This document shows positions 1 to 64,000 of a stretch of DNA of 64,000 bases, in pieces. Each line of letters starts with the position of its first letter. Position 1 is the first letter of the stretch. Below the pieces are notes generated by a model. It had not been told where the DNA came from. It worked only from the letters and a program-made list of their open reading frames with translations, and did no database searches. The DNA is from Cellulosimicrobium protaetiae (GTDB taxonomy: Bacteria; Actinomycetota; Actinomycetes; Actinomycetales; Cellulomonadaceae), in the NCBI RefSeq assembly GCF_009708005.2, contig NZ_CP052757.1:620001-684000 (forward strand). Reading direction: 5' to 3'. A program made the position numbers and the translations under genes.

Positions 1-3000
1 ATGTCCGCGTCTCGGCGGGCGACGGGCCCGGGTTCGAGCTCAGGACCGACCTGCTGACGCGGGTCGCGCAGGCGCACGACGCGTCGCACTACCTGCTGCG
101 GCCCGAGGTCGTCGTGCGCGCGCACGACCGGGACGGCGTCGTCGGGGCGATGCGTGAGGCGACGCGCCGCGGTCTGCCCGTCACGTTCCGCTCGGGCGGG
201 ACGAGCCTGTCCGGCCAGGCGTCGGGCGCCGGCGTGCTCGTCGACACGCGCACGCGCTTCACGCGCGTCGAGGTTCTCGACGGCGGGGCCCGCGTCCGGT
301 GCGAGCCCGGCGCGACGCTGCGGCTCGTCAACGCGCACCTGCTGCGGCACGGGCGTCGGCTCGGGCCGGACCCGGCGAGCGAGATCGCGTGCACGATCGG
401 CGGGGTCGTGGCGAACAACTCCTCGGGCATGACGTCGGGCACGGAGCGCACCGCGTACCGGACCGTCGAGGCGATGACGGTCGTGCTCGCGAGCGGGACC
501 GTCGTCGACACGGGCGCGCCCGATGCCGACGCGCGGCTGCGCGCGGCCGAGCCGGAGCTGCACCGCGGCCTCGCGGCGCTGCGCGACCGGGTGCGTGGCA
601 GCGCGACGATGCGCGCCGAGATCGAGCGCCAGTTCTCGACGAAGAACACCATGGGCTACTCGGTCAACGCGTTCCTCGACCACGACGACCCGGTGAAGAT
701 CCTCGAGCACCTGCTGATCGGCAGCGAGGGCACGCTCGGCTGGGTCGCGGACGTCACGTTCCGGACCGTCCCGCTGCTCGCGCACGCCGCGACGACCCTC
801 CTCGTGCTCGACTCGCTGGAGCACGCGACGGACGCGCTCGTCCCGCTCGTCGCGTCGGGCGCCGAGGCGATCGAGCTGCTCGACGCGGCGTCCCTGCGGG
901 TCGCCGCCGCGGACCCGGCGGCGGACGCGTCCATGCGCACCCTCGCGCGCGGGGACGGCATCCGGAACCAGACCGCGCTCCTCGTGGAGTACCGCGCGGC
1001 GACCGAGGACGGGCTCGCGCCGTTCCAGGACGCGGCGCGCGACGTCGTCGGCTCGCTCGCCGGGTCGCTCGCCGTGCCCGCGACGGTCACGACCGACCCG
1101 GCGACGCGCGGGCGGCTGTGGCACGTGCGCAAGGGCCTGTACACGGCGGTCGCGGGCGCGCGCCCCGCGGGCAGCACGGCGCTCCTGGAGGACGTCGCGG
1201 TCCCCGTCACCGACCTCACCGCGACCGTCCGCGACCTGGGAGCACTCTTCGCACGCCGCGGCTACGGCGACGCCGTGACGTTCGGGCACGCCAAGGACGG
1301 CAACCTGCACTTCATGATCACGCCGCGGCTCGGCGACCGTGCCGAGCTCGACCGGTACGAGGCGTTCTCCGACGACCTCGTCGACCTCGTGCTCGGGCAC
1401 GGCGGCACGCTCAAGGCCGAGCACGGCACCGGGCGCATCATGGCGCCGTTCGTGCGCCGCCAGTACGGCGACGATCTCTACGCCGTCATGCGCGAGGTCA
1501 AGCGCCTGTTCGACCCACGCGGGCTGCTCAACCCGGGCGTCCTTCTCACCGACGACGACCACGAGCACCTGCGAAACCTCAAGGTCGAGGCGTCCGCGGG
1601 CGGGGAGGACGCGCCGCTCGTCGACCGCTGCGTCGAGTGCGGGTACTGCGAGCCCGGGTGCCCGTCGCGCACCGTCACGACGACCCCGCGCCAGCGCATC
1701 GCGCTCCTCAAGGAGATCGCCGCCGCGCCGCCTGCCGAGCGGCGCGAGCTCGAGCGGCAGTACAGCTACCAGGGCGTCGAGACGTGCGCGGCCGACTCGC
1801 TGTGCGTCGAGGCGTGCCCCGTCGGGATCGACACGGGCCTCGTCATGAAGGGCCACCGCGCACGCTCGCAGCCACGGGTCGTGCAGCGCGGGGGAGCGGC
1901 GGTCGCCGAGCACTGGGGGCCTGTGGTCACCGGGCTGCGGGGCGCGCTCCGGGTGGTCCAGGCGCTCCCGACGCCGCTCGTCCACGTCGCGTCGCAGGTC
2001 GCGCGCGGGGTGGTCGGGGCCGACGTCGTGCCGCGCGTCGACGCGGACCTCCCCGGCCCGGGCGCGCGCCGCGACCCGCGGGGCGTACCGGGCGCCGACG
2101 CCACGGGCGCCGCGGACGGGTCGGTGCGCGCGGTGCTGTTCGCGTCGTGCATGGGCGAGCTGTTCGCGCCCGCGGCCGGTGGCCCGACCCGGAGCGCGAG
2201 CGGCGGGGCGACCGGGGGCGCGAGCGCGGACGCCGGGGCGAACCGGCCCGTCGGCGCCGAGGCGGCGTTCCGCGCGCTGTGCGAGCGGGCGGGCGTCGGG
2301 CTCGCGGTCCCCGAGGGGATCGGCGGGCTGTGCTGCGGCACCCCGTGGTCGTCCAAGGGGCTGCCCGACGGCGCGGCGGCCATGGCGCGGAAGGTCGTGG
2401 ACGCGCTGTGGGTCGCCACGCGTGAGGGCGAGCTGCCTGTCGTGTGCGACGCGTCGAGCTGCACGCACGGCCTCGTCGAGACCGCCCGCCATCTGGTCGG
2501 CGCGGGAGACCGCGCCGTGGAGGAGCCGGCTTCCGGCGCTCCTGGCGCGCCCGGCGTGCCTGGTTCGCTGGGGGAGCCGGACCCCGACGCCGTGGCCCGC
2601 GAGCGCTTCGCACGCCTCCGGATCGTCGACGCCGTGACGTTCGTGCGCACCGACGTGCTCCCCGGCCTCGCCGCGCGGGGCGTCGATGTCGAGAAGGCGG
2701 GGAACGTCGTCGTGCACCCCACGTGCGCGACCGTGCACCTGGGCGCCGTGGACGACCTGCGGGCCGTGGCCGAGGCGACGGCCGAGCGTGCGACGGTGCC
2801 CGCCGCCTGGGGCTGCTGCGGCTTCGCCGGCGACCGCGGGATGCTGCACCCCGAGCTCACCGCCGGTGCGACCCGCGCCGAGGCAGCCGAGGTCGCGGCC
2901 GACGCCTCCGCGCTCCCGGGCGGCACGTACGACGCCTACGTGTCGAACAACCGCACGTGCGAGATGGGCATGTCCCGCGCGACGGGCCAGGACTACGTCC

Positions 3001-3068
3001 ACGTCCTCGAGCTCCTCGAAGCAGCAACCCGCCCGACCCCGACCCCCGCCCCGGCGACCGCAAGGTAG
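1..3068 (+). CDS. FAD-linked / Fe-S D-lactate dehydrogenase-type oxidoreductase, 5' partial
   Basis: The reading frame is open from base 3, so the true start lies left of the window; a GTG at 114 is internal. The N-terminal part is a FAD_binding_4/FAD-oxidase C domain of the glycolate oxidase/D-lactate dehydrogenase type (SGGTSLSGQA FAD motif; GTLKAEHGTGR near the end of the oxidase domain). It is followed by a GlpC-like iron-sulfur part with two ferredoxin-type clusters (CVECGYCEPGC and CAADSLCVEACPVG) and two CCG-type motifs (GLCCGTPW, GCCGFAGD). This architecture is known for membrane-associated 2-hydroxyacid dehydrogenases feeding electrons to the respiratory chain. D-lactate is the likeliest substrate, but the sequence does not prove it. 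The TAG stop lies inside the first unit of a 21-nt repeat array. Confidence 0.9.
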   Translation, partial: VRVSAGDGPGFELRTDLLTRVAQAHDASHYLLRPEVVVRAHDRDGVVGAMREATRRGLPVTFRSGGTSLSGQASGAGVLVDTRTRFTRVEVLDGGARVRCEPGATLRLVNAHLLRHGRRLGPDPASEIACTIGGVVANNSSGMTSGTERTAYRTVEAMTVVLASGTVVDTGAPDADARLRAAEPELHRGLAALRDRVRGSATMRAEIERQFSTKNTMGYSVNAFLDHDDPVKILEHLLIGSEGTLGWVADVTFRTVPLLAHAATTLLVLDSLEHATDALVPLVASGAEAIELLDAASLRVAAADPAADASMRTLARGDGIRNQTALLVEYRAATEDGLAPFQDAARDVVGSLAGSLAVPATVTTDPATRGRLWHVRKGLYTAVAGARPAGSTALLEDVAVPVTDLTATVRDLGALFARRGYGDAVTFGHAKDGNLHFMITPRLGDRAELDRYEAFSDDLVDLVLGHGGTLKAEHGTGRIMAPFVRRQYGDDLYAVMREVKRLFDPRGLLNPGVLLTDDDHEHLRNLKVEASAGGEDAPLVDRCVECGYCEPGCPSRTVTTTPRQRIALLKEIAAAPPAERRELERQYSYQGVETCAADSLCVEACPVGIDTGLVMKGHRARSQPRVVQRGGAAVAEHWGPVVTGLRGALRVVQALPTPLVHVASQVARGVVGADVVPRVDADLPGPGARRDPRGVPGADATGAADGSVRAVLFASCMGELFAPAAGGPTRSASGGATGGASADAGANRPVGAEAAFRALCERAGVGLAVPEGIGGLCCGTPWSSKGLPDGAAAMARKVVDALWVATREGELPVVCDASSCTHGLVETARHLVGAGDRAVEEPASGAPGAPGVPGSLGEPDPDAVARERFARLRIVDAVTFVRTDVLPGLAARGVDVEKAGNVVVHPTCATVHLGAVDDLRAVAEATAERATVPAAWGCCGFAGDRGMLHPELTAGATRAEAAEVAADASALPGGTYDAYVSNNRTCEMGMSRATGQDYVHVLELLEAATRPTPTPAPATAR

Positions 3069-3206
3069 GGCCGCAGTCCACCGAGGGAGAACCGCAGTCC
3101 CGCCGAAGTAGTACCCCGGTCGGCCGAGGTAGAACCCCGGTCACGCGAGGTAGAACCCTGGTCACGCGAGGTAGAACCGCCGTCCGCTGAGATAGAACCG
3201 CGGTCG
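3062..3206 (+). repeat. 21-nt tandem repeat array A (seven units, forward)
   Basis: Seven consecutive units follow the consensus GAGGTAGAACCNNGGTC plus four variable bases. The period is 21 nt, with one 22-nt step. Unit 1 (AAGGTAGGGCCGCAGTC) contains the TAG stop of the upstream oxidoreductase. The ACCNNGGT part is itself a small dyad. There are no spacers, so this is a degenerate tandem repeat and not a CRISPR. Confidence 0.85.
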
Positions 3207-3489
3207 CTGCCTGACGACGACGGGCGGTCGGCCCGGAGTCGGTCGGTCACCGACCGGCGTGGTCGTGCCCGACGGCGGTCGGTCACCTGCCGGTGCTGGA
3301 GTCGCTTCCGCGCCAGGTGACCGCGGCGCATCCCTGGGGACCGGCCCGGCACGGGCCCCGGCGCGCCCTGGACCCGACACATGGATGAGGCCACTACCGG
3401 CGAGGCCAGGCGAGGCGAGGCGAGGCGAGGACGAGCCTGGCTCCGCGGGCAGTCACCCGGGCTGGCAGAGACCAGGGTGAGACGACGCC
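3207..3489. other. Structured intergenic segment between the arrays
   Basis: No convincing gene. The stretch holds short inverted repeats: GGTCGGT/ACCGACC around 3240-3256, and GGTCACCTG at 3281-3289 pairing with CAGGTGACC at 3314-3322. A run of tandem CGAGG units lies at 3411-3430. Short frames through it look like arginine/glycine shadow translations. Confidence 0.5.
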
Positions 3490-3588
3490 GGGCGGGGTGG
3501 GTGGTGGTGCCGCGTCGTGGCGGGCCTGGCGGGAGCCGCGAGGAACGAGCGGCGGATGGTAGACGCGGCACCACCACCCACCCCGCCC
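3490..3588. repeat. Long hairpin element, copy 1 (27-bp perfect arms, 45-nt loop)
   Basis: Bases 3490-3516 and 3562-3588 are perfect 27-bp reverse complements. The loop (3517-3561), read on the minus strand, matches the loop of a second hairpin at 20939-21045 with about two substitutions. The arms of the two hairpins are different sequences, but each is self-complementary. Array B starts 32 nt to the right. Confidence 0.85.
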
Positions 3589-3620
3589 ACCCAGGGCGAC
3601 CAGACCGCCGTCGGACAAGA

Positions 3621-3744
3621 GAACCAAGGTTCTACCTCGCTCGACCACGGTGCTACTTCGGCCGACCAGGGTTCTATCTCGCGTGACCAGAGTTCTACTT
3701 CGGCGGACTGCGGTTCTATCTCGTGCGACCAGGGTTCTACCTCG
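3621..3744 (-). repeat. 21-nt tandem repeat array B (six units, reverse)
   Basis: Six units of the same 21-nt repeat as array A, read on the minus strand (on the plus strand GACCNNGGTTCTACCTCG). The first unit contains a perfect GAACCAAGGTTC dyad. Arrays A and B are in inverted orientation about 415 bp apart, with the long hairpin between them. No gene ends in this array. Confidence 0.85.
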
Positions 3745-3834
3745 GACTGGCCGGGCTCCAGCCTTGGGAGCGTGACCACGATTTCGCCGTCTTCCTGCGC
3801 CCCGTCCGTCTATCGACGAACTTTCAACTTTTGA

Positions 3835-3862
3835 TTGACACCCGACAGAAGCCTCGTAGGAT
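3835..3862 (+). promoter_or_regulatory. Sigma-70-type promoter for the sugar dehydrogenase
   Basis: TTGACA at 3835-3840 is separated by 16 nt from TAGGAT at 3857-3862. Transcription would start near 3869, giving a leader of about 270 nt before the ATG at 4142. The region is AT-richer than its surroundings. Confidence 0.6.
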
Positions 3863-3877
3863 GACGACCGAGTGGTA

Positions 3878-3891
3878 GGTGAATCTTCACC
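3878..3891. promoter_or_regulatory. Palindrome just downstream of the promoter (possible operator)
   Basis: GGTGAATCTTCACC is a perfect two-fold palindrome about 16 nt past the -10 hexamer, a usual position for a repressor site. The cognate regulator is not identifiable; no regulator gene lies nearby. Confidence 0.4.
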
Positions 3892-4141
3892 GTCTCTCGC
3901 ACAACTTGGCCTGCCCGTGCGCGCCCCGGTGCGCGCGGCGGGACTCTCCTCCCGCACGACGACGTGCAGGGGGACCGCGCTCGACGACGAGACGAGGAGG
4001 ACCACGGACAGGGGGCGTGCAGCCCTCTCACCTGCAGACACACACAGACCGGGCCACCCGATACCCGTCGTTGGCGCGACGGGGGTGACCCGGTCCGGAT
4101 GACCCCTCACAGGCGACTGAACCTCACAGGAGTGGCATCAG

Positions 4142-7100
4142 ATGAAGGATATCGACCGGCGCACGCGCCCGGGCAGACGTGTGACCGCGGCACTCGCCGC
4201 GGGCGCGCTCGCGCTCACGGGCCTCGGCGCCACGATCGCTCCCGCCGTCGCGCACGACGGCATCGACCACGGCACGGAACCGGGCGCGGAGGCCGCGCTC
4301 GACTGGTCCAACTACGAGCGGGTCCTGCTCACGAAGGACGTGGGCGAGCCCATCGACCTCGCGGTCCTGCCGGACTCGCGCGTGCTCCACACGGCCCGCA
4401 ACGGCGACGTCCGGCTCACGGACCCGGCCACGGGCGTGACGCGCGTGATCACCACGCTCGACGTCTACGCGAACTCGGAGGACGGCCTCCAGGGCGTCGC
4501 GCTCGACCCGGACTTCGAGGAGAACGGCTGGGTCTACCTCGTCTACGCGCCGCGCGACGCGGACGGCGACGGCGTCGCGGACACCCCGACGGGCAACGCG
4601 CCCAACTCGCTCCCGGCGGGCGAGGACGAGAGCTACTGGGACCGGTGGGTGGGCGTGAACCGCCTGTCGCGGTTCCAGTGGACGGGCGACACGATCGACC
4701 TGTCCACCGAGCAGGTCGTCCTCGACGTCGAGGTCCAGCGCGGGCAGTGCTGCCACGTCGGTGCGGACATCGACTTCGACGGTGACGGCAACCTCTACCT
4801 GACGACGGGCGACAACACGCCCGCGAGCACCCCGGGCGCGAACGGGTTCGCCCCGAACAACGACGCGCCCGGCATGAACCCGGGTTTCGACTCGCGCCGC
4901 GGCGCGGGGAGCACGAACGACCTGCGCGGCAAGATCCTGCGGATCCACGTCGAGGAGGACGGCTCGTACACGATCCCCGAGGGGAACCTGTTCGCGCCGG
5001 GGACCGAGGGCACGCGCCCGGAGATCTTCGTCATGGGCGTGCGCAACCCGTTCCGCTTCGAGGTCGACCCCGAGACGAACTCGCTCTCCTGGGGCGACTA
5101 CGGCCCGGACGCGACCAAGGCCGTGGCCGAGGCGAACGTCCGCGGTCCCATGGGCCTCGTCGAGTGGAACGTCGTCTCCCTCGACGACCCGCAGAACGCC
5201 GGGTGGCCGTACTTCACGGGCGACAACTTCGCCTATGACGAGTGGGACTTCGAGACGGCGACCCCGGGCGGGCTCTTCGACGCGGAGAACCTGCAGAACA
5301 ACTCCCGGTGGAACACGGGCCTGGTCGACCTGCCGGCACCGCGCCCGGCCACCCTGTACTACGGCGACAACCCGGGCGACCAGCCGTGGGACGAGCTCGT
5401 GAACTTCGGCACCGGCTCGGGCCAGGCCCCCATGGGCGGCCCCGTCTACCACTACGACGCCGACAACCCGTCGACCACGAAGCTCCCGGCCTACTGGGAC
5501 GGCAAGGCGTTCATGGGCGAGTTCTCGCAGGACTACGTCGCGGCGCTCACGGTCGACTGGGAGACCTTCGAGGTCACGCACATCGAGGACTTCCTGCCGA
5601 ACTCGGCGCTCGCCGCGGCCGGTCAGCCGCCGCACGACAACCCGATGGACCTCGAGATCGGCCCGGACGGCTCGATGTACGCGCTGGACTACGGCGACGG
5701 GTTCTTCCGCGCCAACCCCGACGCGGGTCTCTACCGCATCGACTACGTCGAGGGGAACAAGTCCCCGCAGGCGGCGTTCTCCGCCACGCCGTACTCGTCG
5801 TCCGAGGCGCCGCTCGAGGTCTCGTTCGACGCGTCCGCCTCGACGGACCCCGAGGGCGACGCGCTCACCTACGAGTGGGACGTCGACGGCGACGGGACGT
5901 TCGACGCCACCGGGGTCCGGGCCACCCACACCTACACCGAGATCGGTGCCTACACCGCGCGGCTGCGCGTCACGGACGAGAGCGGCCGTCGGGGTCTCAC
6001 CTCGCGCACGATCTCGGTCGGCAACCAGGCCCCCGAGGTCACGATCGAGGCCCCCGGCGACGGGTCGTTCTTCGACTGGGGCCAGGCCGTGCCGTACCGC
6101 GTCACGACCACCGACGCCGAGGACGACGCGAGCGGTGGCGAGGCTCCGACCCCGCACCTCACCGCGGACGACCAGATCGGCGACTGGCTCGCCGACGCGG
6201 TCGGTCACGAGATCCTGGTCGACACGCTCGGCATCGACGCGGAGACGCTCGGCGGGGCGTCGGGCATCACGCTCGCGCAGCTCGTCGCGCTCTCCGAGGG
6301 CTTCGTGACCCAGGCGATGGTCGACGCCGTCCTCGCGGCCTACGCCGCGGCGTTCGAGGACCCGTCGGCGGGCTCGGGCACCGTGTGCTCGCGCGTCGGG
6401 TGGACGTACGGTCTCGGTCACGACGAGCACGCGCACCCCGAGTCGACGGGCACGGGCTGCACGGGCGCGTGGCGGACCGATCCCAACTCGCCCGAGCACG
6501 GTCCCGGCGCGCTGCTCTACGGGGCGGTCGTCGTCACGTACACCGACGGCGGCCACAACGGCCTGCCGCCGGCCCAGGGCGAGGCCACGCTGCGCCTCAA
6601 CCCGAAGGAGCAGCAGGCCGAGCACGCGATCGGTCGCGAGGGCGTCGTCGTCTACGCCGACGAGGGCGCGAGCGGCGGCAACGCCGTCCGCGGCCTCGGC
6701 AGCGGCGACTTCCTGCGCTACGAGCCGGTGAACTTCGCCGGCATCGACGGCGCGGTCGTCCGGGCGAGCGGGGGTGGCGAGGTGCAGCTCCGCTGGGGCG
6801 CGGCCGACGCGGAGCCCTTCGCCACGGCGACGGTCCCGGGCGGTGCGGGCTGGAAGGACGTCGAGATCACGTTCGACGCTCCCGAGGGCTCGGGCACGCT
6901 GTTCGTGACGTCGGCCGACGAGCTCGCCGTCGACGCGATCACCATGGTGGGCGACGGCGTCGCGGACGTCACCGCGCCGACGGTCGAGCACACGCTCGCC
7001 CCCGAGGCGCCCACGGGCGTCGGCGGCGTGTTCAACGAGCCGGTCCGCTTCTCCGTGCAGGCCGCGGACGACGGCGCCCTCGCGAGCGTGCAGTACTCGC

Positions 7101-7858
7101 GCGACGCCGGGACGACGTGGACCAACCTCGCGGCGAACCAGCAGTACGGCGTGACGTTCTCCGAGAACGGCACGTACGACCTGCTGTACCGCGCGACCGA
7201 CACGGGCGGCAACGTCTCCGCGTCCGGCGAGGTGTCGTTCACGATCGACCTCGACGCGCCGGACGCGCCGACGGTCGACTCGGCCACGAAGGTCGTCGTC
7301 GGGTCCGCCCGCGTGACGTTCGGGGCACCGGGCGAGGCCGTGGTGACGGTCACGGGCGAGGGCGGCACGCCGTCGGGCGAGGTCGTGCTCACCTCGGGCG
7401 ACACCGAGGTCGGGCGCGGGACCCTCACCGAGGGCACCGCGACGATCGCGATCGACCCGTCGCTCGCCGTCGGGACGCACACCCTGAAGGCCACCTACGG
7501 GGCCGACACGGTGTTCACGGCGTCGTCCGGGACCGTGCGCCTCACGGTCGCGCAGGCGGGGTCGACGACGACGGGCAGCGTCGCGCCGAACCCGGTGAAG
7601 CCCGCGGTCGCGGCCAAGGCGACGCTCCACGTGGAGTCCGCGACCGGCGTCGTGCCCACGGGCGACGTCCAGGTGACGGTGCGCCGCAACAACGTCACCG
7701 TCGCCTCGCTCACGGGGACGCTCGACGAGGCGGGGAACGTCGTCGTGACGCTCCCGAAGCTCCCGCAGACCGGCACCTACCAGGTGCAGGCCCGCTACCA
7801 GGGTTCGGCCGGGGTCGCCCCCAGCACGCTGAACCTCACACTCACGGTCCGCAGCTGA
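4142..7858 (+). CDS. Secreted PQQ-type sugar dehydrogenase with PKD, CBM6-like and Ig-like modules
   Basis: 1238 residues. A cationic N-terminus and hydrophobic stretch (ALAAGALALTGLGATIAPAVA) form a Sec signal peptide. Residues ~50-540 form a glucose/sorbosone dehydrogenase-type beta-propeller (CCHVGADIDFDGDGNLYLTT, DLRGKILRI, GVRNPFRFEVDP). A PKD domain follows at ~535-625, then an unusual insert (~630-820), a CBM6-like domain (~820-935) and two or three Ig-like repeats. The family oxidises sugars outside the membrane, normally with PQQ; substrate and cofactor are not proven here. AGGAG lies 9 nt before the chosen ATG. No sortase motif or anchor is seen, so it is probably released or bound through its CBM. 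The next gene is an exported isomerase/epimerase, which suggests a shared sugar pathway. Confidence 0.85.
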   Translation: MKDIDRRTRPGRRVTAALAAGALALTGLGATIAPAVAHDGIDHGTEPGAEAALDWSNYERVLLTKDVGEPIDLAVLPDSRVLHTARNGDVRLTDPATGVTRVITTLDVYANSEDGLQGVALDPDFEENGWVYLVYAPRDADGDGVADTPTGNAPNSLPAGEDESYWDRWVGVNRLSRFQWTGDTIDLSTEQVVLDVEVQRGQCCHVGADIDFDGDGNLYLTTGDNTPASTPGANGFAPNNDAPGMNPGFDSRRGAGSTNDLRGKILRIHVEEDGSYTIPEGNLFAPGTEGTRPEIFVMGVRNPFRFEVDPETNSLSWGDYGPDATKAVAEANVRGPMGLVEWNVVSLDDPQNAGWPYFTGDNFAYDEWDFETATPGGLFDAENLQNNSRWNTGLVDLPAPRPATLYYGDNPGDQPWDELVNFGTGSGQAPMGGPVYHYDADNPSTTKLPAYWDGKAFMGEFSQDYVAALTVDWETFEVTHIEDFLPNSALAAAGQPPHDNPMDLEIGPDGSMYALDYGDGFFRANPDAGLYRIDYVEGNKSPQAAFSATPYSSSEAPLEVSFDASASTDPEGDALTYEWDVDGDGTFDATGVRATHTYTEIGAYTARLRVTDESGRRGLTSRTISVGNQAPEVTIEAPGDGSFFDWGQAVPYRVTTTDAEDDASGGEAPTPHLTADDQIGDWLADAVGHEILVDTLGIDAETLGGASGITLAQLVALSEGFVTQAMVDAVLAAYAAAFEDPSAGSGTVCSRVGWTYGLGHDEHAHPESTGTGCTGAWRTDPNSPEHGPGALLYGAVVVTYTDGGHNGLPPAQGEATLRLNPKEQQAEHAIGREGVVVYADEGASGGNAVRGLGSGDFLRYEPVNFAGIDGAVVRASGGGEVQLRWGAADAEPFATATVPGGAGWKDVEITFDAPEGSGTLFVTSADELAVDAITMVGDGVADVTAPTVEHTLAPEAPTGVGGVFNEPVRFSVQAADDGALASVQYSRDAGTTWTNLAANQQYGVTFSENGTYDLLYRATDTGGNVSASGEVSFTIDLDAPDAPTVDSATKVVVGSARVTFGAPGEAVVTVTGEGGTPSGEVVLTSGDTEVGRGTLTEGTATIAIDPSLAVGTHTLKATYGADTVFTASSGTVRLTVAQAGSTTTGSVAPNPVKPAVAAKATLHVESATGVVPTGDVQVTVRRNNVTVASLTGTLDEAGNVVVTLPKLPQTGTYQVQARYQGSAGVAPSTLNLTLTVRS

Positions 7859-7865
7859 CCGTCCA

Positions 7866-7898
7866 CCGGTGGCCCGGGCCGAGCGCCCGGGCCACCGG
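7866..7898 (+). terminator. Strong GC hairpin after the dehydrogenase
   Basis: A 14-bp perfect stem (7866-7879 with 7885-7898) and 5-nt loop, located 7 nt after the stop codon. There is no U-tract, so it may attenuate or protect the 3' end as well as terminate. Confidence 0.55.
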
Positions 7899-7952
7899 CT
7901 CCCCAGACGTCCCCGGGAGCGGTCCCGGGGCGGCTCACCTCGAAGGAGAGAC

Positions 7953-8972
7953 ATGAGTTCACACCACCACCCGACGGTCTCGGCGAAGCCGATGAGCCGT
8001 CGGAACCTGCTCAAGGCGCTCGCGGCGTCGTCGGTCGCCGTGGGCGTGGGGGCCGCCCTCGGGCCGTCGGCCGCGAACGCGCTCGGGGGCGCGCTCCCGG
8101 CGGCGGTCGCGCCGTCGGGCGGGCGCAACCGGCTCGTGCCGGTCAACCGGATCGGGATCCAGCTCTACACGGTGCGCGACAAGGTCAGCTCGCTCGGGTT
8201 CCGTGCCGTGTTCGAGGAGCTCGCCGAGATCGGCTACTCGGAGATCGAGTTCGCCGGCTACACGCAGGGCAGCGTCGGCGCGATCACGGTCCCCGAGATC
8301 CGCCAGCTCCTCGACGACAACGGACTGCGCGCCGTCGGTTCGCACGTCAACCTCAACCCGGGCAACATCGACGCCCAGATCGAGACCGCGCTCGCGCTCG
8401 GCATGCCCCACCTGGGTCAGGGCGGGCCGATCGCGGGCGGGTACGGCGGACCCATCACGAAGGGCCAGTGGCTCGAGGCCTGCGAGACCTGGAACCAGAT
8501 GGGGGAGAAGGCGAGGGCCGCCGGGCTCAAGCTCTACTCCCACAACCACGCCCAGGAGTGGGCGTTCACGACCGACGACCCGAACCAGCGCGTCTACGAC
8601 CTGCTCTGGGACAACCTCGACCCCGAGCTCGTCTTCTTCGAGATGGACGTCTACTGGGCGTACGTCGGGCGCCACCTCTACCCGGGCTTCGAGCCGATCG
8701 ACTACGTCACGCGCGACCCCCGTCGGTTCCCGATCCTGCACCTCAAGGACGGCAAGGCCAACGAGGCCAGCGGGAACGGCTACGACATCATCGAGTTCGG
8801 CGCCGGGAGCATCCCCTACCAGGCGTTCCTCTCCCAGCTGCGCGACCGCGGGCAGCGGTTCGGGCTGTACGAGCAGGACAACGCGGCGTCCGTGGCCGAG
8901 CCCGGAAACGCGCTCAACTCTTTGGGCAACGCCCGCCGCAGCTACGCCGAGATCTCCTCGCTCCGCGGCTGA
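7953..8972 (+). CDS. Exported (Tat) TIM-barrel sugar isomerase/epimerase
   Basis: 339 residues from the ATG at 7953, chosen because AAGGAGAG precedes it; an in-frame start further upstream lacks such a site. The N-terminus carries a twin-arginine signal (SRRNLLKALAASSVAVGVGA). The mature part is an AP-endonuclease-2/xylose isomerase-like TIM barrel (IGIQLYTVRDKVSSLGF near its start; EFAGY; SHNHAQEW; FFEMDVYW; HLKDGK), which has likely metal ligands at Glu, His and Asp. Enzymes of this fold epimerise or isomerise sugars. Some act on 3-keto-glycosides by elimination, which would fit the flanking sugar dehydrogenase and the DUF1080 protein at 15142. Substrate unknown. Confidence 0.85.
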   Translation: MSSHHHPTVSAKPMSRRNLLKALAASSVAVGVGAALGPSAANALGGALPAAVAPSGGRNRLVPVNRIGIQLYTVRDKVSSLGFRAVFEELAEIGYSEIEFAGYTQGSVGAITVPEIRQLLDDNGLRAVGSHVNLNPGNIDAQIETALALGMPHLGQGGPIAGGYGGPITKGQWLEACETWNQMGEKARAAGLKLYSHNHAQEWAFTTDDPNQRVYDLLWDNLDPELVFFEMDVYWAYVGRHLYPGFEPIDYVTRDPRRFPILHLKDGKANEASGNGYDIIEFGAGSIPYQAFLSQLRDRGQRFGLYEQDNAASVAEPGNALNSLGNARRSYAEISSLRG

Positions 8973-9007
8973 CGCGGACCGACCACACACCTGACAAGGA
9001 GCATCAC

Positions 9008-10282
9008 ATGAAGTGGAAGTGGAAGGTCCCGGCCGCCGCGCTGCTCGCGGTGGCCACGGCCACGGCGGTCGCGCCCGCGGCGCAGGCCGCCGACGTCGAC
9101 TGCACCGGCGACCTCGGCGACCAGACGATCAGCGGCGACCTCGTCGTCCCCGGCGGCGCGGACTGCGTGCTCGGCGGCGCGACGATCGAGGGCGACGTGA
9201 TCGTCGACCCCGGCGGCTGGCTCGACGCGACGTCCGTGACCGTGGGCGGCGACGTCGTCGCCACCGACGCGTACGGCGTCCTGCTCGACGGCGCGAGCGT
9301 CGCGGGCGACGTGAGCGCCTACTCGGCGGGCACCCGCGGCGGGTTCCTGTACCTCAACGACCTCACGGTCGGCGGGTCCGTCGCGGCGGGCGGCATCGAC
9401 GTCGAGATCTCCGACTCGACGATCACCGGGTCGCTGCTCACGCAGGCGGCGAGCTACGTCGACCTGCTGCGCACGTCGGTGCACGGCGACGCGACCCTCG
9501 ACGGCTCCGCGTACGGCGTGACCGTCGCGGGTGCGGTGGTCTCCGGCACGCTCACCGTGAGCAACGGTGCGCGCGACCTGCTGGTCGGCGCGACGGCGGA
9601 CGGCGAGGCCGACGAGTGGGGCAACGCGGTCGCGGGCGACCTCGTGCTCAGCGGGAACTCCGGCAACCTGCGCGTCGCGGGCACCGCCGTCCAGGGCACG
9701 GTCCGCCTCGCGGGCAACGACCCCGCCGCCGTCTTCGGCCCCGGGAACACCGCCGGCGCCGTCGACGGCGAGCACACGGGCGAGGAGCCCGGCGCGGCGC
9801 CCGAGGGCGACCAGGCCGTGGCCGTCACCGTCCCGCAGCAGTCCGGCGGGGAGCTCACGTGGTCGCTCGAGGGCTCCTCCAGCCTCGTCGACCTCGGCGT
9901 GGCGACCGAGGAGCTGAGCTACTACCAGGCGCAGGGTCAGCTCGTCCCGGTGCGCGTGCAGGACACGCGCGCGGGCGACCCGGCGTGGTCGGTCACCGGC
10001 CAGGTGTCCGACTTCGTCGCGGGCGGCCAGACCGTCGACGGCAAGCACCTCGGCTGGACGCCGGGCGTCCTCGAGAACGGGGGCGACGCGATCGGCGGCG
10101 ACCACGTCGCGTCCGGGTTCGACGAGGGCGAGGGCCTCAAGCAGGCTCGTACCCTCGCGCGGGCGGACGAGGGCCACGCGCGCGGCGCGTCGGTGATCGG
10201 GGCGGAGCTCGACCTCAAGCTCCCGCTCGACACCCCGCGCGGTACGTACACCGCGACGATCACCCTCACCGCCCTCGGGTGA
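9008..10282 (+). CDS. Secreted WxL-like surface protein with polymer-forming repeat region
   Basis: 424 residues with a Sec signal peptide ending near AAQAAD. Residues ~35-250 repeat short GDV-type strands (ISGDLVV, IEGDVIV, VGGDVVA, VAGDVSA), suggesting a right-handed beta-helix. The C-terminal ~160 residues resemble the WxL-type wall-binding domain: ELTWSLEGSS, then PAWSVTGQVSDF, KHLGWTPGV, and a final LKLPLDTPRGTYTATITLTAL. WxL domains are known in Firmicutes to bind peptidoglycan non-covalently, together with DUF916-type membrane proteins; just such a gene follows at 10464. The role of the beta-helix is unknown. Confidence 0.75.
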   Translation: MKWKWKVPAAALLAVATATAVAPAAQAADVDCTGDLGDQTISGDLVVPGGADCVLGGATIEGDVIVDPGGWLDATSVTVGGDVVATDAYGVLLDGASVAGDVSAYSAGTRGGFLYLNDLTVGGSVAAGGIDVEISDSTITGSLLTQAASYVDLLRTSVHGDATLDGSAYGVTVAGAVVSGTLTVSNGARDLLVGATADGEADEWGNAVAGDLVLSGNSGNLRVAGTAVQGTVRLAGNDPAAVFGPGNTAGAVDGEHTGEEPGAAPEGDQAVAVTVPQQSGGELTWSLEGSSSLVDLGVATEELSYYQAQGQLVPVRVQDTRAGDPAWSVTGQVSDFVAGGQTVDGKHLGWTPGVLENGGDAIGGDHVASGFDEGEGLKQARTLARADEGHARGASVIGAELDLKLPLDTPRGTYTATITLTALG

Positions 10283-10345
10283 TCCACCGAGAGTGACTCA
10301 CCGAGGGTGACCGCACCGCCCCTCCCGTCCCCCGGGAAGGGCGAC

Positions 10346-10380
10346 CGGTCGGCCGCCACGCACGGCGTGGCGGCCGACCG
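10346..10380 (+). terminator. Terminator-like hairpin between the WxL and DUF916 genes
   Basis: 16-bp perfect stem (10346-10361 with 10365-10380) with a 3-nt loop and no U-tract. It lies about 65 nt after the WxL stop. A TACGGT hexamer near 10404 could provide a separate promoter for the DUF916 gene. Confidence 0.5.
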
Positions 10381-10463
10381 GGCCCGCGGCCACGGTCACC
10401 GCTACGGTCGGCGAACCACGGTCGACCGACCCCACCGATCTGCACCGACGAAGGACCGAGCGC

Positions 10464-11684
10464 ATGACCCACCGACGCACCCGCCCCGCCGCGGCACCCC
10501 GCGTGCCCCGCGTCCTCGGCGCGCTGAGCGCGCCCCTGCTCGCGGTCGCCCTGGTGGCCGCGCCTGCTCTCCCGGCGTCGTCGGTCCCCGCGGCGCCCGC
10601 GGCGGTCGAGGAGGCTGCCGGGCCCGTCGTCGGGACCGGCCCCCTCCCCGCCGACGTCGCCCCGGCGCCCGAACCCGAGCAGACCGTGCAGTGGGGCGTC
10701 CGTCCCGGCGACACGGCCCACGGGATCGACCGGCCGAACTTCGCCTACTCGCTCCCGCCCGGCGGCTCGCTCACCGACTCGATCCTCGTGTCCAACCACG
10801 GCGACGCCCCCCTGACCCTCGGCGTCTACGCCGCCGACGGGTACCTCACCGACGACGGCACGCTCGACCTCCTGCCCGCGGGGGAGGAGTCGACGGCGCT
10901 CGGGTCCTGGATCGCGCTCGACGGCGCCGAGGTCGAGATCGCCCCGCAGGAGCAGGCCGAGGTCCCGTTCACCCTCGCCGTCCCCGACGACGCCACCCCC
11001 GGCGACTACGCCGCGGGCGTGGTCTCGTCGCTCGTCGTCGTCGCGGACGACGGCGTGACGACCGACCGGCGCCTCGGCTCGCGCGTGCACCTGCGCGTCC
11101 AGGGCGACCTCGCGCCGGCGCTCGCGGTCGACGACGTGCACCTCGCCTACGACGGCACCCTCAACCCGTTCGCGCCCGGGAGCGCGACCGTCACGTTCAC
11201 CGTGACGAACGAGGGCAACACGCGCGTCGCGCCGAGCGCCGCGGTCCGTGTGGCCGGGCCGTTCGGGCTCGGCGCGACCGCGGCGACCGACGTCGAGGTG
11301 CCCGAGCTCCTCCCCGGGTCCTCGATCGAGCGCACCGTCGAGATCGACCGCGTGTGGCCGCTCGTCCGCGAGACCGCGACCCTGACCGTCGGCGGCGAGG
11401 TCGTCCCGCTGCCCGGGACCGTGCCCGACCCGGAGGTCGTGGTCCGGGGCGTCACGGCGTCGGCCGTCGCCTGGGCCGTCCCGTGGGTCGCGTCCGGCCT
11501 CCTCGCGCTCGTCGTCCTGCTCGTCGTGTGGCGGGTGCGAGCCCGGCGACGTGCGCGTGCCGCTCAGCAGCGCGCGGTGGACGCCGCCGTCGCCGCGGCG
11601 CTCGCGGAGCGCGCCGTCGTCCCGGCCTCGGCGGAAGGCCGTGCTTCGACGGACCTCGGGTCGCCGTCCGCACCGCGGGACTGA
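10464..11684 (+). CDS. DUF916-type membrane-anchored WxL-partner protein
   Basis: 406 residues: signal peptide (ALSAPLLAVALVAAPALPAS), then an Ig-like DUF916 domain starting at VQWGVRPGDTAHGIDRPNFAYSL, with SLTDSILVSNHGDAPLTLGVYAADG as core motif. A second beta-sandwich follows (LNPFAPGSATVTFTVTNEGNT), then one transmembrane helix near the C-terminus (VASGLLALVVLLVVW) and a basic/Ala-rich cytoplasmic tail. In Firmicutes such proteins are encoded beside WxL proteins and bridge membrane and peptidoglycan. Its position directly after the WxL-like gene supports the same partnership. GAAGGA precedes the ATG. Confidence 0.8.
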   Translation: MTHRRTRPAAAPRVPRVLGALSAPLLAVALVAAPALPASSVPAAPAAVEEAAGPVVGTGPLPADVAPAPEPEQTVQWGVRPGDTAHGIDRPNFAYSLPPGGSLTDSILVSNHGDAPLTLGVYAADGYLTDDGTLDLLPAGEESTALGSWIALDGAEVEIAPQEQAEVPFTLAVPDDATPGDYAAGVVSSLVVVADDGVTTDRRLGSRVHLRVQGDLAPALAVDDVHLAYDGTLNPFAPGSATVTFTVTNEGNTRVAPSAAVRVAGPFGLGATAATDVEVPELLPGSSIERTVEIDRVWPLVRETATLTVGGEVVPLPGTVPDPEVVVRGVTASAVAWAVPWVASGLLALVVLLVVWRVRARRRARAAQQRAVDAAVAAALAERAVVPASAEGRASTDLGSPSAPRD

Positions 11685-11693
11685 CCTCTCACC

Positions 11694-12524
11694 TCAGGAC
11701 CGGGCTCCGGATGGTGGCCCGGCGTCGCGGACGAACGCCCGCAGCGCCGCGAGCACCGCGGGCGCGTCGTCGCCCCCGAGGAACCCGTGGCTCGCTCCGG
11801 GGACCTCGACGAGCTCGCACGGCACGCCGTCGCGCGCGCACGACGCGGCGAGGGTGCGGACCTCGGGCAGGAGCGAGTCCTGCTCCCCGACGGCGACGAA
11901 CGTCGGGGGCAGACCCGTCGCGTCGAGGTCGAGGCGGGGGGCGTCCGCGAGCCGGTCGACGCGCGCCCACGCCCGGAACGACGCCGCGGAGAGCGCGGCG
12001 TCGGGTCCGCCCGGCCGGGTCGTGTCGAACGACCCGAGCGTGAGGTCGAGGTTCGGGTTGGTCAGGGCCAGCCACGCCGGGGCGAGCGGTGTGTCGTGGG
12101 CCCGGCGCGCGGTCGCGACGGCGACCGCTCCGCCCGCCGAGTCGCCGAACAGGGCCGTCCGTCCGACCCCCTCGCGGGCGAGATGGCGCAGCGCCGCCAG
12201 CGTGTCCGTGACGGCGTCGTCGAGCGACGACTCGGGGGCGAGCCGGTAGTCGACCGCGACCACCCGTGCGCCGAGCGCGGCGGCGATGCGCCGGCACGGG
12301 TCGTCCTGGAGCTCGAGGTCGCCGAACAGCCCGTACCCGCCGTGCAGGAACACGACCGCCGCCGAAGGGTCGTAGCCCGTGGGGGCGTACGACCGCACCG
12401 CGCGCCCGTCGACCCACGAGTCCGCGACCGTGCCGGCGAAGGGTCGGCGCGGTCGGGCGAGAGCACGCTCGCGCGCACCGCGCCGGAGCCGCGACACCTC
12501 GGCGGGGTCCAGGTCGTCGCCCAT
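11694..12524 (-). CDS. Alpha/beta hydrolase, HSL-type esterase
   Basis: 276 residues from the ATG at 12524. The hormone-sensitive-lipase signatures are complete: oxyanion-hole HGGYG, nucleophile GDSAGG, acid in GEQDSL and histidine in SHGF. Cytoplasmic carboxylesterase on small acyl esters by family; natural substrate unknown. The frame extends another 27 codons upstream, but that segment is low-complexity and poorly supported, so I used the internal ATG. It is convergent with the DUF916 gene, with a gap of only 9 nt. Confidence 0.8.
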   Translation of the reverse strand: MGDDLDPAEVSRLRRGARERALARPRRPFAGTVADSWVDGRAVRSYAPTGYDPSAAVVFLHGGYGLFGDLELQDDPCRRIAAALGARVVAVDYRLAPESSLDDAVTDTLAALRHLAREGVGRTALFGDSAGGAVAVATARRAHDTPLAPAWLALTNPNLDLTLGSFDTTRPGGPDAALSAASFRAWARVDRLADAPRLDLDATGLPPTFVAVGEQDSLLPEVRTLAASCARDGVPCELVEVPGASHGFLGGDDAPAVLAALRAFVRDAGPPSGARS

Positions 12525-12650
12525 GGACCCAGGGTCGCCCACGGCGGGGGCTGCCGTCCACGGGTGACGGCTCCGAACGCGCCGCACGCCTGGCGCACGC
12601 CGCACCGGGCTGCTCGTCGTCCCGGTTCGGGCCGGTCCGCGCGGCGCTCG

Positions 12651-13976
12651 TCAGTCGGCGCCGGCCGTCGGCCTCGCGGGCCGGACGGCACCCGCGACCG
12701 CGAGGCTCAGCACCGTGGCGGCGCAGATGACGAGGAGCGCGTGCCGCGCCCCCACGCCGTCCACGAGGAGACCGAGCAGCGGCGGCGCGGTGAGCATGGC
12801 GACCGTCGAGAACGACGTCGCGACGGCGACGCGCGGCGCGGCGTGCGCGGGGTCGTCGGACGCCGCGGCGATCGCGACCGGGTTGGCGAGCGCCGCCCCG
12901 CAGCCCCACAGCACGATCCCGACCCACGCGAGCGGCAGGCTCGGCGCGAGGCCGAAGGCGAGGAGCCCGACGAGCGCGGAGACGCCCGACGCGCGCAGCA
13001 CCGCGACCCGACCGAACCGGTCGATGAGACCCGTCCCGGCGAACCGGAACACCGTCATCGCGCCGACGAACGTGCCGTAGGCCACGGCGCCGAGCGCCTC
13101 GCGCACCTCGAACCCGTCGACGACCGCGATCGAGAGCCAGTTGCCCGCCGACCCCTCGGACAGCGACGACGCGAGCAGCACGAGCCCGATGAGCAGCGTG
13201 CGCGGCTCGCGCCAGGCCGCGAGCGCGGCCCGCACCCCGGCCCCCCGCCGCGGTGCCGGTGCGGCCGCGGACGGTGCGCCGTCGTCGCCCGGATCGGTGG
13301 CGCCCGGCCGCGGGGTGGCTCCCGACCGCGGGGGCAAGACCGCGCCGTCGGGCCCGACGCGGTCGGGGGCGAGAGCGGTCGCGGGGGCGATGAGCGCGGC
13401 ACGGACGGCGGTGACCGCGAGCGTGACGACGACGATCTGCGCCGTGATGCCGACGTGCGCCCAGGAGAACGCGGCGGCGACGAGCGCGCCCGCGGCCGCC
13501 CCGATCGAGAACGCGGCGTGGAAGTGGGGCAGGATCGCCCGCCCGACGTGCTGCTCGACGGACGCCGCGCAGATGTTGATGGGCACGTTGGTGAGCGCGC
13601 CGCAGGCGCCGTTGAGGAACGCGCCGACCGCGAAGAGGGTGACGCCGCCGGTCCCGGTGCCGAGCGCGACGAGCCCGAACCCGACGACGTTCCCCGCGGT
13701 CGCGACGACGAGGGTCGTGCGGCTGCCGAAGCGCGCGACGACCGCGCCCGCGCAGATCACCGACACGAGCGACCCGATGCCGCCGACGACGAGCAGCAGG
13801 CCGAGCTGGCTCGCGCTGATGCCGAGCGCCTCCCGGACCGACGGGAGCCTGCTCATCCAGGACGCCCCGATGATCCCGAACAGCCCGAACTGCACCATGA
13901 GCGCCCATCGGGCGCGCGAGACGACGGCGCGGTCCGTCAGGGCGCGCTCGGAGGAAACTGATGGGGTTGTTGACAC
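12651..13976 (-). CDS. MFS transporter (12-TM)
   Basis: 441 residues, about twelve hydrophobic helices split by a Pro/Gly/Ala-rich central loop (~residues 200-235). Fucose permease/FucP-like MFS features are visible in the first half (GIIGASWMSRLPSVREALG, GRAILPHFHAAFSIGAAAG). Probably an exporter or sugar/drug permease; substrate unassigned. The GTG start at 13976 has TAGACT about 10 nt upstream, suggesting a nearly leaderless transcript. Confidence 0.8.
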   Translation of the reverse strand: MSTTPSVSSERALTDRAVVSRARWALMVQFGLFGIIGASWMSRLPSVREALGISASQLGLLLVVGGIGSLVSVICAGAVVARFGSRTTLVVATAGNVVGFGLVALGTGTGGVTLFAVGAFLNGACGALTNVPINICAASVEQHVGRAILPHFHAAFSIGAAAGALVAAAFSWAHVGITAQIVVVTLAVTAVRAALIAPATALAPDRVGPDGAVLPPRSGATPRPGATDPGDDGAPSAAAPAPRRGAGVRAALAAWREPRTLLIGLVLLASSLSEGSAGNWLSIAVVDGFEVREALGAVAYGTFVGAMTVFRFAGTGLIDRFGRVAVLRASGVSALVGLLAFGLAPSLPLAWVGIVLWGCGAALANPVAIAAASDDPAHAAPRVAVATSFSTVAMLTAPPLLGLLVDGVGARHALLVICAATVLSLAVAGAVRPARPTAGAD

Positions 13977-14021
13977 TTGCCGCAGTCTACGGAGCGGCCA
14001 CCCTGACGAGCCCGGGCGCGG

Positions 14022-14975
14022 TCAGAGGCGGACGGTCCCCGCGATGCACGTGACGCTCGCGCCGCCGACCCAGACCGTCCCGGACCCGTCGCGCTCGACG
14101 TGCACGCGACCGGCCCGGCCGAGCGCCGTGCCCTGGGCGGCGACGTAGCGGTCCGGGAGGCGACCGTCGCGCGTGAGCCACTGCCCGACGACGGCGTTGA
14201 GGCTCCCGGTGACCGGGTCCTCCGGGATGCCCATGGCGAGCGCGAACCCGCGGACCTCGACCGCCGCGCCGTCGGGGCCGCCGTCGTCGCCGTACAGCCC
14301 GGCGACGCCGACGGACAGGTCGGGGTGCTCCACGCGCAGGCGCGACCAGTCGGGCGCGAGGCGGGCGACGCGGTCCGCGGAGTCGAGCAGCACGACGCGC
14401 CAGCCCGGACCGTTGTCGAGCACACGGTGGTCGAGCACGGCGGTGTCGGGGACGCCCAGCGCGGCGACGATCGCCGCGAGGTCGTCGGCCGGGACGGGCT
14501 CGTCCGCGAGCAGGTCGGGTGCGGCGAACGCCAGCCGGCCGGGCTCTGCGGGCTCCGCCTGAGGCGCGTCCGGCCCGACGGCGGCGCTCGCCTCGTGCCG
14601 GATCGTCACCAGGCCGACGCCGCACTCCTGGACGACGACGCCGCCCGCCCGGGGCGTGCCGCCCGCCTCGAGCCACGCGTGGCACGAGCCGAGCGTCGGG
14701 TGGCCGGCGAAGGGGAGCTCGCCGGCGGGGGTGAAGATCCGGAGCCGGTAGTCGGCGCCGGCAGCCTGCCCGGCCGCGGTGGGCGGGAGGAGGAATGTCG
14801 TCTCCGAGAGGTTCGTCCAGCGGGCGAACGCGGCCATCTGCTCGTCCGTGAGGCCGTCGCCGTCGAGCACGACCGCGACGGGGTTGCCGAGGGTCGGGGT
14901 GTCCGTGAACACGTCGACCTGCGCGAACGGCCGGGACGCGGTGCGGTCGGTGATCTCGCCGTGGCGTGCGCTCAT
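14022..14975 (-). CDS. PhzF family isomerase/epimerase
   Basis: 317 residues from the ATG at 14975; the frame runs 35 codons further but without conserved sequence. PhzF hallmarks are present: QVDVFTDTPTLGNPVAVVLD at the start, catalytic glutamate in NLSETTFLL, GHPTLGSCHAWL, and GxxEDPVTGSLNA in the C-terminal half. The family catalyses isomerisation by proton transfer, as in phenazine biosynthesis, but most bacterial homologues have no known substrate and no phenazine genes lie nearby. It is divergent from the DUF1080 protein gene. Confidence 0.85.
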   Translation of the reverse strand: MSARHGEITDRTASRPFAQVDVFTDTPTLGNPVAVVLDGDGLTDEQMAAFARWTNLSETTFLLPPTAAGQAAGADYRLRIFTPAGELPFAGHPTLGSCHAWLEAGGTPRAGGVVVQECGVGLVTIRHEASAAVGPDAPQAEPAEPGRLAFAAPDLLADEPVPADDLAAIVAALGVPDTAVLDHRVLDNGPGWRVVLLDSADRVARLAPDWSRLRVEHPDLSVGVAGLYGDDGGPDGAAVEVRGFALAMGIPEDPVTGSLNAVVGQWLTRDGRLPDRYVAAQGTALGRAGRVHVERDGSGTVWVGGASVTCIAGTVRL

Positions 14976-15035
14976 GGGCCCGAGCGTACGTCGCCGCTGG
15001 TCCTGGCACTTCTGCCGATGAGCAATCGGAAGTTG

Positions 15036-15065
15036 TAGACACGTCGATAGAACGAGGGCTAGCCT
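15036..15065 (+). promoter_or_regulatory. Probable promoter of the PA14/DUF1080 gene
   Basis: TAGACA at 15036-15041 and TAGCCT at 15060-15065 are 18 nt apart. The segment shares GACACNYCGAYAGAA with the promoter at 3835 of the other large secreted sugar protein, in nearly the same place relative to the -10. A small palindrome, GGACTCGAAGTCC, lies at 15110-15122. Confidence 0.4.
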
Positions 15066-15141
15066 GTCCAGCGTTGTCATCGACGGGGCTGGTGGGGGTT
15101 ACGCTCCGTGGACTCGAAGTCCGACCGAGTAAGGAGCAACG

Positions 15142-18100
15142 ATGCTCGAACGCACAAGCCTGCCGGCAGCCCGCCGGATCAGGTACCGACGCGGCGCGGC
15201 CGCCCTCACCCTCGGCGCCGTGGTCGTCGCGGGCTGGGCCGTCCCCGCCGCGGCCGACCTCCCCGAGCAGGAGCCCGGCGTCACGCTGCGGACCTTCCAG
15301 CTCGCGCAGAACCCCGGCGCGGTCTGCACCCTGAAGTCCGGCCAGACCCCCAACGTCGACAAGCTCATGCCGACCATCGACTGGTCGACGGCGGAGCAGT
15401 TCGGCGCTGAGGACAACTTCATCTCCCAGGTCAGCGCCAACCTAACCGTCCCTGCCGACGGCCAGTACCAGTTCCGCGTCACCAACGACGACGGCGCGCT
15501 GGTCTACGTCGACGGCCAGCTCGTCGTCGAGAACGACGGCCCGAACGACTCGACCTCCGTCGAGGGCAGCGCGACCCTCACCGCGGGCGTGCACGACCTG
15601 CGGGTCGACTACTACGAGGGCGGCGACAAGCAGAGGCTCACGCTCGCCTGGAAGACGCCCGGCAGCTCGACGTTCGAGGTCATCCCGACGTCGGCGCTCA
15701 GCACCGAGGCAGGCGTCGTGCGCGTGACCGCGCCCGGCTACAAGTACTGCGAGGGCGCCACCGACACGGCCGGCGACGGCCTGCGCCTCGACGCGGTCAA
15801 CCCCAACTACGACCTCGTCGACCTGCGCCCCGAGGGCTTCGAGCCCAAGGTCTCGGGCCTGGCGTTCACGCCGGACGAGAAGCTCGCCGTCGTGACGACG
15901 GGCGAGGTCAGCTCCGGCGGCTGGCGGCCCGACCCGGTGTCCGGCGAGGTCTACTTCCTCGACGGCGTCACCACGGCGGACGGCCCCGAGGACGTCACGG
16001 CGACGCTCGTCGCGGACGAGCTGCTCAACCCGATGGGCATCGAGGTCGTCGAGGACTCGATCTTCGTCTCGGAGCGGTACCAGCTCACGCAGCTCACCGA
16101 CCCCGACGGCGACGGGTTCTACGACCAGCACACGAAGATCGCGGAGTGGCCCGACGGCGGCAACTTCCACGAGTTCGCGTTCGGCCTGATCCACGACGAG
16201 GACTACTTCTACGTCAACCTCTCCGTGGCCATCAACAACGGCGGCGCGACGACGAACCCGCAGCCCGCGGCCAACCGCGGCACGTCGATCAAGATCGACC
16301 GCGAGACGGGCGAGGTCTCCTACGTCGCCGGCGGCCTCCGCACGCCGAACGGCATCGGCTTCGGCCCGGAGGGCGAGATCTTCGCGACGGACAACCAGGG
16401 CGCCTGGCTCCCGTCGAACAAGCTGATCCACATCCAGCAGGACAACTTCTACAACCACTACACGAACCCGGCCGGGCCGTTCGACGCGAACCCCGTCGCC
16501 CCGCCGGCCGTGTGGCTCCCGCAGAACGAGATCGCCAACTCGCCGGGCAACCCGGTCCTCGTCCAGGACGGTGAGTTCGCCGGCCAGATGCTGCTCGGCG
16601 ACGTCACGTACGGCGGCATCCAGCGCGCGTTCCTCGAGAAGGTCGACGGCGAGTTCCAGGGTGCGGTCTTCCGCCACACCGCGGGCCTCGAGGTCGGTGC
16701 CAACCGCACCATCTACGGCCCCGACGGCGCGATCTACGTCGGTGGTACCGGCGAGGGCGGCAACTGGGGCGAGTCCGGCAAGCTCCGGTTCGGCCTCCAG
16801 AAGCTCGTCCCGGTGAACGAGGACTCCTTCGACATGAAGGAGATGCGCGTGGTCGAGGGCGGCTTCGAGATCGAGTACACCGACCCGGTGTCCGACGAGG
16901 TCGTGGAGAAGCTCGCCGACGCCTACCAGGTCAAGCAGTGGCGCTACGTGCCGACGCAGCAGTACGGCGGCCCGAAGGTCGACGAGGAGCCCCTCTTCGT
17001 CACGGACGCCACGGTGTCCGAGGACCGCACGACCGTCACGCTGCAGATCGACGGCCTCAAGCCCGGCCACGTCGTCTACATCCGCTCGCCGCGTCCGTTC
17101 GCCTCCGCCGAGGGCACCGAGCTCCTCAGCACCGAGGCCTGGTACACGCTCAACTCGCTGCCCGGCTACGTCGCCCCGGCCGACCGCGGCTGGTACGAGG
17201 CGGAGCTGGCGCAGCCGCTCGGCAGCTCGAGCATCGGTTCGGACCACAGCAACTACTCGGGCTCCGGCTTCGCCGCGGGCATGACGAACGTCGGCGCCGG
17301 CCGCACGTTCTCCGTGACCGTCCCCGAGGCGGGCACCTACCCGGTCAACGTGCGCTACGCCAACGGCATCCACCCGTACACGGAGCTGCGTGCCAAGAAC
17401 GTCTCGCTGCACGTCAACGGCGCGGACCTCGGCCAGTGGAACTTCCCCACGACGGGAAGCTGGAAGGACTGGGGCGTGCAGACGCGCGACCTCGAGCTCC
17501 AGGCCGGCACGAACACCATCACGCTCGCGTACGAGACCGGCGACGAGGGCAACATCAACATCGACGTCCTGTCGCTCGGCGAGAACCCGGACATCTGCAG
17601 CCCGGGTGAGGTCGAGGACGGCTACACCGCGATCTACGACGGCACCCTCGCGAGCCTCCAGGAGGGCTGGCGCATGGCCGGTCCGGGTGGCTTCGGCCGC
17701 CAGGACGACTGCTCGATCCGCGGTGCGGGTGGCATGGGCCTGCTCTGGTACGACCAGGAGCTCGGTGACAGCTACAGCCTGAAGCTCGACTGGAAGCTCA
17801 CGAAGGACGACAACGGCGGCGTGTTCGTCGGGTTCCCGAACCCGGGCGACGACCCGTGGGTGGCCGTCAACAAGGGCTACGAGATCCAGATCGACGCGAC
17901 GGACGCCGACGACCGCACCACCGGCGCGGTCTACACGTTCCAGGGCGCCGACGAGGCAGCCCGCGACGCCGCCCTCAAGCCGGTCGGTCAGTGGAACGCG
18001 TACGACATCCGGGTCGAGGGAGACCGCATCCGCATCTACCTCAACGACGTGCTCGTCAACGACTTCACGAGCACCGACCCCGCGCGACTGGTGAACAGCT

Positions 18101-18465
18101 TCATCGGGATCCAGAACCACGGCAACGGCGAGATGGTCGGCTACCGGAACATCCGGTTCAAGGAGCTGACCGACGAGCCGGTCGAGGAGCTCGCGATCTC
18201 GACGACGGTCCAGACCCGCTGCATGGCGGGCAAGGTCTACGTCGCGGTCCGTGCCACGAACGACGACACGGTGCCGGCCGACATCACGCTGACGACGCCG
18301 TTCGGGACGAAGACGGTGGCCGGCGTCCAGCCGGGTGCGTCCGCGTACCAGTCGTTCGCGTCGCGCTCGACCTCGGTCGAGGCGGGCACCGCCCAGGTGT
18401 CCGCGACGGGCGGCGACCTGACGTTCCAGGGGGACGTCGCGTACGACGCCGCGTCGTGCGGCTGA
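15142..18465 (+). CDS. Secreted PA14 / beta-propeller / CBM / DUF1080 (3-keto-disaccharide hydrolase-like) protein
   Basis: 1107 residues with a Sec signal peptide ending near VPAAADLP. Domains in order: PA14-type carbohydrate-binding domain (~45-195; NDDGALVYVDGQLVV), a six-bladed propeller related to the sugar dehydrogenases (~215-600; ATDNQGAWLPSNKLIHI), a CBM6/35-like domain (~670-815) and a DUF1080 domain (~825-1010; DWKLTKDDNGGVFVGFP, ending GNGEMVGYRNIRFKEL). A small C-terminal domain follows. DUF1080 proteins include enzymes that hydrolyse 3-keto-disaccharides, so this fits with the dehydrogenase at 4142 and the isomerase at 7953. AAGGAG lies 7 nt before the ATG. Whether the propeller is catalytic is unknown. 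Confidence 0.85.
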   Translation: MLERTSLPAARRIRYRRGAAALTLGAVVVAGWAVPAAADLPEQEPGVTLRTFQLAQNPGAVCTLKSGQTPNVDKLMPTIDWSTAEQFGAEDNFISQVSANLTVPADGQYQFRVTNDDGALVYVDGQLVVENDGPNDSTSVEGSATLTAGVHDLRVDYYEGGDKQRLTLAWKTPGSSTFEVIPTSALSTEAGVVRVTAPGYKYCEGATDTAGDGLRLDAVNPNYDLVDLRPEGFEPKVSGLAFTPDEKLAVVTTGEVSSGGWRPDPVSGEVYFLDGVTTADGPEDVTATLVADELLNPMGIEVVEDSIFVSERYQLTQLTDPDGDGFYDQHTKIAEWPDGGNFHEFAFGLIHDEDYFYVNLSVAINNGGATTNPQPAANRGTSIKIDRETGEVSYVAGGLRTPNGIGFGPEGEIFATDNQGAWLPSNKLIHIQQDNFYNHYTNPAGPFDANPVAPPAVWLPQNEIANSPGNPVLVQDGEFAGQMLLGDVTYGGIQRAFLEKVDGEFQGAVFRHTAGLEVGANRTIYGPDGAIYVGGTGEGGNWGESGKLRFGLQKLVPVNEDSFDMKEMRVVEGGFEIEYTDPVSDEVVEKLADAYQVKQWRYVPTQQYGGPKVDEEPLFVTDATVSEDRTTVTLQIDGLKPGHVVYIRSPRPFASAEGTELLSTEAWYTLNSLPGYVAPADRGWYEAELAQPLGSSSIGSDHSNYSGSGFAAGMTNVGAGRTFSVTVPEAGTYPVNVRYANGIHPYTELRAKNVSLHVNGADLGQWNFPTTGSWKDWGVQTRDLELQAGTNTITLAYETGDEGNINIDVLSLGENPDICSPGEVEDGYTAIYDGTLASLQEGWRMAGPGGFGRQDDCSIRGAGGMGLLWYDQELGDSYSLKLDWKLTKDDNGGVFVGFPNPGDDPWVAVNKGYEIQIDATDADDRTTGAVYTFQGADEAARDAALKPVGQWNAYDIRVEGDRIRIYLNDVLVNDFTSTDPARLVNSFIGIQNHGNGEMVGYRNIRFKELTDEPVEELAISTTVQTRCMAGKVYVAVRATNDDTVPADITLTTPFGTKTVAGVQPGASAYQSFASRSTSVEAGTAQVSATGGDLTFQGDVAYDAASCG

Positions 18466-18473
18466 GCTGAGAA

Positions 18474-18552
18474 CCCGGGGCGGGCGGCGTGAGCCGTCCG
18501 CCCCGGGACGGGACGGGCGGGGGCGGCAGCACGAGCCGACCCCGCCCGTCCC
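18474..18552 (+). terminator. Two tandem GC-rich hairpins
   Basis: Hairpin 1 pairs 18474-18488 with 18493-18507 (one mismatch, GTGA loop). Hairpin 2 pairs 18510-18522 with 18540-18552 perfectly (13 bp). They separate the DUF1080 gene from the MMPL gene and probably terminate the former. Confidence 0.6.
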
Positions 18553-18762
18553 GTCTCACCCCCTGTCTCCACCTCGGTGACCCGAGGTGCGCCCCTCGCA
18601 CGGGCGGAGCGTGGTCCGACGGCGCTCCCACCCTCGCGTAGGGTGCTCACCCCACGTCCTCGCTCCCGTGGGGCCGTCTCCCGCACGACTCCTCGTGCAC
18701 GACCTCCCGTACGACTCCCGCGAGACGTTCCTCGACGAGTCCTGACGAGTGGAGCCACGCCC

Positions 18763-21081
18763 ATGGCGCTCGGACGCCTCCTGCACCGGACCGGACGGTT
18801 CGCCGCGCGCCGCCGCGGCGTCGTCCTCGGCGTCTGGGCGGTCCTTCTCGTCCTCGGCGCGGTGCTCGGCGGAGCCGTCTTCGACAAGACGACCGACGTC
18901 GAGCCCGCGCCGCCCGGCAGCGCGTCGGCCCTCGCGGCCGAGCGCCTCGACGAGCTCGAGCCCGAGGGCGAGACCGTCGTCGCCGTCCTGTCCGGGCGCG
19001 ACTACTTCTCCACGGACCTGATCGCCCAGGCCAGCGACGTGCTGCACGGCGTCCGCGCGATGCCGGGCGTCGTCGAGGTGTTCGACGCCTACACCGGCGG
19101 TGGCCTCATCGCCGACGACGGCCAGGGCTCGCTCGTGATCGTCGAGCTCGACCCCGCGCTGTCGGACGACGAGGCGCTCGCCCTCGCGCACCAGGTCTCC
19201 GACGCGCTCCACACCATCGACACCCCCGAGGTCCTCGTCGGCGGTGCCCTGCTCGCGGAGGAGGCGTTCGTCGACCAGGCGATCACCGACGCCGCGGTGG
19301 GGGAGGGCGTCGCGATCGCGGTGCTGCTCGTCGTGCTCGTGATCGTCCTCGGCGGCCTGCGCGCGGGCCTGGTCCCGCTGCTGTCCGCGCTCGCGGCGAT
19401 CGCGGTCGCGCTCCTCGTGCTCAGCGGGCTGCTGGGCGTCGTCCCCGTCAACGAGTTCGCCGTGAACGTCGTGACGCTGCTCGGCCTCGGCCTCACGGTG
19501 GACTACTCCCTGCTCGTGCTCGCGCGCTTCCGCGAGGAACGCGCCGAGCACCCGGGTCTCCCGCTCGACGAGCTGGTCGGGCGCACGCTCGCCACCGCCG
19601 GGCGCGCCGTGCTCGCGTCGGGGCTCGCCGTCGCGATCGCCCTGACCGGCCTGCTCCTGCTCGGCGACTCGCTGCTCTCCGGCATGGCCGTCGGGGGCGC
19701 GATCGTCGTGCTCGTCGCGACCGCCGCGGGGCTCACGCTCGTGCCCGCGCTCGTCGCGACGTGGCACCGCGCCATCCCCGCCCCGGGCGTGCGGACGTGG
19801 TCCCACCCGTGGACCGGGCGCGGCGGCGCCGGCACGCTCGGCCGCCTCGCCCGCACCGCCCAGCGCCACGCCGTGCTCGTCACGCTCGGCGCGACGGCCC
19901 TCCTGCTCGCGCTCGCCGCACCGCTCGGCTCGATGACGCTCGGCAGCTCCGAGGTCCACTCCCTGCCCGCCGACGCCGAGGCGCGCCTCGCCGCCGACGC
20001 GTCCACGTCGCGCTTCGCCGACCTCGGCGTCACCCCGATCACCGTCCTCGTCGAGGCACCCCGCGGCGACGAGGCCGCCTCCGCCTACCTCGACCAGGTC
20101 GCGGCCCTGCCCGGCGTCGAGGACGCCATGCAGGACACCGACTACCCGTCCGAGGTCCTCGTCGTCGACGTCACGCCCGACGTCGGCGAGGGCGGCGACG
20201 CTACCGGCGCCGCGGCCCAGGACCTGCTGCACGCGATCCGAGCGATCGACACCGCAGGCCTCGACGTGCACGTCGCCGGCCCGGCCGCCGAGGTCGTCGA
20301 CACCCAGGAGCACCTCGCGCAGCGCCTCCCGCTCGCCGCGGGCGTCGTCGTGCTCGCGACGTTCGCGCTCCTCTTCCTGCTCACCGGCTCGCTCGTCGTG
20401 CCGCTCAAGGCGCTCGTGCTCAACCTGCTCACGCTCGCCGCGACGCTCGGCGTGCTCGTCTCGGTGTTCCAGCACGGCGTCGGCGCGTCGCTGCTCGGGT
20501 TCGAGCCGTGGGGCGCGCTCGACGTCACGACGCCGCTGCTCATCGGCATGCTCGTGTTCGGCCTGTCGACCGACTACGAGGTGTTCCTCCTCGCGCGCAC
20601 CGCCGAGGAGTGGCGCGCCCGCACCCCCGGCGAGGACCCGCGCGCCGCGAACGACCGGGCCGTGCTCCGCGGTATCACCGCGACCGGCCCGGTCGTCACG
20701 ACAGCGGCCGTCGCCATCGGCATCGTGTTCCTCGGCTTCGCGGCGGGGCAGCTCGTCGCGATGAAGGAGGTCGGCGTCGGCATGGCCGTCGCCGTGCTGC
20801 TCGACGTGACCGTCGTGCGGGGGCTCCTGCTCCCCGCGACGATGACGCTGCTGGGGCGGTGGAACTGGTGGCCTTCGTGGCGATCGGCCCGTCCGGAGCC
20901 GACCACGGGCGAGACGGAGCCGGGCAGGGCATCCGTCCGGGCGACGGCGGAGCGGGGGCGGGGCGGGTCGACCATCCGCCGCTCGTCCCTCGCGGCTCCC
21001 GCCAGCCCCGCCACGACCCGCCCCACCCCCGCTCCGCCGTCGCCCTCCGCTTCGGCCGCACCGTCCGCTCCACCGAGGTAG
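18763..21081 (+). CDS. MMPL/RND-family membrane transporter
   Basis: 772 residues from the ATG at 18763, preceded by a TGGAG site; the open frame further upstream is not conserved-looking. It has the MMPL layout: one N-terminal helix, a periplasmic domain (~60-190), a helix bundle with GLGLTVDYSLLVLARFREER, a second periplasmic domain and a second bundle with GLSTDYEVFLLARTAEEW. Family members export lipids or hydrophobic compounds using proton force. The last ~50 residues (from about TAERGRGGS) are low-complexity Pro/Ser/Ala encoded by a long hairpin repeat. The TAG stop lies in a 21-nt repeat unit, so the tail looks like recruited repeat DNA. Confidence 0.85.
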   Translation: MALGRLLHRTGRFAARRRGVVLGVWAVLLVLGAVLGGAVFDKTTDVEPAPPGSASALAAERLDELEPEGETVVAVLSGRDYFSTDLIAQASDVLHGVRAMPGVVEVFDAYTGGGLIADDGQGSLVIVELDPALSDDEALALAHQVSDALHTIDTPEVLVGGALLAEEAFVDQAITDAAVGEGVAIAVLLVVLVIVLGGLRAGLVPLLSALAAIAVALLVLSGLLGVVPVNEFAVNVVTLLGLGLTVDYSLLVLARFREERAEHPGLPLDELVGRTLATAGRAVLASGLAVAIALTGLLLLGDSLLSGMAVGGAIVVLVATAAGLTLVPALVATWHRAIPAPGVRTWSHPWTGRGGAGTLGRLARTAQRHAVLVTLGATALLLALAAPLGSMTLGSSEVHSLPADAEARLAADASTSRFADLGVTPITVLVEAPRGDEAASAYLDQVAALPGVEDAMQDTDYPSEVLVVDVTPDVGEGGDATGAAAQDLLHAIRAIDTAGLDVHVAGPAAEVVDTQEHLAQRLPLAAGVVVLATFALLFLLTGSLVVPLKALVLNLLTLAATLGVLVSVFQHGVGASLLGFEPWGALDVTTPLLIGMLVFGLSTDYEVFLLARTAEEWRARTPGEDPRAANDRAVLRGITATGPVVTTAAVAIGIVFLGFAAGQLVAMKEVGVGMAVAVLLDVTVVRGLLLPATMTLLGRWNWWPSWRSARPEPTTGETEPGRASVRATAERGRGGSTIRRSSLAAPASPATTRPTPAPPSPSASAAPSAPPR
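20939..21045. repeat. Long hairpin element, copy 2 (32-bp arms, 43-nt loop)
   Basis: Bases 20939-20970 and 21014-21045 are reverse complements over 32 bp with one mismatch. The loop (20971-21013) matches the loop of copy 1 at 3517-3561 (reverse strand) with about two substitutions. The arms are unlike those of copy 1, yet pairing is kept. It lies inside the MMPL coding region, 27 nt before the first 21-nt repeat unit. Confidence 0.85.
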
Positions 21082-21091
21082 AACCTTGGTC
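21073..21091 (+). repeat. 21-nt repeat array C (left remnant before the IS)
   Basis: One unit, CCGAGGTAGAACCTTGGTC, carries the TAG stop of the MMPL gene. The IS30-family element begins at its last bases; further units resume at 22386 on the other side. Confidence 0.8.
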
Positions 21092-22384
21092 TCAACCGGT
21101 CATCGCAACATCGGGTTGGTCAGGTTGGTGAGAGTAGCGCGGCGAGCTTCTCGGCGGGGGTGGCCCAGCCGAGGGTTTGGCGGGGTCGGGTGTTGAGGGC
21201 GTCTGCGACGTCTTCGAGGTCGGATGCGGGGTGCACGGACAGGTCGGTGCCTTTGGGGTAGTACTGGCGTAGGAGCCCGTTGGTGTTCTCGTTGCTGCCG
21301 CGCTGCCAGGGTGCGTGCGGGTCGCAGAAGAACAGGTCGATGGGATCGGTGAATCCGATGTCGATGCCGACGTTCGGTGTCATCTCTCGGCCCCGGTCCC
21401 AGGTGAGGGTGCGTCGTAGGTGCTCGGGCAGGGCCCGGATCTTGGTCCGCATCGCTTCTGCGACCTGCTCGGCGGCGTAGCCGTGCGGCAGGTGCAGCAG
21501 CATCACGAACCGGGTGCTGCGCTCGACCAGGGTCCCGATCGCGGACTTGTTGCCGGCACCGATGATCAGATCGCCCTCCCAGTGGCCCGGCACGGCGCGG
21601 TCGGCGATCTCGGCCGGGCGTTCGCTGATCAGGACATCGGGCGGTAGCAGGCGTTGCCCCTGACGCTTGGTGCGGGCCTGGGCCCGAGGGCGGCGGCGGG
21701 CGCGTCCGGTCCGCAGCGCGGTGTGCAGCTCGGCGCGCAGCCCGCCACGGCCCTGGACATACAACGCCTGATAGATCGCCTCGTGACTGATCCGCATCGA
21801 CTCATCATCGGGGAAGTCGACCGGGAGGCGGTTCGCGATCTGCTGCGGGCTCCACACCCGTGCGCGGCGGCTGTCCGGTCGCACGGTGCCGTCCAGCCGG
21901 TCGCAGACATAGCCCGCCAGGCGCGGGTCGAGCGCGAGCTTGCGCCGATCCTGTTTGGGACGCGCGGCCTGCCGGTCGCGGTGGGCCTGCGCGACCGAGG
22001 GCACATACCGACCATCGCTCGCCCGCCGGCCCGGGTTGGTCAACTCACGCCAGATCGTCGAGCGTGGACGGCCCAGCCGCCGCCCGATCGCCGCGTACGA
22101 ATGACCCTCGGCACGCAGCAACGCCATCCGCTCGCGTTCTTCGAACGACACGAACCGGCCCGTGGGCGCGGCGAGATCGATATCAGGCACCCCGCCAGAC
22201 TCAGCGATCCAGGCCTGCACCGTGCGGGTCGACACGCCCACCCCCGCGGCCGCCGCGACCACAGGCACGCCATCGACGAACGCCCGCCAGAACTCCCGCC
22301 GCCACTGCCGCGGCACCGACACCCCACCACGCACCATCCGAAAACACCCCTCGAATCAGGATGTTGCGATGACCAGTTGAGACC
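21088..22384 (-). mobile_element. IS30-family insertion sequence
   Basis: About 1.3 kb with 25-bp terminal inverted repeats at 21088-21112 and 22360-22384, differing at one position. One gene, encoding a DDE transposase, fills the element. It sits inside the 21-nt repeat array between the convergent MMPL and FBP genes. The terminal GGTC/GACC could belong to the repeat rather than the element, so each end is uncertain by a few bases. I see no clear target duplication. GC content is visibly lower than in the neighbours. Confidence 0.88.
21120..22337 (-). CDS. IS30-family transposase
   Basis: 405 residues, near full family length. An N-terminal helix-turn-helix (AAAAGVGVSTRTVQAWIAESGG) is followed by a second HTH (GHSYAAIGRRLGRPRSTIWREL) typical of IS30. 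The integrase core carries the DDE residues in HWEGDLIIG, LTWDRGREM and NENTNGLLRQYYPKG. No frameshift or internal stop is seen, so it is probably active. It cuts and joins the element ends at 21088 and 22384. Confidence 0.93.
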   Translation of the reverse strand: MVRGGVSVPRQWRREFWRAFVDGVPVVAAAAGVGVSTRTVQAWIAESGGVPDIDLAAPTGRFVSFEERERMALLRAEGHSYAAIGRRLGRPRSTIWRELTNPGRRASDGRYVPSVAQAHRDRQAARPKQDRRKLALDPRLAGYVCDRLDGTVRPDSRRARVWSPQQIANRLPVDFPDDESMRISHEAIYQALYVQGRGGLRAELHTALRTGRARRRPRAQARTKRQGQRLLPPDVLISERPAEIADRAVPGHWEGDLIIGAGNKSAIGTLVERSTRFVMLLHLPHGYAAEQVAEAMRTKIRALPEHLRRTLTWDRGREMTPNVGIDIGFTDPIDLFFCDPHAPWQRGSNENTNGLLRQYYPKGTDLSVHPASDLEDVADALNTRPRQTLGWATPAEKLAALLSPT

Positions 22385-22385
22385 G

Positions 22386-22482
22386 CCAACCCTGGTCTGC
22401 CGAAGTAGAACCGTGGTTCACCGAGAGAGAACCGTGGTCGGCCGAGGGAGGACCGTGGTCGGCCGAGGGAGAACGCTGGTCA
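22386..22482 (+). repeat. 21-nt repeat array D (right of the IS)
   Basis: A partial unit (AACCCTGGTC) and four full units at 21-nt period: GAAGTAGAACCGTGGTT, GAGAGAGAACCGTGGTC, GAGGGAGGACCGTGGTC and GAGGGAGAACGCTGGTC. The final GGTCA contains the reverse-strand TGA stop of the FBP gene. With array C it formed one array before the IS inserted. Confidence 0.85.
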
Positions 22483-22986
22483 GGCGTCGCGCATGACCTC
22501 GGTGACGAAGCGGGCGGAGCGCTCGCGGAGGCCGTCGACGCGGAGCTCGATGAAGAGGTCGCGCATCGACTGGTCGTCGCCGATCTCGGTGCGGGTCGGG
22601 GTGCGGCGCACGTTCTGCGAGCACAGGAAGTGCGTGCAGATGAGGGTGCCGACGGTGTTGCCGCGGCGCCCGGCGGCGCCGGCGCGTCGGGCGACGTAGA
22701 GGCTGACGTCGTCCGTCACGACGACGTCCTCGCACCACGCGCACACGGCGCGCTTGCGCATGCCGCCCGTCTTGGCGTCGGTGGAGCGCAGCAGGACGCC
22801 GCGCGGCTCGCCGTCGACCTCGACGACGGCGTACGCGAGCAGCGGCGCCTTGCGGTCGCGCCACCCGAGGTAGTCGAGGCGGTCCCAGTCGAGCGTGTCG
22901 AGGTCGGGGAGGGTCGCCTGCGCGGCCTCGCGCTTGGAGGCGTTGACGAACGACGCGCGGATCTGCTTCTCGGTCAGAGGGTTCAT
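22480..22986 (-). CDS. FBP domain (FusB-like treble-clef zinc-finger) protein
   Basis: 168 residues from the ATG at 22986 (MNPLTEKQIRASFVNASKRE). It carries the treble-clef zinc finger CAWC ... CTHFLC seen in the C-terminal domain of fusidic-acid resistance FusB and in EF-G-binding proteins. The family binds the ribosomal translocase EF-G; in most actinobacteria its role is unknown and resistance should not be assumed. The stop codon lies in the last unit of repeat array D. Confidence 0.8.
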   Translation of the reverse strand: MNPLTEKQIRASFVNASKREAAQATLPDLDTLDWDRLDYLGWRDRKAPLLAYAVVEVDGEPRGVLLRSTDAKTGGMRKRAVCAWCEDVVVTDDVSLYVARRAGAAGRRGNTVGTLICTHFLCSQNVRRTPTRTEIGDDQSMRDLFIELRVDGLRERSARFVTEVMRDA

Positions 22987-23653
22987 GGGTTCAGGGCTTC
23001 CGTGTCGGTACGGTCCCACCCTGCCCGACGGCGTCCCGCGGCGCAGGCGGTCGGCCCAGGACGACGCAGGGTCGCCCCGGCCGCACGACGGCGCCACTCT
23101 GTCGAGTCGAGGTGGGGAGAACGGCATGCCCGCAACCGCCGTCGCCAAGACCTGCTGAGCGCGGGTCATCTGTCGTCGGGGAAATGACGACGAATGCCCA
23201 GCGCTCGACGGGGCGGGGCGCCGGGTCGGCGTCCCGCTGAAGGGCTCAGCGGGTGACGGTGCGGGAGGGGAGGGCGCCCGAGCAGGCCGCCATGGCCACC
23301 TCGCAGCCTGCGGTGCCGTGCATCCGCGTCTCCTCGTCCCGTGCGGTGCGCCGTCTGGCGCGACCTGATCCGTGGTCGTGCCCGTCCGGCACGACGAACG
23401 GCTGCCCTCGGCAACCGTCACCCTCGATGGTGCGCCTCGCAGGGTGCCGTCGTCAACGTGATTCCCCTCGCGCGGCGCCCGACGGTGCCTTCGGGGCCCG
23501 GTGACTCTGCACCCGCGGCGCGGTCGGGGAGGGGCCCGGCGATCTCGCACCCGGGTGACCTCCGGCGTCGGGAAAGGGACGAAAGACGCCGAGAGGTGCT
23601 CCCTGCGGGCGCGAGACTCGGAGGCTCCGCCACCTGCCACCGGGAGGAACCCC
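22987..23653. other. 667-bp intergenic region, one imperfect hairpin
   Basis: No convincing gene on either strand; the frames present are Arg/Pro-rich shadows. An imperfect hairpin spans 23157-23206 (GAGCGC...GTCGTC pairing with GACGAC...GCGCTC, loop GGGGAAAT), with symmetrical mismatches. It could be a terminator or a structured RNA. Confidence 0.45.
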
Positions 23654-23971
23654 GTGTCCGTCGCTCCGTCGTCGCCGTCCGAGACCGTCGCGCCCGCGGG
23701 GGAGCGCCTGGTGTCCGTGGAGGTGGTGACGCCGTCCGGGGTCTTCTGGTCCGGTGACGCGCGCAGCGTCACGGTCCCGTCCGTGTCCGGGACGCTCGGC
23801 ATCCTGCCCCGGCACCAACCCGTCGCGGCGTCGCTCAAGGCCGGGCGGGTGCGGTTGCGGACCCCCGACCATCCCACGGCCGAGATCCGCATCGGGGGCG
23901 GGTTCCTCGTGGTCGACGACGACGACGTGACGGTCCTCGCCGACGACGCGGCCTGGGTGCCCGCCCGGTAG
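23654..23971 (+). CDS. Orphan F0F1 ATP synthase epsilon-like protein
   Basis: 105 residues from a GTG at 23654 with GGGAGGAA just upstream. After ~20 linker residues the sequence matches the beta-sandwich domain of ATP synthase epsilon (VEVVTPSGVFWSGDARSVTVP, GTLGILPRHQPVAASLKAGRVRL, GGGFLVVDDDDVTVLADDA). The C-terminal helical hairpin of many epsilon subunits is absent, as in some actinobacteria. It stands alone, outside any atp operon, so it is probably a paralogue of unknown role. It converges with the VOC gene, with a 4-nt gap. Confidence 0.75.
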   Translation: MSVAPSSPSETVAPAGERLVSVEVVTPSGVFWSGDARSVTVPSVSGTLGILPRHQPVAASLKAGRVRLRTPDHPTAEIRIGGGFLVVDDDDVTVLADDAAWVPAR

Positions 23972-23975
23972 AGGG

Positions 23976-24374
23976 CTACGCGGGGGCGGGAGCTGTCCCG
24001 AGCTGCACCACGACGACGCGGTGCCCGTCGGGGTCGGTGACGTGCGCGTAGCGGTCCCCGGTCTCGGCGTCGGCGTCGGGACCGACGAACGGTGCGACGC
24101 CGATCGCGGCGAGGCGGGCGAGCGTCGCGTCGAGGTCGTCGACGTAGAGCACGAGGTTCGGCAGGCCGTGGCGGGTGAGGGGCGTGGCGCCGTCCGGCAG
24201 GGGCACGAGCCACAGCCCGGGCTCGTCGACGCGGCCGGGACCCACGTGGAGCAGCGGGAACCCGTCGGTCTCGCCACGGAACAGCGTGCCGAACCCGAAC
24301 CCGTCCGCCCAGAACGCGGCGCTCGCGTCGAGGTCGCGGCACAGGAGCACGGTGCGACCGATCGTCGTCGTCAT
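23976..24374 (-). CDS. VOC (glyoxalase/bleomycin-resistance fold) family protein
   Basis: 132 residues, with two beta-alpha-beta-beta-beta modules: TTIGRTVLLCRDLDASAAFW ... and NLVLYVDDLDATLARLAAIG ... YAHVTDPDGHRVVVVQLG. The expected metal-site Glu/His pattern is incomplete, so the enzyme activity is not assigned. A GTG two codons upstream is an alternative start. A TAGGCT hexamer about 10 nt before suggests a nearly leaderless transcript. Divergent from the guanidine riboswitch/SMR operon. Confidence 0.75.
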   Translation of the reverse strand: MTTTIGRTVLLCRDLDASAAFWADGFGFGTLFRGETDGFPLLHVGPGRVDEPGLWLVPLPDGATPLTRHGLPNLVLYVDDLDATLARLAAIGVAPFVGPDADAETGDRYAHVTDPDGHRVVVVQLGTAPAPA

Positions 24375-24424
24375 GGGCACCGAGCCTAGGTGGCCGAGGC
24401 GCTCCGGGGGAGGCGAGACTCAAT

Positions 24425-24442
24425 CTGGTACAGTAGTACCAG
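24425..24442. promoter_or_regulatory. 18-bp palindrome in the VOC/SMR divergent region
   Basis: CTGGTACAGTAGTACCAG has 7-bp perfect arms and a 4-nt centre, as expected of a TetR- or MarR-type operator. It lies 20 nt before the guanidine-III aptamer. No regulator gene is adjacent. Confidence 0.45.
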
Positions 24443-24461
24443 AGTTGCGCTACCGCGACTC

Positions 24462-24502
24462 TGCGGACGAGGGAGCAGTACCCGCACCGACAAGACTGAC
24501 TC
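24462..24502 (+). ncRNA. Guanidine-III (ykkC-III) riboswitch
   Basis: The aptamer matches the guanidine-III consensus: GGACGAGG, GTACCCG and GACAAGAC in order within 41 nt. Helix P1 forms between 24462-24466 and 24482-24486 (TGCGG/CCGCA). The pseudoknot forms between 24473-24479 (GAGCAGT) and 24495-24502 (ACTGACTC, one bulged A). The pseudoknot strand abuts the Shine-Dalgarno AGAGAGG at 24503-24509. Guanidinium binding is therefore expected to change ribosome access to the SMR gene 16 nt downstream. The identification is from memory of the consensus plus the pairing seen here. Confidence 0.9.
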
Positions 24503-24517
24503 AGAGAGGTTCTTGTC

Positions 24518-24832
24518 ATGGCTTGGCTCGTCCTGGTCCTCTCGGGCCTGCTCGAGGCGGTGTGGGCCACCGCGCTCGGAGCGTCGGACAACTTCCGGAA
24601 GTGGCGCCCGACGGTCGTCTTCTTCGTCGCCCTCGCGCTGAGCATGGTCGGGCTCGCGTGGGCGATGACCTCCCTCCCCACCGGTACCGCCTACGCGGTG
24701 TGGGTCGGGATCGGCGCGACGCTCACCGTCGTGTGGGGATTCGTCACCGGCAAGGAGCGCGCGACGATGGCCCGGGTGGGCCTCCTCGTGCTGCTCGTCG
24801 GGTCCGTCATCGGCCTCAAGGCGGTGAGCTGA
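24518..24832 (+). CDS. SMR-family exporter subunit 1 (probable guanidinium exporter)
   Basis: 104 residues, four transmembrane helices. The essential glutamate of SMR proteins is in GLLEAVWATALGAS, and TAYAVWVGIGA is the conserved helix-3 motif. Located directly after a guanidine-III riboswitch, it most likely exports guanidinium in exchange for protons. AGAGAGG lies 8 nt before the ATG. The next gene is a second SMR, only 2 nt away, so the two probably form a heteromeric pair. Confidence 0.9.
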   Translation: MAWLVLVLSGLLEAVWATALGASDNFRKWRPTVVFFVALALSMVGLAWAMTSLPTGTAYAVWVGIGATLTVVWGFVTGKERATMARVGLLVLLVGSVIGLKAVS

Positions 24833-24834
24833 CC

Positions 24835-25203
24835 ATGCCGTGGATCATCCTTCTGGTCAGCGCCGTCTTCGAGGCGGTCTGGGCGACCGCGCTCGGCGCG
24901 TCCGACGGCCTGTCCGTCCTGGTGCCGTCGCTCGTGTTCTTCGTGGCGCTCGCGCTGAGCATGATCGGGCTGGGCTGGGCGACGCGGCACATCCCCATCG
25001 GCACCGCCTACGCGGTGTGGGTCGGCGTCGGCGCCGCGCTCACGGTCACCTACGCGATCCTCACCGGCGACGAGTCGGTCAGCGTCGGCAAGGTGGTCTT
25101 CATCGTGGGGATCATCGCCGCGGTGGTCGGGCTCAAGCTCGTGCCGTCCGGCAAGGACGTTCCCGAACCCGACGCCGGACGCACGACCGTCGAGCGCGGG
25201 TAG
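24835..25203 (+). CDS. SMR-family exporter subunit 2
   Basis: 122 residues, four helices (WIILLVSAVFEAVWATALGAS, SLVFFVALALSMIGLGWA, TAYAVWVGVGAALTVTYAI, VVFIVGIIAAVVGLKLV) with the same catalytic Glu as its neighbour. An extra ~15-residue hydrophilic C-terminal tail (GKDVPEPDAGRTTVERG) is absent in subunit 1. The ATG begins 2 nt after the preceding stop, so translation is coupled and under the same riboswitch. Confidence 0.9.
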   Translation: MPWIILLVSAVFEAVWATALGASDGLSVLVPSLVFFVALALSMIGLGWATRHIPIGTAYAVWVGVGAALTVTYAILTGDESVSVGKVVFIVGIIAAVVGLKLVPSGKDVPEPDAGRTTVERG

Positions 25204-25279
25204 CCCGTCGCGCCGCGCCTCCTCCCGGGGAGGCGCGGCCGCCCGGGCGCACTCCCGCCGTCGGGCATACCGTGGCCCC

Positions 25280-25528
25280 ATGACGACCGACGGCGGCATC
25301 CGCAGGACGATCAGCGACCTCGTGGCGCAGGAGCACGAGCTGCGCGACCGCCTCTCGCGGGGCGAGGCCGACGCGCACGAGGAGCGCGAGCGGCTGCGCG
25401 CGATCGAGGTCGAGCTCGACCAGTGCTGGGACCTTCTGCGCCAGCGCGACGCGGCACGCGAGTTCGGCAGCGACCCGGATGCGGCGACGGTGCGCGACCC
25501 CGGTACCGTGGAGGGGTACCTGGACTGA
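25280..25528 (+). CDS. DUF2630 family small protein
   Basis: 82 residues. The DUF2630 signature is clear: ISDLVAQEHELRDR, then ERERLRAIEVELDQCWDLLRQRDA, and PGTVEGYLD at the C-terminus. Mostly helical and highly charged; a coiled coil is likely. Widespread in actinobacteria with no known function. It starts shortly after a TACCGT hexamer, so the transcript may be leaderless. Confidence 0.8.
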   Translation: MTTDGGIRRTISDLVAQEHELRDRLSRGEADAHEERERLRAIEVELDQCWDLLRQRDAAREFGSDPDAATVRDPGTVEGYLD

Positions 25529-25584
25529 CGTGGTGGGCCGACGGCGCGCCACGCCTCCCCCCAGCCCGCACCGAAGGAGCCCTT

Positions 25585-25818
25585 GTGAGCACGCAGGACA
25601 CCCATCAGATCCCGACCGGCACCGAGGGCCGGGACGTCGCCGACCGCGCGGGCGCCGTCGCCCGGTTCGTCGTCGCGTTCGTGCTGTTCGTGGGCGGACT
25701 CGTGCTCATGGGCTCGGGCATGTCCGGGGTCGACGGCGGTGTGTGGCTCTTCGTCGGCGGCCTCGCCGCGTCGACGCTCGCGTTCGCGCTCCCGATGTCG
25801 GGCGCCACGGAGCGCTGA
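25585..25818 (+). CDS. Small two-TM membrane protein
   Basis: 77 residues from a GTG at 25585, with GAAGGAG 6 nt upstream. Two hydrophobic helices (VARFVVAFVLFVGGLVLMGSGM and VWLFVGGLAASTLAFALPM) follow a hydrophilic N-terminus. I do not recognise a family. A downstream 40-bp palindrome separates it from metE, which converges on it. Confidence 0.65.
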   Translation: MSTQDTHQIPTGTEGRDVADRAGAVARFVVAFVLFVGGLVLMGSGMSGVDGGVWLFVGGLAASTLAFALPMSGATER

Positions 25819-25840
25819 CCGCGAGCCAGTGACCCTTGCG

Positions 25841-25880
25841 CCGAGGTAGAGGCGTGGTCGCGACCACGCCTCTACCTCGG
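25841..25880. terminator. Perfect 40-bp palindrome made of two head-to-head 21-nt repeat units
   Basis: 25841-25860 and 25861-25880 are exact reverse complements with no loop. Each half is a unit of the repeat found in arrays A-D (CCGAGGTAGAGGCGTGGTCG). Partial outer pairing (CTTGCG with GCAAGG) extends the structure. It lies between the convergent membrane-protein gene and metE, whose stop is in GGTCA at 25891-25893. A bidirectional terminator is the simplest role. Confidence 0.7.
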
Positions 25881-25891
25881 CGGGAGCAAGG

Positions 25892-28399
25892 TCAGGCGAG
25901 GGTCGCGCGCACGGCCTTCGTCGCGGCGACGAGGTGCTCGAGCGACGGCACGGTCTCCTCGTAGCGGCGGGTCTTGAGCCCGCAGTCCGGGTTGACCCAG
26001 ACGACGCGCGGATCGATCGACTTCACCGCGAGCTCCAGCAGCTCGGTGACCTCCTCCGTGGAGGGCACGCGCGGGCTGTGGATGTCGTAGACGCCCGGCC
26101 CGATGCCGCGCGAGTACCCGGCGTCACGCAGCTCCGGCACGATCTCCATGCGCGAGCGCGCCGCCTCGACCGACGTCACGTCGGCGTCGAGGCCGTCGAT
26201 CGCGCCGATGACCTCGCCGAACTCCGAGTAGCACAGGTGCGTGTGGATCTGCGTCGCCGCCTCCACGCCCGACGTCGCGAGCCGGAACGAGCCGACCGAC
26301 CAGTCGAGGTACGCCGGCTGGTCGTCGCGCCGCAGCGGCAGGAGCTCGCGCAGCGCGGGCTCGTCGACCTGCACGATCCCGATGCCCGCGGCCTCCAGGT
26401 CCGCGATCTCGTCGCGCAGCGCGAGGCCCACCTGGTTCGCGGTGTCGCCGAGCGGCTGGTCGTCGCGCACGAACGACCACGCAAGGATCGTGACCGGCCC
26501 GGTGAGCATGCCCTTGACGGGCTTCTCGGTGAGCGACGCCGTGTACGACGACCACTCGACCGTGATGGGCTCCGGGCGCGTGACGTCGCCCCACAGGATC
26601 GGCGGGCGCACGCAGCGCGACCCGTACGACTGGACCCAGCCGTTCGCCGTGACCGCGAACCCGTCGAGGTGCTCCGCGAAGTACTGCACCATGTCGTTGC
26701 GCTCGGGCTCGCCGTGCACGAGCACGTCGAGGCCCAGCTCTTCCTGGATCGCGACGACGCGCGCGATCTCCTCACGCATCGCGGTCGTGTAGTCCGCGTC
26801 CGACAGCTCGCCCTTCGTCCACAGCGCGCGGGCGCGGCGGATCTCCGGCGTCTGCGGGAACGACCCGATCGTCGTCGTGGGGAGCGGCGGCAGGTTCAGG
26901 CGCTCCTGCTGCGCGGCCGCACGCTGGGCGTAGTCGCCGCGCGCGAAGTCCGCGTCGGTCAGCGCGGCCGCGCGCTCGCGCACCGCGGGCACGACGACGC
27001 CGCTCGCCTCCGCGCGCGACGCCACCGCCGCGCGGGACGCCTCGATCTCCGCCGCGACGGCGTCGCGACCCTCCGTGAGCGCGCGCGCGAGCGTCGCGAC
27101 CTCGCCGACCTTCTGGTCGGCGAACGCGAGCCAGTCGCGCAGGCGCGGGTCGAGCGTCGTGCCCGACGCGGTGCCGGGCGCGGCGAGCGTCTCGTCCTCG
27201 ACGTCGTGCGGCACGTGCAGCAGCGACGTCGACGTGCCGACCGAGACCGCGCCGGCACCCAGTCCCTCGACGGCGTCGACGACGTCGAGCTTCGCCGCGA
27301 GGTCCGCGCGCCACACGTTGTGCCCGTCGATCACGCCCGCGACGAGCGTCTTGCCGGCGAGGCCGGGGACGCCGCCGTCGGCGGCCGTGGGGACGGCGCC
27401 CTTGACGAGGTCGATCGCGATGGCGTCCACGTCGGTGCCCGCGAGGAGCGCAAGCCCGTCCCGGGCGGCCCCTCCGGCGGTCTCGGCACCGGCCTGGAGC
27501 GCGCCGAACGGCGCGGCGACGAGGATCGCGGGCCGCGCGTCCTGCGCCGAACCCGGGGTCGCGGCCGGGTCCGCGGACGAGTCCGGCGAAGACCCCGGGT
27601 TCGGCACGGGGCGGAGGTCGGTCGCGAGGGCGCGGTACGCCGACTCCACCGCGGCGGCGAGGTCGGCGAACGGCACGTCGACCGAGTCGGTGACGAGGAT
27701 CGGCTCGTCGAGCTGCACCCACGGGGCGCCGGCGGCGGCGAGCGCGCGCAGCAGGTCGGCGTAGGCGGCGACGACGTCGTCGAGCCGGTCGAGCGGCGAG
27801 TAGCCCGCGGGGGCGTCGTCAGCCGCCTTGGAGAGCGCGAGGAACGTCACCGGCCCGACGACGACGGGCCGCGTCACGACGCCGGCCTCCTTCGCCTCGA
27901 CGAACTCGCGCACGACGCGGTCGTCGACGAACCGGATCGGGGTGTCCGGGCCGATCTCGGGGACCAGGTAGTGGTAGTTCGTGTCGAACCACTTGGTCAT
28001 CTCGAGCGGGGCGTCGTCACCCTGACCCCGTGCCACGGTGAAGTAGCCGGCGAGGTCGAGGCGTCCCGCCTCGTCCGGCCCGGTGCCGAGGAGCGACGCG
28101 AACCGCGACGGGACCGCCCCGAGGGAGGCGGCGACGTCGAGCACCTGGTCGTAGAAGGAGAACGAGCCGGGGACCGAGGCGTCGTCGGCGCCGAGACCGA
28201 GGTCGACGAGCCGGCGGACGGTCGCGAGGCGCAGCTCGCGGGCCGTCGCCTCGAGCTCGTCGACGCTCGTGCGCCCGGCCCAGAACGCCTCGACGGCCTT
28301 CTTGAGCTCGCGGCGGCGCCCGATGCGCGGGTAGCCGAGCACGGTGCCGGCGGGGAAACCGACCGGATTCTGGGTAGGGGAGGGTACGGAAGTGGCCAT
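25892..28399 (-). CDS. metE: Cobalamin-independent methionine synthase MetE
   Basis: 835 residues from the ATG at 28399 (AGAGG upstream), against about 755 for the E. coli enzyme. It transfers the methyl group of 5-methyltetrahydropteroyl-polyglutamate to homocysteine. N-terminal domain: [20 protein letters not shown]-terminal catalytic domain: [34 protein letters not shown] and the zinc ligands in HTHLCYSEF (His/Cys near 718-720) and NPDCGLKTR (Cys near 803). The extra length includes a Pro/Ser/Asp insert at about 263-286 ([18 protein letters not shown]). It lies 32 nt after metF in one operon controlled by the S-box riboswitch at 29594. Confidence 0.95.
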
Positions 28400-28431
28400 G
28401 ATCGAAACCTCTTGCTGGTCCGGAGGACCGG

Positions 28432-29496
28432 TCAGACGGGCGTGCCGTGCGTGGCGGCGCTCGTCGTGGGCAGGGAGGTGCCGGTGACCCACGGCCCGCT
28501 GGCCAGGTCCGGGACGAGCGGGGCGGCGGCAGCGCTGGCGCTGCCCCCGGTCCCGCCCGACCCGCCGCCGAGGTGGACACCCTCGAGCAGGTCAAGAGCG
28601 GCGCGGTGCTTGTTGAACGTGTACACGTGCAGACCGGGCGTGCCCGCGTCGAGGACGCGCTGCGCGAGGTCCACGGTGTACGCGATCCCGTAGGCGTGCT
28701 GCGCCTCCGGGTCGGGCAGGGCGTCGAGCGCGTCCAGCAGGTGCTGGGGCGCGCGCACGCCCGTGAGCTCCTCGACGCGACGGAGCCGCGCGGGCTCCGT
28801 CGTGGGCAGCAGCCCGGCGAGGATGGGGATCGTCACGCCGGCCGCACGGGCCTCGGCGACGAAGTCGGTGTACGACGACGCGTCGTAGAAGAGCTGCGTG
28901 ATCGCGAAGCTCGCGCCGGCCTGCTGCTTCTGCCACAGGCGGCGCACCTCCTGGCTCCGCGTGGTGCCGGCGGCGGGGTTGCCGTCGCAGAACGTCGCGA
29001 CGGCGATCGTCAGCGGGCGGGCGGCGCCCCGCAGGGCGGCGGCAGGGTCGGCCGCGCAGCGCGACGCCTCGACCTCGCGCAGCAGCGCGACGAGCTCGGT
29101 CGACGACCGCACGCCGTCGGGCGCGGGCTGCCAGTCCGGCTGGTCGCGCGGCGGGTCGCCCCGCAGCGCGAGGAAGCTCCGCACGCCCTCGTCGAGGAAG
29201 TCGTTGATGACCTCCTCGACGTCCTCGCGCGACGCCCCGACGCACGTGAGGTGCGCGATCGGCAGCACAGGCGTGCCCTGGAGCAGGCGGCCGACGACCT
29301 GGCGCGCGGTCGCGCGGTCGGTGCCCGCGGCGCCGTACGTCACGGACACGAAGTCGGGGTGCGTCGCGACGAGCCGGCGTGCCGTCTCCCAGAACTTGGG
29401 CGCCGCGTCCGGGCGGCGCGGGGGCATGAGCTCGAACGAGACCGTCGGCCGTGCCGCCCCGCCGTGGGCCTGCCCGACGGCGTCCGCGACGCTCAC
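28432..29496 (-). CDS. metF: Methylenetetrahydrofolate reductase MetF
   Basis: 354 residues. Reduces 5,10-methylene- to 5-methyl-tetrahydrofolate, the methyl donor for the MetE product encoded next. Family motifs: [11 protein letters not shown] at the start, [37 protein letters not shown] and [16 protein letters not shown]. The GTG at 29496, preceded by GGAG, was chosen; the open frame upstream runs into the riboswitch leader and cannot be coding. A ~50-residue Gly/Ser/Ala-rich C-terminal extension is unusual. First gene of metF-metE. Confidence 0.93.
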
Positions 29497-29593
29497 GACG
29501 TCGCTCCGACCGGGGTGGGTGCGTGCGCGACCGCCGTCGGGCACGGGCTGCCCGGACGGTGCGCGAAGGATGCCTCTGAGACCATTAGTCGCT

Positions 29594-29690
29594 CCATCGA
29601 CCCTGGCGTTAGCACCTTTGTCCTCGGGAGGCTTCCGTCGGCGGGTTGCTGCGGTGTCGTCGAGCCAGGACTCTCGACCGCTCTGGATGG
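29594..29690 (-). ncRNA. S-box-type SAM riboswitch (SAM-I or SAM-I/IV variant)
   Basis: On the minus strand the leader contains the S-box landmarks in order: CCATCCAGAG (P1 5' strand), CTGGCTCGACGACACCG, AGCAACC, a variable P3 arm, AAGGTGCTAACGCCAGG and GATGG (P1 3' strand pairing with CCATC). It sits ~100 nt before the metF start and directly after the promoter. S-adenosylmethionine binding would lower metF-metE expression. Subclass is uncertain; the CGACGAC variation suggests the actinobacterial I/IV variant. Confidence 0.8.
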
Positions 29691-29698
29691 TTGACCCG

Positions 29699-29727
29699 AT
29701 CCTACGACCCATCCGGCATGCGGTCGA
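29699..29727 (-). promoter_or_regulatory. metF: metF-metE promoter
   Basis: Minus strand: TCGACC (29722-29727), 17-nt spacer, TAGGAT (29699-29704). The predicted start lies within a few bases of the riboswitch 5' end, which supports both assignments. Confidence 0.6.
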
Positions 29728-29804
29728 GGGTGACCGCCAGGTGAGATGTCCCGGCTCCACGACGAGATCGGCGCGCGCTGGATCTGACCAGTTCAGGGCT
29801 CCTG

Positions 29805-29843
29805 CGCTACAGATTTCAGGCCTTCTACGCTACAGATTTCAGG
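29805..29843. repeat. Two 16-bp direct repeats (23-nt period)
   Basis: CGCTACAGATTTCAGG occurs exactly at 29805-29820 and 29828-29843. A weaker third match (GATCTGACCAGTTCAGGG) lies at 29781-29798. The block is AT-rich for this genome and ends 13 nt before the stop of the symporter gene. Confidence 0.7.
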
Positions 29844-29856
29844 TCCCACACCGTCG

Positions 29857-31380
29857 TCAACGGCGCCGGAGCTCCGGCACGTGCAGGCGCCGCAGGAACC
29901 GGTCGGTGCGCAGCGGTGGTCCGTGGCGGTCGCGCAGGGACACGACGACGACGGTCGCCGTCGCGAGCGGGATGGTCCAGGCGGCGGGCTGGGCGAGCAG
30001 GGCGCGCACGACGCCGGGGACGCCGTCGACCGCCTCCCCGGCCGGGCCGGTCCCGTAGCCCGCGGCGACGAGCGCGGACGAGGCGAGCAGCGCCGTCGCG
30101 CACAGGACGGACCCGACGACCATCCCCGCGACCGCGCCGCGCGCGGTGAGGCGGCGCCACCACACGCCGAGCAGGATCACCGGCGAGAGGGCGGACGCGG
30201 CGAAGACGAACACCGTCCCGACGCTCGTCACGAGGCCCTGCGGGATGGTGACGAGCGCGAACGCCAGCGGGATGAGCGTGCACGCGACCGCCGACCAGCG
30301 GAAGGACCGCACGGTCCCGCCGAACAGGTCCTGGCTCACGACGCCCGCGAGCGCCACGACGAGCCCCGACGACGTGCCGAGGAACGCGGCGAAAGCACCC
30401 GCCACGACGAGCGCGGCGAGGAGCTCGCCACCGATCCCGGGCACGAGGCGGGTCGGCAGCGTGAGGACGACGGTGTCGGCGACGCCGGGCTCCGCGAGGT
30501 CGGGTGCGACGACCCGGGCGACGAGCCCGAGCGTGCTGGACACCATGTAGAACACGCTGATCATCACGAGCACGACGACGGTCGTGCGGCGGGCGGAGCC
30601 GCCGTCGGGCGAGGTGTAGAAGCGCACGAGGACGTGCGGCAGGCCGGTGGTCCCGAGCAGCAGCGCGAGCAGGAGCGACACGGTCGCGTACGCGTCGAGG
30701 CCGCCGGGACCGGCGTCGTGCGGGAAGACCGCCGCGGGGTCGAAGGTCACGGTGGCGCCACCCGGCTCGAACGCGCCGCCCAGCGCCATGAGCACGAACA
30801 CGAGGGGCAGCGCGAGCGCGGTGAGCTTGACCCAGAACTGGAACGCCTGGACGAACGTGATGGAGCGCATGCCGCCGGCCGCGACGACCGCGCTCACGAC
30901 GACCGCGATCCCGACCGACCCGACCCACGGCGGGACGGGCGCGACGCTCGTGATGACGAGCGCCGCGCCGTGGAGCTGCGGCACGACGTAGAGCCACCCG
31001 ATGACGAGCACGAGCACGCTCGTCACGCGGCGCGCGACGACGGAGTCGAGCCGGGCGTGGACGAAGTCGGGGATCGTGTACGCGCCGCTGCGGCGCAGCG
31101 GGCCGGCGACGAACAGCAGGACGAGCAGGTACCCGGCCGCGTACCCGACGGGGAACCAGAACGCCTCGGCACCCGAGAGCAGCACGAGGCCCGAGAGGCC
31201 GAGGAACGTGCCGGCGGACAGGTACTCGCCGCTGATCGCGGACGCGTTCCACACCGGACGGACGGTGCGCGACGCGACGAAGAAGTCGCTCGTGGTGCGC
31301 GAGATGCGCAGGCCGTAGAACCCGATGAGGCCGGTCGCGAGCAGGAGCAGCCCGATCGCGACGAGGGGCAGCGCGCTCAC
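29857..31380 (-). CDS. Sodium:solute symporter (SSS family, ActP/MctC-like)
   Basis: 507 residues, about thirteen transmembrane helices. SSS signatures: SDFFVASRTVRPVWNASAIS, GEYLSAGTFLGLSGL, GLPHVLVRFYTSPDGGSARR and GTSSGLVVALAGVVSQDLF. Most like cation/acetate or monocarboxylate (pyruvate) symporters. The GTG at 31380 overlaps the upstream gene by 4 bp (GTGA). It is the last gene of a tight operon with a LytS-like kinase and LytTR regulator, an arrangement suited to substrate-controlled uptake of a small carboxylate. Confidence 0.88.
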   Translation of the reverse strand: MSALPLVAIGLLLLATGLIGFYGLRISRTTSDFFVASRTVRPVWNASAISGEYLSAGTFLGLSGLVLLSGAEAFWFPVGYAAGYLLVLLFVAGPLRRSGAYTIPDFVHARLDSVVARRVTSVLVLVIGWLYVVPQLHGAALVITSVAPVPPWVGSVGIAVVVSAVVAAGGMRSITFVQAFQFWVKLTALALPLVFVLMALGGAFEPGGATVTFDPAAVFPHDAGPGGLDAYATVSLLLALLLGTTGLPHVLVRFYTSPDGGSARRTTVVVLVMISVFYMVSSTLGLVARVVAPDLAEPGVADTVVLTLPTRLVPGIGGELLAALVVAGAFAAFLGTSSGLVVALAGVVSQDLFGGTVRSFRWSAVACTLIPLAFALVTIPQGLVTSVGTVFVFAASALSPVILLGVWWRRLTARGAVAGMVVGSVLCATALLASSALVAAGYGTGPAGEAVDGVPGVVRALLAQPAAWTIPLATATVVVVSLRDRHGPPLRTDRFLRRLHVPELRRR

Positions 31381-31916
31381 GAGCCACCGCCCTCGTCCGG
31401 GCCGCCGGACCCTTCGGCGAGCGCGCGGTACCGGCGCTCGTTGCGGGCGGCCGTGACCGCGAACACGACCGCGAACGCGAGGATCACCGGGTAGAAGCCG
31501 TAGGCGTGCACGAGCCACGGCAGGGGGACGCCGAGGACCACGACCGCGTCCAGCGCGGGCACGGCGCTCATCGTCACGGTGAGCAGCGCGACGACCGCGA
31601 GGAACGAGACCACGCACGCGAGCCCGAGCCGGAGCTGGGCCCGCACGAGGCCGCGCGTGTAGGGAGCCGCGGCGTCGTCCGGCTCCTCGGGACGCCCCGC
31701 GGTGGCCGTGGACGTGCCCGACGACGGTGCGCCCGCCGGGACGTCGGGCACGGGACCGGCGGCGGGCAGGGGATCGGTCGACCGGACGCGCACCCGTCCG
31801 GGTCGGCGCGGGCCGGGTGCCGCCCCCCGGTCCGAGGGAGGCGCCTCGGGGTGCGGCCCTCGCGCGAGGGCACCTTCGTCGCCGGGCGGGTCCGACGCGG
31901 CGTCAGGAGCACTCAC
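31377..31916 (-). CDS. Small membrane protein of the symporter operon
   Basis: 179 residues. A long low-complexity Pro/Gly-rich N-terminus (~85 residues) precedes two transmembrane helices (RLGLACVVSFLAVVALLTVTM and VHAYGFYPVILAFAVVFAVTA) and a charged tail. It resembles the small DUF485-type subunits that accompany SSS acetate/pyruvate carriers, but I could not confirm the family. It overlaps the genes on both sides by 4 bp. Confidence 0.7.
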   Translation of the reverse strand: MSAPDAASDPPGDEGALARGPHPEAPPSDRGAAPGPRRPGRVRVRSTDPLPAAGPVPDVPAGAPSSGTSTATAGRPEEPDDAAAPYTRGLVRAQLRLGLACVVSFLAVVALLTVTMSAVPALDAVVVLGVPLPWLVHAYGFYPVILAFAVVFAVTAARNERRYRALAEGSGGPDEGGGS

Positions 31917-32902
31917 GACGGACCCCGGTGCGGGCCGAGCAGCGCCTCGCGCACCGCCGGGACCATGCGGCGGCTCACCGGGACCTCGTGCCCCGCGACG
32001 ACGAGCGCGGGTTGCGTGCCGCCGAACCGTGCCGCGGTCACGGCGGCCCGGTCCACGAGGTACGACCGGTGCACGCGCAGGAACCCGGCGGACGCCCAGC
32101 GCTCCTCCAGGTCGGAGAGCGGCTCGCGCACGAGGAACTGCTCGGAGTCCGTCACGAGCCGCGAGTAGTCGCCCTGCGCCTGGACCCAGCGCACCGCGCT
32201 GCGCCGCACGAGGCGCGTCGTCGTCCCGACCGTCACGACGAGCGTCTCGTCCTCGGGCACGCGAGCGCGGCCCGTCCCGCGCGACGACCCGGGGGACGCG
32301 GCGCTCGCGGCAGGCGTGCCCGTGCCGTCGTGTCCGCCGCCCGGCCCGGCGCCCGGCCCGCCGCTGGGTCCTCCGCCCGGTCCTCCGCCCGGTCCTCCGC
32401 CCGGTCCTCCGCCCGGTCCGGCGGCGCGCCCGGCACGGTCCGTGACGCGTTCCACGACCCGGTCCACGGCGCGCGTCAGACGCTCGCGGCGCACGGGCTT
32501 GAGCACGTAGTCGACGGCCTCGACGTCGAACGCCTCGAGGGCACGCGCCTCGTCGGCGGTGACGAACACGACCGCGGGCCGGTCGGCGAAGCGTGAGAGG
32601 GCGCGCGCGAGGTCGAGCCCCGTGAGCCCGGGCATGTGGATGTCGAGGAACGCGGCGTCGACCCGGCGGGAGGAGAGCTCGACCAGCGCCTCGGAGCCGG
32701 TCGCGACCCCGAGCACGGTCCGCACACGCGCGTCGCGCCGCAGCAGCGCGACGAGCTCGTCGAGCACGGGACGCTCGTCGTCGGCGACGAGCACGTCGAG
32801 CCCGACGGCGCTCGGCCCCTCCGCGGGCGCGTCGCCGAGGCCCGCCGGCTGGTCCGCGACCCGTCCCGGGGTCGGGTCGGGGGTCGGGTCGGTGCCCGTC
32901 AC
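31913..32902 (-). CDS. LytTR-type response regulator
   Basis: 329 residues. REC domain at ~35-155: LDVLVADDERPVLDEL acidic pocket, phospho-acceptor Asp in AAFLDIHMPG, Lys in VDYVLKPV. It is followed by a Gly/Pro-rich linker (GGPG repeated about six times, encoded by a 12-nt microsatellite at 32368-32415) and a C-terminal LytTR DNA-binding domain (VVTVGTTTRLVRRSAVRWVQ ... GFLRVHRSYLVDRAAV). It should bind DNA and activate the downstream carrier genes on phosphorylation by the adjacent kinase. The GTG start overlaps the kinase stop by 4 bp. Confidence 0.9.
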   Translation of the reverse strand: MTGTDPTPDPTPGRVADQPAGLGDAPAEGPSAVGLDVLVADDERPVLDELVALLRRDARVRTVLGVATGSEALVELSSRRVDAAFLDIHMPGLTGLDLARALSRFADRPAVVFVTADEARALEAFDVEAVDYVLKPVRRERLTRAVDRVVERVTDRAGRAAGPGGGPGGGPGGGPGGGPSGGPGAGPGGGHDGTGTPAASAASPGSSRGTGRARVPEDETLVVTVGTTTRLVRRSAVRWVQAQGDYSRLVTDSEQFLVREPLSDLEERWASAGFLRVHRSYLVDRAAVTAARFGGTQPALVVAGHEVPVSRRMVPAVREALLGPHRGPS

Positions 32903-34089
32903 GGCACGCTCACCTCCGTCTCGTGCAGGGGCTGGGACCGCGGCACGCGCAGCCGCACGAGCGTGCCCGAGCCGGGCGCGGTCTCGATGTCGAGCGCGTG
33001 GTCGTCACCGTAGAGCTGGCGGACGCGACGGTCGACGTTGCGCAGGCCCACGTGCTCGTTCCCGCGCGACGTGAGGAGCTCGCGCACGACGCCCGGCTCC
33101 ATGCCGACGCCGTCGTCCTCGACCGTGATCTCCGTCTGGGTGCCCTCGTCGCGCGCGGTGATGACGATCGTCCCGCCCCGCTCCTTCGGCTCCAGGCCGT
33201 GCCGCACCGCGTTCTCGACGAGCGGCTGCACCGACAGGAACGGGATGACGGTCGTCAGCGACTCCGGAGCGATCTGCAGGGTCACGGCGAGGCGCTCGCC
33301 GAACCGGGCACGCTCGAGCTCGACGTAGGAGTGGATGGAGCGGAGCTCGTCGGCGAGGGTCGTGAAGTCGCCGCGGCCGCGGAACGAGTAGCGCGTGAAG
33401 TCGGCGAAGTCGAGCACGAGGTCGCGTGCCCGCTCGGGGTCGGTGCTGATGAACGACGCGATGGCGCCGAGCGCGTTGTAGACGAAGTGCGGGCTGATCT
33501 GGGCGCGGAGCGCGCGCAGCTCGGCCTCGGCGAGCGCGGTGCGTGACGCCTCGAGCTCGGCGAGCTCGAGCTGCGCCGCGCACCACTGCGCGACCTCCCC
33601 GGTCGCGCGCACCAGCGGCGGCCGCACGGTGCCCGCGAACGCGACGACGACGCCGGCGACGCGCCCGCCGGCCACGACCGGGGCGCCGACGGCGTCCGCG
33701 ACGTCCCCGCCTTCGCCCGCGTCGCGGCTCTCGACGTGGCGTCGACCGGTCGCGAGCACGCGCTCGGCGACGCGGCGCGCGTCGGGTTCGAGCGTGGAGC
33801 CGCCGTCGAGCGCGACCGCTCCTTCGGCCGTGACGACGGCGAGCGCGTCGGCGCCGAGGAGCTGGCGCAGCGAGCGGGCCGCACGCCCCACGTCGTCGCC
33901 GTCGAGCCCGTCCCGCAGGTGGGTCGCCGCCCGCGAGGCGAGGTGCAGGGTCCGGAACGTCGCGCGGTCGGAGTCGCTCCCGAGCTCGCGAGACCCGCGC
34001 GCGAGCCGCCAGGCGAGCACGAGGCCGAGGGTGAGCAGCACGCCCACGACGAGACCGGCGACGGCGCCGGCGAACACGGGCCCGGACAT
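32899..34089 (-). CDS. LytS/BtsS-like sensor histidine kinase
   Basis: 396 residues from the ATG at 34089. One N-terminal transmembrane helix (FAGAVAGLVVGVLLTLGLVLAW), a GAF-like sensor domain (~50-170), a His_kinase domain with the phosphorylated histidine in AQISPHFVYNALGAI, and HATPase (VENAVRHGLEPKERGG; DDGVGM). Only one helix is present instead of the 5TMR module of LytS/BtsS, so the signal is probably sensed by the GAF domain. First gene of the four-gene operon. Confidence 0.9.
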   Translation of the reverse strand: MSGPVFAGAVAGLVVGVLLTLGLVLAWRLARGSRELGSDSDRATFRTLHLASRAATHLRDGLDGDDVGRAARSLRQLLGADALAVVTAEGAVALDGGSTLEPDARRVAERVLATGRRHVESRDAGEGGDVADAVGAPVVAGGRVAGVVVAFAGTVRPPLVRATGEVAQWCAAQLELAELEASRTALAEAELRALRAQISPHFVYNALGAIASFISTDPERARDLVLDFADFTRYSFRGRGDFTTLADELRSIHSYVELERARFGERLAVTLQIAPESLTTVIPFLSVQPLVENAVRHGLEPKERGGTIVITARDEGTQTEITVEDDGVGMEPGVVRELLTSRGNEHVGLRNVDRRVRQLYGDDHALDIETAPGSGTLVRLRVPRSQPLHETEVSVP

Positions 34090-34135
34090 GCAGCGATCGT
34101 AGCGAGCGCGGCACCGACCACCCGTACGGGCGAAG

Positions 34136-34154
34136 TAAGGTAAGGCATCCCTGT
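34136..34154. promoter_or_regulatory. IdeR/DtxR-type iron box
   Basis: TAAGGTAAGGCATCCCTGT matches 15 of 19 positions of the consensus TWAGGTWAGSCTWACCTWA. The left half (TAAGGTAAGGC) is perfect. It lies 20 nt upstream of the GTG of the siderophore-binding protein, where iron-loaded repressor would block transcription. Confidence 0.75.
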
Positions 34155-34173
34155 TCTCGACGAAGGAACCTCT

Positions 34174-35145
34174 GTGCCGAACTCCGCGCCCCTGCCGCCC
34201 CTGCGCCGTCGCCGCCGCGCCGCGCTCGCCGCCGCCGTCGTGCTCGCCACGACCGCGCTCGCCGCGTGCTCGTCGGGCGGCACCGACCCGGCCGACGCCG
34301 AGCCCTCCGCCGAGGAGACCGCGTCGACGGGCTACACGGTCGAGCACGCGCGCGGTACCGCCGAGCTCGACGCCGCACCGCAGCGCGTCGTGACGCTCGA
34401 GCCGGTCGAGACGGACACCGCCGTCGCGCTCGGCGTCGTCCCGGTCGGTGCCGCCGTGCTCAGCGTCGAGGCGGGCGTCCCCGCCTACCTGGGCGAGGCC
34501 GCGCAGGAGACCGAGGTCGTCGGCACCGTGCCCGAGCCCAGCCTCGAGGCGATCGCCGCCCTGGAGCCCGACCTCATCCTCGGCACCGAGTCGCGGCACA
34601 CGGACCTCTACGACCAGCTCGCCGCGATCGCCCCCACCGTGTTCATGGCGACGCAGACCGACCCGTGGCAGGAGAACGTCCTGCTCGTCGGCCGTGCGCT
34701 CGGGCGGGAGCCCGACGCGCAGGCGTTGCTCGACGGCTACGACGAGCGGTGCGCGCAGATCCAGGAGGACTACGACGTCACCGGGACGGCGCAGCTCCTG
34801 CGCCCGCGCGACGGCATCGTGTCCGCGTACGGGCCGTCGTCGTTCGCCGGGAGCACGCTCGAGTGCGTCGGCTTCACGACCCCGGAGCAGGACTGGGGCC
34901 CGGACATCTCCGTCGACCTCTCGCCCGAGCGCATCACGGAGGCCGCGGCCGACCTCGTCGTCGTCACCGCGGCAGACCCCGACGACCCGTCGGCGGTCCC
35001 GGCCGAGATCACGCTCAACGCCGCGTCGTTCCCGGACGTGCGCGTCGTCGACCAGTCGTACTGGATCAGCGGGGTCGGCCCGCTCGGCGGCCAGGCCGTG
35101 CTCGACGACGTCGAGTCGTTCCTGCAGGACCGTGCCGGCTCCTGA
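34174..35145 (+). CDS. Siderophore ABC transporter substrate-binding lipoprotein
   Basis: 323 residues from a GTG (GAAGGA upstream). A lipoprotein signal with lipobox LAAC (residues ~26-29) is followed by the FhuD/FepB-type fold: PQRVVTLEPVETDTAVALGVVPVG, EPSLEAIAALEPDLILG, YDQLAAIAPTVFMA and a long connecting helix. It captures ferric siderophore outside the membrane. No permease or ATPase gene is in this window, so the rest of the transporter is elsewhere. Controlled by the iron box upstream; followed by a siderophore-interacting protein. Confidence 0.9.
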   Translation: MPNSAPLPPLRRRRRAALAAAVVLATTALAACSSGGTDPADAEPSAEETASTGYTVEHARGTAELDAAPQRVVTLEPVETDTAVALGVVPVGAAVLSVEAGVPAYLGEAAQETEVVGTVPEPSLEAIAALEPDLILGTESRHTDLYDQLAAIAPTVFMATQTDPWQENVLLVGRALGREPDAQALLDGYDERCAQIQEDYDVTGTAQLLRPRDGIVSAYGPSSFAGSTLECVGFTTPEQDWGPDISVDLSPERITEAAADLVVVTAADPDDPSAVPAEITLNAASFPDVRVVDQSYWISGVGPLGGQAVLDDVESFLQDRAGS

Positions 35146-36058
35146 CGGGGCGGCCGGGCCCTCGGCGACCGCCGGGAGCCCGGCCGGGTGCCGGTTCCAC
35201 CGGTCGCCCAACGTGCTCTTCCCGACGACGGTGGCGCGCGTGCACGACGTCGGCCCGCGCCTCGTGCGGGTGACGCTCGCCGGGCCCGACCTGGCCGGGT
35301 GCGCCGACGTCGGGCTCGACCAGCGCGTGAAGATCCTGCTCCCGGGGCCGGGCGCCGACCGCCTCGGGCGCAGCGCGCGCCTCGCGGACGAGAGCACGTG
35401 GCGCCGCGAGTGGTCCGCGCTCGACGACGACGTGCGCCCCGCCATGCGCTCGTACACGCCCGTGGCCGTGCGGCCGGAGGTCGCCGAGGTCGACCTCGAT
35501 CTGTACCTGCACGAGCCCGCGGGCCCGGCGAGCGCCTGGGCGCGGCGGGCGGCGGTCGGGGACCGCGTCCTGCTGTCCGCGCCGCACGCGCGGTTCGGCG
35601 TGACCGACCACGGCACGCAGTGGGACCCGGGGCCCGCCGTCGGGCACGTGCTCCTCGTCGCCGACGAGACCTCTGCGCCCGCGGTGCGCGGCATCCTCGC
35701 GAGCCTCGGCACCGGCGTCCGGGCGCACGTGCTCGTCGAGGCCGACGACCCGGCGGACGCCCCGATCGGGGTCGTGCCCGCGACCGTGCGCGTCGAGCAC
35801 GTGCCCCGCGGACGACGCCGCGGTGCCGAGCGCGCGGTGCTGGGCGCCGTCCGCGGCTGGGTCGCGGAGCACGGCCGGTCAGCGGCCTCTGCGGGCGACG
35901 GCTTCTACGCGTGGTGCGCGACGGAGAGCGCCACCGTCGCGCGCGTCCGGGCCGAGCTCGTGGCGGCGGGCGTGGCACGGTCGCGCGTGCACGCGCAGGG
36001 CTACTGGCACGACCGCGCCCGGCCGGGCGCGGCGGTCAGACGAGGAGCGCGACCATGA
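35132..36058 (+). CDS. Siderophore-interacting protein (ViuB-type flavin reductase)
   Basis: 308 residues from a GTG overlapping the preceding gene by 14 nt. Flavin-binding motif RSYTPVAVRPE, hydrophobic DLYLHEPAGPASAWA, and nicotinamide-side motifs VLLVADETSAPAVRGIL and FYAWCATESATVARVR, ending QGYWHDRARPG. The family reduces ferric siderophores in the cytoplasm with NAD(P)H and FAD to release iron. Co-transcribed with the binding protein under the same iron box. The C-terminus overlaps the convergent membrane gene by 23 bp. Confidence 0.9.
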   Translation: MPAPDGAAGPSATAGSPAGCRFHRSPNVLFPTTVARVHDVGPRLVRVTLAGPDLAGCADVGLDQRVKILLPGPGADRLGRSARLADESTWRREWSALDDDVRPAMRSYTPVAVRPEVAEVDLDLYLHEPAGPASAWARRAAVGDRVLLSAPHARFGVTDHGTQWDPGPAVGHVLLVADETSAPAVRGILASLGTGVRAHVLVEADDPADAPIGVVPATVRVEHVPRGRRRGAERAVLGAVRGWVAEHGRSAASAGDGFYAWCATESATVARVRAELVAAGVARSRVHAQGYWHDRARPGAAVRRGARP

Positions 36059-36665
36059 CGACGAACGCGACCAGGAAGAACAGCAGCGCCCCGAGCCCGA
36101 CGAGCAGGCCCAGCGCGACCGGGTGCGCCTGACGCCACGGCACGAGGCGCGGGTCCATCCCGCGCAGCTGCGCGGGCGTGACCGGCTGGTGGACGGGGTT
36201 GAGCGGGACGCCGCGGTGCGCGAGGTCGAGCGCGACGGCCGAGAGCTGGTCGCGGTCCCACATCTGCCCGACGAGCAGGGCCAGGCGCTTGGTCGGGCCC
36301 ACGACGATGAGGTGGTGCGTCGGCGTCATGCCCCCGAACCCCATGCTGTCGACCGTGACGACGCGCTCGATCTCGGCCACCGTGAACCGCCGCGGCCGGC
36401 CCCAGCCCTGGACCGCCACGGACCCGTCACCGAACGTGACGCGGGAGCGGTCGGTGAACCGGCGCGCGAGCACGTACGTCAGCGGGATCATCGCGAGCAC
36501 GACGCAGGCGTAGCCCAGCGCGAGGCCGAGGTTGCGCGTGCTGATCCCCACGGAGACCGCCGTGAGCCCGAGGATCGGCACGAGGATCGCGACGAACGTG
36601 AGGTTGGCGCGCACCACGCGGCGCTTGGCGTCGTCGTCCAGGGTCAGTTCCGTCACGGGCGGCAT
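36036..36665 (-). CDS. Membrane protein with PH-like domain, function unknown
   Basis: 209 residues from the ATG at 36665. Two N-terminal helices (NLTFVAILVPILGLTAVSV, LALGYACVVLAMIPLTYVLA), a cytoplasmic stretch resembling a bacterial PH domain (RVTFGDGSVAVQGWGRPRRFTVAEIERVVTV), and a C-terminal helix (PVALGLLVGLGALLFFLVAFVVMVALLV). No specific role can be assigned. Its 3' end overlaps the siderophore-interacting gene. Confidence 0.65.
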   Translation of the reverse strand: MPPVTELTLDDDAKRRVVRANLTFVAILVPILGLTAVSVGISTRNLGLALGYACVVLAMIPLTYVLARRFTDRSRVTFGDGSVAVQGWGRPRRFTVAEIERVVTVDSMGFGGMTPTHHLIVVGPTKRLALLVGQMWDRDQLSAVALDLAHRGVPLNPVHQPVTPAQLRGMDPRLVPWRQAHPVALGLLVGLGALLFFLVAFVVMVALLV

Positions 36666-36744
36666 CGTCCCACGGCACCCCGCCCTCGCGTCGGCGCCCA
36701 CCCGGACGGTGCTGGGTTCGCCCACCGGACGACACGATCGAGAC

Positions 36745-36814
36745 ATGACCCGACGACGTCCCCTGCGCAGGACGACGGCCCTCCCGGTGCTCGCCGTGGC
36801 GCTCCTCGTCTCTG
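36745..36814 (+). pseudogene. 5' remnant of a secreted-protein gene, cut by the AbiE island
   Basis: An ATG at 36745, closely preceded by a CACGAT hexamer, starts a signal-peptide-like sequence (MTRRRPLRRTTALPVLAVAL...). The frame then dissolves into Arg/Ser-rich shadow sequence exactly where the AbiEii stop is reached (36815). I read this as the beginning of an exported protein truncated by insertion of the toxin-antitoxin genes. I could not find the other half near 38360-38490. Confidence 0.35.
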
Positions 36815-37774
36815 CTACCTGCTGGCCTCGTCGCCGTCGGGCTCGGCGGAGTCGATCAGCGTCAGCCACGCGTTCAGCTCTGCGACCGCCTGCCCGAGCG
36901 TCAGGGGCAGACGAGCGTCGGCGGCTGCGCGCTCGCAGTCCGCCGACCAGTGCTGGTGGGCGACCACCTCGCACGGCCACGTGCGTACGGCGCGCCCGAG
37001 AGTCCGGTCGTCGCGTGCCCGCGCGTCGAAGATGTCCACGACGGCGGCGCGTACGGCCGCGGTGTCCGCACCGATCTCGTGGAGCTCGCGCAGCAGCAAC
37101 AGGTCCACGACGTCGCGGGCCCGGTCGTTGACGACGTTCCGTGGGTCGTGAGGGTCCGAGCACGCGTGGATCTTCTGCGCGACCTGGTACCGCAGGGCCA
37201 GGCCGACGAGGGCCTCGGGATCGGGAAGGCCGACGTAGGCGAGCGGTGGTGGTGTGAACGGCTCTGGCGCCAGGCCGGCTCCGCCCTCGTCGGGGGCGAT
37301 CTCAACCTGGATCTTGCGCCACGTCTTGCCCCGTATCTCCAGGACGATGTCGAAGCGCCGTGGCTTGATCACGCACGTGGGGGTCTCGATGACGTCGACT
37401 GCCGTGCGGCGAAGCGACAGCGGCCCCCATGGCTCGTCCAGGACGTCGTCGAGCTTGTGGATGAAGGCGTCGATGTCGCCGCGGACGAGACCGTCGACGT
37501 CCTTGGTGGCGCGCGTGGAGGCAGCCGGAAGGCGGTGCTGGAGCAGGGTGCCGCCCTTGAGCAGGAAGTGTGGCTGTCCGTCGACGTCCAGAGCGCGCTG
37601 AAGAACGGCGACGACGACGGTCGAGGCGATGAGCCAGCCCAGACGTCCGCCGTAGGACCCGACTTTCTGCTCGGTCTGGTTGATCCAGCTGCTGAGCATG
37701 CTCGACGACGCGGGCGCCTTGGCCCTGGGCTTGAGCTCGGCGAGAGCGCGCGGCAGGTCAGGGGGCTGCGTCAC
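36815..37774 (-). CDS. AbiEii-type nucleotidyltransferase toxin
   Basis: 319 residues from a GTG at 37774. The nucleotidyltransferase core is clear: HFLLKGGTLLQHRLP (GG-T motif), ATKDVDGLVRGD (DVD acidic pair), FDIVLEIRGKTWRKIQVEIAPDEGG, and a helical C-terminal part (YQVAQKIHACSDPHDPRNVVNDRARDVVDLLLLREL). By family this is the toxin of a type IV toxin-antitoxin/abortive-infection pair. It overlaps the antitoxin gene by 17 nt. Base composition is less GC-biased than in neighbours, suggesting horizontal acquisition. Confidence 0.85.
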   Translation of the reverse strand: MTQPPDLPRALAELKPRAKAPASSSMLSSWINQTEQKVGSYGGRLGWLIASTVVVAVLQRALDVDGQPHFLLKGGTLLQHRLPAASTRATKDVDGLVRGDIDAFIHKLDDVLDEPWGPLSLRRTAVDVIETPTCVIKPRRFDIVLEIRGKTWRKIQVEIAPDEGGAGLAPEPFTPPPLAYVGLPDPEALVGLALRYQVAQKIHACSDPHDPRNVVNDRARDVVDLLLLRELHEIGADTAAVRAAVVDIFDARARDDRTLGRAVRTWPCEVVAHQHWSADCERAAADARLPLTLGQAVAELNAWLTLIDSAEPDGDEASR

Positions 37775-38321
37775 GGTCTTCGAGTCTCCTTCTGAGGCGT
37801 TCGCCCTCGTCGGCGGTGATGCGCCCGCTCGCGCGCGCGTCGCGCAGCGCTTGGCGCAGCAGATAGGTCGGGGTCCCGGTCTCGATGCACTGCTGGATCG
37901 CGGTCGCGGGCTTGACGGTCGGGATCTGCTCGAACCAGCCGATCTGGCGAGGATCAAGGTCCTGATGGTGGACTTCGATCCCCTGCCCGCCCCCGCGGCG
38001 GATGCGTCGGCGCGTGGGCACGGTGACGTGAATCCGGTCGGGGTTGACGTCGCTGAGCTCGTACAAGGACAGAGCGGTCTCGTGGGACAGGGCTGCGTTC
38101 TCCACGCCGGTCCACAGCACGGCCAGGTGGAGGTTGTCGTACTCGGAGGCGGGCACGACGGGCATGCGATAGACGCCGTGGGCGACCTTCTCCAGTGCGC
38201 CACGAGCGATGAGCATGCGCAGTGCGTTCGGGCTGTGCCCGTCGCGTAGCGCGTCGGCACGTGTGATGAAGCCATGACGCTCGAACGCGTCCTCGAGGAG
38301 GCGTTCGCGGGTGTGTGCCAT
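37758..38321 (-). CDS. AbiEi-type antitoxin/transcriptional regulator
   Basis: 187 residues. N-terminal winged helix (FERHGFITRADALRDGHSPNALRMLIARGALEKVAHGVYRM) followed by the AbiEi C-terminal region (AALSHETALSLYELSDVNPDRIHVTVP, TVKPATAIQQCIETG). AbiEi antitoxins repress their own operon and neutralise the AbiEii toxin. A strong 34-bp inverted repeat lies immediately upstream of the ATG, as expected for autoregulation. Confidence 0.85.
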   Translation of the reverse strand: MAHTRERLLEDAFERHGFITRADALRDGHSPNALRMLIARGALEKVAHGVYRMPVVPASEYDNLHLAVLWTGVENAALSHETALSLYELSDVNPDRIHVTVPTRRRIRRGGGQGIEVHHQDLDPRQIGWFEQIPTVKPATAIQQCIETGTPTYLLRQALRDARASGRITADEGERLRRRLEDRDAAP

Positions 38322-38355
38322 GTCAAAAGTGTCTCGGAAACGAGATAGTTTTGAC
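38322..38355. promoter_or_regulatory. 34-bp inverted repeat, probable AbiEi operator
   Basis: GTCAAAA at 38322-38328 pairs with TTTTGAC at 38349-38355, and TCTCG at 38332-38336 pairs with CGAGA at 38341-38345; the two arms are separated by a 4-nt centre. It abuts the antitoxin start codon and is markedly AT-rich for this genome. Confidence 0.75.
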
Positions 38356-38490
38356 GCGATGCTCCGTGCGCCTCGCTGCGTCGACCCGCTTCCTCGCAGT
38401 GCGCGCGGTGAGGGGGACCGCCGCGGGCCCCCGTGACGTCGCCGGCGCGTGAGAGTCCCGGGCGACGGTGTGCCGCTCGCAGCCTTCCGC

Positions 38491-39018
38491 TCAGGAGCCG
38501 CGGAACAGGCGCTTGCGCGACCGCGGGTCGCCGGGGGAGCCGGCGGGTAGGTCGTAGGCGCTCGTCCACACCGGGACGTCGTCGGGAGGAAGCGCCCGGG
38601 CGCGGACCGCGGCCTCGTGCAGGTTCCGCGCGACGGCACCGAAGCTCTCGCGGCAGGAGAGCTGGCCTTCGACGAGGGAGAGCGTGACGACGGTGCGGCG
38701 CGCGGCGCTGTCGGGCTGGACCGTCGCGACGGCCCGCCCGTGGGAGAAGAAGGCCGCCGCGCGCGGGGTGACGAGGCGGAGCACGTCGAGGTCGTCGAGG
38801 AAGAAAGCACGGACCGCGCTCCCGACCTCCCACAACGACGCGCCCTCGCGGTGCGCGACGTCGGACGCCCGACGCTTCCAGCGCAGCGCGTCGAACGCGG
38901 CGGCCACCCACCTCGCCGCCGTCTCGGGGTCGGTGGCGGGCACGAGGGTGCAAGCGGAGAAGGTCCCCCGCGGCGGGTCGAGCGTGATGGGGACGGGAGG
39001 GCGAGCCACGTCCGTCAC
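38491..39018 (-). CDS. Conserved-looking hypothetical protein
   Basis: 175 residues from a GTG at 39018 that overlaps the upstream stop by 4 bp (GTGA). A mixed alpha/beta protein without signal peptide or membrane helix; visible stretches include ITLDPPRGTFSACTLVPATDPETAARWVAAAFDALRWKRR and VQPDSAARRTVVTLSLVEG. I do not recognise the family. Codon bias and coupling to the next gene support it as real. Confidence 0.6.
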   Translation of the reverse strand: MTDVARPPVPITLDPPRGTFSACTLVPATDPETAARWVAAAFDALRWKRRASDVAHREGASLWEVGSAVRAFFLDDLDVLRLVTPRAAAFFSHGRAVATVQPDSAARRTVVTLSLVEGQLSCRESFGAVARNLHEAAVRARALPPDDVPVWTSAYDLPAGSPGDPRSRKRLFRGS

Positions 39019-39476
39019 CGTAGCCCGTCCGGGTCGGCTCTCTCGCCGAGGCCGGCGAGCGTCCGGAGCAGGACGTCGTGACCGGCCCGTGCGGCCCCGG
39101 GCAGCCAGGCGGCGAAGACGGCGCCGAACGCGAGCGGGATGAGTGCGACGAGCCACGCGACCCCGCTCTGGTAGACGGCGCCGAGCGTCGCGAGCCCGCC
39201 CGCCGCGGCGAGCCAGGTCGCGACCATGACGAGGTCCAACTCGCTCGGCGTGACCGCCCCACGTACCCGGACGCCGTCGGGCTCTTCCGTGAGGCGGGCC
39301 CGCAGCACGCTGTGACCGGTCGCGTGCACACCGTTGACCCAGCGGCGCGCGACGAGCACGTCGCCGCGCACGCGGACCCGGACCTCCTGCCCGCGCCGGG
39401 GCAGCTCCGCGGCGCGCTGCCGGACGTCGGCGGTCGAGACCCGCGGCAGGAGCAGGTCGACGCGGAGGCGGAGCAC
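39015..39476 (-). CDS. Two-TM membrane protein, function unknown
   Basis: 153 residues from a GTG at 39476; TAGGCT about 8 nt upstream implies a leaderless transcript. An N-terminal soluble part rich in Arg/Val (RRGQEVRVRVRGDVLVARRW) precedes two helices (LVMVATWLAAAGGLATLGAVY and VAWLVALIPLAFGAVFAAWLPG). Translationally coupled to the hypothetical gene at 38491. Confidence 0.6.
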   Translation of the reverse strand: MLRLRVDLLLPRVSTADVRQRAAELPRRGQEVRVRVRGDVLVARRWVNGVHATGHSVLRARLTEEPDGVRVRGAVTPSELDLVMVATWLAAAGGLATLGAVYQSGVAWLVALIPLAFGAVFAAWLPGAARAGHDVLLRTLAGLGERADPDGLR

Positions 39477-39494
39477 GGCGACGAGCCTAGGCCG

Positions 39495-39776
39495 TCAGCA
39501 GCAGCGCGAGCCCGGGTTGGCGTCCTGCTCGGCGTGGCGCATGCGCCAGAACTCGCGCTCGGTCATCACGATCCCGCCGGGGTGCACCGCGCGCTGGTGC
39601 GCGGCGTAGGTGGCGTACGCGTCGTCGCCCATGACCTGCCGCACGTACCACCGCACCGACGCGACGCCGTCGCGCACCCGACGCGCGACGGCGGACGCGC
39701 GGCCGCGAGGCCCCGCCGCGACGGTCGTGCCGACCGTCGTGGCGGGACCCTGCGGGGACTCGTGCCGCACCGTCAC
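39495..39776 (-). CDS. YbdD/YjiX-type small protein of the CstA operon
   Basis: 93 residues from a GTG overlapping the cstA stop by 4 bp. The family core is clear: VRWYVRQVMGDDAYATYAAHQRAVHPGGIVMTEREFWRMRHAEQDANPGSRCC. YbdD proteins are always found with CstA/BtsT and are needed for their transport in E. coli. The N-terminal ~30 residues are low-complexity. Confidence 0.88.
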   Translation of the reverse strand: MTVRHESPQGPATTVGTTVAAGPRGRASAVARRVRDGVASVRWYVRQVMGDDAYATYAAHQRAVHPGGIVMTEREFWRMRHAEQDANPGSRCC

Positions 39777-42070
39777 CGGTGCCCCGTCGCGACGGGTCGC
39801 TTCTCGGGCGGGAGGGCCGCCCACTCCTTCTCGATCTCCTTCTCGGCCTTCGTGGCGAACACGTCGGCCGGGGCGAAGCGGCGCGAGGCCACGGGCGGGT
39901 CCTCGTGGTTCTCCCCGCCGCCGGTGCGCAGCGCCTTCGCGGTGACGAGGACCGACGCGACGATGACGACGATCGCGAGGACGACGAACACGATCGACAG
40001 CGTGCCCTGGACGAACGTGTTGCGGACGACCGCCTCCATCGCCTCGACCGAGCCGGCCGTGCCGAACGACGTCTCGCCCGCGGCGAGCGCGTCCTTGAAG
40101 GCGTTGTGGTTGGCCCAGTACCCGACCGCGGGGACGGGGGAGAAGATCTTCTCGATCGACGCCCAGATCGTGATGACCGCGGTGAACGCGAGCGGCGCCG
40201 CGACGATCCACAGCCAGCGCTGGTAGCTGCGGCCACGCTTGGCGACGATCGCCAGCACGACGGCGAGCGCGATGGCCGCGAGGAGCTGGTTCGCGATGCC
40301 GAACAGCGGGAAGAACGTGTTGATGCCGCCGAGCGGGTCGGTCACGCCGAGGTAGAGGATCGATCCCCACCCGGCGACCATGATCGCGGTGCACAACCAC
40401 ACCCCGGGCCGCCACGTCACGTCCCGGAACTTCGGCGCCACGTTGCCGATCGTGTCCTGGAGCATGAAGCGCGCGACGCGCGTGCCGGCGTCGACGGCGG
40501 TGAGGATGAACAGCGCCTCGAACATGATCGCGAAGTGGTACCAGAAGCCCATCATCGCGGTGCCGCCGACGAGCTGCTGCATGATGTGCGCGAGGCCCAG
40601 GGCGAGCGTCGGGGCGCCGCCCGTGCGGGACACGATCGATGGTTCTCCGACCGCCGCGGCGGTGGACGTGAGCATGTCCGGCGTGAGGTTCACGCCCATG
40701 AGGCCGAGCCCGTTGACGAACGCCACGGCGCCCTCGACGGTGCCGCCGGTCGCGGCGGCCGACGAGTTCATCGCGAAGTAGATGCCGCGGTCGATCGAGA
40801 TCGCGGCGACGAGCGCCATGATCGCGACGAACGACTCCATGAGCATGCCGCCGTAGCCGATGAAGCGCGTCTGGCGCTCCTTCTCGACGAGCTTGGGCGT
40901 GGTGCCCGACGCGATGAGCGCGTGGAACCCGGACAACGCGCCGCACGCGATGGTGACGAAGAGGAACGGGAAGAGCGCGCCGGACACGACCGGGCCCGTC
41001 TCGCCGCTCGCGAACTCGCTGATCGCGGGCACCGTGATCTCGGGCCGCACGACGATCACCGCGACGGCGAGGACGACGATGACGCCGACCTTCATGAACG
41101 TCGACAGGTAGTCGCGCGGGGCGAGCAGGAGCCACACGGGCAGGACGGCGGCGACGAAGCCGTAGACGATCACGCCGACCGCGATGGTCGTGCGGTCGAG
41201 GTGGAACAGCTCGGCGCCCCACGACGTGTCCGCGATCCAGCCGCCCGCGACGATCGCGGCCATCAGCAGGACGAACCCGATGATCGAGACCTCGGTGATC
41301 TTCCCCGGGCGGATGTAGCGCAGGTAGACGCCCATGAAGAGCGCGATCGGGATGGTCATCGAGACGGAGAACACGCCCCACGGGCTCTCGCCGAGCGCGT
41401 TGACGACCACCAGCGCGAGGATCGCGACGATGATGATCATGATGAGCAGCGACGCGACGATCGCGGCGGTGCCGCCCACGCGCCCGAGCTCCTGGCGCGC
41501 CATCTGGCCGATGGTCCGCCCGCCGCGGCGCATGGAGAAGAACAGGACGAGGTAGTCCTGGACGGCGCCCGCGAGCACGACGCCCACGATGATCCAGATC
41601 GTGCCGGGCAGGTAGCCCATCTGCGCGGCGAGCACCGGGCCGACGAGCGGGCCGGCGCCGGCGATCGCGGCGAAGTGGTGGCCGAACAGCACGCGGCGGT
41701 CGGTCGGGACGTAGTCCTTGCCGTCCTCGCGCACCTCGGCCGGGGTGGCACGGCGGTCGTCGGGGCGCGTGATGTAGCGCTCGATGACCTTCGAGTAGAA
41801 GCGGTACCCGATGAGGTAGGTGCAGACGGCCGCGAACACGAACCAGATCGCGTTGACGGTCTCGCCGCGGACGACCGCGAGCATGACCCAGGCGATGCCG
41901 CCGAGCAGCGAGATCGCGGCCCACAGGGCGATCTTCTGCGGCGTCCAGCGGGTCCGGGTCTCCGCTCCGGGGACGGAGTCGGGCACTGCGGTGGGGGGCA
42001 GCGACGGGTCCGGCACGATCTCCGGCTCGTCGGGGGCGGCGTTCCGCGCCGCGCGGGTGTCTGTCGTCAT
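39773..42070 (-). CDS. cstA: Carbon-starvation / pyruvate transporter CstA
   Basis: 765 residues with ~16-18 transmembrane helices. Motifs: DGKDYVPTDRRVLFGHHFAAIAGAGPLVGP, the family signature, then QDYLVLFFSMRRGGRTIGQMAR, FHALIASGTTPKLVEKE and GWGSILYLGVTDPLGGINTFFPLFGIANQLLA. CstA/BtsT proteins import pyruvate (and perhaps peptides) by proton symport. A CRP/GlxR-type palindrome lies 63 bp upstream. The next gene encodes its small YbdD partner. Confidence 0.95.
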   Translation of the reverse strand: MTTDTRAARNAAPDEPEIVPDPSLPPTAVPDSVPGAETRTRWTPQKIALWAAISLLGGIAWVMLAVVRGETVNAIWFVFAAVCTYLIGYRFYSKVIERYITRPDDRRATPAEVREDGKDYVPTDRRVLFGHHFAAIAGAGPLVGPVLAAQMGYLPGTIWIIVGVVLAGAVQDYLVLFFSMRRGGRTIGQMARQELGRVGGTAAIVASLLIMIIIVAILALVVVNALGESPWGVFSVSMTIPIALFMGVYLRYIRPGKITEVSIIGFVLLMAAIVAGGWIADTSWGAELFHLDRTTIAVGVIVYGFVAAVLPVWLLLAPRDYLSTFMKVGVIVVLAVAVIVVRPEITVPAISEFASGETGPVVSGALFPFLFVTIACGALSGFHALIASGTTPKLVEKERQTRFIGYGGMLMESFVAIMALVAAISIDRGIYFAMNSSAAATGGTVEGAVAFVNGLGLMGVNLTPDMLTSTAAAVGEPSIVSRTGGAPTLALGLAHIMQQLVGGTAMMGFWYHFAIMFEALFILTAVDAGTRVARFMLQDTIGNVAPKFRDVTWRPGVWLCTAIMVAGWGSILYLGVTDPLGGINTFFPLFGIANQLLAAIALAVVLAIVAKRGRSYQRWLWIVAAPLAFTAVITIWASIEKIFSPVPAVGYWANHNAFKDALAAGETSFGTAGSVEAMEAVVRNTFVQGTLSIVFVVLAIVVIVASVLVTAKALRTGGGENHEDPPVASRRFAPADVFATKAEKEIEKEWAALPPEKRPVATGHR

Positions 42071-42132
42071 CGAGCCTCTCCAGGGTCGCGTCGTTGCGTC
42101 CGACCACGGAAGGCTAGGGAGCCCGCGAGGGG

Positions 42133-42146
42133 GTGATCCAGGTCAC
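42133..42146. promoter_or_regulatory. CRP/GlxR-like binding site upstream of cstA
   Basis: GTGATCCAGGTCAC keeps both half-sites of the cAMP-receptor palindrome (GTGAN6TCAC). It is 63 nt before the cstA ATG, between cstA and the divergent surface-protein gene. E. coli cstA is known to depend on CRP, which makes the site plausible. Confidence 0.55.
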
Positions 42147-42165
42147 GTCGACCGGCGGTCGAGGT

Positions 42166-42207
42166 GTGCGACGAACGGTGGCCCGCGTGCGACGAACGGC
42201 GGTCGCC
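42166..42207. repeat. Two 21-nt direct repeats in the cstA upstream region
   Basis: GTGCGACGAACGGNGGYCNCC-type units at 42166-42186 and 42187-42207 agree at 17-18 of 21 positions. They are unrelated in sequence to the TAGAACC repeats despite the equal period. Role unknown. Confidence 0.5.
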
Positions 42208-42268
42208 GCGCGCCCCCACGAGCCGGGCGATACGTTCGATCCGTCCCCAGCCGGAGGTGCCCGTACCG

Positions 42269-45031
42269 ATGCCGTCCCCCGCGTCACCCCGCACGTCGCT
42301 GCGCATGTCGAGGTCCGCCGCGGCGCTCGCGGCGGTCGTCGCGCTCGTGCTCGCCCTCGGCACCCTGCTCGCGCTCGCCGCGGTCGGAGCCCTGCCTGCC
42401 TCCGCGCAGGTCGAGACCGGGCGGCTCTCGCTCTTCAAGCGCATCGAGAACCTCGACACCGGCTCGTCGGAGGGGCGGCGCGAGCTGTGGACGATGCACG
42501 CGCGCAACGTCGAGACCGGTGCGGTCATCGAGGGTGACGGGCTCAACGGCGTCCAGTCGCTCGAGGTCCCGGCGGGCACGTACCGGATCTGGGAGACGGG
42601 CGGCGTCGCGGGCTTCCGGTTCCAGAACTGGAACTGCGGCGGGGAGGACATCCTCGACCCCACGCCCGACGTCGTCGTGCCGCCCGGCGGCACGCTCACG
42701 TGCACGGTGGACAACGAGGCGATCTCCCCGACGCTCACGCTCGTCAAGGCGGTGGTCGGGGGCACGGCGTCGCCCGAGGACTGGACGCTGCGCGCGCAGG
42801 GGCCGTCGTCGATCGCCGGGCCGTCCGGGTCCGACGCGGTGACGGACCAGGCCGTCCGCATCGGGCAGTACACCCTCTCCGAGGAGGGCGGGCCAGCCGG
42901 CTACCGCGACGACGGCTGGGTGTGCGAGGGCGCGGAGGTCGTCGGCAGCACCGTGACGATCGACCTCGCCGACTCGGTGACGTGCGTCGTCACCAACGTC
43001 GCGCCGGTGGTGCCGACCGTGCCGACCCTGACGCTCGTCAAGGAGGTCGTCGGCGGACCGGCGGTGGCCGGGGACTGGACGCTCACGGCGGAGAACGGCA
43101 CGACGACCGTCACCGGGACCACGGGGGACGCGGCGGTCACCGCGGCCGAGGTGAGCCCCGGGAGGTACACCCTCTCCGAGGACGGCCCGGCCGGGTACGA
43201 CGGCGCGTGGTCGTGCACGGGCGCGACGTCGGGCGACGGCTCGGACGGCGCCGTGACCGTCGCGGAGGGCGACGACGTCGTGTGCACCGCGACGAACACC
43301 TGGGCCGGCGCGACGCTCACGCTGACGAAGGAGCTCGAGGGCGAGCTGTTCGCCCAGCCCTCGCACTGGACGCTCAGCGCGACCGGCGAGCCGACGCCCG
43401 GCGACGTGGTGACGGTCAGCGGCCCCTCGGGCTCCCCGGCCGTGACGGACGCGTTCGTCCCCGCCGGCGACTACACGCTGAGCGAGGACGGGTGGAGCGG
43501 CTTCGAGGCAGGGCCGTGGGAGTGCACGGGCGCCACGGTCGAGGGCGACGTCGTGAGCATCGGCGAGGGCGCCGTCGTCGGCTGCACGATCACCAACACC
43601 GCGCTGCCCTCGCTCCTCACGCTCGTCAAGGTGGTCGACGGCGGCCCGGCCGCACCAGAGGACTGGACCCTCTCGGCCACGGGTCCCCAGGCCGACGGCG
43701 GGACCGGGACGATCTCGGGGCCCTCGGGCAGCGTCGCGGTGACGCAGGTCGACGTCGGGGAGGGCGTGCACACGCTCGCCGAGTCGGGCGGGCCGCCCGG
43801 GTACGAGTCGGAGGGGTGGGCGTGCGAGGGAGCGCTGGTCCAGGACGGCCCGAGCGTCGTGATCGGTGCCGACGAGGACGTCGTGTGCACCGTGACGAAC
43901 ACCTACGTCGAGTCGACCCTCACGCTCGTCAAGGTCGTCGCCGGCGGGTCGGCGGACCCCGCCGCGTGGACGCTCAGCGCGACCGACGCGGCGGGCGAGA
44001 CGGTGGCGGAGGGCGCTGCGGGCGGCGCCGAGGTCACCGACGTCCCGCTGCCGCCGGGCGCCTACGACCTCGCCGAGTCGGGCGGCTACGGCGGCTACGT
44101 GTCGGAGGGATGGACGTGCGGGCCCGCGCCGGTCGAGGGGTCCACGGTGACGCTCGGCCCCGGCGACGACGTCACGTGCGTCGTGACGAACCGCGCCGAG
44201 CTGCCGCACCTCACGCTCGTCAAGGAGCTCGACGACCGCGGCTACACCGGCGACGTCGTCGCGACCGACTGGACCCTGACCGCCACGGGCGAGGGGCGTG
44301 AGATCGCGGGTGTCACGGGCTCCGCCGACGTCTCGCACGTCGGCGTCGGGCCGGGGCGCTACGTGCTGGGCGAGTCCGGCGGCCCCGACGGATGGACCGC
44401 GCTGCGTTGGGTATGCGACGAGGCGCGCGTCGTGCAGACGCCCGGTTCCGGCGGCGCGCTCGTGTCGACGGTCGTCGTCGAGCCGGGCGACGACGTGACG
44501 TGCACGGTCACCAACCACTGGCTCGCCGGCACGCTGACGCTCCACAAGGAGGTGGTCGACGACGCCGCGCCCGCCGACGACTGGCAGCTCACCGCCGCGG
44601 GGCCCACGGCGATCTCCGGCTTCGACGGGAGCGAGGACGTCACGCTCGTCCCGGTGGCGGCCGGGACGTACGACCTCACCGAGTCGGGCAGTGACTGGGA
44701 CTACACCCAGGAGGGGTGGGTGTGCGACGGCGGCACGCTCGTCGACGTGGACACCGTGCGGGTCGACGACGGCGCGGACGTCGACTGCACCGTCGTGAAC
44801 ACGGTCCTCGTCCCGCCGAACCCCACCCCGACCCCGACCGACCCGACGGCGCCACCCACCGACGGGCCGACGTCGGACGTCCCGGAGCCGGACGGCACGT
44901 CGACCCCGGGAGCGACGCCCGGCAACGACCTCGCCGCGACCGGGACCGACGTCGTCGTGCTGCTCGCGGCGGCCCTCGTGGCGCTCGTCGTGGGCGGGAC
45001 GCTGCTCGGGGTCCGGCGCCGGCGCGGCTGA
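42269..45031 (+). CDS. Sortase-anchored surface protein with eight SpaA/prealbumin-like repeats
   Basis: 920 residues from the ATG at 42269 (GGAGG upstream); signal peptide ends near LPASAQVE. The body is eight domains of ~90 residues each, the last seven starting with TLTLVK..V..G and ending C(T/V)VTN, each containing a WTLSATG strand and an LxExG...Y..EGWxC motif. They resemble prealbumin/SpaA-like folds, with one internal cysteine pair per repeat. The C-terminus is a Pro/Thr spacer, the sorting motif LAATG, a hydrophobic helix and RRRRG. LAATG is typical of class E sortases of high-GC actinobacteria. Likely wall-anchored stalk or adhesin; no pilin motif or sortase gene is seen nearby. Confidence 0.85.
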   Translation: MPSPASPRTSLRMSRSAAALAAVVALVLALGTLLALAAVGALPASAQVETGRLSLFKRIENLDTGSSEGRRELWTMHARNVETGAVIEGDGLNGVQSLEVPAGTYRIWETGGVAGFRFQNWNCGGEDILDPTPDVVVPPGGTLTCTVDNEAISPTLTLVKAVVGGTASPEDWTLRAQGPSSIAGPSGSDAVTDQAVRIGQYTLSEEGGPAGYRDDGWVCEGAEVVGSTVTIDLADSVTCVVTNVAPVVPTVPTLTLVKEVVGGPAVAGDWTLTAENGTTTVTGTTGDAAVTAAEVSPGRYTLSEDGPAGYDGAWSCTGATSGDGSDGAVTVAEGDDVVCTATNTWAGATLTLTKELEGELFAQPSHWTLSATGEPTPGDVVTVSGPSGSPAVTDAFVPAGDYTLSEDGWSGFEAGPWECTGATVEGDVVSIGEGAVVGCTITNTALPSLLTLVKVVDGGPAAPEDWTLSATGPQADGGTGTISGPSGSVAVTQVDVGEGVHTLAESGGPPGYESEGWACEGALVQDGPSVVIGADEDVVCTVTNTYVESTLTLVKVVAGGSADPAAWTLSATDAAGETVAEGAAGGAEVTDVPLPPGAYDLAESGGYGGYVSEGWTCGPAPVEGSTVTLGPGDDVTCVVTNRAELPHLTLVKELDDRGYTGDVVATDWTLTATGEGREIAGVTGSADVSHVGVGPGRYVLGESGGPDGWTALRWVCDEARVVQTPGSGGALVSTVVVEPGDDVTCTVTNHWLAGTLTLHKEVVDDAAPADDWQLTAAGPTAISGFDGSEDVTLVPVAAGTYDLTESGSDWDYTQEGWVCDGGTLVDVDTVRVDDGADVDCTVVNTVLVPPNPTPTPTDPTAPPTDGPTSDVPEPDGTSTPGATPGNDLAATGTDVVVLLAAALVALVVGGTLLGVRRRRG

Positions 45032-45096
45032 CCGGGATGCCGCAGCATGCCGCGGCTCGCCGCGCGGCGCCCGCCCCGCCGGGCTACTGTCCTGCC

Positions 45097-45804
45097 GTGG
45101 CCGACGAGGGCGAGCGGGTCCAGCAGACCGAGCAGACCGGGCGGGTCGAGCGGACCGAGCCGGCTGAGACGGCGCAGCACGGCGAGCACGCGCGGCGGTC
45201 GTGGCGCGAGACCGTGACCGTGGTGCTGCTCGCGGTGACGGCCGTCCTCACGGCGTGGAGCGGGTTCGAGGCGAGCAAGTGGGGCGGCGAGATGTCGATC
45301 GCCTTCTCGCGCGCGTCGACCCAGCGCATCGAGGCGTCGACGGAGCGCGCGCACGCCGACACCGCCCGGTCCATCGACCTCCAGGTGTTCAGCCTGTGGC
45401 TCGAGGCGTACGCGACCGGGGACACGGAGCTCGAGGAGTTCACACGCGCGCGCTTCACGCCCCACTTCCAGCCCGCGTTCGACGAGTGGCTCGCGTCGCG
45501 CCCCCTGCAGAACCCCGACGCCGCCCCGAGCCCGTTCGCGCTCGACGCCTACGTCCCGCCGGGCGCGGTCGAGGCGGTCGAGGCCGACGAGCGGGCCGAC
45601 GCCCTCTTCGCGCAGGCGCTCGTCAACAACCAGCGGGGCGACAACTACACGCTGACCACCGTGCTCTTCGCGCTCGTGCTGTTCTTCGGCGCGTTCGCGG
45701 GCCGGTTCCGCTCGGAGCGCGCCTCCTGGGCCATGGTCGGGCTCGCGTGCGTGGTCCTCGTGGTCGGCATCGTCTTCCTGGCGACCTTTCCCAAGATCGT
45801 CTGA
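45097..45804 (+). CDS. DUF4337-like membrane protein
   Basis: 235 residues from the GTG at 45097. It follows TACTGT (45085-45090) by 6 nt, indicating a leaderless transcript; an in-frame ATG at 45037 would overlap this -10 and is less likely. A helix at ~30-50 (VTVVLLAVTAVLTAWSGFEASKW), a long soluble middle with coiled-coil character (RASTQRIEASTERAHADTARSID), and two C-terminal helices (TVLFALVLFFGAFAGRF, WAMVGLACVVLVVGIVFLA). This layout fits the DUF4337 family, of unknown function. Confidence 0.65.
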   Translation: MADEGERVQQTEQTGRVERTEPAETAQHGEHARRSWRETVTVVLLAVTAVLTAWSGFEASKWGGEMSIAFSRASTQRIEASTERAHADTARSIDLQVFSLWLEAYATGDTELEEFTRARFTPHFQPAFDEWLASRPLQNPDAAPSPFALDAYVPPGAVEAVEADERADALFAQALVNNQRGDNYTLTTVLFALVLFFGAFAGRFRSERASWAMVGLACVVLVVGIVFLATFPKIV

Positions 45805-45847
45805 CGCCGCGGTCCCCAGGCGCCCGCGGGCCTCGTAGCCTGGGGCG

Positions 45848-46402
45848 ATGCAGACCTTGACGACGCCTCGGCTCACCCTCCGCCCGTGGCAGCCCGACGA
45901 CGCCGACGCCATCCTCGACATCTACTCGCGCTGGGACGTCATGCGGTACATCGGCGTGACGCCGCGCGTCCTGGAGCACCGCGACGAGGCGCTGGAGCGG
46001 GTCGAGCGCTGGGCCGCCGCCGACGACGGTACGCACGGGGTGTGGGCCGTCGTCCCGCGCGAGGGCGAGGGCACGGGCCTGCCCGACGGCGCGCCCGTGG
46101 GGACCATCCTGCTCAAGCTCATCCCGGCGTCCGGCACGGGCGACCCGTTGCAGCCGTCGGCCGACACGGAGATCGGGTGGCACTTCCACCCCGACGTGTG
46201 GGGCCGCGGGTACGCGACGGAGGCGGCGGCCGCGGTGCTCGCGCACGCGTTCGAGCGCGGGCTCGACCGCGTCGTCGCGGTGACGCACGCCGACAACGCG
46301 GCGTCGCAGGCGGTGTGCCGACGGATCGGCATGACCCACCGCGGCACGACCGACGCGTACTACGACACGACGTGCGAGCTGTTCGACGTGACCGCGCCCT
46401 GA
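45848..46402 (+). CDS. GNAT acetyltransferase, RimJ/RimL-like
   Basis: 184 residues. Starts TPRLTLRPWQPDDADAILD, typical of RimJ-like GNATs; acetyl-CoA motif HPDVWGRGYATEAAAAVLAHAF; C-terminal DNAASQAVCRRIGM. Probably acetylates an amino group of a small molecule or protein N-terminus; substrate unknown. The ATG lies 6 nt after TAGCCT, so the transcript is probably leaderless. Confidence 0.85.
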   Translation: MQTLTTPRLTLRPWQPDDADAILDIYSRWDVMRYIGVTPRVLEHRDEALERVERWAAADDGTHGVWAVVPREGEGTGLPDGAPVGTILLKLIPASGTGDPLQPSADTEIGWHFHPDVWGRGYATEAAAAVLAHAFERGLDRVVAVTHADNAASQAVCRRIGMTHRGTTDAYYDTTCELFDVTAP

Positions 46403-46420
46403 CGGAGCACCCCGTCAGGG
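46397..46420. terminator. Bidirectional terminator between GNAT and TetR genes
   Basis: CCCTGACGG (46397-46405) and CCGTCAGGG (46412-46420) form a 9-bp stem with a 6-nt loop. It overlaps the stop codons of both convergent genes. Confidence 0.55.
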
Positions 46421-46993
46421 CACCCGCGTGAGGCGCCGGACCGCGCCGAGGACGTCGACGTCGTCGTGCGGCTCGGTGTCGAGCGCGCGGTGGATGGTCA
46501 TGCCCTCGATGAACGCGTCGAGCACGCGGCACGTCGCGGGGTCGAAGTGCCGGCCGAGCGCGTCGCGGCTGCGGCGCATCCACGCGTTCGTCAGCGTCCG
46601 GAAGGCCGGATCGCGCGCCGCGAGCGTGTAGAGCTCGTGCGAGAGGACGAGGTCGCGCTGGGTCGCGAACACGTCGTGCGTGATGAGCGTCGTGACCGCC
46701 TGCACGGCCTCCTCGGGCGTGCGTGCGTCGCTCATGCGGCGCTCGAACTGGGCCGCGGCGTCGCGCGTGAACCGGCCGAACGCCTCGCGCAGCAGCTCGT
46801 CCATCCCGGCGAAGTGGTACGTCATCGACCCGAGCGGGACGTCGGCCGCCGCCGCCACGCGCCGGTGCGACGTCCCGGCGACGCCGTGCTCGGCGATGAC
46901 GTCGAGGCACGCGTCGACGATGCGGTCGCGCCGCTCGGGGTCGTGGCGACGGGCGCGGGGTGCCGACGCGGTCGGTGCGGCGGACGCGGTCAT
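46415..46993 (-). CDS. TetR-family regulator of the MFS/acetyltransferase operon
   Basis: 192 residues. N-terminal HTH: RIVDACLDVIAEHGVAGTSHRRVAAAADVPLGSMTYHFAGMDELLREAF. The ligand domain is generic, with LSHELYTLAARDPAFRTL. It is the third gene of an operon with the acetyltransferase and MFS genes (3-nt gap), so it probably represses its own operon through the palindromes at 48947-48980. Confidence 0.85.
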   Translation of the reverse strand: MTASAAPTASAPRARRHDPERRDRIVDACLDVIAEHGVAGTSHRRVAAAADVPLGSMTYHFAGMDELLREAFGRFTRDAAAQFERRMSDARTPEEAVQAVTTLITHDVFATQRDLVLSHELYTLAARDPAFRTLTNAWMRRSRDALGRHFDPATCRVLDAFIEGMTIHRALDTEPHDDVDVLGAVRRLTRVP

Positions 46994-46996
46994 GGG

Positions 46997-47584
46997 TCAG
47001 ATGTTCTCGCGGATCACGCGCGCCGGGTTGCCCACGGCCACGACGTTCGCGGGCAGGTCGCGCGTGACGACGGAGCCCGCGCCCACGACCGTGTTGTCGC
47101 CGATCGTCACCCCGGGGCACACGATCACGCCGCCGCCGAGCCACACGTTGTCGCCGAGCGTGATGGGCTCGGCCGCCTCGAGCTTGTCGCGTCGCGGCTG
47201 CGGGTCGACGGGGTGGGTCGGGGTGAGGAGCTGGACGTTCGGCCCGATGAGGCAGTCGTCGCCGACCGTGATCGCCGCGACGTCGAGCGCGGTGAGCCCG
47301 GAGTTCACGAACGTGCGCGCGCCGAGGTGCACGTTGCTGCCGAAGTCGACCGCGAGCGGGGGCTTGACCGACGCGCCCTCGCCGAGCGACCCGAGGAGGT
47401 CGGTGAGGATCTCGTGCGCCGCGTCGTCGTCGCCGTCGAGCACCGCCCGGTGGTACGCGTCGACGAGGCGCATGCCCCGGTGGACGCCGCGCGCGATCTC
47501 CGGGTCGTCGGCGACGTACAGGTCGCCCGCGGCCATGCGCTCGTAGCTCGTGCGGTCGTCGCCGGCGAAGTAGTCGGTGGTCAT
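46997..47584 (-). CDS. Maltose/galactoside O-acetyltransferase family
   Basis: 195 residues. N-terminal helical cap (TSYERMAAGDLYVADDPEIARG), then a left-handed beta-helix with hexapeptide repeats (ITVGDDCLIGPNVQLLTPTHPVDP, TLGDNVWLGGGVIVCPGVTIGDNTVVGAGSVVT); catalytic histidine in TPTHPVDP. Transfers acetyl from acetyl-CoA to sugars. It overlaps the MFS gene by 4 bp (ATGA), which suggests acetylated sugar export or detoxification by the paired transporter. Confidence 0.88.
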   Translation of the reverse strand: MTTDYFAGDDRTSYERMAAGDLYVADDPEIARGVHRGMRLVDAYHRAVLDGDDDAAHEILTDLLGSLGEGASVKPPLAVDFGSNVHLGARTFVNSGLTALDVAAITVGDDCLIGPNVQLLTPTHPVDPQPRRDKLEAAEPITLGDNVWLGGGVIVCPGVTIGDNTVVGAGSVVTRDLPANVVAVGNPARVIRENI

Positions 47585-48942
47585 GCGGTGGCCTCCTCGG
47601 GGGCGGTGGTCGTGCGGCGGTCCGGGTCATCATGCCGGTCCGGGGCGTGGGGACGGTCGTGGTCGACGGCGTCGGGCCGGGCCGCCGGGCGACGACGCGG
47701 GGCGAGCACGCCCGCCAGGAGCACGACGACGACGCCCGCGAGCGGCAGGACGAGCAGCCCGGCGCGCAGGCTCGCGGCATCGGCGACGAGACCGACGATC
47801 GGCGGCGACAGGAGGAACCCGAGGCGCATGAGCCACGACACGAGCGTGAGGCCGGTGCCCGCGCGCAGGCCCGGGAGCTCGTCGGCCTGCTGCATCGCGG
47901 CGGGGACGAGGGTCGCGACGCCGAACCCGGCGGCGGCGAACCCGGCGATCGTGCCCGGGACGGACGGGAACGCGAGCGCGAGCCCCGTGCCGAGCGCGAC
48001 GAGCACGCCCCCGGTCCGGGCGACGGCGCGCTGCCCGAACCGGTCGACGAGCCGGTCGCCCACGAGGCGGCCGACGAACTGGGCGCCGACGAGCGCGACG
48101 AACCCGGCCGCGGCGATCGTCGCCGGTGCGCCGAGCGACCCGGAGAGGTAGACCGCCGCCCACGTGCTGCCCGCGTCCTCGACCAGGGTGCCCGCGACGG
48201 CGACGAGCACGAGGGCGGCAAGGACGGCGGCCGTGCGGGCGCGGGACGTGCGCGCCGCGGCTGCGTCGGTGCCGGCTCCCGAGAGGCCGGTGCCGGCGGG
48301 GGCGCCGGGCGAGGCGCTCGCTCCGGCTTCGGCGGTGGCGCCGTCGGGCACGTCGCCGTCCAGCCCGGGCAGGCACGAGCGCAGGGCCACGAGCGCGACG
48401 ACCGAGAAGAGCGCGCCCGTGACGGCGAGGTGCGTGCCCAGCGGCAGGTCGAGGGCGATCGCCGCGGCGGCCATGCTGCCCCCGATGACGGCGCCCACCG
48501 ACCAGAGCGCGTGGAACCCGTTGATGATCGAGCGTCCGTAGAGACGCTGGACGCGCAGGCCGTGGGCGTTCTGCGCGACATCGGTGAAGGAGTCCATCGC
48601 TCCCGCGACGAAGAGCGCGAGCACGAGCAGGGGGAGCGCGGGTGCGAGGCCGGCGAGCAGGATGCCGGCGGCGGTGAGCACGGTGCCCGCGACCGCGACG
48701 CGCGCCGAGCCGAACCGGCGCACGAGCGCCGCCGCGGCGAGACCGGCGGTGATCGCCCCCGCGGGGAAGGCGGCGACGGCGAGACCGTACGCGGCGTTGC
48801 CGAGGTCGAGGCCCGCCTTGATCTCGGGGTAGCGCGGCACGAGGTTCGCGAGCAGGGCGCCGTTCGTCAGGAACAGCGCGGCGACGGCGACCCGGGCGCG
48901 ACGGACGTCGGGAGCGGGTCGCGCGAGCACGGTGGACGACAT
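47581..48942 (-). CDS. MFS transporter of the TetR/acetyltransferase operon
   Basis: 453 residues with about twelve helices and a low-complexity central loop (~205-245). Motifs include ANLVPRYPEIKAGLDLGNAAYGLAV, FTDVAQNAHGLRVQRLYGRSIINGFHALWS and GRLVGDRLVDRFGQRAV, similar to FucP/sugar-efflux-like members and to the transporter at 12651. Probably exports a sugar derivative made by the downstream acetyltransferase; substrate not proven. First gene of the operon. Confidence 0.82.
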   Translation of the reverse strand: MSSTVLARPAPDVRRARVAVAALFLTNGALLANLVPRYPEIKAGLDLGNAAYGLAVAAFPAGAITAGLAAAALVRRFGSARVAVAGTVLTAAGILLAGLAPALPLLVLALFVAGAMDSFTDVAQNAHGLRVQRLYGRSIINGFHALWSVGAVIGGSMAAAAIALDLPLGTHLAVTGALFSVVALVALRSCLPGLDGDVPDGATAEAGASASPGAPAGTGLSGAGTDAAAARTSRARTAAVLAALVLVAVAGTLVEDAGSTWAAVYLSGSLGAPATIAAAGFVALVGAQFVGRLVGDRLVDRFGQRAVARTGGVLVALGTGLALAFPSVPGTIAGFAAAGFGVATLVPAAMQQADELPGLRAGTGLTLVSWLMRLGFLLSPPIVGLVADAASLRAGLLVLPLAGVVVVLLAGVLAPRRRPAARPDAVDHDRPHAPDRHDDPDRRTTTAPEEATA

Positions 48943-48946
48943 GCGG

Positions 48947-48980
48947 ACGATCGTACACACGATGCGTACGCTCGTACACA
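48947..48980. promoter_or_regulatory. Two operator-like palindromes upstream of the MFS operon
   Basis: ACGATCGT at 48947-48954 and GTACGCTCGTAC at 48966-48977, with the direct repeat CGTACACA at 48952 and 48973 (21 nt apart, two helical turns). Probable binding sites for the TetR protein encoded at the end of the operon. Confidence 0.6.
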
Positions 48981-49115
48981 TTGGCGCTGCGTCCGCCCGG
49001 GGCGCGTCATCCCGCCCGCCGAACCCGGGGATGTCGCCAGGACTCGACGCCTGATCAGCCCACGACCCCGGGTTCGCCGCGGGCCGCCGTGACCGTCCCG
49101 CGCGCGGGGGGCGGG

Positions 49116-49937
49116 TCAGGTGCCGGGCGTCGCGTGGACGAACCGGACCAGCTCGTCCGCCATGGCTGCGGGCTCCCACGAGTGGTCGGCGCCCTCGACC
49201 TCCCGGAGCTCGCCGTGGGGTACGGCGGCGACGACCTTCTTCGCAGAGACGGGCATCACGGGGAACGTCGTCGTCCCGTAGGTCGCGAGCACCGGGACGT
49301 CGACGCTCGCGAGCGAGCCGTCCTCGAGCGCGGCGGTCGCCCACACGAGCGACCGCCCGTCGGCGCGCTGGCTGCGCGACCCGCGCGCGAGCTGCTCGAA
49401 GTCGGGGGAGCGGCGCATGTCCTCGAGCCACTCGGGCGGCATGTCCATCATGAACTGCTCGGTCGCACCGACGACGTCGCCCGCGTCGAGCCGGCGCTCG
49501 AACTCGTCGATCCACTCCGTCGTCGTGGCCAGGTCGTCGCCGAGCGGCGCCTCCCACAGCACGAGCCCCGTGACGGGCAGGCCCGCGTGCGCGGCCGCGA
49601 GCGAGATCGCGCACCCCGACGAGTGCCCGCACAGCACCGCGCCGCGCCCGGTCCCGCCGTCGGCCACGGAGATCGCCGCCGCGACGGCCGTGAGCTCGCG
49701 CTCGAGGTCGAGCACGCCGTCGGCCGGGCTGTCGCCGCGGCCGAGGCGGTCGAACACGACGGTCGTCACGCCGTGCTCGGAGACGCGTTCGGCCGTCTCG
49801 GTCGTCACCGGGTCGATCGCGCGGTACGGCCCCGCTCCCGCGACGAACACGAGGCCCGGGCCCTCGCCGCGGAGGTCGTAGGCGACGGTGTCGCCCCGGC
49901 TGGTGGTGACGTGGCCCGTGGTGACGTGGTCGGTCAT
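49116..49937 (-). CDS. Alpha/beta hydrolase
   Basis: 273 residues from the ATG at 49937; the frame continues upstream but without conserved sequence. Nucleophile in CGHSSGCAIS (GHSSG), histidine in GADHSWEP, and a helical cap region (WIDEFERRLDAGDVVGATEQFMMDMPPEWLEDMRR). Similar to small esterases or haloalkane/epoxide-type hydrolases; no specific activity assignable. Confidence 0.78.
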   Translation of the reverse strand: MTDHVTTGHVTTSRGDTVAYDLRGEGPGLVFVAGAGPYRAIDPVTTETAERVSEHGVTTVVFDRLGRGDSPADGVLDLERELTAVAAAISVADGGTGRGAVLCGHSSGCAISLAAAHAGLPVTGLVLWEAPLGDDLATTTEWIDEFERRLDAGDVVGATEQFMMDMPPEWLEDMRRSPDFEQLARGSRSQRADGRSLVWATAALEDGSLASVDVPVLATYGTTTFPVMPVSAKKVVAAVPHGELREVEGADHSWEPAAMADELVRFVHATPGT

Positions 49938-50063
49938 GGCTGCTCCTCCGGTTCGGTGCGGCGGCCGACGAAGGGCCTCCACGGGTGACGACCGACGGGA
50001 CGCCCGGGACTCATCGACACGCTCGACGAGGCGGCGCCGCGGGCAGCACCTAGGCTGGCGGGC

Positions 50064-52265
<2,202 letters not shown>

Positions 52266-52299
52266 CCCGCAAGTGGTGCCACGTGAACAGGAGATGACG

Positions 52300-52869
52300 A
52301 TGCTCGACGACGCGAGCGCACGCACGCTGGTGGTGGCCGCCGCCGACCGGCTGTTCTACGCCCGCGGCGTCCAGTCCGTGGGGATGGACGCGGTCCGCAC
52401 GGAGGCCGGGGTGTCGCTCAAGCGCATCTACGCGCTGTTCCCGTCCAAGGGCGACCTCGTCGTCGCCGTGCTGCGGCACCGCACGGAGCAGTGGGACGAG
52501 GGGATCGCCCGCGCGGCGGCCGGTGCCACCGCCCCGCGCGACCGGCTGCTCGCCGTGTTCGACTTCCTCGACGCCTGGTTCCGCGAGGACGGGTTCCGCG
52601 GGTGCGCGTTCATCAACTCGTTCGGCGAGCTCGGCGCGACCTCCCCGGCGGTCGCCGAGGCCGTGCGCGAGCACAAGGAGTCGTTCCAGCGGTACGCGCG
52701 CGGCGTCGTGCGCGAGGCCGGGCTGCCCGACGACGTCGCGCTCCAGGTCGTGCTGCTCGCCGAGGGCGCGCAGACGACGGCGGCCATCACGCAGGACGTC
52801 GACGTCGCGCGCCAGGCGCGCCGGGCGGCCGAGGCGATCCTCGACGCGGCGGTCCCGGCGTCGGCCTGA
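52300..52869 (+). CDS. TetR-family regulator, divergent from the hydrolase
   Basis: 189 residues from the ATG at 52300, chosen because CAGGAG is 6 nt upstream; the ATG at 52294 overlaps that site. HTH: ADRLFYARGVQSVGMDAVRTEAGVSLKRIYALFPSKGDLV. The ligand domain carries GFRGCAFINSFGELGATSP, seen in many oxidative or aromatic-compound TetR sensors. Probably represses itself and the hydrolase at 51347. Confidence 0.88.
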   Translation: MLDDASARTLVVAAADRLFYARGVQSVGMDAVRTEAGVSLKRIYALFPSKGDLVVAVLRHRTEQWDEGIARAAAGATAPRDRLLAVFDFLDAWFREDGFRGCAFINSFGELGATSPAVAEAVREHKESFQRYARGVVREAGLPDDVALQVVLLAEGAQTTAAITQDVDVARQARRAAEAILDAAVPASA

Positions 52870-52936
52870 CGCCTCCCGCCTCTCGCGCCGTCCGTCGTCG
52901 GCGCTGCTCCCGCCCCGACTGGTGCGTGGGCAGAAG

Positions 52937-52950
52937 TGGGAGCGATCCCA
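52937..52950. promoter_or_regulatory. CebR/CelR-like operator of the glucanase gene
   Basis: TGGGAGCGATCCCA differs at one position from the known CebR/CelR palindrome TGGGAGCGCTCCCA of actinobacterial cellulolytic regulons. It lies about 160 nt before the GH16 start. A second, weaker AGCGCT-centred dyad is near 52961-52976. Confidence 0.7.
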
Positions 52951-53109
52951 CGACACGCCGAGAGAGCGCTTGCTCGGCGTCGTCCCGCCACCGTAGGTTC
53001 ACGGACGGAGGGCCGAGGAACGGGCCCCCGCCCGGTGCAGAGTCGCGCCGAGAGCACGTCGCGCACCGTGGCGAGACGCAGGCGGCCCCGCCGCCGGACT
53101 GGAGGATCG

Positions 53110-54426
53110 ATGGACCTCGCACGTCAGCGCTCCCTGCCCACCCTGCCCAGCGCCCTACCCGGAACCCGGGCGCGCACGGCCGCCCGACGCCGCCGGGCCG
53201 CGGGCGCCGTCGTCGCGGCGCTCACCGCGGCCGCGGCGGCGCTCGCCGTGACCGTCCCGGTGACGTCGGCCGCCGCCGCGCCGGGCGACATCGTCTGGTC
53301 GGACGAGTTCGACGGCGCCGCCGGCTCGGCCCCGAGCTCTGCCCGCTGGAACCATGAGACCGGGGCCGGCGGCTGGGGCAACGCCGAGCTCCAGAACTAC
53401 ACGACGTCGCGCGCGAACTCGGCGCTCGACGGCCAGGGCCACCTCGTCATCACCGCGCGCCGCGAGGCCGACGGGTCGTACACGTCGGCGCGCATGACGA
53501 CCCAGGGGAAGTACCAGCCGCAGTACGGGCGCGTCGAGGCACGCATCCAGATCCCGCGCGGCCAGGGCATCTGGCCGGCGTTCTGGATGCTCGGAGGAAA
53601 CCTCCCCGGGGTGGGCTGGCCGACGTCGGGCGAGATCGACGTCATGGAGAACGTCGGCTTCGAGCCGCACCGCGTGCACGGCACGGTGCACGGACCAGGG
53701 TACTCGGGCGGCGCCGGCATCACGGGCATGTACCAGCACCCCCAGGGCTGGTCGTTCGCGGACGACTTCCACACGTTCGCGGTCGACTGGAAGCCGGGCG
53801 AGATCACGTGGTTCGTCGACGGCCAGCAGTTCCACCGCGTGACGCGCGCGAGCGTCGGCGCGAACGCGTGGGTGTTCGACCAGCCGTTCTTCCTCATCCT
53901 CAACGTCGCGGTCGGCGGGCAGTGGCCCGGCTACCCGGACGGCACGACCTCGTTCCCCCAGCAGATGAAGGTCGACTACGTCCGGGTCTACGACAACGGC
54001 GCCGGCACCTCCAACCCGAACCCGGGCGGCGGCCTTCCCACCGGGACCGGGACGATCCGGATCGCGAACGGGTACTGCCTCGACGTCCCGTGGGGCCAGA
54101 CGCACGACGGCAACCGCGTGCAGATCGTCCCGTGCAACGGCAACGTCGCGCAGTCGTGGACGCGGGGGAGCGACGGGACGGTCCGGGCGCTCGGCAAGTG
54201 CCTCGACGTGAGCGGCAGCGGCACGGCGAACGGGACGGCGGTCCAGCTCTGGACGTGCAACGGCACGGGTGCGCAGAGGTGGGCCTACGACGCGTCGGCG
54301 AAGACGCTGCGCAACCCGCAGTCCGGCCGGTGCCTCGACGCCGAGGGCGGCAACCCGCTCCGCGAGGGCCAGCGGTTCGTGGTCTGGGACTGCCACGGCG
54401 CGCCGAACCAGCAGTGGACGTTCTGA
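53110..54426 (+). CDS. Secreted GH16 beta-1,3(-1,4)-glucanase with CBM13 ricin-type domain
   Basis: 438 residues from an ATG with GGAGGA upstream. Signal peptide ends near TSAAAAPG. GH16 catalytic domain at ~60-300: GWGNAELQNYT, GRVEARIQIPRGQGIWPAFWML and the active-site motif GEIDVMENVG (Glu-Asp-Glu). A short Pro/Gly linker and a CBM13 with QxW repeats follow (NGYCLDVPWGQTHDGNRVQ, AQSWTRG, AQRWAYD, PNQQWTF). It hydrolyses laminarin/lichenan-type glucans outside the cell; the same architecture is well known in Oerskovia/Cellulosimicrobium lytic glucanases. Probably induced by cellobiose-type sugars through the upstream operator. Confidence 0.93.
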   Translation: MDLARQRSLPTLPSALPGTRARTAARRRRAAGAVVAALTAAAAALAVTVPVTSAAAAPGDIVWSDEFDGAAGSAPSSARWNHETGAGGWGNAELQNYTTSRANSALDGQGHLVITARREADGSYTSARMTTQGKYQPQYGRVEARIQIPRGQGIWPAFWMLGGNLPGVGWPTSGEIDVMENVGFEPHRVHGTVHGPGYSGGAGITGMYQHPQGWSFADDFHTFAVDWKPGEITWFVDGQQFHRVTRASVGANAWVFDQPFFLILNVAVGGQWPGYPDGTTSFPQQMKVDYVRVYDNGAGTSNPNPGGGLPTGTGTIRIANGYCLDVPWGQTHDGNRVQIVPCNGNVAQSWTRGSDGTVRALGKCLDVSGSGTANGTAVQLWTCNGTGAQRWAYDASAKTLRNPQSGRCLDAEGGNPLREGQRFVVWDCHGAPNQQWTF

Positions 54427-54428
54427 CC

Positions 54429-54464
54429 CGTCGCCCGCGCGCCTGACCGACCGGGCGGGCGACG
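54429..54464. terminator. Hairpin between convergent glucanase and antiporter genes
   Basis: 10-bp perfect stem (CGTCGCCCGC at 54429-54438 with 54455-54464) and 16-nt loop. Confidence 0.5.
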
Positions 54465-54496
54465 CACGCACGGTCGAGCGGGGCACCCCGGGCGCC

Positions 54497-55693
54497 TCAC
54501 CCGGCCGTGCGCGCGTCCCCCGGGGGATCGTCGCCGCCGTCGGGCACCGGGTCCTGCGGGCCGAGGCGGCTCGCGACCATCGGCAGGACGATCACCGACA
54601 CGACGCCCGCCCCGACGAGCGCGGCGCCGACCCGGGTCGTCATCGCGTCCTCCGCGACGGCGATCTCGGTGATCGCGACGAGCAGAGGCAGGGCCGTCGC
54701 CGAGTAGAGCGCGGTCTGCACGCGCTCGACCCGGGGCAGCTCGCGCCGGAACCACAGCAGGACCGGCCCGCCCCGGACGACGAGCATGAGCACGAGCAGC
54801 AGGAGCGGGAGCAGCGGCGACGCGACGATCGAGTCGACGTCGAGCCCCATCCCCGAGCTGACGAAGAACACCGGGACGAACACGCCCCACGCGACGACGT
54901 CGAGCTTCTTCTCCAGGCTCTCCATGTCGCCCGGTGCCCACCGGCGCAGCACCATGCCGCCCACGAACGCCCCGAGCACGGCGTCGAACCCCAGGCCCGC
55001 GGCGAGCGCGAGCAGGGTGACCAGCAGGAGCACGGTCAGTCGCAGCGTGCTCTGCCCCGTCCCGTGCTCCGACGCCCGCAGGACGACGTCCCCGCCGGGG
55101 AAGCGGAACCGGCTCGGGAGGGACGCGAGCCCGATCGCCGCCACCGCGAACAGGACGAGCAGGATCGCCGCGGCGCCGGTCTCGCGGGTGCCGAGGAGCA
55201 GCGCCATCGCGACGATCGGCCCGAGCTCGCCCACGGCGCCCACGACCAGCACGGTCCGCCCGAGCCGCGTGCCGAGCTGGCCGCCCTCACGCAGGATCGG
55301 CAGGACGACGCCGAGCGCCGTCGTCGTGAGGGCGATCGCCCCCGCGGCGACGGTGTGCACCGACTCGCGGTCCACCCAGGCGGCGACGAGAACCCCGGCC
55401 ACGACGAGCGACGTGAGCCAGGCCGCGCCCGCCCGCCGACCGCTGCGCTCCCGCAGCACGCTCGGCTCGAGCTCGTACCCCGCGAGGAGGAAGAGGAACC
55501 CCATCCCGAGGTCGGACAGCAGCGTCACGTCGTCCGGGCCTGCGAGGTCGAGCGCGGCGGGCCCGATGAGCACCCCGCCCAGCAGGAGGATCACGACCTG
55601 CGGCACGCGCGACCGCGCGGGCATGAGGAACGCGAGGACCGGGGCGAGGAGGGCGACGACGAACACCGGGACGAGCGGGGCGTACACGTTCAC
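54497..55693 (-). CDS. Cation:proton antiporter (CPA2 type)
   Basis: 398 residues from a GTG at 55693, about twelve helices. CPA2 features: VPQVVILLLGGVLIGP, DLGMGFLFLLAGYELE, LTTTALGVVLPILREGG, GAFVGGMVLRRWAPGD, VFVPVFFVSSGMGLDVD. Exchanges Na+ or K+ for H+. There is no RCK/TrkA C-terminal domain, so gating by nucleotides is unlikely. Confidence 0.85.
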   Translation of the reverse strand: MNVYAPLVPVFVVALLAPVLAFLMPARSRVPQVVILLLGGVLIGPAALDLAGPDDVTLLSDLGMGFLFLLAGYELEPSVLRERSGRRAGAAWLTSLVVAGVLVAAWVDRESVHTVAAGAIALTTTALGVVLPILREGGQLGTRLGRTVLVVGAVGELGPIVAMALLLGTRETGAAAILLVLFAVAAIGLASLPSRFRFPGGDVVLRASEHGTGQSTLRLTVLLLVTLLALAAGLGFDAVLGAFVGGMVLRRWAPGDMESLEKKLDVVAWGVFVPVFFVSSGMGLDVDSIVASPLLPLLLLVLMLVVRGGPVLLWFRRELPRVERVQTALYSATALPLLVAITEIAVAEDAMTTRVGAALVGAGVVSVIVLPMVASRLGPQDPVPDGGDDPPGDARTAG

Positions 55694-55929
55694 GAGCGGG
55701 TCTCCGGGGGTCGACGGGCGGCGGGTCCCAGGATCCCGCAGCGCCCCCGGTCGCGCGCGGCGGGCGCTGCTTGACGCCGTCGTCACGGTTGACGGTCCGC
55801 GGCACCCCGGCCTACGGTCGGCGCAGCCGCGGGAGTCGCGGCACCTGGATCGGCAGACAGGACCACTGAGCCGGCGCACCGTGGCGCCGGAGCCGCGCCC
55901 CGGTGAGCGACGAGCCACCAGGAGGCACC

Positions 55930-57306
55930 ATGACCAGTCCCGCAGCCGGCACCCGTACCTGGGTCCGCAACCCGCTCGGCGTGTTCACCGCCGACGACTC
56001 CCCGGACGCGCCCGACGCGCGCGGCGGCGTCGTCGTCGAGGACGGGGTGATCGCCGAGGTCGTCGCGGCGGGCGGGCAGCCGTCCGCCCCGGTCGACACG
56101 ACGTTCGACGCGTCGCAGCACGTGCTCACGCCGGGCCTGATCAACACGCACCACCACTTCTACCAGACGCTCACGCGCGCCTGGGGGCCGGTCGCCGACG
56201 CCCCGCTCTTCCCCTGGCTCCAGCGCCTCTACCCGGTGTGGGCGCGCCTGACCCCGCGGGACCACGAGCTCGCGACGACGGTCGCGCTCGCCGAGCTGCT
56301 GCTCTCCGGCTGCACGACGGCGGCCGACCACCACTACGTCTTCCCGGCCGGTCTCGACGACGCGATCGACCTCCAGGTCGCGGCGGTCCAGCGGCTCGGG
56401 ATGCGCGCGACCCTCACGCGCGGGTCCATGACGCTCGGCCAGGACGACGGCGGCCTGCCGCCCCAGTCGGTCGTGCAGAGCCTGGACGTGATCCTCGCCG
56501 ACTCGCAGCGCCTCGTGGAGCGCTACCACGAGCGGGGCGCCGGGGCGCAGGTCCAGATCGCGCTCGCGCCGTGCTCGCCGTTCTCGGTGACGACCGACGC
56601 GATGCGCGAGAGCGCGGCGCTCGCGGAGGACCTCGACGTCCGCCTGCACACGCACCTCGCCGAGACGATCGACGAGGAGGACTTCTGCCGCGAGCGCTTC
56701 GGGATGCGCACCGTCGACTACCTCGAGTCGGTCGGCTGGCTCACGGACCGCGCGTGGCTCGGCCACGGCATCCACTTCGACGACGAGGAGGTGCGCCGCC
56801 TCGGGGCCGCGGGCACCGGCGTCGCGCACTGCCCGACGTCGAACATGCGCCTCGCGTCCGGGATCGCCCGGGCCGTGGAGCTCGAGGACGCGGGCGCGCC
56901 CGTCGGGCTCGGGGTCGACGGCTCGGCGTCGAACGACGCGTCGACGATGATCCTCGAGGCACGCCAGGCGCTCTACCTCCAGCGCCTCAAGTACGGCGCC
57001 GACATCCCCGTGACCCGCGCGCTCGGCTGGGGCACGCGCGGGTCGGCGCGCGTCCTGGGCCGGGACGACGTCGGCGTGCTCGCGGTGGGCAAGCAGGCGG
57101 ACCTCGCGCTGTGGCGCCTCGACGAGCTGCGCTTCTCCGGCTCGCACGACCCGGTCGCGGCGCTCCTGCTGTGCGGGGCCGACCGCGCGGACCGCGTCAT
57201 GGTCGGCGGCGAGTGGCGCGTGGTCGACGGCGCGATCCCGGGTCTCGACCTCGACGCCCTGGTGGCCGAGCACTCGGCCGCGGCCCGCCGCCTCGTCGCG
57301 GGCTGA
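55930..57306 (+). CDS. 8-oxoguanine deaminase-like amidohydrolase
   Basis: 458 residues from the ATG at 55930, which has AGGAGG 5 nt upstream; a start at 55903 lacks one. Amidohydrolase metal ligands: NTHHHFYQTLTRA (HxH), LHTHLAE (His), GHGIHFD (His) and DGSASNDASTM (Asp). The strong match of HHHFYQTLTRA and VAHCPTSNMRLASG is to 8-oxoguanine deaminase / AtzB-TrzN-type enzymes, which convert 8-oxoguanine to urate. A purine-type permease lies at 60016, so nucleobase salvage or repair of oxidised guanine is likely. Confidence 0.88.
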   Translation: MTSPAAGTRTWVRNPLGVFTADDSPDAPDARGGVVVEDGVIAEVVAAGGQPSAPVDTTFDASQHVLTPGLINTHHHFYQTLTRAWGPVADAPLFPWLQRLYPVWARLTPRDHELATTVALAELLLSGCTTAADHHYVFPAGLDDAIDLQVAAVQRLGMRATLTRGSMTLGQDDGGLPPQSVVQSLDVILADSQRLVERYHERGAGAQVQIALAPCSPFSVTTDAMRESAALAEDLDVRLHTHLAETIDEEDFCRERFGMRTVDYLESVGWLTDRAWLGHGIHFDDEEVRRLGAAGTGVAHCPTSNMRLASGIARAVELEDAGAPVGLGVDGSASNDASTMILEARQALYLQRLKYGADIPVTRALGWGTRGSARVLGRDDVGVLAVGKQADLALWRLDELRFSGSHDPVAALLLCGADRADRVMVGGEWRVVDGAIPGLDLDALVAEHSAAARRLVAG

Positions 57307-57313
57307 CGCGCGC

Positions 57314-57354
57314 CGGCGGGGACGGCCCGGCCACCGACCGGGGCGTCCCCGCCG
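57314..57354. terminator. Hairpin between convergent deaminase and GNAT genes
   Basis: 11-bp perfect stem, 57314-57324 with 57344-57354 (CGGCGGGGACG/CGTCCCCGCCG), further pairing inside the loop. No U-tract. Confidence 0.55.
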
Positions 57355-57357
57355 CGC

Positions 57358-57852
57358 TCAGAGCTCGCGGTAGTAGTGGACGACGGGGAGGGCGGTGAAC
57401 CCGCTCGACTCGTACAGGGCGCGCGCGGCCTCGTGGCCCGGGTCGCCGCCGGTCCAGACGTTGGCGTACGCGCACCCGGCGTCGCGCAGGAGCTCCAGCG
57501 CGGCGTCCACGAGGAGCCGCCCGATGCCCTCGCCCTGCGCGTCGGGGTCGGCGGCGATGATCTCGAGGTCGCCGGCGCGGGCTCCCTCGGCAGGGGGCTC
57601 GCCGATCACCGCGGTGGCGAACCCGACGACCTGGCCGGCCCGCTCCGCGACGACCGTCGTCGCGGGGTGCTTCTCGCACGCAGCGCGCACCTCCGCCTCC
57701 TGGCTGCGCCGCCAGTCGGGGTAGGCGAGCCCGTAGAGGCGCTCGCCGAGGAGGTCGCGCCACGAGGCGAAGGCGTCCTCCCACGCGCGCAGCGACAGGT
57801 CGGCGACGGCGTCGAGGTCCGTGGGGCGGTAGGGGCGGAGCGTGGTGGTCAC
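57358..57852 (-). CDS. GNAT acetyltransferase
   Basis: 164 residues from a GTG at 57852. Motifs: LRPYRPTDLDAVADLSLRAWEDAF, acetyl-CoA loop DPDAQGEGIGRLLVDAALELL, ARALYESSGFTALPVVHYYREL. The family is a common N-acetyltransferase of unknown substrate. It converges on the deaminase through the hairpin at 57314. Confidence 0.85.
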   Translation of the reverse strand: MTTTLRPYRPTDLDAVADLSLRAWEDAFASWRDLLGERLYGLAYPDWRRSQEAEVRAACEKHPATTVVAERAGQVVGFATAVIGEPPAEGARAGDLEIIAADPDAQGEGIGRLLVDAALELLRDAGCAYANVWTGGDPGHEAARALYESSGFTALPVVHYYREL

Positions 57853-57909
57853 CGCTGGAGGCTACGGAGTGCTGCAGGGGGGAGCCATCCGATTACCCCG
57901 GCGCGGTCC

Positions 57910-58824
57910 TCAGGCCACGGTGATGATCGTCTTCCCCGCGGTGCGGGCCGTAGGGTTGAACGCGTCGACGGCCTCGGCGAGGGGCCGGACGGTGCCGATG
58001 CGGGTGCGCAGCCGTCCCGCCCGGACGCGCGCCGCGAGCTCCACGAGCTGGGCGCGGTCGGCCTCGACGACGAAGAACACCGACCGACCGTCGTCGGGCT
58101 GGCGCGCGGGCGGGGCGGCGATGGTGACGAGCGTGCCACCGGGCCGGACGAGGTCGGTGGAGCGGTCGCCGACCTCCCCGCCGATGACGTCGAAGACCAG
58201 GTCCACCGGGCCGACGGAGGTGAGGTCGTCGGCCTCGAGGTCGAGGAACTCGTGCGCCCCGTGGTCGAGCGCGACGGCCCGGTCCGCGGTACGCCCCGTC
58301 CCCACGACGTGCGCCCCGGCCTCCCGGGCGAGCTGCGCGACGACGGAGCCGACGCCGCCGGCCGCGCCGTGCACCAGGACGCTCTGTCCGGCCTCGAGGC
58401 GTCCGTGCTCGAAGAGGCCCTGCCAGGCCGTCAGGCCTGAGATCGGGAGGCTCGCGGCCGTGACGAAGTCGACGTCGGCGGGCAGCGGGGCGAGGTTGCG
58501 CGCCTCGACGGCGACGAGCTCGGCGAGCGTGCCGTCGCGGGTCCAGTCCGCGAGCCCGAACACGCGCTGGCCGACCGTGAGGCCGGTCGTGCCGTAGCCG
58601 AGGGCGGTGACGACCCCGGCGAGCTCGTGACCGGGGATGCTGGGGGTGCGGTCGTGCCCGGCGCGGTCGGTCCAGGTGCCGGGCCACGTCAGCTCTCCCG
58701 GGGTGAACCCGGACGCGTGGACGCGGACGACGACGTCGTTCTCCGAGGCGTGCGGCTCCGGCCGCTCGGTGAGCGTCATCCCGGCGGTCCCGGCGTCGGG
58801 GTCGGTCACGGTGATGGCCTGCAT
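57910..58824 (-). CDS. MDR-family NADP-dependent oxidoreductase (quinone reductase-like)
   Basis: 304 residues. GroES-like N-terminal half (VVRVHASGFTPGELTWPGTWTDR, PGHELAGVVTALG) and Rossmann half with VLVHGAAGGVGSVVAQLAREAG. The catalytic-zinc residues of true alcohol dehydrogenases are not evident, so it is a zinc-free quinone reductase/enoyl reductase type. It lies directly beside an ECF41 sigma gene in the same direction; oxidoreductases are known common targets of that sigma group. Confidence 0.85.
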   Translation of the reverse strand: MQAITVTDPDAGTAGMTLTERPEPHASENDVVVRVHASGFTPGELTWPGTWTDRAGHDRTPSIPGHELAGVVTALGYGTTGLTVGQRVFGLADWTRDGTLAELVAVEARNLAPLPADVDFVTAASLPISGLTAWQGLFEHGRLEAGQSVLVHGAAGGVGSVVAQLAREAGAHVVGTGRTADRAVALDHGAHEFLDLEADDLTSVGPVDLVFDVIGGEVGDRSTDLVRPGGTLVTIAAPPARQPDDGRSVFFVVEADRAQLVELAARVRAGRLRTRIGTVRPLAEAVDAFNPTARTAGKTIITVA

Positions 58825-58880
58825 GAAGGTCCTCCTGTTCGACGGTTCTCGTCACATGGACGACGCAGCCCCTCGCTCCG

Positions 58881-59768
58881 TCAGGTCTGCCGCCACAGGC
58901 GGAGCTTCTCCGGGTTCCATTGGACGAGGACCTCGTGCACCGTCCCCGCCCGGGCGACGAGCTCGACGACCCCGTTGGTCGCTCCGTCGCGGTCGAACGT
59001 GAGGACCGGATGGTCCCCGCCTCGGTCGACCACCAGCGTCGTCGGGTCCTGGCGCGCCAGCACGCCGATCACGAACCGCGCGACCTTGTCCGCTCCCCGC
59101 ACGGGTCGCAGGGCGGCGCGGGCGAGGCCGCCGCCGTCGGACCGGAGCGTCACGTCGGGGTGCAGCAGCCGCACCAGCGCGCTGACGTCGCCCGTGACCG
59201 CGGCGTGCTGGAACGCCGCGGTGAGCGCGCGGCTCGGCACGCCGAGCGGACGGCCCTCGTCACGGACCCGGGCGCGCGCGGACGACGCGAGCTGCCGAAC
59301 GGCTCCGGGCGAGCGGTCGAGCACGTCGGCGACGTCGGCGACCGGGAACGCGAAGACGTCGCGCAGCACGAAGGCGACCCGTTCCGACGGCGTCATCGAC
59401 TCCATCACGGTCAGCAGCGCCATGCTCACGGAGTCGGACCGCACGGCGTGCTCCCCGGGATCGTCCTCCGCGGCCGGGCGGAGGCTGTAGCGCTCGTCCG
59501 GCACCGGCTCGGGCAGCCAAGGGCCGACGTACAGGTCGTGCCGTCGGGACGCGCTCTTCAGGACGTCCAGGCACACCCGGCTGGTCGTCGTGGCGAACCA
59601 CCCGGCCGGGCGGGCGACGGCCTCGCGCGCCGCGTCGTCGAGCCGGTACCAGCGGACGAACGCCTCCTGGACCGCGTCCTCGGCGTCCGCGACCGTCCCG
59701 AGCATCCGGAAGGCCAGCCCCACCAGGCGCCCGCGGTCCACGCCCGGGACCGGCGACTGCTGCGCCAT
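58881..59768 (-). CDS. ECF41-group RNA polymerase sigma factor (SigJ-like)
   Basis: 295 residues. Sigma2 (GRLVGLAFRMLGTVADAEDAVQEAFVRWYR) and sigma4 (LLTVMESMTPSERVAFVLRDVFAFPVADVADVLDRSPGAVRQLASSARARV) are followed by a SnoaL-like C-terminal domain (~185-295) with the ECF41 motifs DGGG (RSDGGGLARAAL) and NPEKL near the end. In ECF41 the C-terminal domain regulates activity in place of an anti-sigma factor. The adjacent MDR oxidoreductase is the likeliest target. Confidence 0.9.
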   Translation of the reverse strand: MAQQSPVPGVDRGRLVGLAFRMLGTVADAEDAVQEAFVRWYRLDDAAREAVARPAGWFATTTSRVCLDVLKSASRRHDLYVGPWLPEPVPDERYSLRPAAEDDPGEHAVRSDSVSMALLTVMESMTPSERVAFVLRDVFAFPVADVADVLDRSPGAVRQLASSARARVRDEGRPLGVPSRALTAAFQHAAVTGDVSALVRLLHPDVTLRSDGGGLARAALRPVRGADKVARFVIGVLARQDPTTLVVDRGGDHPVLTFDRDGATNGVVELVARAGTVHEVLVQWNPEKLRLWRQT

Positions 59769-59934
59769 GCCACCACCCGTCCTGAGCGTCGAGGCCTCGA
59801 CCGGCGCGCCGACCGGCTCACCCGCCCGAACCTACTCCGTCCGGTGCGCGCGTCGCGGGCCGCGCAGCCGGGCCTGCCCGTCCGCCGCCGACCGGTCCGT
59901 CGTCCCAGGCCACGTGCGAGTTGCCGGGAGGGAC

Positions 59935-59991
59935 TTGACACACGTCACACTTGGCGTTCGAATAGTGGAAGTAGTTTTCCGCCAAGCGGAA
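59935..59991. promoter_or_regulatory. Promoter and IclR-type operator of the purine permease
   Basis: TTGACA at 59935-59940 with an AT-rich -10 region near 59958-59964 (TCGAATA). Downstream is a perfect dyad TTCCGCCAAGCGGAA (59977-59991, 6-bp arms, 3-nt centre). Its CTTGGCG...CGCCAAG outer pairing (59950-59987) adds a second inverted repeat. TTCCGCN3GCGGAA resembles operators of IclR-family regulators; identity of the regulator is unknown. Confidence 0.5.
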
Positions 59992-60015
59992 CGATAGCTG
60001 ACGAGGAGGTCCGCT

Positions 60016-61698
60016 ATGAACGCGCGAGCCACAAGGGCCACGGACGGCGCCGAACGTCGTCCGGTACGCCCCGAGGACGAGCGGCTGCCCATCGGGTCGA
60101 CGTTCGGGTACGGGTTCCAGCACGTGCTCACGATGTACGGCGGCATCATCGCCCCGCCCCTCATCGTGGGCGGCGCCGCCGGGCTGACCGGGGCCGAGAT
60201 CGGGACGCTCGTCGCGGCGTCCCTCTTCATGGGCGGCCTCGCGACGATCCTGCAGACGCTCGGCATCCCCTTCTTCGGGTCGCAGCTCCCGCTCGTGCAG
60301 GGCGTGTCGTTCGCGGGCGTGTCGACCATGGTCGCGATCGTCAACGGCGGGGGAGGGATCCCGGGGGTGCTGGGCGCGGTGCTCGTCGCGTCGGCGGTCG
60401 GCCTGCTCATCACGCCGTTCTTCGCGCAGATCATCCGGTTCTTCCCCCCGGTCGTCACGGGCGTCGTCATCACGACGATCGGCCTGACGCTCATGCCCGT
60501 CGCCGCGAACTGGGCGATGGGCGGCAACGCGAGCGCGCCCGACTACGGCTCGGTGAGCAACATCGGCCTCGCCGCGCTGACGTTCGCGATCGTCATCCTG
60601 CTGTCGAAGGTCGGCAGCGGCACGATCTCGCGCCTGTCCATCCTCATCGCGATCGTCGTCGGCACCCTCATCGCCCTCGCGCTCGGCAAGGCGGACTTCT
60701 CCGGCGTCGGCGACGGCCCCGTGGCCGCGTTCCCGTCGTTCCTCGGCTTCGGCGCCCCGACGTTCGAGATCGCCGCGATCATCTCGATGCTCATCGTCAT
60801 CCTCGTGACGCTCACGGAGACGACGGCGGACATCATCGCGGTGGGCGAGATCGTCGACACCAAGGTGGACCGCAAGCGCATCGCGAACGGCCTGCGCGCC
60901 GACATGGCGTCGTCCGTCGTCTCGCCGCTCTTCGGGTCGTTCACGCAGTCGGCGTTCGCGCAGAACGTCGGGCTCGTGGCCATCACGGGAGTGAAGTCGC
61001 GGTTCGTCGTCGCGGCGGGCGGCGCGATCCTCGTGGTCCTCGGCCTGCTGCCGGTCCTGGGCCGCGTCGTGGCCGCGGTCCCGACGCCGGTCCTCGGCGG
61101 CGCGGGCGTCGTGCTGTTCGGCTCGGTCGCCGCGTCGGGCATCCGCACGCTCGCGAAGGTCGACTACTCCCGGCCGATGAACCTCATCATCGTGGCGGCG
61201 TCGATCTCGTTCGGCATGATCCCCATCGCCAAGCCCGACTTCTACGACCAGTTCCCCACGTGGTTCGGCATCATCTTCCACTCGGGCATCAGCTCCGCCG
61301 CGGTCATGGCGATCCTGCTCAACCTGCTCTTCAACCACGTCAAGCTCGGCAACCCGCCCGACCCGTCCGTGTTCGCCGCGGGCGCCGAGCACGGCGCGAG
61401 CGCGGTGGACGAGGACGACCTCGACGACCTCGACGACGACGGCGTCCTCAACGGCTCGACGCGCCGCCCCGTGGCCGGCGACGCTGCCGCTCCCGAGCCG
61501 GTGACCCCGGCCGACCCGAGCGACGGCCAGGACCGCGACGGCCAGGACCGCGACGGCCAGGACCGCGACGGTCGACAGGCCGACGGCAGCACCGCTGCCG
61601 CACCCCGGCCCGCCCCGCCCGCCGAGGCGCCCGGCGGCGAGAGCGCCGCGCCGCGGCACCACGCCGCCGCACCGCTCCCGCGGACCGCTACCCCGTAG
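60016..61698 (+). CDS. NCS2-family nucleobase permease (xanthine/urate type)
   Basis: 560 residues with ~14 helices; AGGAGG precedes the ATG. NAT/NCS2 signature QSAFAQNVGLVAITGVKSR, plus GFQHVLTMYGGIIAPPLIVGGA and LPLVQGVSFAGVSTMVAIV, typical of xanthine/uric acid:H+ symporters rather than uracil carriers. A ~100-residue hydrophilic C-terminal tail is unusual for the family: acidic (DEDDLDDLDDDG), then three copies of GQDRDGQDRD-type repeats from a 12-nt microsatellite at 61525-61572, then Pro/Ala-rich sequence. With the deaminase at 55930 this suggests purine uptake and salvage. Confidence 0.88.
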   Translation: MNARATRATDGAERRPVRPEDERLPIGSTFGYGFQHVLTMYGGIIAPPLIVGGAAGLTGAEIGTLVAASLFMGGLATILQTLGIPFFGSQLPLVQGVSFAGVSTMVAIVNGGGGIPGVLGAVLVASAVGLLITPFFAQIIRFFPPVVTGVVITTIGLTLMPVAANWAMGGNASAPDYGSVSNIGLAALTFAIVILLSKVGSGTISRLSILIAIVVGTLIALALGKADFSGVGDGPVAAFPSFLGFGAPTFEIAAIISMLIVILVTLTETTADIIAVGEIVDTKVDRKRIANGLRADMASSVVSPLFGSFTQSAFAQNVGLVAITGVKSRFVVAAGGAILVVLGLLPVLGRVVAAVPTPVLGGAGVVLFGSVAASGIRTLAKVDYSRPMNLIIVAASISFGMIPIAKPDFYDQFPTWFGIIFHSGISSAAVMAILLNLLFNHVKLGNPPDPSVFAAGAEHGASAVDEDDLDDLDDDGVLNGSTRRPVAGDAAAPEPVTPADPSDGQDRDGQDRDGQDRDGRQADGSTAAAPRPAPPAEAPGGESAAPRHHAAAPLPRTATP

Positions 61699-61948
61699 GC
61701 GCAGGCACCGCGTCGCCAAGGCACAGCGTCGTGCCCGACGCCGCCCCGTACTCGTGCGACCCCCTCGCGCCGGGTGCGGGGCGCCGTCGTACCCGGAGCG
61801 ACCGCCGAGGCGGAGCGCCCGCCGGGTCGCCGCGTCCCGGGCCGGGCGTCCCCGGACGAGGCAGTCGGCGGAGGACGGCGACGGGCCCGTGTAGCGTCGT
61901 GGGTCGGCGTCGAGCACGGCGACCGGGACCCGACCGCAGGACCGCACC

Positions 61949-63433
61949 ATGAGCACCCCCATGCCCGAACCCTCGGCACCGACCGGGAACGCCTCCCTCT
62001 CGCCGCGACCGTCGACCGACCACGACGCCGGGTCCGCGGCCTCCGCCGACCGCCTCGGGACCGGGCTGCGGACGCGGCACCTGACGATGATGGGGCTCGG
62101 CTCCGCGATCGGGGCGGGCCTGTTCCTCGGCTCGGGCGTCGGGATCGCGACCGCCGGTCCCGCCGTGCTCGTGTCGTACGCGATCGCGGGCGTCGTCGTC
62201 ATCCTCGTCATGCGGATGCTCGCCGAGATGGCGAGCGCGCGGCCCGCGAGCGGGTCGTTCTCCGTGTACGCGGAGGAGGCGCTCGGCCCGTGGGCCGGGT
62301 TCCTGCTGGGCTGGCTCTACTGGTTCATGCTCGTCATGGTGCTCGGCGCGGAGATCACCGGTGCCGCGCGGATCGTCACCGGCTGGTACCCGGACCTGCC
62401 GCAGTGGGGCGTGGCGCTCGCCGTGGTGGTCGTGTTCGCGGTGATCAACCTGTGGGGCGTGCGGCAGTTCGGCGAGCTCGAGTTCTGGTTCGCGTTCGTC
62501 AAGGTCGCGGCGATCGTCGGGTTCCTCGTCGTCGGCGTCCTGCTCGTCCTCGGGCTGCTCCCGGGGACCGACCCCGTCGGCACGTCGAACCTCCTGGGTC
62601 ACGGCGGCTTCGCGCCCGAGGGCTGGGGCGGGATCGCCGCGGGGCTGCTCGTCGTCGTCTTCGCGTTCGGCGGCATCGAGATCGTCACGATCGCGGCGGC
62701 GGAGGCGCGCGAGCCGCGCACCGCCGTCGCGCGCGCGACCCGCAGCATCGTGTGGCGGATCCTCGTGTTCTACCTGGGCTCGGTCGCGATCATGGTGCTC
62801 GTGCTGCCGTGGGACTCGCCGCTGCTCGCCCAGAGCCCGTTCGTCGCGGTCCTCGACCTCGCCGGGCTCCAGGGTGCCGCGCGGGTCATGGAGGTGGTCG
62901 TGGTGATCGCGCTGCTGTCGGCGTTCAACGCGAACGTCTACGGCACGTCGCGCATGGCGTACTCGCTCGCCGGCCGCGGCGACGGGCCGCGGGCGCTGCG
63001 GCGCGTGTCGCGCCGCGACGTGCCGTGGGTCTCCGTGCTCGTCTCGGTGTTCTTCGCGCTCGTCGCCGTGGGGCTCAACTGGCTCCTTCCCGAGGCGCTG
63101 CTCGGCATCCTGCTCAACGCCGTGGGTGCGGCGCTGCTGGTCGTGTGGGTGCTCGTGGCCGTGTCGCAGCTCCGGCTGCGTCGCCGGATCGAGGAGCAGG
63201 CGCGGGCGTCGGGCGAGCCGATGACGCTGCGCATGTGGGGCTTCCCTTGGCTCACGTGGGCCGTGCTCGTGGGCCTCGCCGCCCTGGCGGTCCTCATGCT
63301 CACCGACGACGCCGCGCGCGCCCAGCTCCTGTCCACCGCCGGCCTCGTGGTCGCGATCCTGGCCCTCTACGCGGTCACGCGCGGCGGCCGCGCACGCCGC
63401 GTCGCGAGTGCGGGGGCACGCGAGGACGCGTGA
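61949..63433 (+). CDS. Amino-acid permease (APC superfamily)
   Basis: 494 residues, twelve helices. AAT-type signatures: RHLTMMGLGSAIGAGLFLGSG, LAEMASARPASGSFSVYAEEALGPWAGFLLGW, FAFGGIEIVTIAAAEAREPR, FNANVYGTSRMAYSLAGRGDGP. Related to proline/aromatic/GABA amino-acid:proton symporters; substrate unassigned. The upstream 250 nt (61699-61948) hold no other gene. Confidence 0.88.
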   Translation: MSTPMPEPSAPTGNASLSPRPSTDHDAGSAASADRLGTGLRTRHLTMMGLGSAIGAGLFLGSGVGIATAGPAVLVSYAIAGVVVILVMRMLAEMASARPASGSFSVYAEEALGPWAGFLLGWLYWFMLVMVLGAEITGAARIVTGWYPDLPQWGVALAVVVVFAVINLWGVRQFGELEFWFAFVKVAAIVGFLVVGVLLVLGLLPGTDPVGTSNLLGHGGFAPEGWGGIAAGLLVVVFAFGGIEIVTIAAAEAREPRTAVARATRSIVWRILVFYLGSVAIMVLVLPWDSPLLAQSPFVAVLDLAGLQGAARVMEVVVVIALLSAFNANVYGTSRMAYSLAGRGDGPRALRRVSRRDVPWVSVLVSVFFALVAVGLNWLLPEALLGILLNAVGAALLVVWVLVAVSQLRLRRRIEEQARASGEPMTLRMWGFPWLTWAVLVGLAALAVLMLTDDAARAQLLSTAGLVVAILALYAVTRGGRARRVASAGAREDA

Positions 63434-63522
63434 ACCGGAGGTGACGCCGGGTGACCTGCGGGGACACCGGCGTCGAACGGCGCGTGCACGGACGTGCGCC
63501 GACCACGGTGCACAATGAACGG

Positions 63523-64000
63523 ATGACCTACCGCGTCCTGAGGCTCATCCTGTCGCTGCTCGCCTACGTGCTGCTGCGGCCACAGGTGACGGGACGCAAC
63601 AACATCCCCCGCAACGGGGCGGTCATCCTCGCGAGCAACCACCTGTCGTTCATCGACTCGCTCCTCATCCCGATCGTCGCGCCGCGGCACGTCACGTTCC
63701 TCGCCAAGGCCGAGTACTTCACCGGCCGCGGGCTCAAGGGCCGCCTGTCGCGCTGGTTCTTCACGACGATCGGCATGATCCCCGTCCAGCGCGACGACCC
63801 GCGCGCGGGCCAGCGCTCGCTCGAGGACGCGCTCGAGGTGCTGCAGCGCGGCGGCGCGTTCGGCATCTACCCCGAGGGCACGCGCTCGCGCGACGGCAAG
63901 CTCCACGCGGGCCGCACCGGCGTGGCGTGGCTCGCGCTCGCGGGCCACGCCCCGGTCGTCCCGGTCGCCGTGCGCGGCACGGACAAGGTCCAGCCCGTCG
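63523..64000 (+). CDS. 1-acylglycerol-3-phosphate acyltransferase (PlsC type), 3' partial
   Basis: At least 159 residues; the gene runs off the right edge. One N-terminal helix ([13 protein letters not shown]), then acyltransferase motifs SNHLSFIDS (NHxxxxD), [18 protein letters not shown] and [15 protein letters not shown]. It acylates lysophosphatidate in phospholipid synthesis. A CACAAT hexamer just before the ATG suggests a short or absent leader. Confidence 0.88.

Follow-up and report, generated by a model that had tools for sequence, protein, structure and literature searches.

A family of palindromic interspersed elements with a nearly fixed folded core and varying paired arms in Cellulosimicrobium protaetiae

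Introduction

Several described systems combine dispersed repeats with internal pairing. The terminal repeats of MITEs are common to the copies and match a transposase, while the arms of integron attC sites vary. REP sequences are described as dispersed palindromes, mostly extragenic and thought to be non-autonomous mobile DNA (PMC3733652). Rickettsia palindromic elements (RPE) are described as palindromic elements of ~100-150 bp present in many copies, tolerated inside reading frames and conserved at orthologous positions (PMC3767692). Template switching has been described for hairpins and for the spacers of inverted repeats (PMC8794818, PMC8604942). An initial annotation of a window of 64,000 nucleotides from Cellulosimicrobium protaetiae (NZ_CP052757.1, positions 620,001 to 684,000) reported two long hairpins and knew of no described element built in this way. 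None with such a structure was found in Rfam 15 or in literature listings, but similarly behaving elements, RPE and REP, are known.

Results

Two copies in the window

Copy 1, on the forward strand, is a perfect inverted repeat with 27-nt arms (3490-3516 and 3562-3588, 100% complementary) forming the outer stem P1 around a spacer of 45 nt. The spacer consists of the 5' side of an internal loop, GTGGCGGGCCTGGCGGGA (3517-3534), the inner hairpin P2, GCCGC-GAGGAACGA-GCGGC (3535-3553), and the 3' side of the internal loop, GGATGGTA (3554-3561). Copy 2 lies on the reverse strand, with 32-nt arms that are 97% complementary (5' arm 21014-21045, 3' arm 20939-20970) and a 43-nt core (20971-21013) comprising the internal loop, P2 (20978-20996) and GGATGGT. 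It lies, antisense and with the frame left open, in the C-terminal tail of an MMPL-family gene (18763-21081, forward strand; Pfam MMPL, gene call from our own simple caller, as for all genes below). A 32-nt core pattern allowing up to three mismatches matched the window twice, at 3529-3560 (+) without mismatch and at 20971-21002 (-) with one, against a mean of 0.00 matches in 100 shuffles of the window, which rules out chance palindromes. On visual comparison the two cores, taken in full, show two to three differences, and the arms of the two copies are unrelated, so that the annotated pair of hairpins on opposite strands, with near-identical cores and unrelated arms, was confirmed.

Copy number and the type A subfamily

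The host genome contains at least 59 loci according to a covariance model, a lower bound obtained with 150 of 12,616 candidates scored, and 40 matches according to the pattern search. For 45 of the 46 copies available at the stage of stem analysis, a simple rule gave outer stems of 19-31 bp; the remaining one, L043, has a changed closing pair. The two window copies are therefore neither the only ones nor exceptional in having paired arms, so that the refuting conditions set by the initial annotation do not hold. Across genomes, 210 copies were extracted, of which 192 had a stem and 18 lacked a simple long stem under the rule; several of the latter contain masked letters, an insertion or an internal loop, and others have broken or mismatched arms.

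In the host, 35 of the 59 copies, including copy 1, share one arm sequence (hereafter type A) and 24, including copy 2, have other arms. Type A copies form a regular array-hairpin-array composite, with 21-nt units on the left in 32 of 35 and inverted units on the right in all 35; at copy 1 the left array occupies 3063-3205 (+) and the right array, inverted relative to it, 3623-3744 (-), both delimited by TRF. The initial annotation had placed every copy about 30 nt from such an array, which holds for type A but not for the other copies: units occur near one of the 24 on either side, and copy 2 has a single unit, at a distance of 28 nt and next to an IS30-like gene.

Fold, covariation and strand preference

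The element measures ~80-120 nt and consists of P1 (19-32 bp in most copies) around a nearly invariant core, which reads GUGG-N-GGG-N-CUGGCGGGA, followed by the covarying inner stem, the loop GAGGNACGA and then GGAUGGUA. Both sides of the internal loop are near-invariant in the two alignments used, A1 (21 of 45 distinct copies, all from the host) and A3 (38 of 45 references from several genera; L115, L116, L117, L118, L121, L122 and L131 were omitted by choice, and seven more loci yielded no reference). P2 varies in sequence with its pairing retained, its loops being fixed across genera. The covariation score was 0.506 in A1 (0.112 shuffled, at most 0.142 in slid controls) and 0.509 in A3 (0.167 and at most 0.220, respectively). 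Enabling G-quadruplex folding for five sequences left the predicted structures unchanged, an outcome that speaks neither for nor against a quadruplex.

Changes in the arms were counted between orthologous loci, with readable anchors in 22 type A and 26 non-A of 53 comparisons; first-pass comparisons, partly out of register, were excluded from the counts. In the non-A comparisons, which derive from 12 host loci and are thus not independent, 97 arm pairs had changed, comprising 69 Watson-Crick doubles, five other doubles and 23 singles, where independent change would give ~14 doubles, whatever their type. Of the Watson-Crick doubles, 34 of 69 were transversion-type, and clustering of the changed pairs was not significant (p = 0.07 and 0.14, 14 comparisons). 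The arms of type A are nearly constant (419 of 440 cells the same in the 22 comparisons). The proposal that pairing is kept while sequence changes is therefore borne out by covariation and paired changes in the non-A arms, but not by the type A subfamily (35 copies), in which the arm sequence has hardly changed.

Mismatches within arms were counted under symmetric scoring in 138 distinct arm pairs, an earlier G:T-favouring score being unused and the 18 of 210 copies without a simple stem having been omitted beforehand. G:T outnumbered A:C both among distinct cases (66 versus 26, p = 3.7e-5) and by cluster (24 versus 7, p = 0.003), an excess suggesting that folding takes place on the G-rich strand.

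Distribution in relatives

Element matches were present in all 16 congeners, in none of eight family members of other genera and in one of 14 genomes of other families in the order, this single match (L072) having broken arms; the counts per congener, 12 to 84, include opposite-strand twins. In an order-wide sample, 29 of 396 genomes, host included, had matches, patchily across genera; nine candidates were scored per genome, so that rare or weak copies may be missed, and some weak matches (e.g. L119) lack the full core. In a phylum sample of 396 genomes searched with model R2, where filters were stricter and scoring covered 11 candidates in each genome, so that copies may again be missed, matches were confined to the host genome and G093. 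A loose pattern matched 47 of 396 genomes, its counts reaching 52 for the host, 20 for G098 and 12 for G054, while its reversed control matched ~44 genomes at most twice each, for which reason single loose-pattern matches are not taken as evidence. No exact core match was found in viral contigs, and a BLAST search with copy 1 gave no plasmid or phage match. Further candidate matches came from a Gemmatimonadaceae MAG (L159, flanks unpaired), from L169, a Jatrophihabitans MAG, and from L139, whose record bears the label Sphaerisporangium.

Genomic placement

Elements are found near gene 3' ends and within reading frames, in both orientations. Of the 50 intergenic copies that have a called gene on each side, 23 lie between convergent, 26 between tandem and one between divergent genes; the baseline is small, consisting of 24 gaps in the window that measure 100 nt or more (15 tandem, nine divergent, none convergent). 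Copies in tandem gaps are oriented 16 versus 10 (p = 0.33). Seven of the 59 host copies lie within a called ORF, and inserts fall between Pfam domains in four host genes, those for LigD, UvrD, a biotin carboxylase and an RNase_H_2/AAA protein; an in-frame insertion also occurs in an HrpA-like protein. One insertion site, between nrdE-like and nrdF-like genes, is common to three genera, which could be a sign of host function.

Copying, loss and inversion

A stretch of 111 nt is 99% identical between 1542886-1542996 and the gene at 803 kb. When the latter gene was compared among 17 genomes, the element proved to be cleanly deleted at TGCG repeats in one and deleted at CCTC repeats in another, and two remnants were seen; the clean empty site probably reflects loss. 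No transposition event was observed, and no clean target-site duplication appeared among the flank pairs listed out of 108 counted without the core, many of them tandem-array artefacts. Some element sites are vertically inherited, with paired arm changes, and in-place inversion of elements was seen among the four pairs aligned; the broader figure of 42 flipped among 501 comparisons is redundant and likely includes some independent insertions.

Known families and candidate enzymes

Rfam 15 gave no match at the elements at the gathering threshold, and at a low threshold, among the loci tested, one element matched a miRNA family with 31.9 bits (gathering 150). The Y1 transposase domain PF01797 was found in none of 24 genomes, 20 of which have element matches, while the same search matched in five of 14 control genomes; mobilisation of the RAYT/IS200 type was therefore rejected. 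Reverse transcriptase (RVT_1) was absent from the host genome and present in three of the 24, and mobilisation by a reverse transcriptase, retron or group II derived, was rejected on the host result. When 780 predicted proteins near copies were clustered, the 25 largest clusters included no autonomous parent element or mobile gene, apart from an IS30-like fragment (five loci at three host places), and no telling recurrent gene class beside the copies.

Discussion

The best reading of these data is a new element family comparable to RPE. With a probability of about 0.6, we consider it a family of ~80-120 nt palindromic interspersed elements, mobile or recently so, non-autonomous, and recognised through a folded core. 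Both mobility, present or recent, and lack of autonomy are inferred. A trans-acting factor would recognise the folded G-rich single strand, as RNA or ssDNA, via the internal loop and the P2 cap; the outer stem would mainly need pairing, so that its sequence may drift in most lineages. Some of the paired changes would probably stem from template switching at the hairpin, the mobilising enzyme is not a Y1/RAYT transposase in the genomes tested, and a host function, if any, would be secondary. Against this reading stand the absence of any observed transposition and of a clean target-site duplication among the flank pairs listed, the lack of a mobile gene beside copies in the 25 largest clusters other than the IS30-like fragment, the site common to three genera, the near-constancy of type A arms in contrast to the others, and the 18 of 210 copies without a simple long stem.

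The strongest competitor, though improbable on balance, is a structured RNA used by the host, in which transcripts fold into P1 and P2, a host protein or ligand binds the internal loop, for instance in protection or processing of mRNA ends, and copies are retained for that function. Two covarying stems around invariant unpaired segments are typical of such RNAs, and the one-strand mismatch preference, the sites near gene 3' ends and the site common to several genera agree with it; however, elements occur in both orientations relative to genes (16 versus 10) and antisense within reading frames, their distribution is patchy, with none in the eight family neighbours, and one gene shows losses and remnants. 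The frequent convergent sites (23 of 50 intergenic copies) also recall bidirectional transcription terminators between genes, and at two sites a relative has a different, plain hairpin in place of the element. Yet a T-run is absent, by eye, after either arm in the displayed host copies, and some copies lie within reading frames, which makes termination a very remote prospect. To our knowledge, a conserved loop has no role in termination.

It is rather doubtful, and less probable than a host RNA, that no selection on structure is involved, template switching in replication keeping the palindromes perfect and gene conversion among copies conserving the core. In-place inversions would be explained, as would the transversion-type half of the paired doubles (34 of 69), for which passage through G:U is impossible, but the G:T over A:C asymmetry would be unexpected, clustering of the changed pairs falls short of significance (p = 0.07 and 0.14), and the retention of P2 pairing with fixed loops across genera appears to be beyond the reach of gene conversion. 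The initial annotation had considered the hairpin to be either selected or copied by template switching, and each half keeps part of the evidence: the mismatch asymmetry favours selection on one strand, while the transversion-type doubles and the inversions fit template switching.

A bolder form of the preferred reading, the mobile element family, is put forward tentatively: the elements may represent a new class of mobile nucleic acid in which recognition depends not on terminal repeats but on the elaborate internal fold of one strand (RNA or ssDNA), namely an asymmetric G-rich loop together with an inner stem that is capped, tandem G.A pairs perhaps included, the arms being of almost any pairing sequence and the enzyme something other than a Y1 transposase or a reverse transcriptase. 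The family provides a natural collection of more than 100 hairpins with a fixed centre, many of whose arms change in sequence but remain paired, some at orthologous sites. It makes testable both the spread of short palindromic repeats without a known transposase and the respective shares of selection and template switching in compensatory hairpin change, and it adds a family of inserts that lengthen proteins between domains.

Compared with known systems, the elements resemble MITEs in being short and dispersed with inverted repeats, but the arms of 24 of the 59 host copies are unlike type A and no partner transposase was found; type A, whose 35 copies have common arms and inverted 21-nt arrays, comes closer. 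Like REP/REPIN they are dispersed palindromes, whereas the latter measure 20-40 bp and carry a GTAG or CGTC end tag; here the length is ~80-120 nt, conservation is internal, and the letters GTAG/CGTC occur only internally, adjoining the core, in some copies. Integron attC sites, which came into consideration because of their variable arms, are marked by R' and R'' boxes and go with an integron integrase; in the present elements conservation is apical instead of basal. Structured RNA motifs of the Rfam type share covariation around conserved unpaired segments, and hairpins maintained by template switching share paired arm changes and spacer inversion, but switching alone does not account for a core that stays nearly constant across dozens of scattered copies. 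RPE likewise are palindromic repeats inserted in frame in genes; they differ in host, Rickettsiales rather than Actinomycetota, and, as they are described, are set apart from the present family by its fixed centre with differing arms, two covarying stems and one preferred strand.

Structure, copy number and arm types of the hairpin element

The two hairpins of the window, copy 1 (3490-3588, forward strand) and copy 2 (20939-21045, reverse strand), were confirmed as inverted repeats: the arms of copy 1 pair perfectly over 27 bp and enclose 45 nt, and those of copy 2 are 97% complementary over 32 bp and enclose 43 nt. Their common core, searched as a 32-nt pattern with no match expected by chance in the window, was found at both hairpins and nowhere else in the window. 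By the initial annotation, its claim would fail if only these two copies existed; genome-wide, covariance model R1 recovered at least 59 loci in the 4.78 Mb source genome (E ≤ 1e-4, opposite-strand twins set aside). The core pattern, allowing up to three mismatches, matched at 40 places (35 exact, two with one, two with two and one with three mismatches), and BLAST with copy 1, the core pattern and R1 were concordant on the copies of this genome.

Read on its G-rich strand, the element starts with an outer stem, P1, which was measured in 46 copies and spans 19-31 bp in 45 of them; in copy 2 it has 32 bp. P1 is followed by the 5' side of an internal loop (GTGG-N(1-2)-GGG-N-CTGGCGGGA), an inner stem, P2, of about 4-7 bp directly after CTGGCGGGA, the P2 loop GAGGNACGA between P2 and P2', and the 3' side of the internal loop, GGATGGTA, between P2' and P1'. 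From its letters, the P2 loop (C-GA-G-GNA-C-GA-G) may combine a GNA triloop with tandem sheared G.A pairs. In some other genomes the GA letters are retained and topped by a hairpin of greater length or by a CYTG loop; a GAA/GA internal loop adjoins the core in the arms of Actinomyces and hrpA-type copies, and in two copies (L097, near 1500-1665, and L183, near 2319) a related extra hairpin (AGTGAGCTTGCGAACG) lies inside the 5' internal loop.

The 59 copies comprise 35 with copy-1-like arms (type A) and 24 with other arms (non-A). The proposed association of each copy with a 21-nt array holds for type A, flanked on the left by inward-pointing units in 32/35 cases and on the right by inverted units in 35/35, but not for non-A copies, where such units occur once on each side (1/24 and 1/24). 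The repeat itself (CGAGGTAGAACCNNGGTC) has 461 units genome-wide at up to two mismatches (reversed control, 0), some of them apart from hairpins; its window arrays lie at 3063-3205, 3623-3744 and 22388-22481. A GGCGA tandem repeat (3399-3435) adjoins copy 1. Copy 2 adjoins an IS30-like gene with a Pfam HTH_38 domain (21120-22337), flanked by 21-nt units; L002 and L029 each have a related predicted fragment of 157 aa close to a copy of the element. The window also contains a perfect 15-nt tandem repeat within a predicted gene (61520-61571) and, above Rfam thresholds, a guanidine-III riboswitch (24439-24505, forward strand) and a SAM riboswitch (29591-29693, reverse strand).

Distribution and genomic context

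Matches were obtained in all 16 congeners tested, in none of eight members of other genera of the family and in one of 14 genomes from other families of the order; the order-wide search gave 29 of 396 genomes, C. protaetiae included. At least 120 stretches in named genomes carry the core pattern, and the 80 listed belong to Cellulosimicrobium, Isoptericola, Luteimicrobium, Oerskovia, Antribacter, Pseudactinotalea and Actinomyces, besides three odd records. No element was detected outside the order in the phylum sample, filtered more strictly than the order search, nor in the viral contigs, plasmids and phages searched.

A simple in-house gene caller identified genes on either side of 50 intergenic copies: 23 of these copies lie between convergent genes, 26 between tandem genes and one between divergent genes, with no significant orientation bias at tandem genes. 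Seven of the 59 copies fall within called frames, five antisense and two sense. Insertions separate Pfam domains in LigD, an RNase_H_2/AAA protein, a biotin carboxylase and UvrD, and one lies inside DUF3418 of a HrpA-like protein (L206), whose cluster also carries the element in L112, L117, L137 and L172. In three predicted proteins, at L142, L201 and L218, sense-coded copies are read in one common frame and yield a similar AKGVAGLAGATRGTSGADGSPS-like peptide. At L094, L197 and L114, from three genera, the element or a diverged relative lies between two genes, nrdE-like and nrdF-like, presumably of a class Ib ribonucleotide reductase judging from sequence ends.

Maintenance of arm pairing, and copying, loss and inversion of the element

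In alignment A1 (21 of the 45 distinct C. protaetiae copies then available), 93.0% of cells were paired vs 70.5% after shuffling, 28 of 36 pairs showed double changes, and the covariation score was 0.506 vs 0.112 shuffled (slid controls ≤0.142). Alignment A3, with 38 copies from several genera, gave 80.5% vs 58.2%, double changes in 20 of 21 pairs, and 0.509 vs 0.167 (slid controls ≤0.220). At non-A orthologous loci (26 comparisons, 12 C. protaetiae loci, flanks 87% identical on average), 520 cells contained 69 Watson-Crick doubles, five other doubles and 23 single changes, with about 14 doubles predicted under independent change. Pairing is thus kept through arm change, as had been claimed, in non-A copies, but type A arms hardly change: 419 of 440 cells were unchanged in 22 comparisons although the flanks were 92% identical, which indicates that these arms are conserved or homogenised.

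The RNase_H_2/AAA gene was followed over 17 genomes. Seven keep the element (C. protaetiae, G001, G003, G008, G011, G012 and G016; G012 from orthologous-locus comparisons, the anchor search giving no anchors), with mostly paired arm changes. It was cleanly deleted between TGCG repeats in G006, G004 shows a deletion between CCTC repeats, remnants persist in G013 and G014, nothing of it was found at this gene in G002, G007, G009, G010 and G015, and in G005 the gene had no counterpart among the matches listed. A 111-nt stretch 99% identical between two C. protaetiae loci shows that the element was copied together with its arms. Inversion relative to collinear flanks was observed at the LigD site (L047 vs L170 and L207), in Actinomyces urogenitalis (L140 vs L214) and in G202, whose genus is inferred to be Actinomyces (L109 vs L226). 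At two element sites, a different plain hairpin occupies the place in a relative. Hairpins with common GTCGAGCACGAC arms, perhaps a second family, lie in relatives at C. protaetiae element sites (L167, 6840-6990, and L060); two palindromes of ~50 nt with GAGTTGTCAGGC arms, perhaps a third, occur in Isoptericola L198, in a stretch aligned to another gene.

Folding strand, mechanism and relation to known elements

The element is dispersed, copied, lost and inverted, while both stems keep pairing and the unpaired segments are nearly fixed. A symmetric count of arm mismatches, over 138 distinct arm pairs that fall into 53 clusters, gave 66 G:T cases vs 26 A:C (p=3.7e-5), and 24 clusters leaned to G:T vs seven to A:C (p=0.003). 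No preference for one strand would be expected of a process confined to double-stranded DNA, so this excess favours a fold formed by the G-rich strand, either RNA or single-stranded DNA fitting. The initial annotation had offered selection of the hairpin or its copying by template switching, a process described in PMC8794818 and PMC8604942. Template switching probably contributes to the paired arm change, because 34 of the 69 paired doubles are of the transversion type and inversions occur, but it leaves the strand preference and the fixed core unexplained. A trans-acting factor probably reads the fold of the element, and arm pairing would be maintained for that factor. Y1 transposases were absent from the 24 genomes searched, reverse transcriptases from the C. 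protaetiae genome, and no mobile gene was prominent among the largest listed protein clusters beside copies; the mover may therefore be gone.

The suggestion that no element of this structure has been described agrees with Rfam 15, which gave no family above threshold at the elements and no credible match below it at the loci tested, and with the papers listed from the open full-text literature, the first ones for terms that matched many, among which none described this element. We file the hairpin element as a novel form among the short palindromic interspersed elements, outside RPE, REP and MITE, the RPE being compared by description. REP sequences share its dispersal but differ in length, end tags and transposase (PMC3733652), and the Rickettsia RPE elements are the closest to it in behaviour (PMC3767692).
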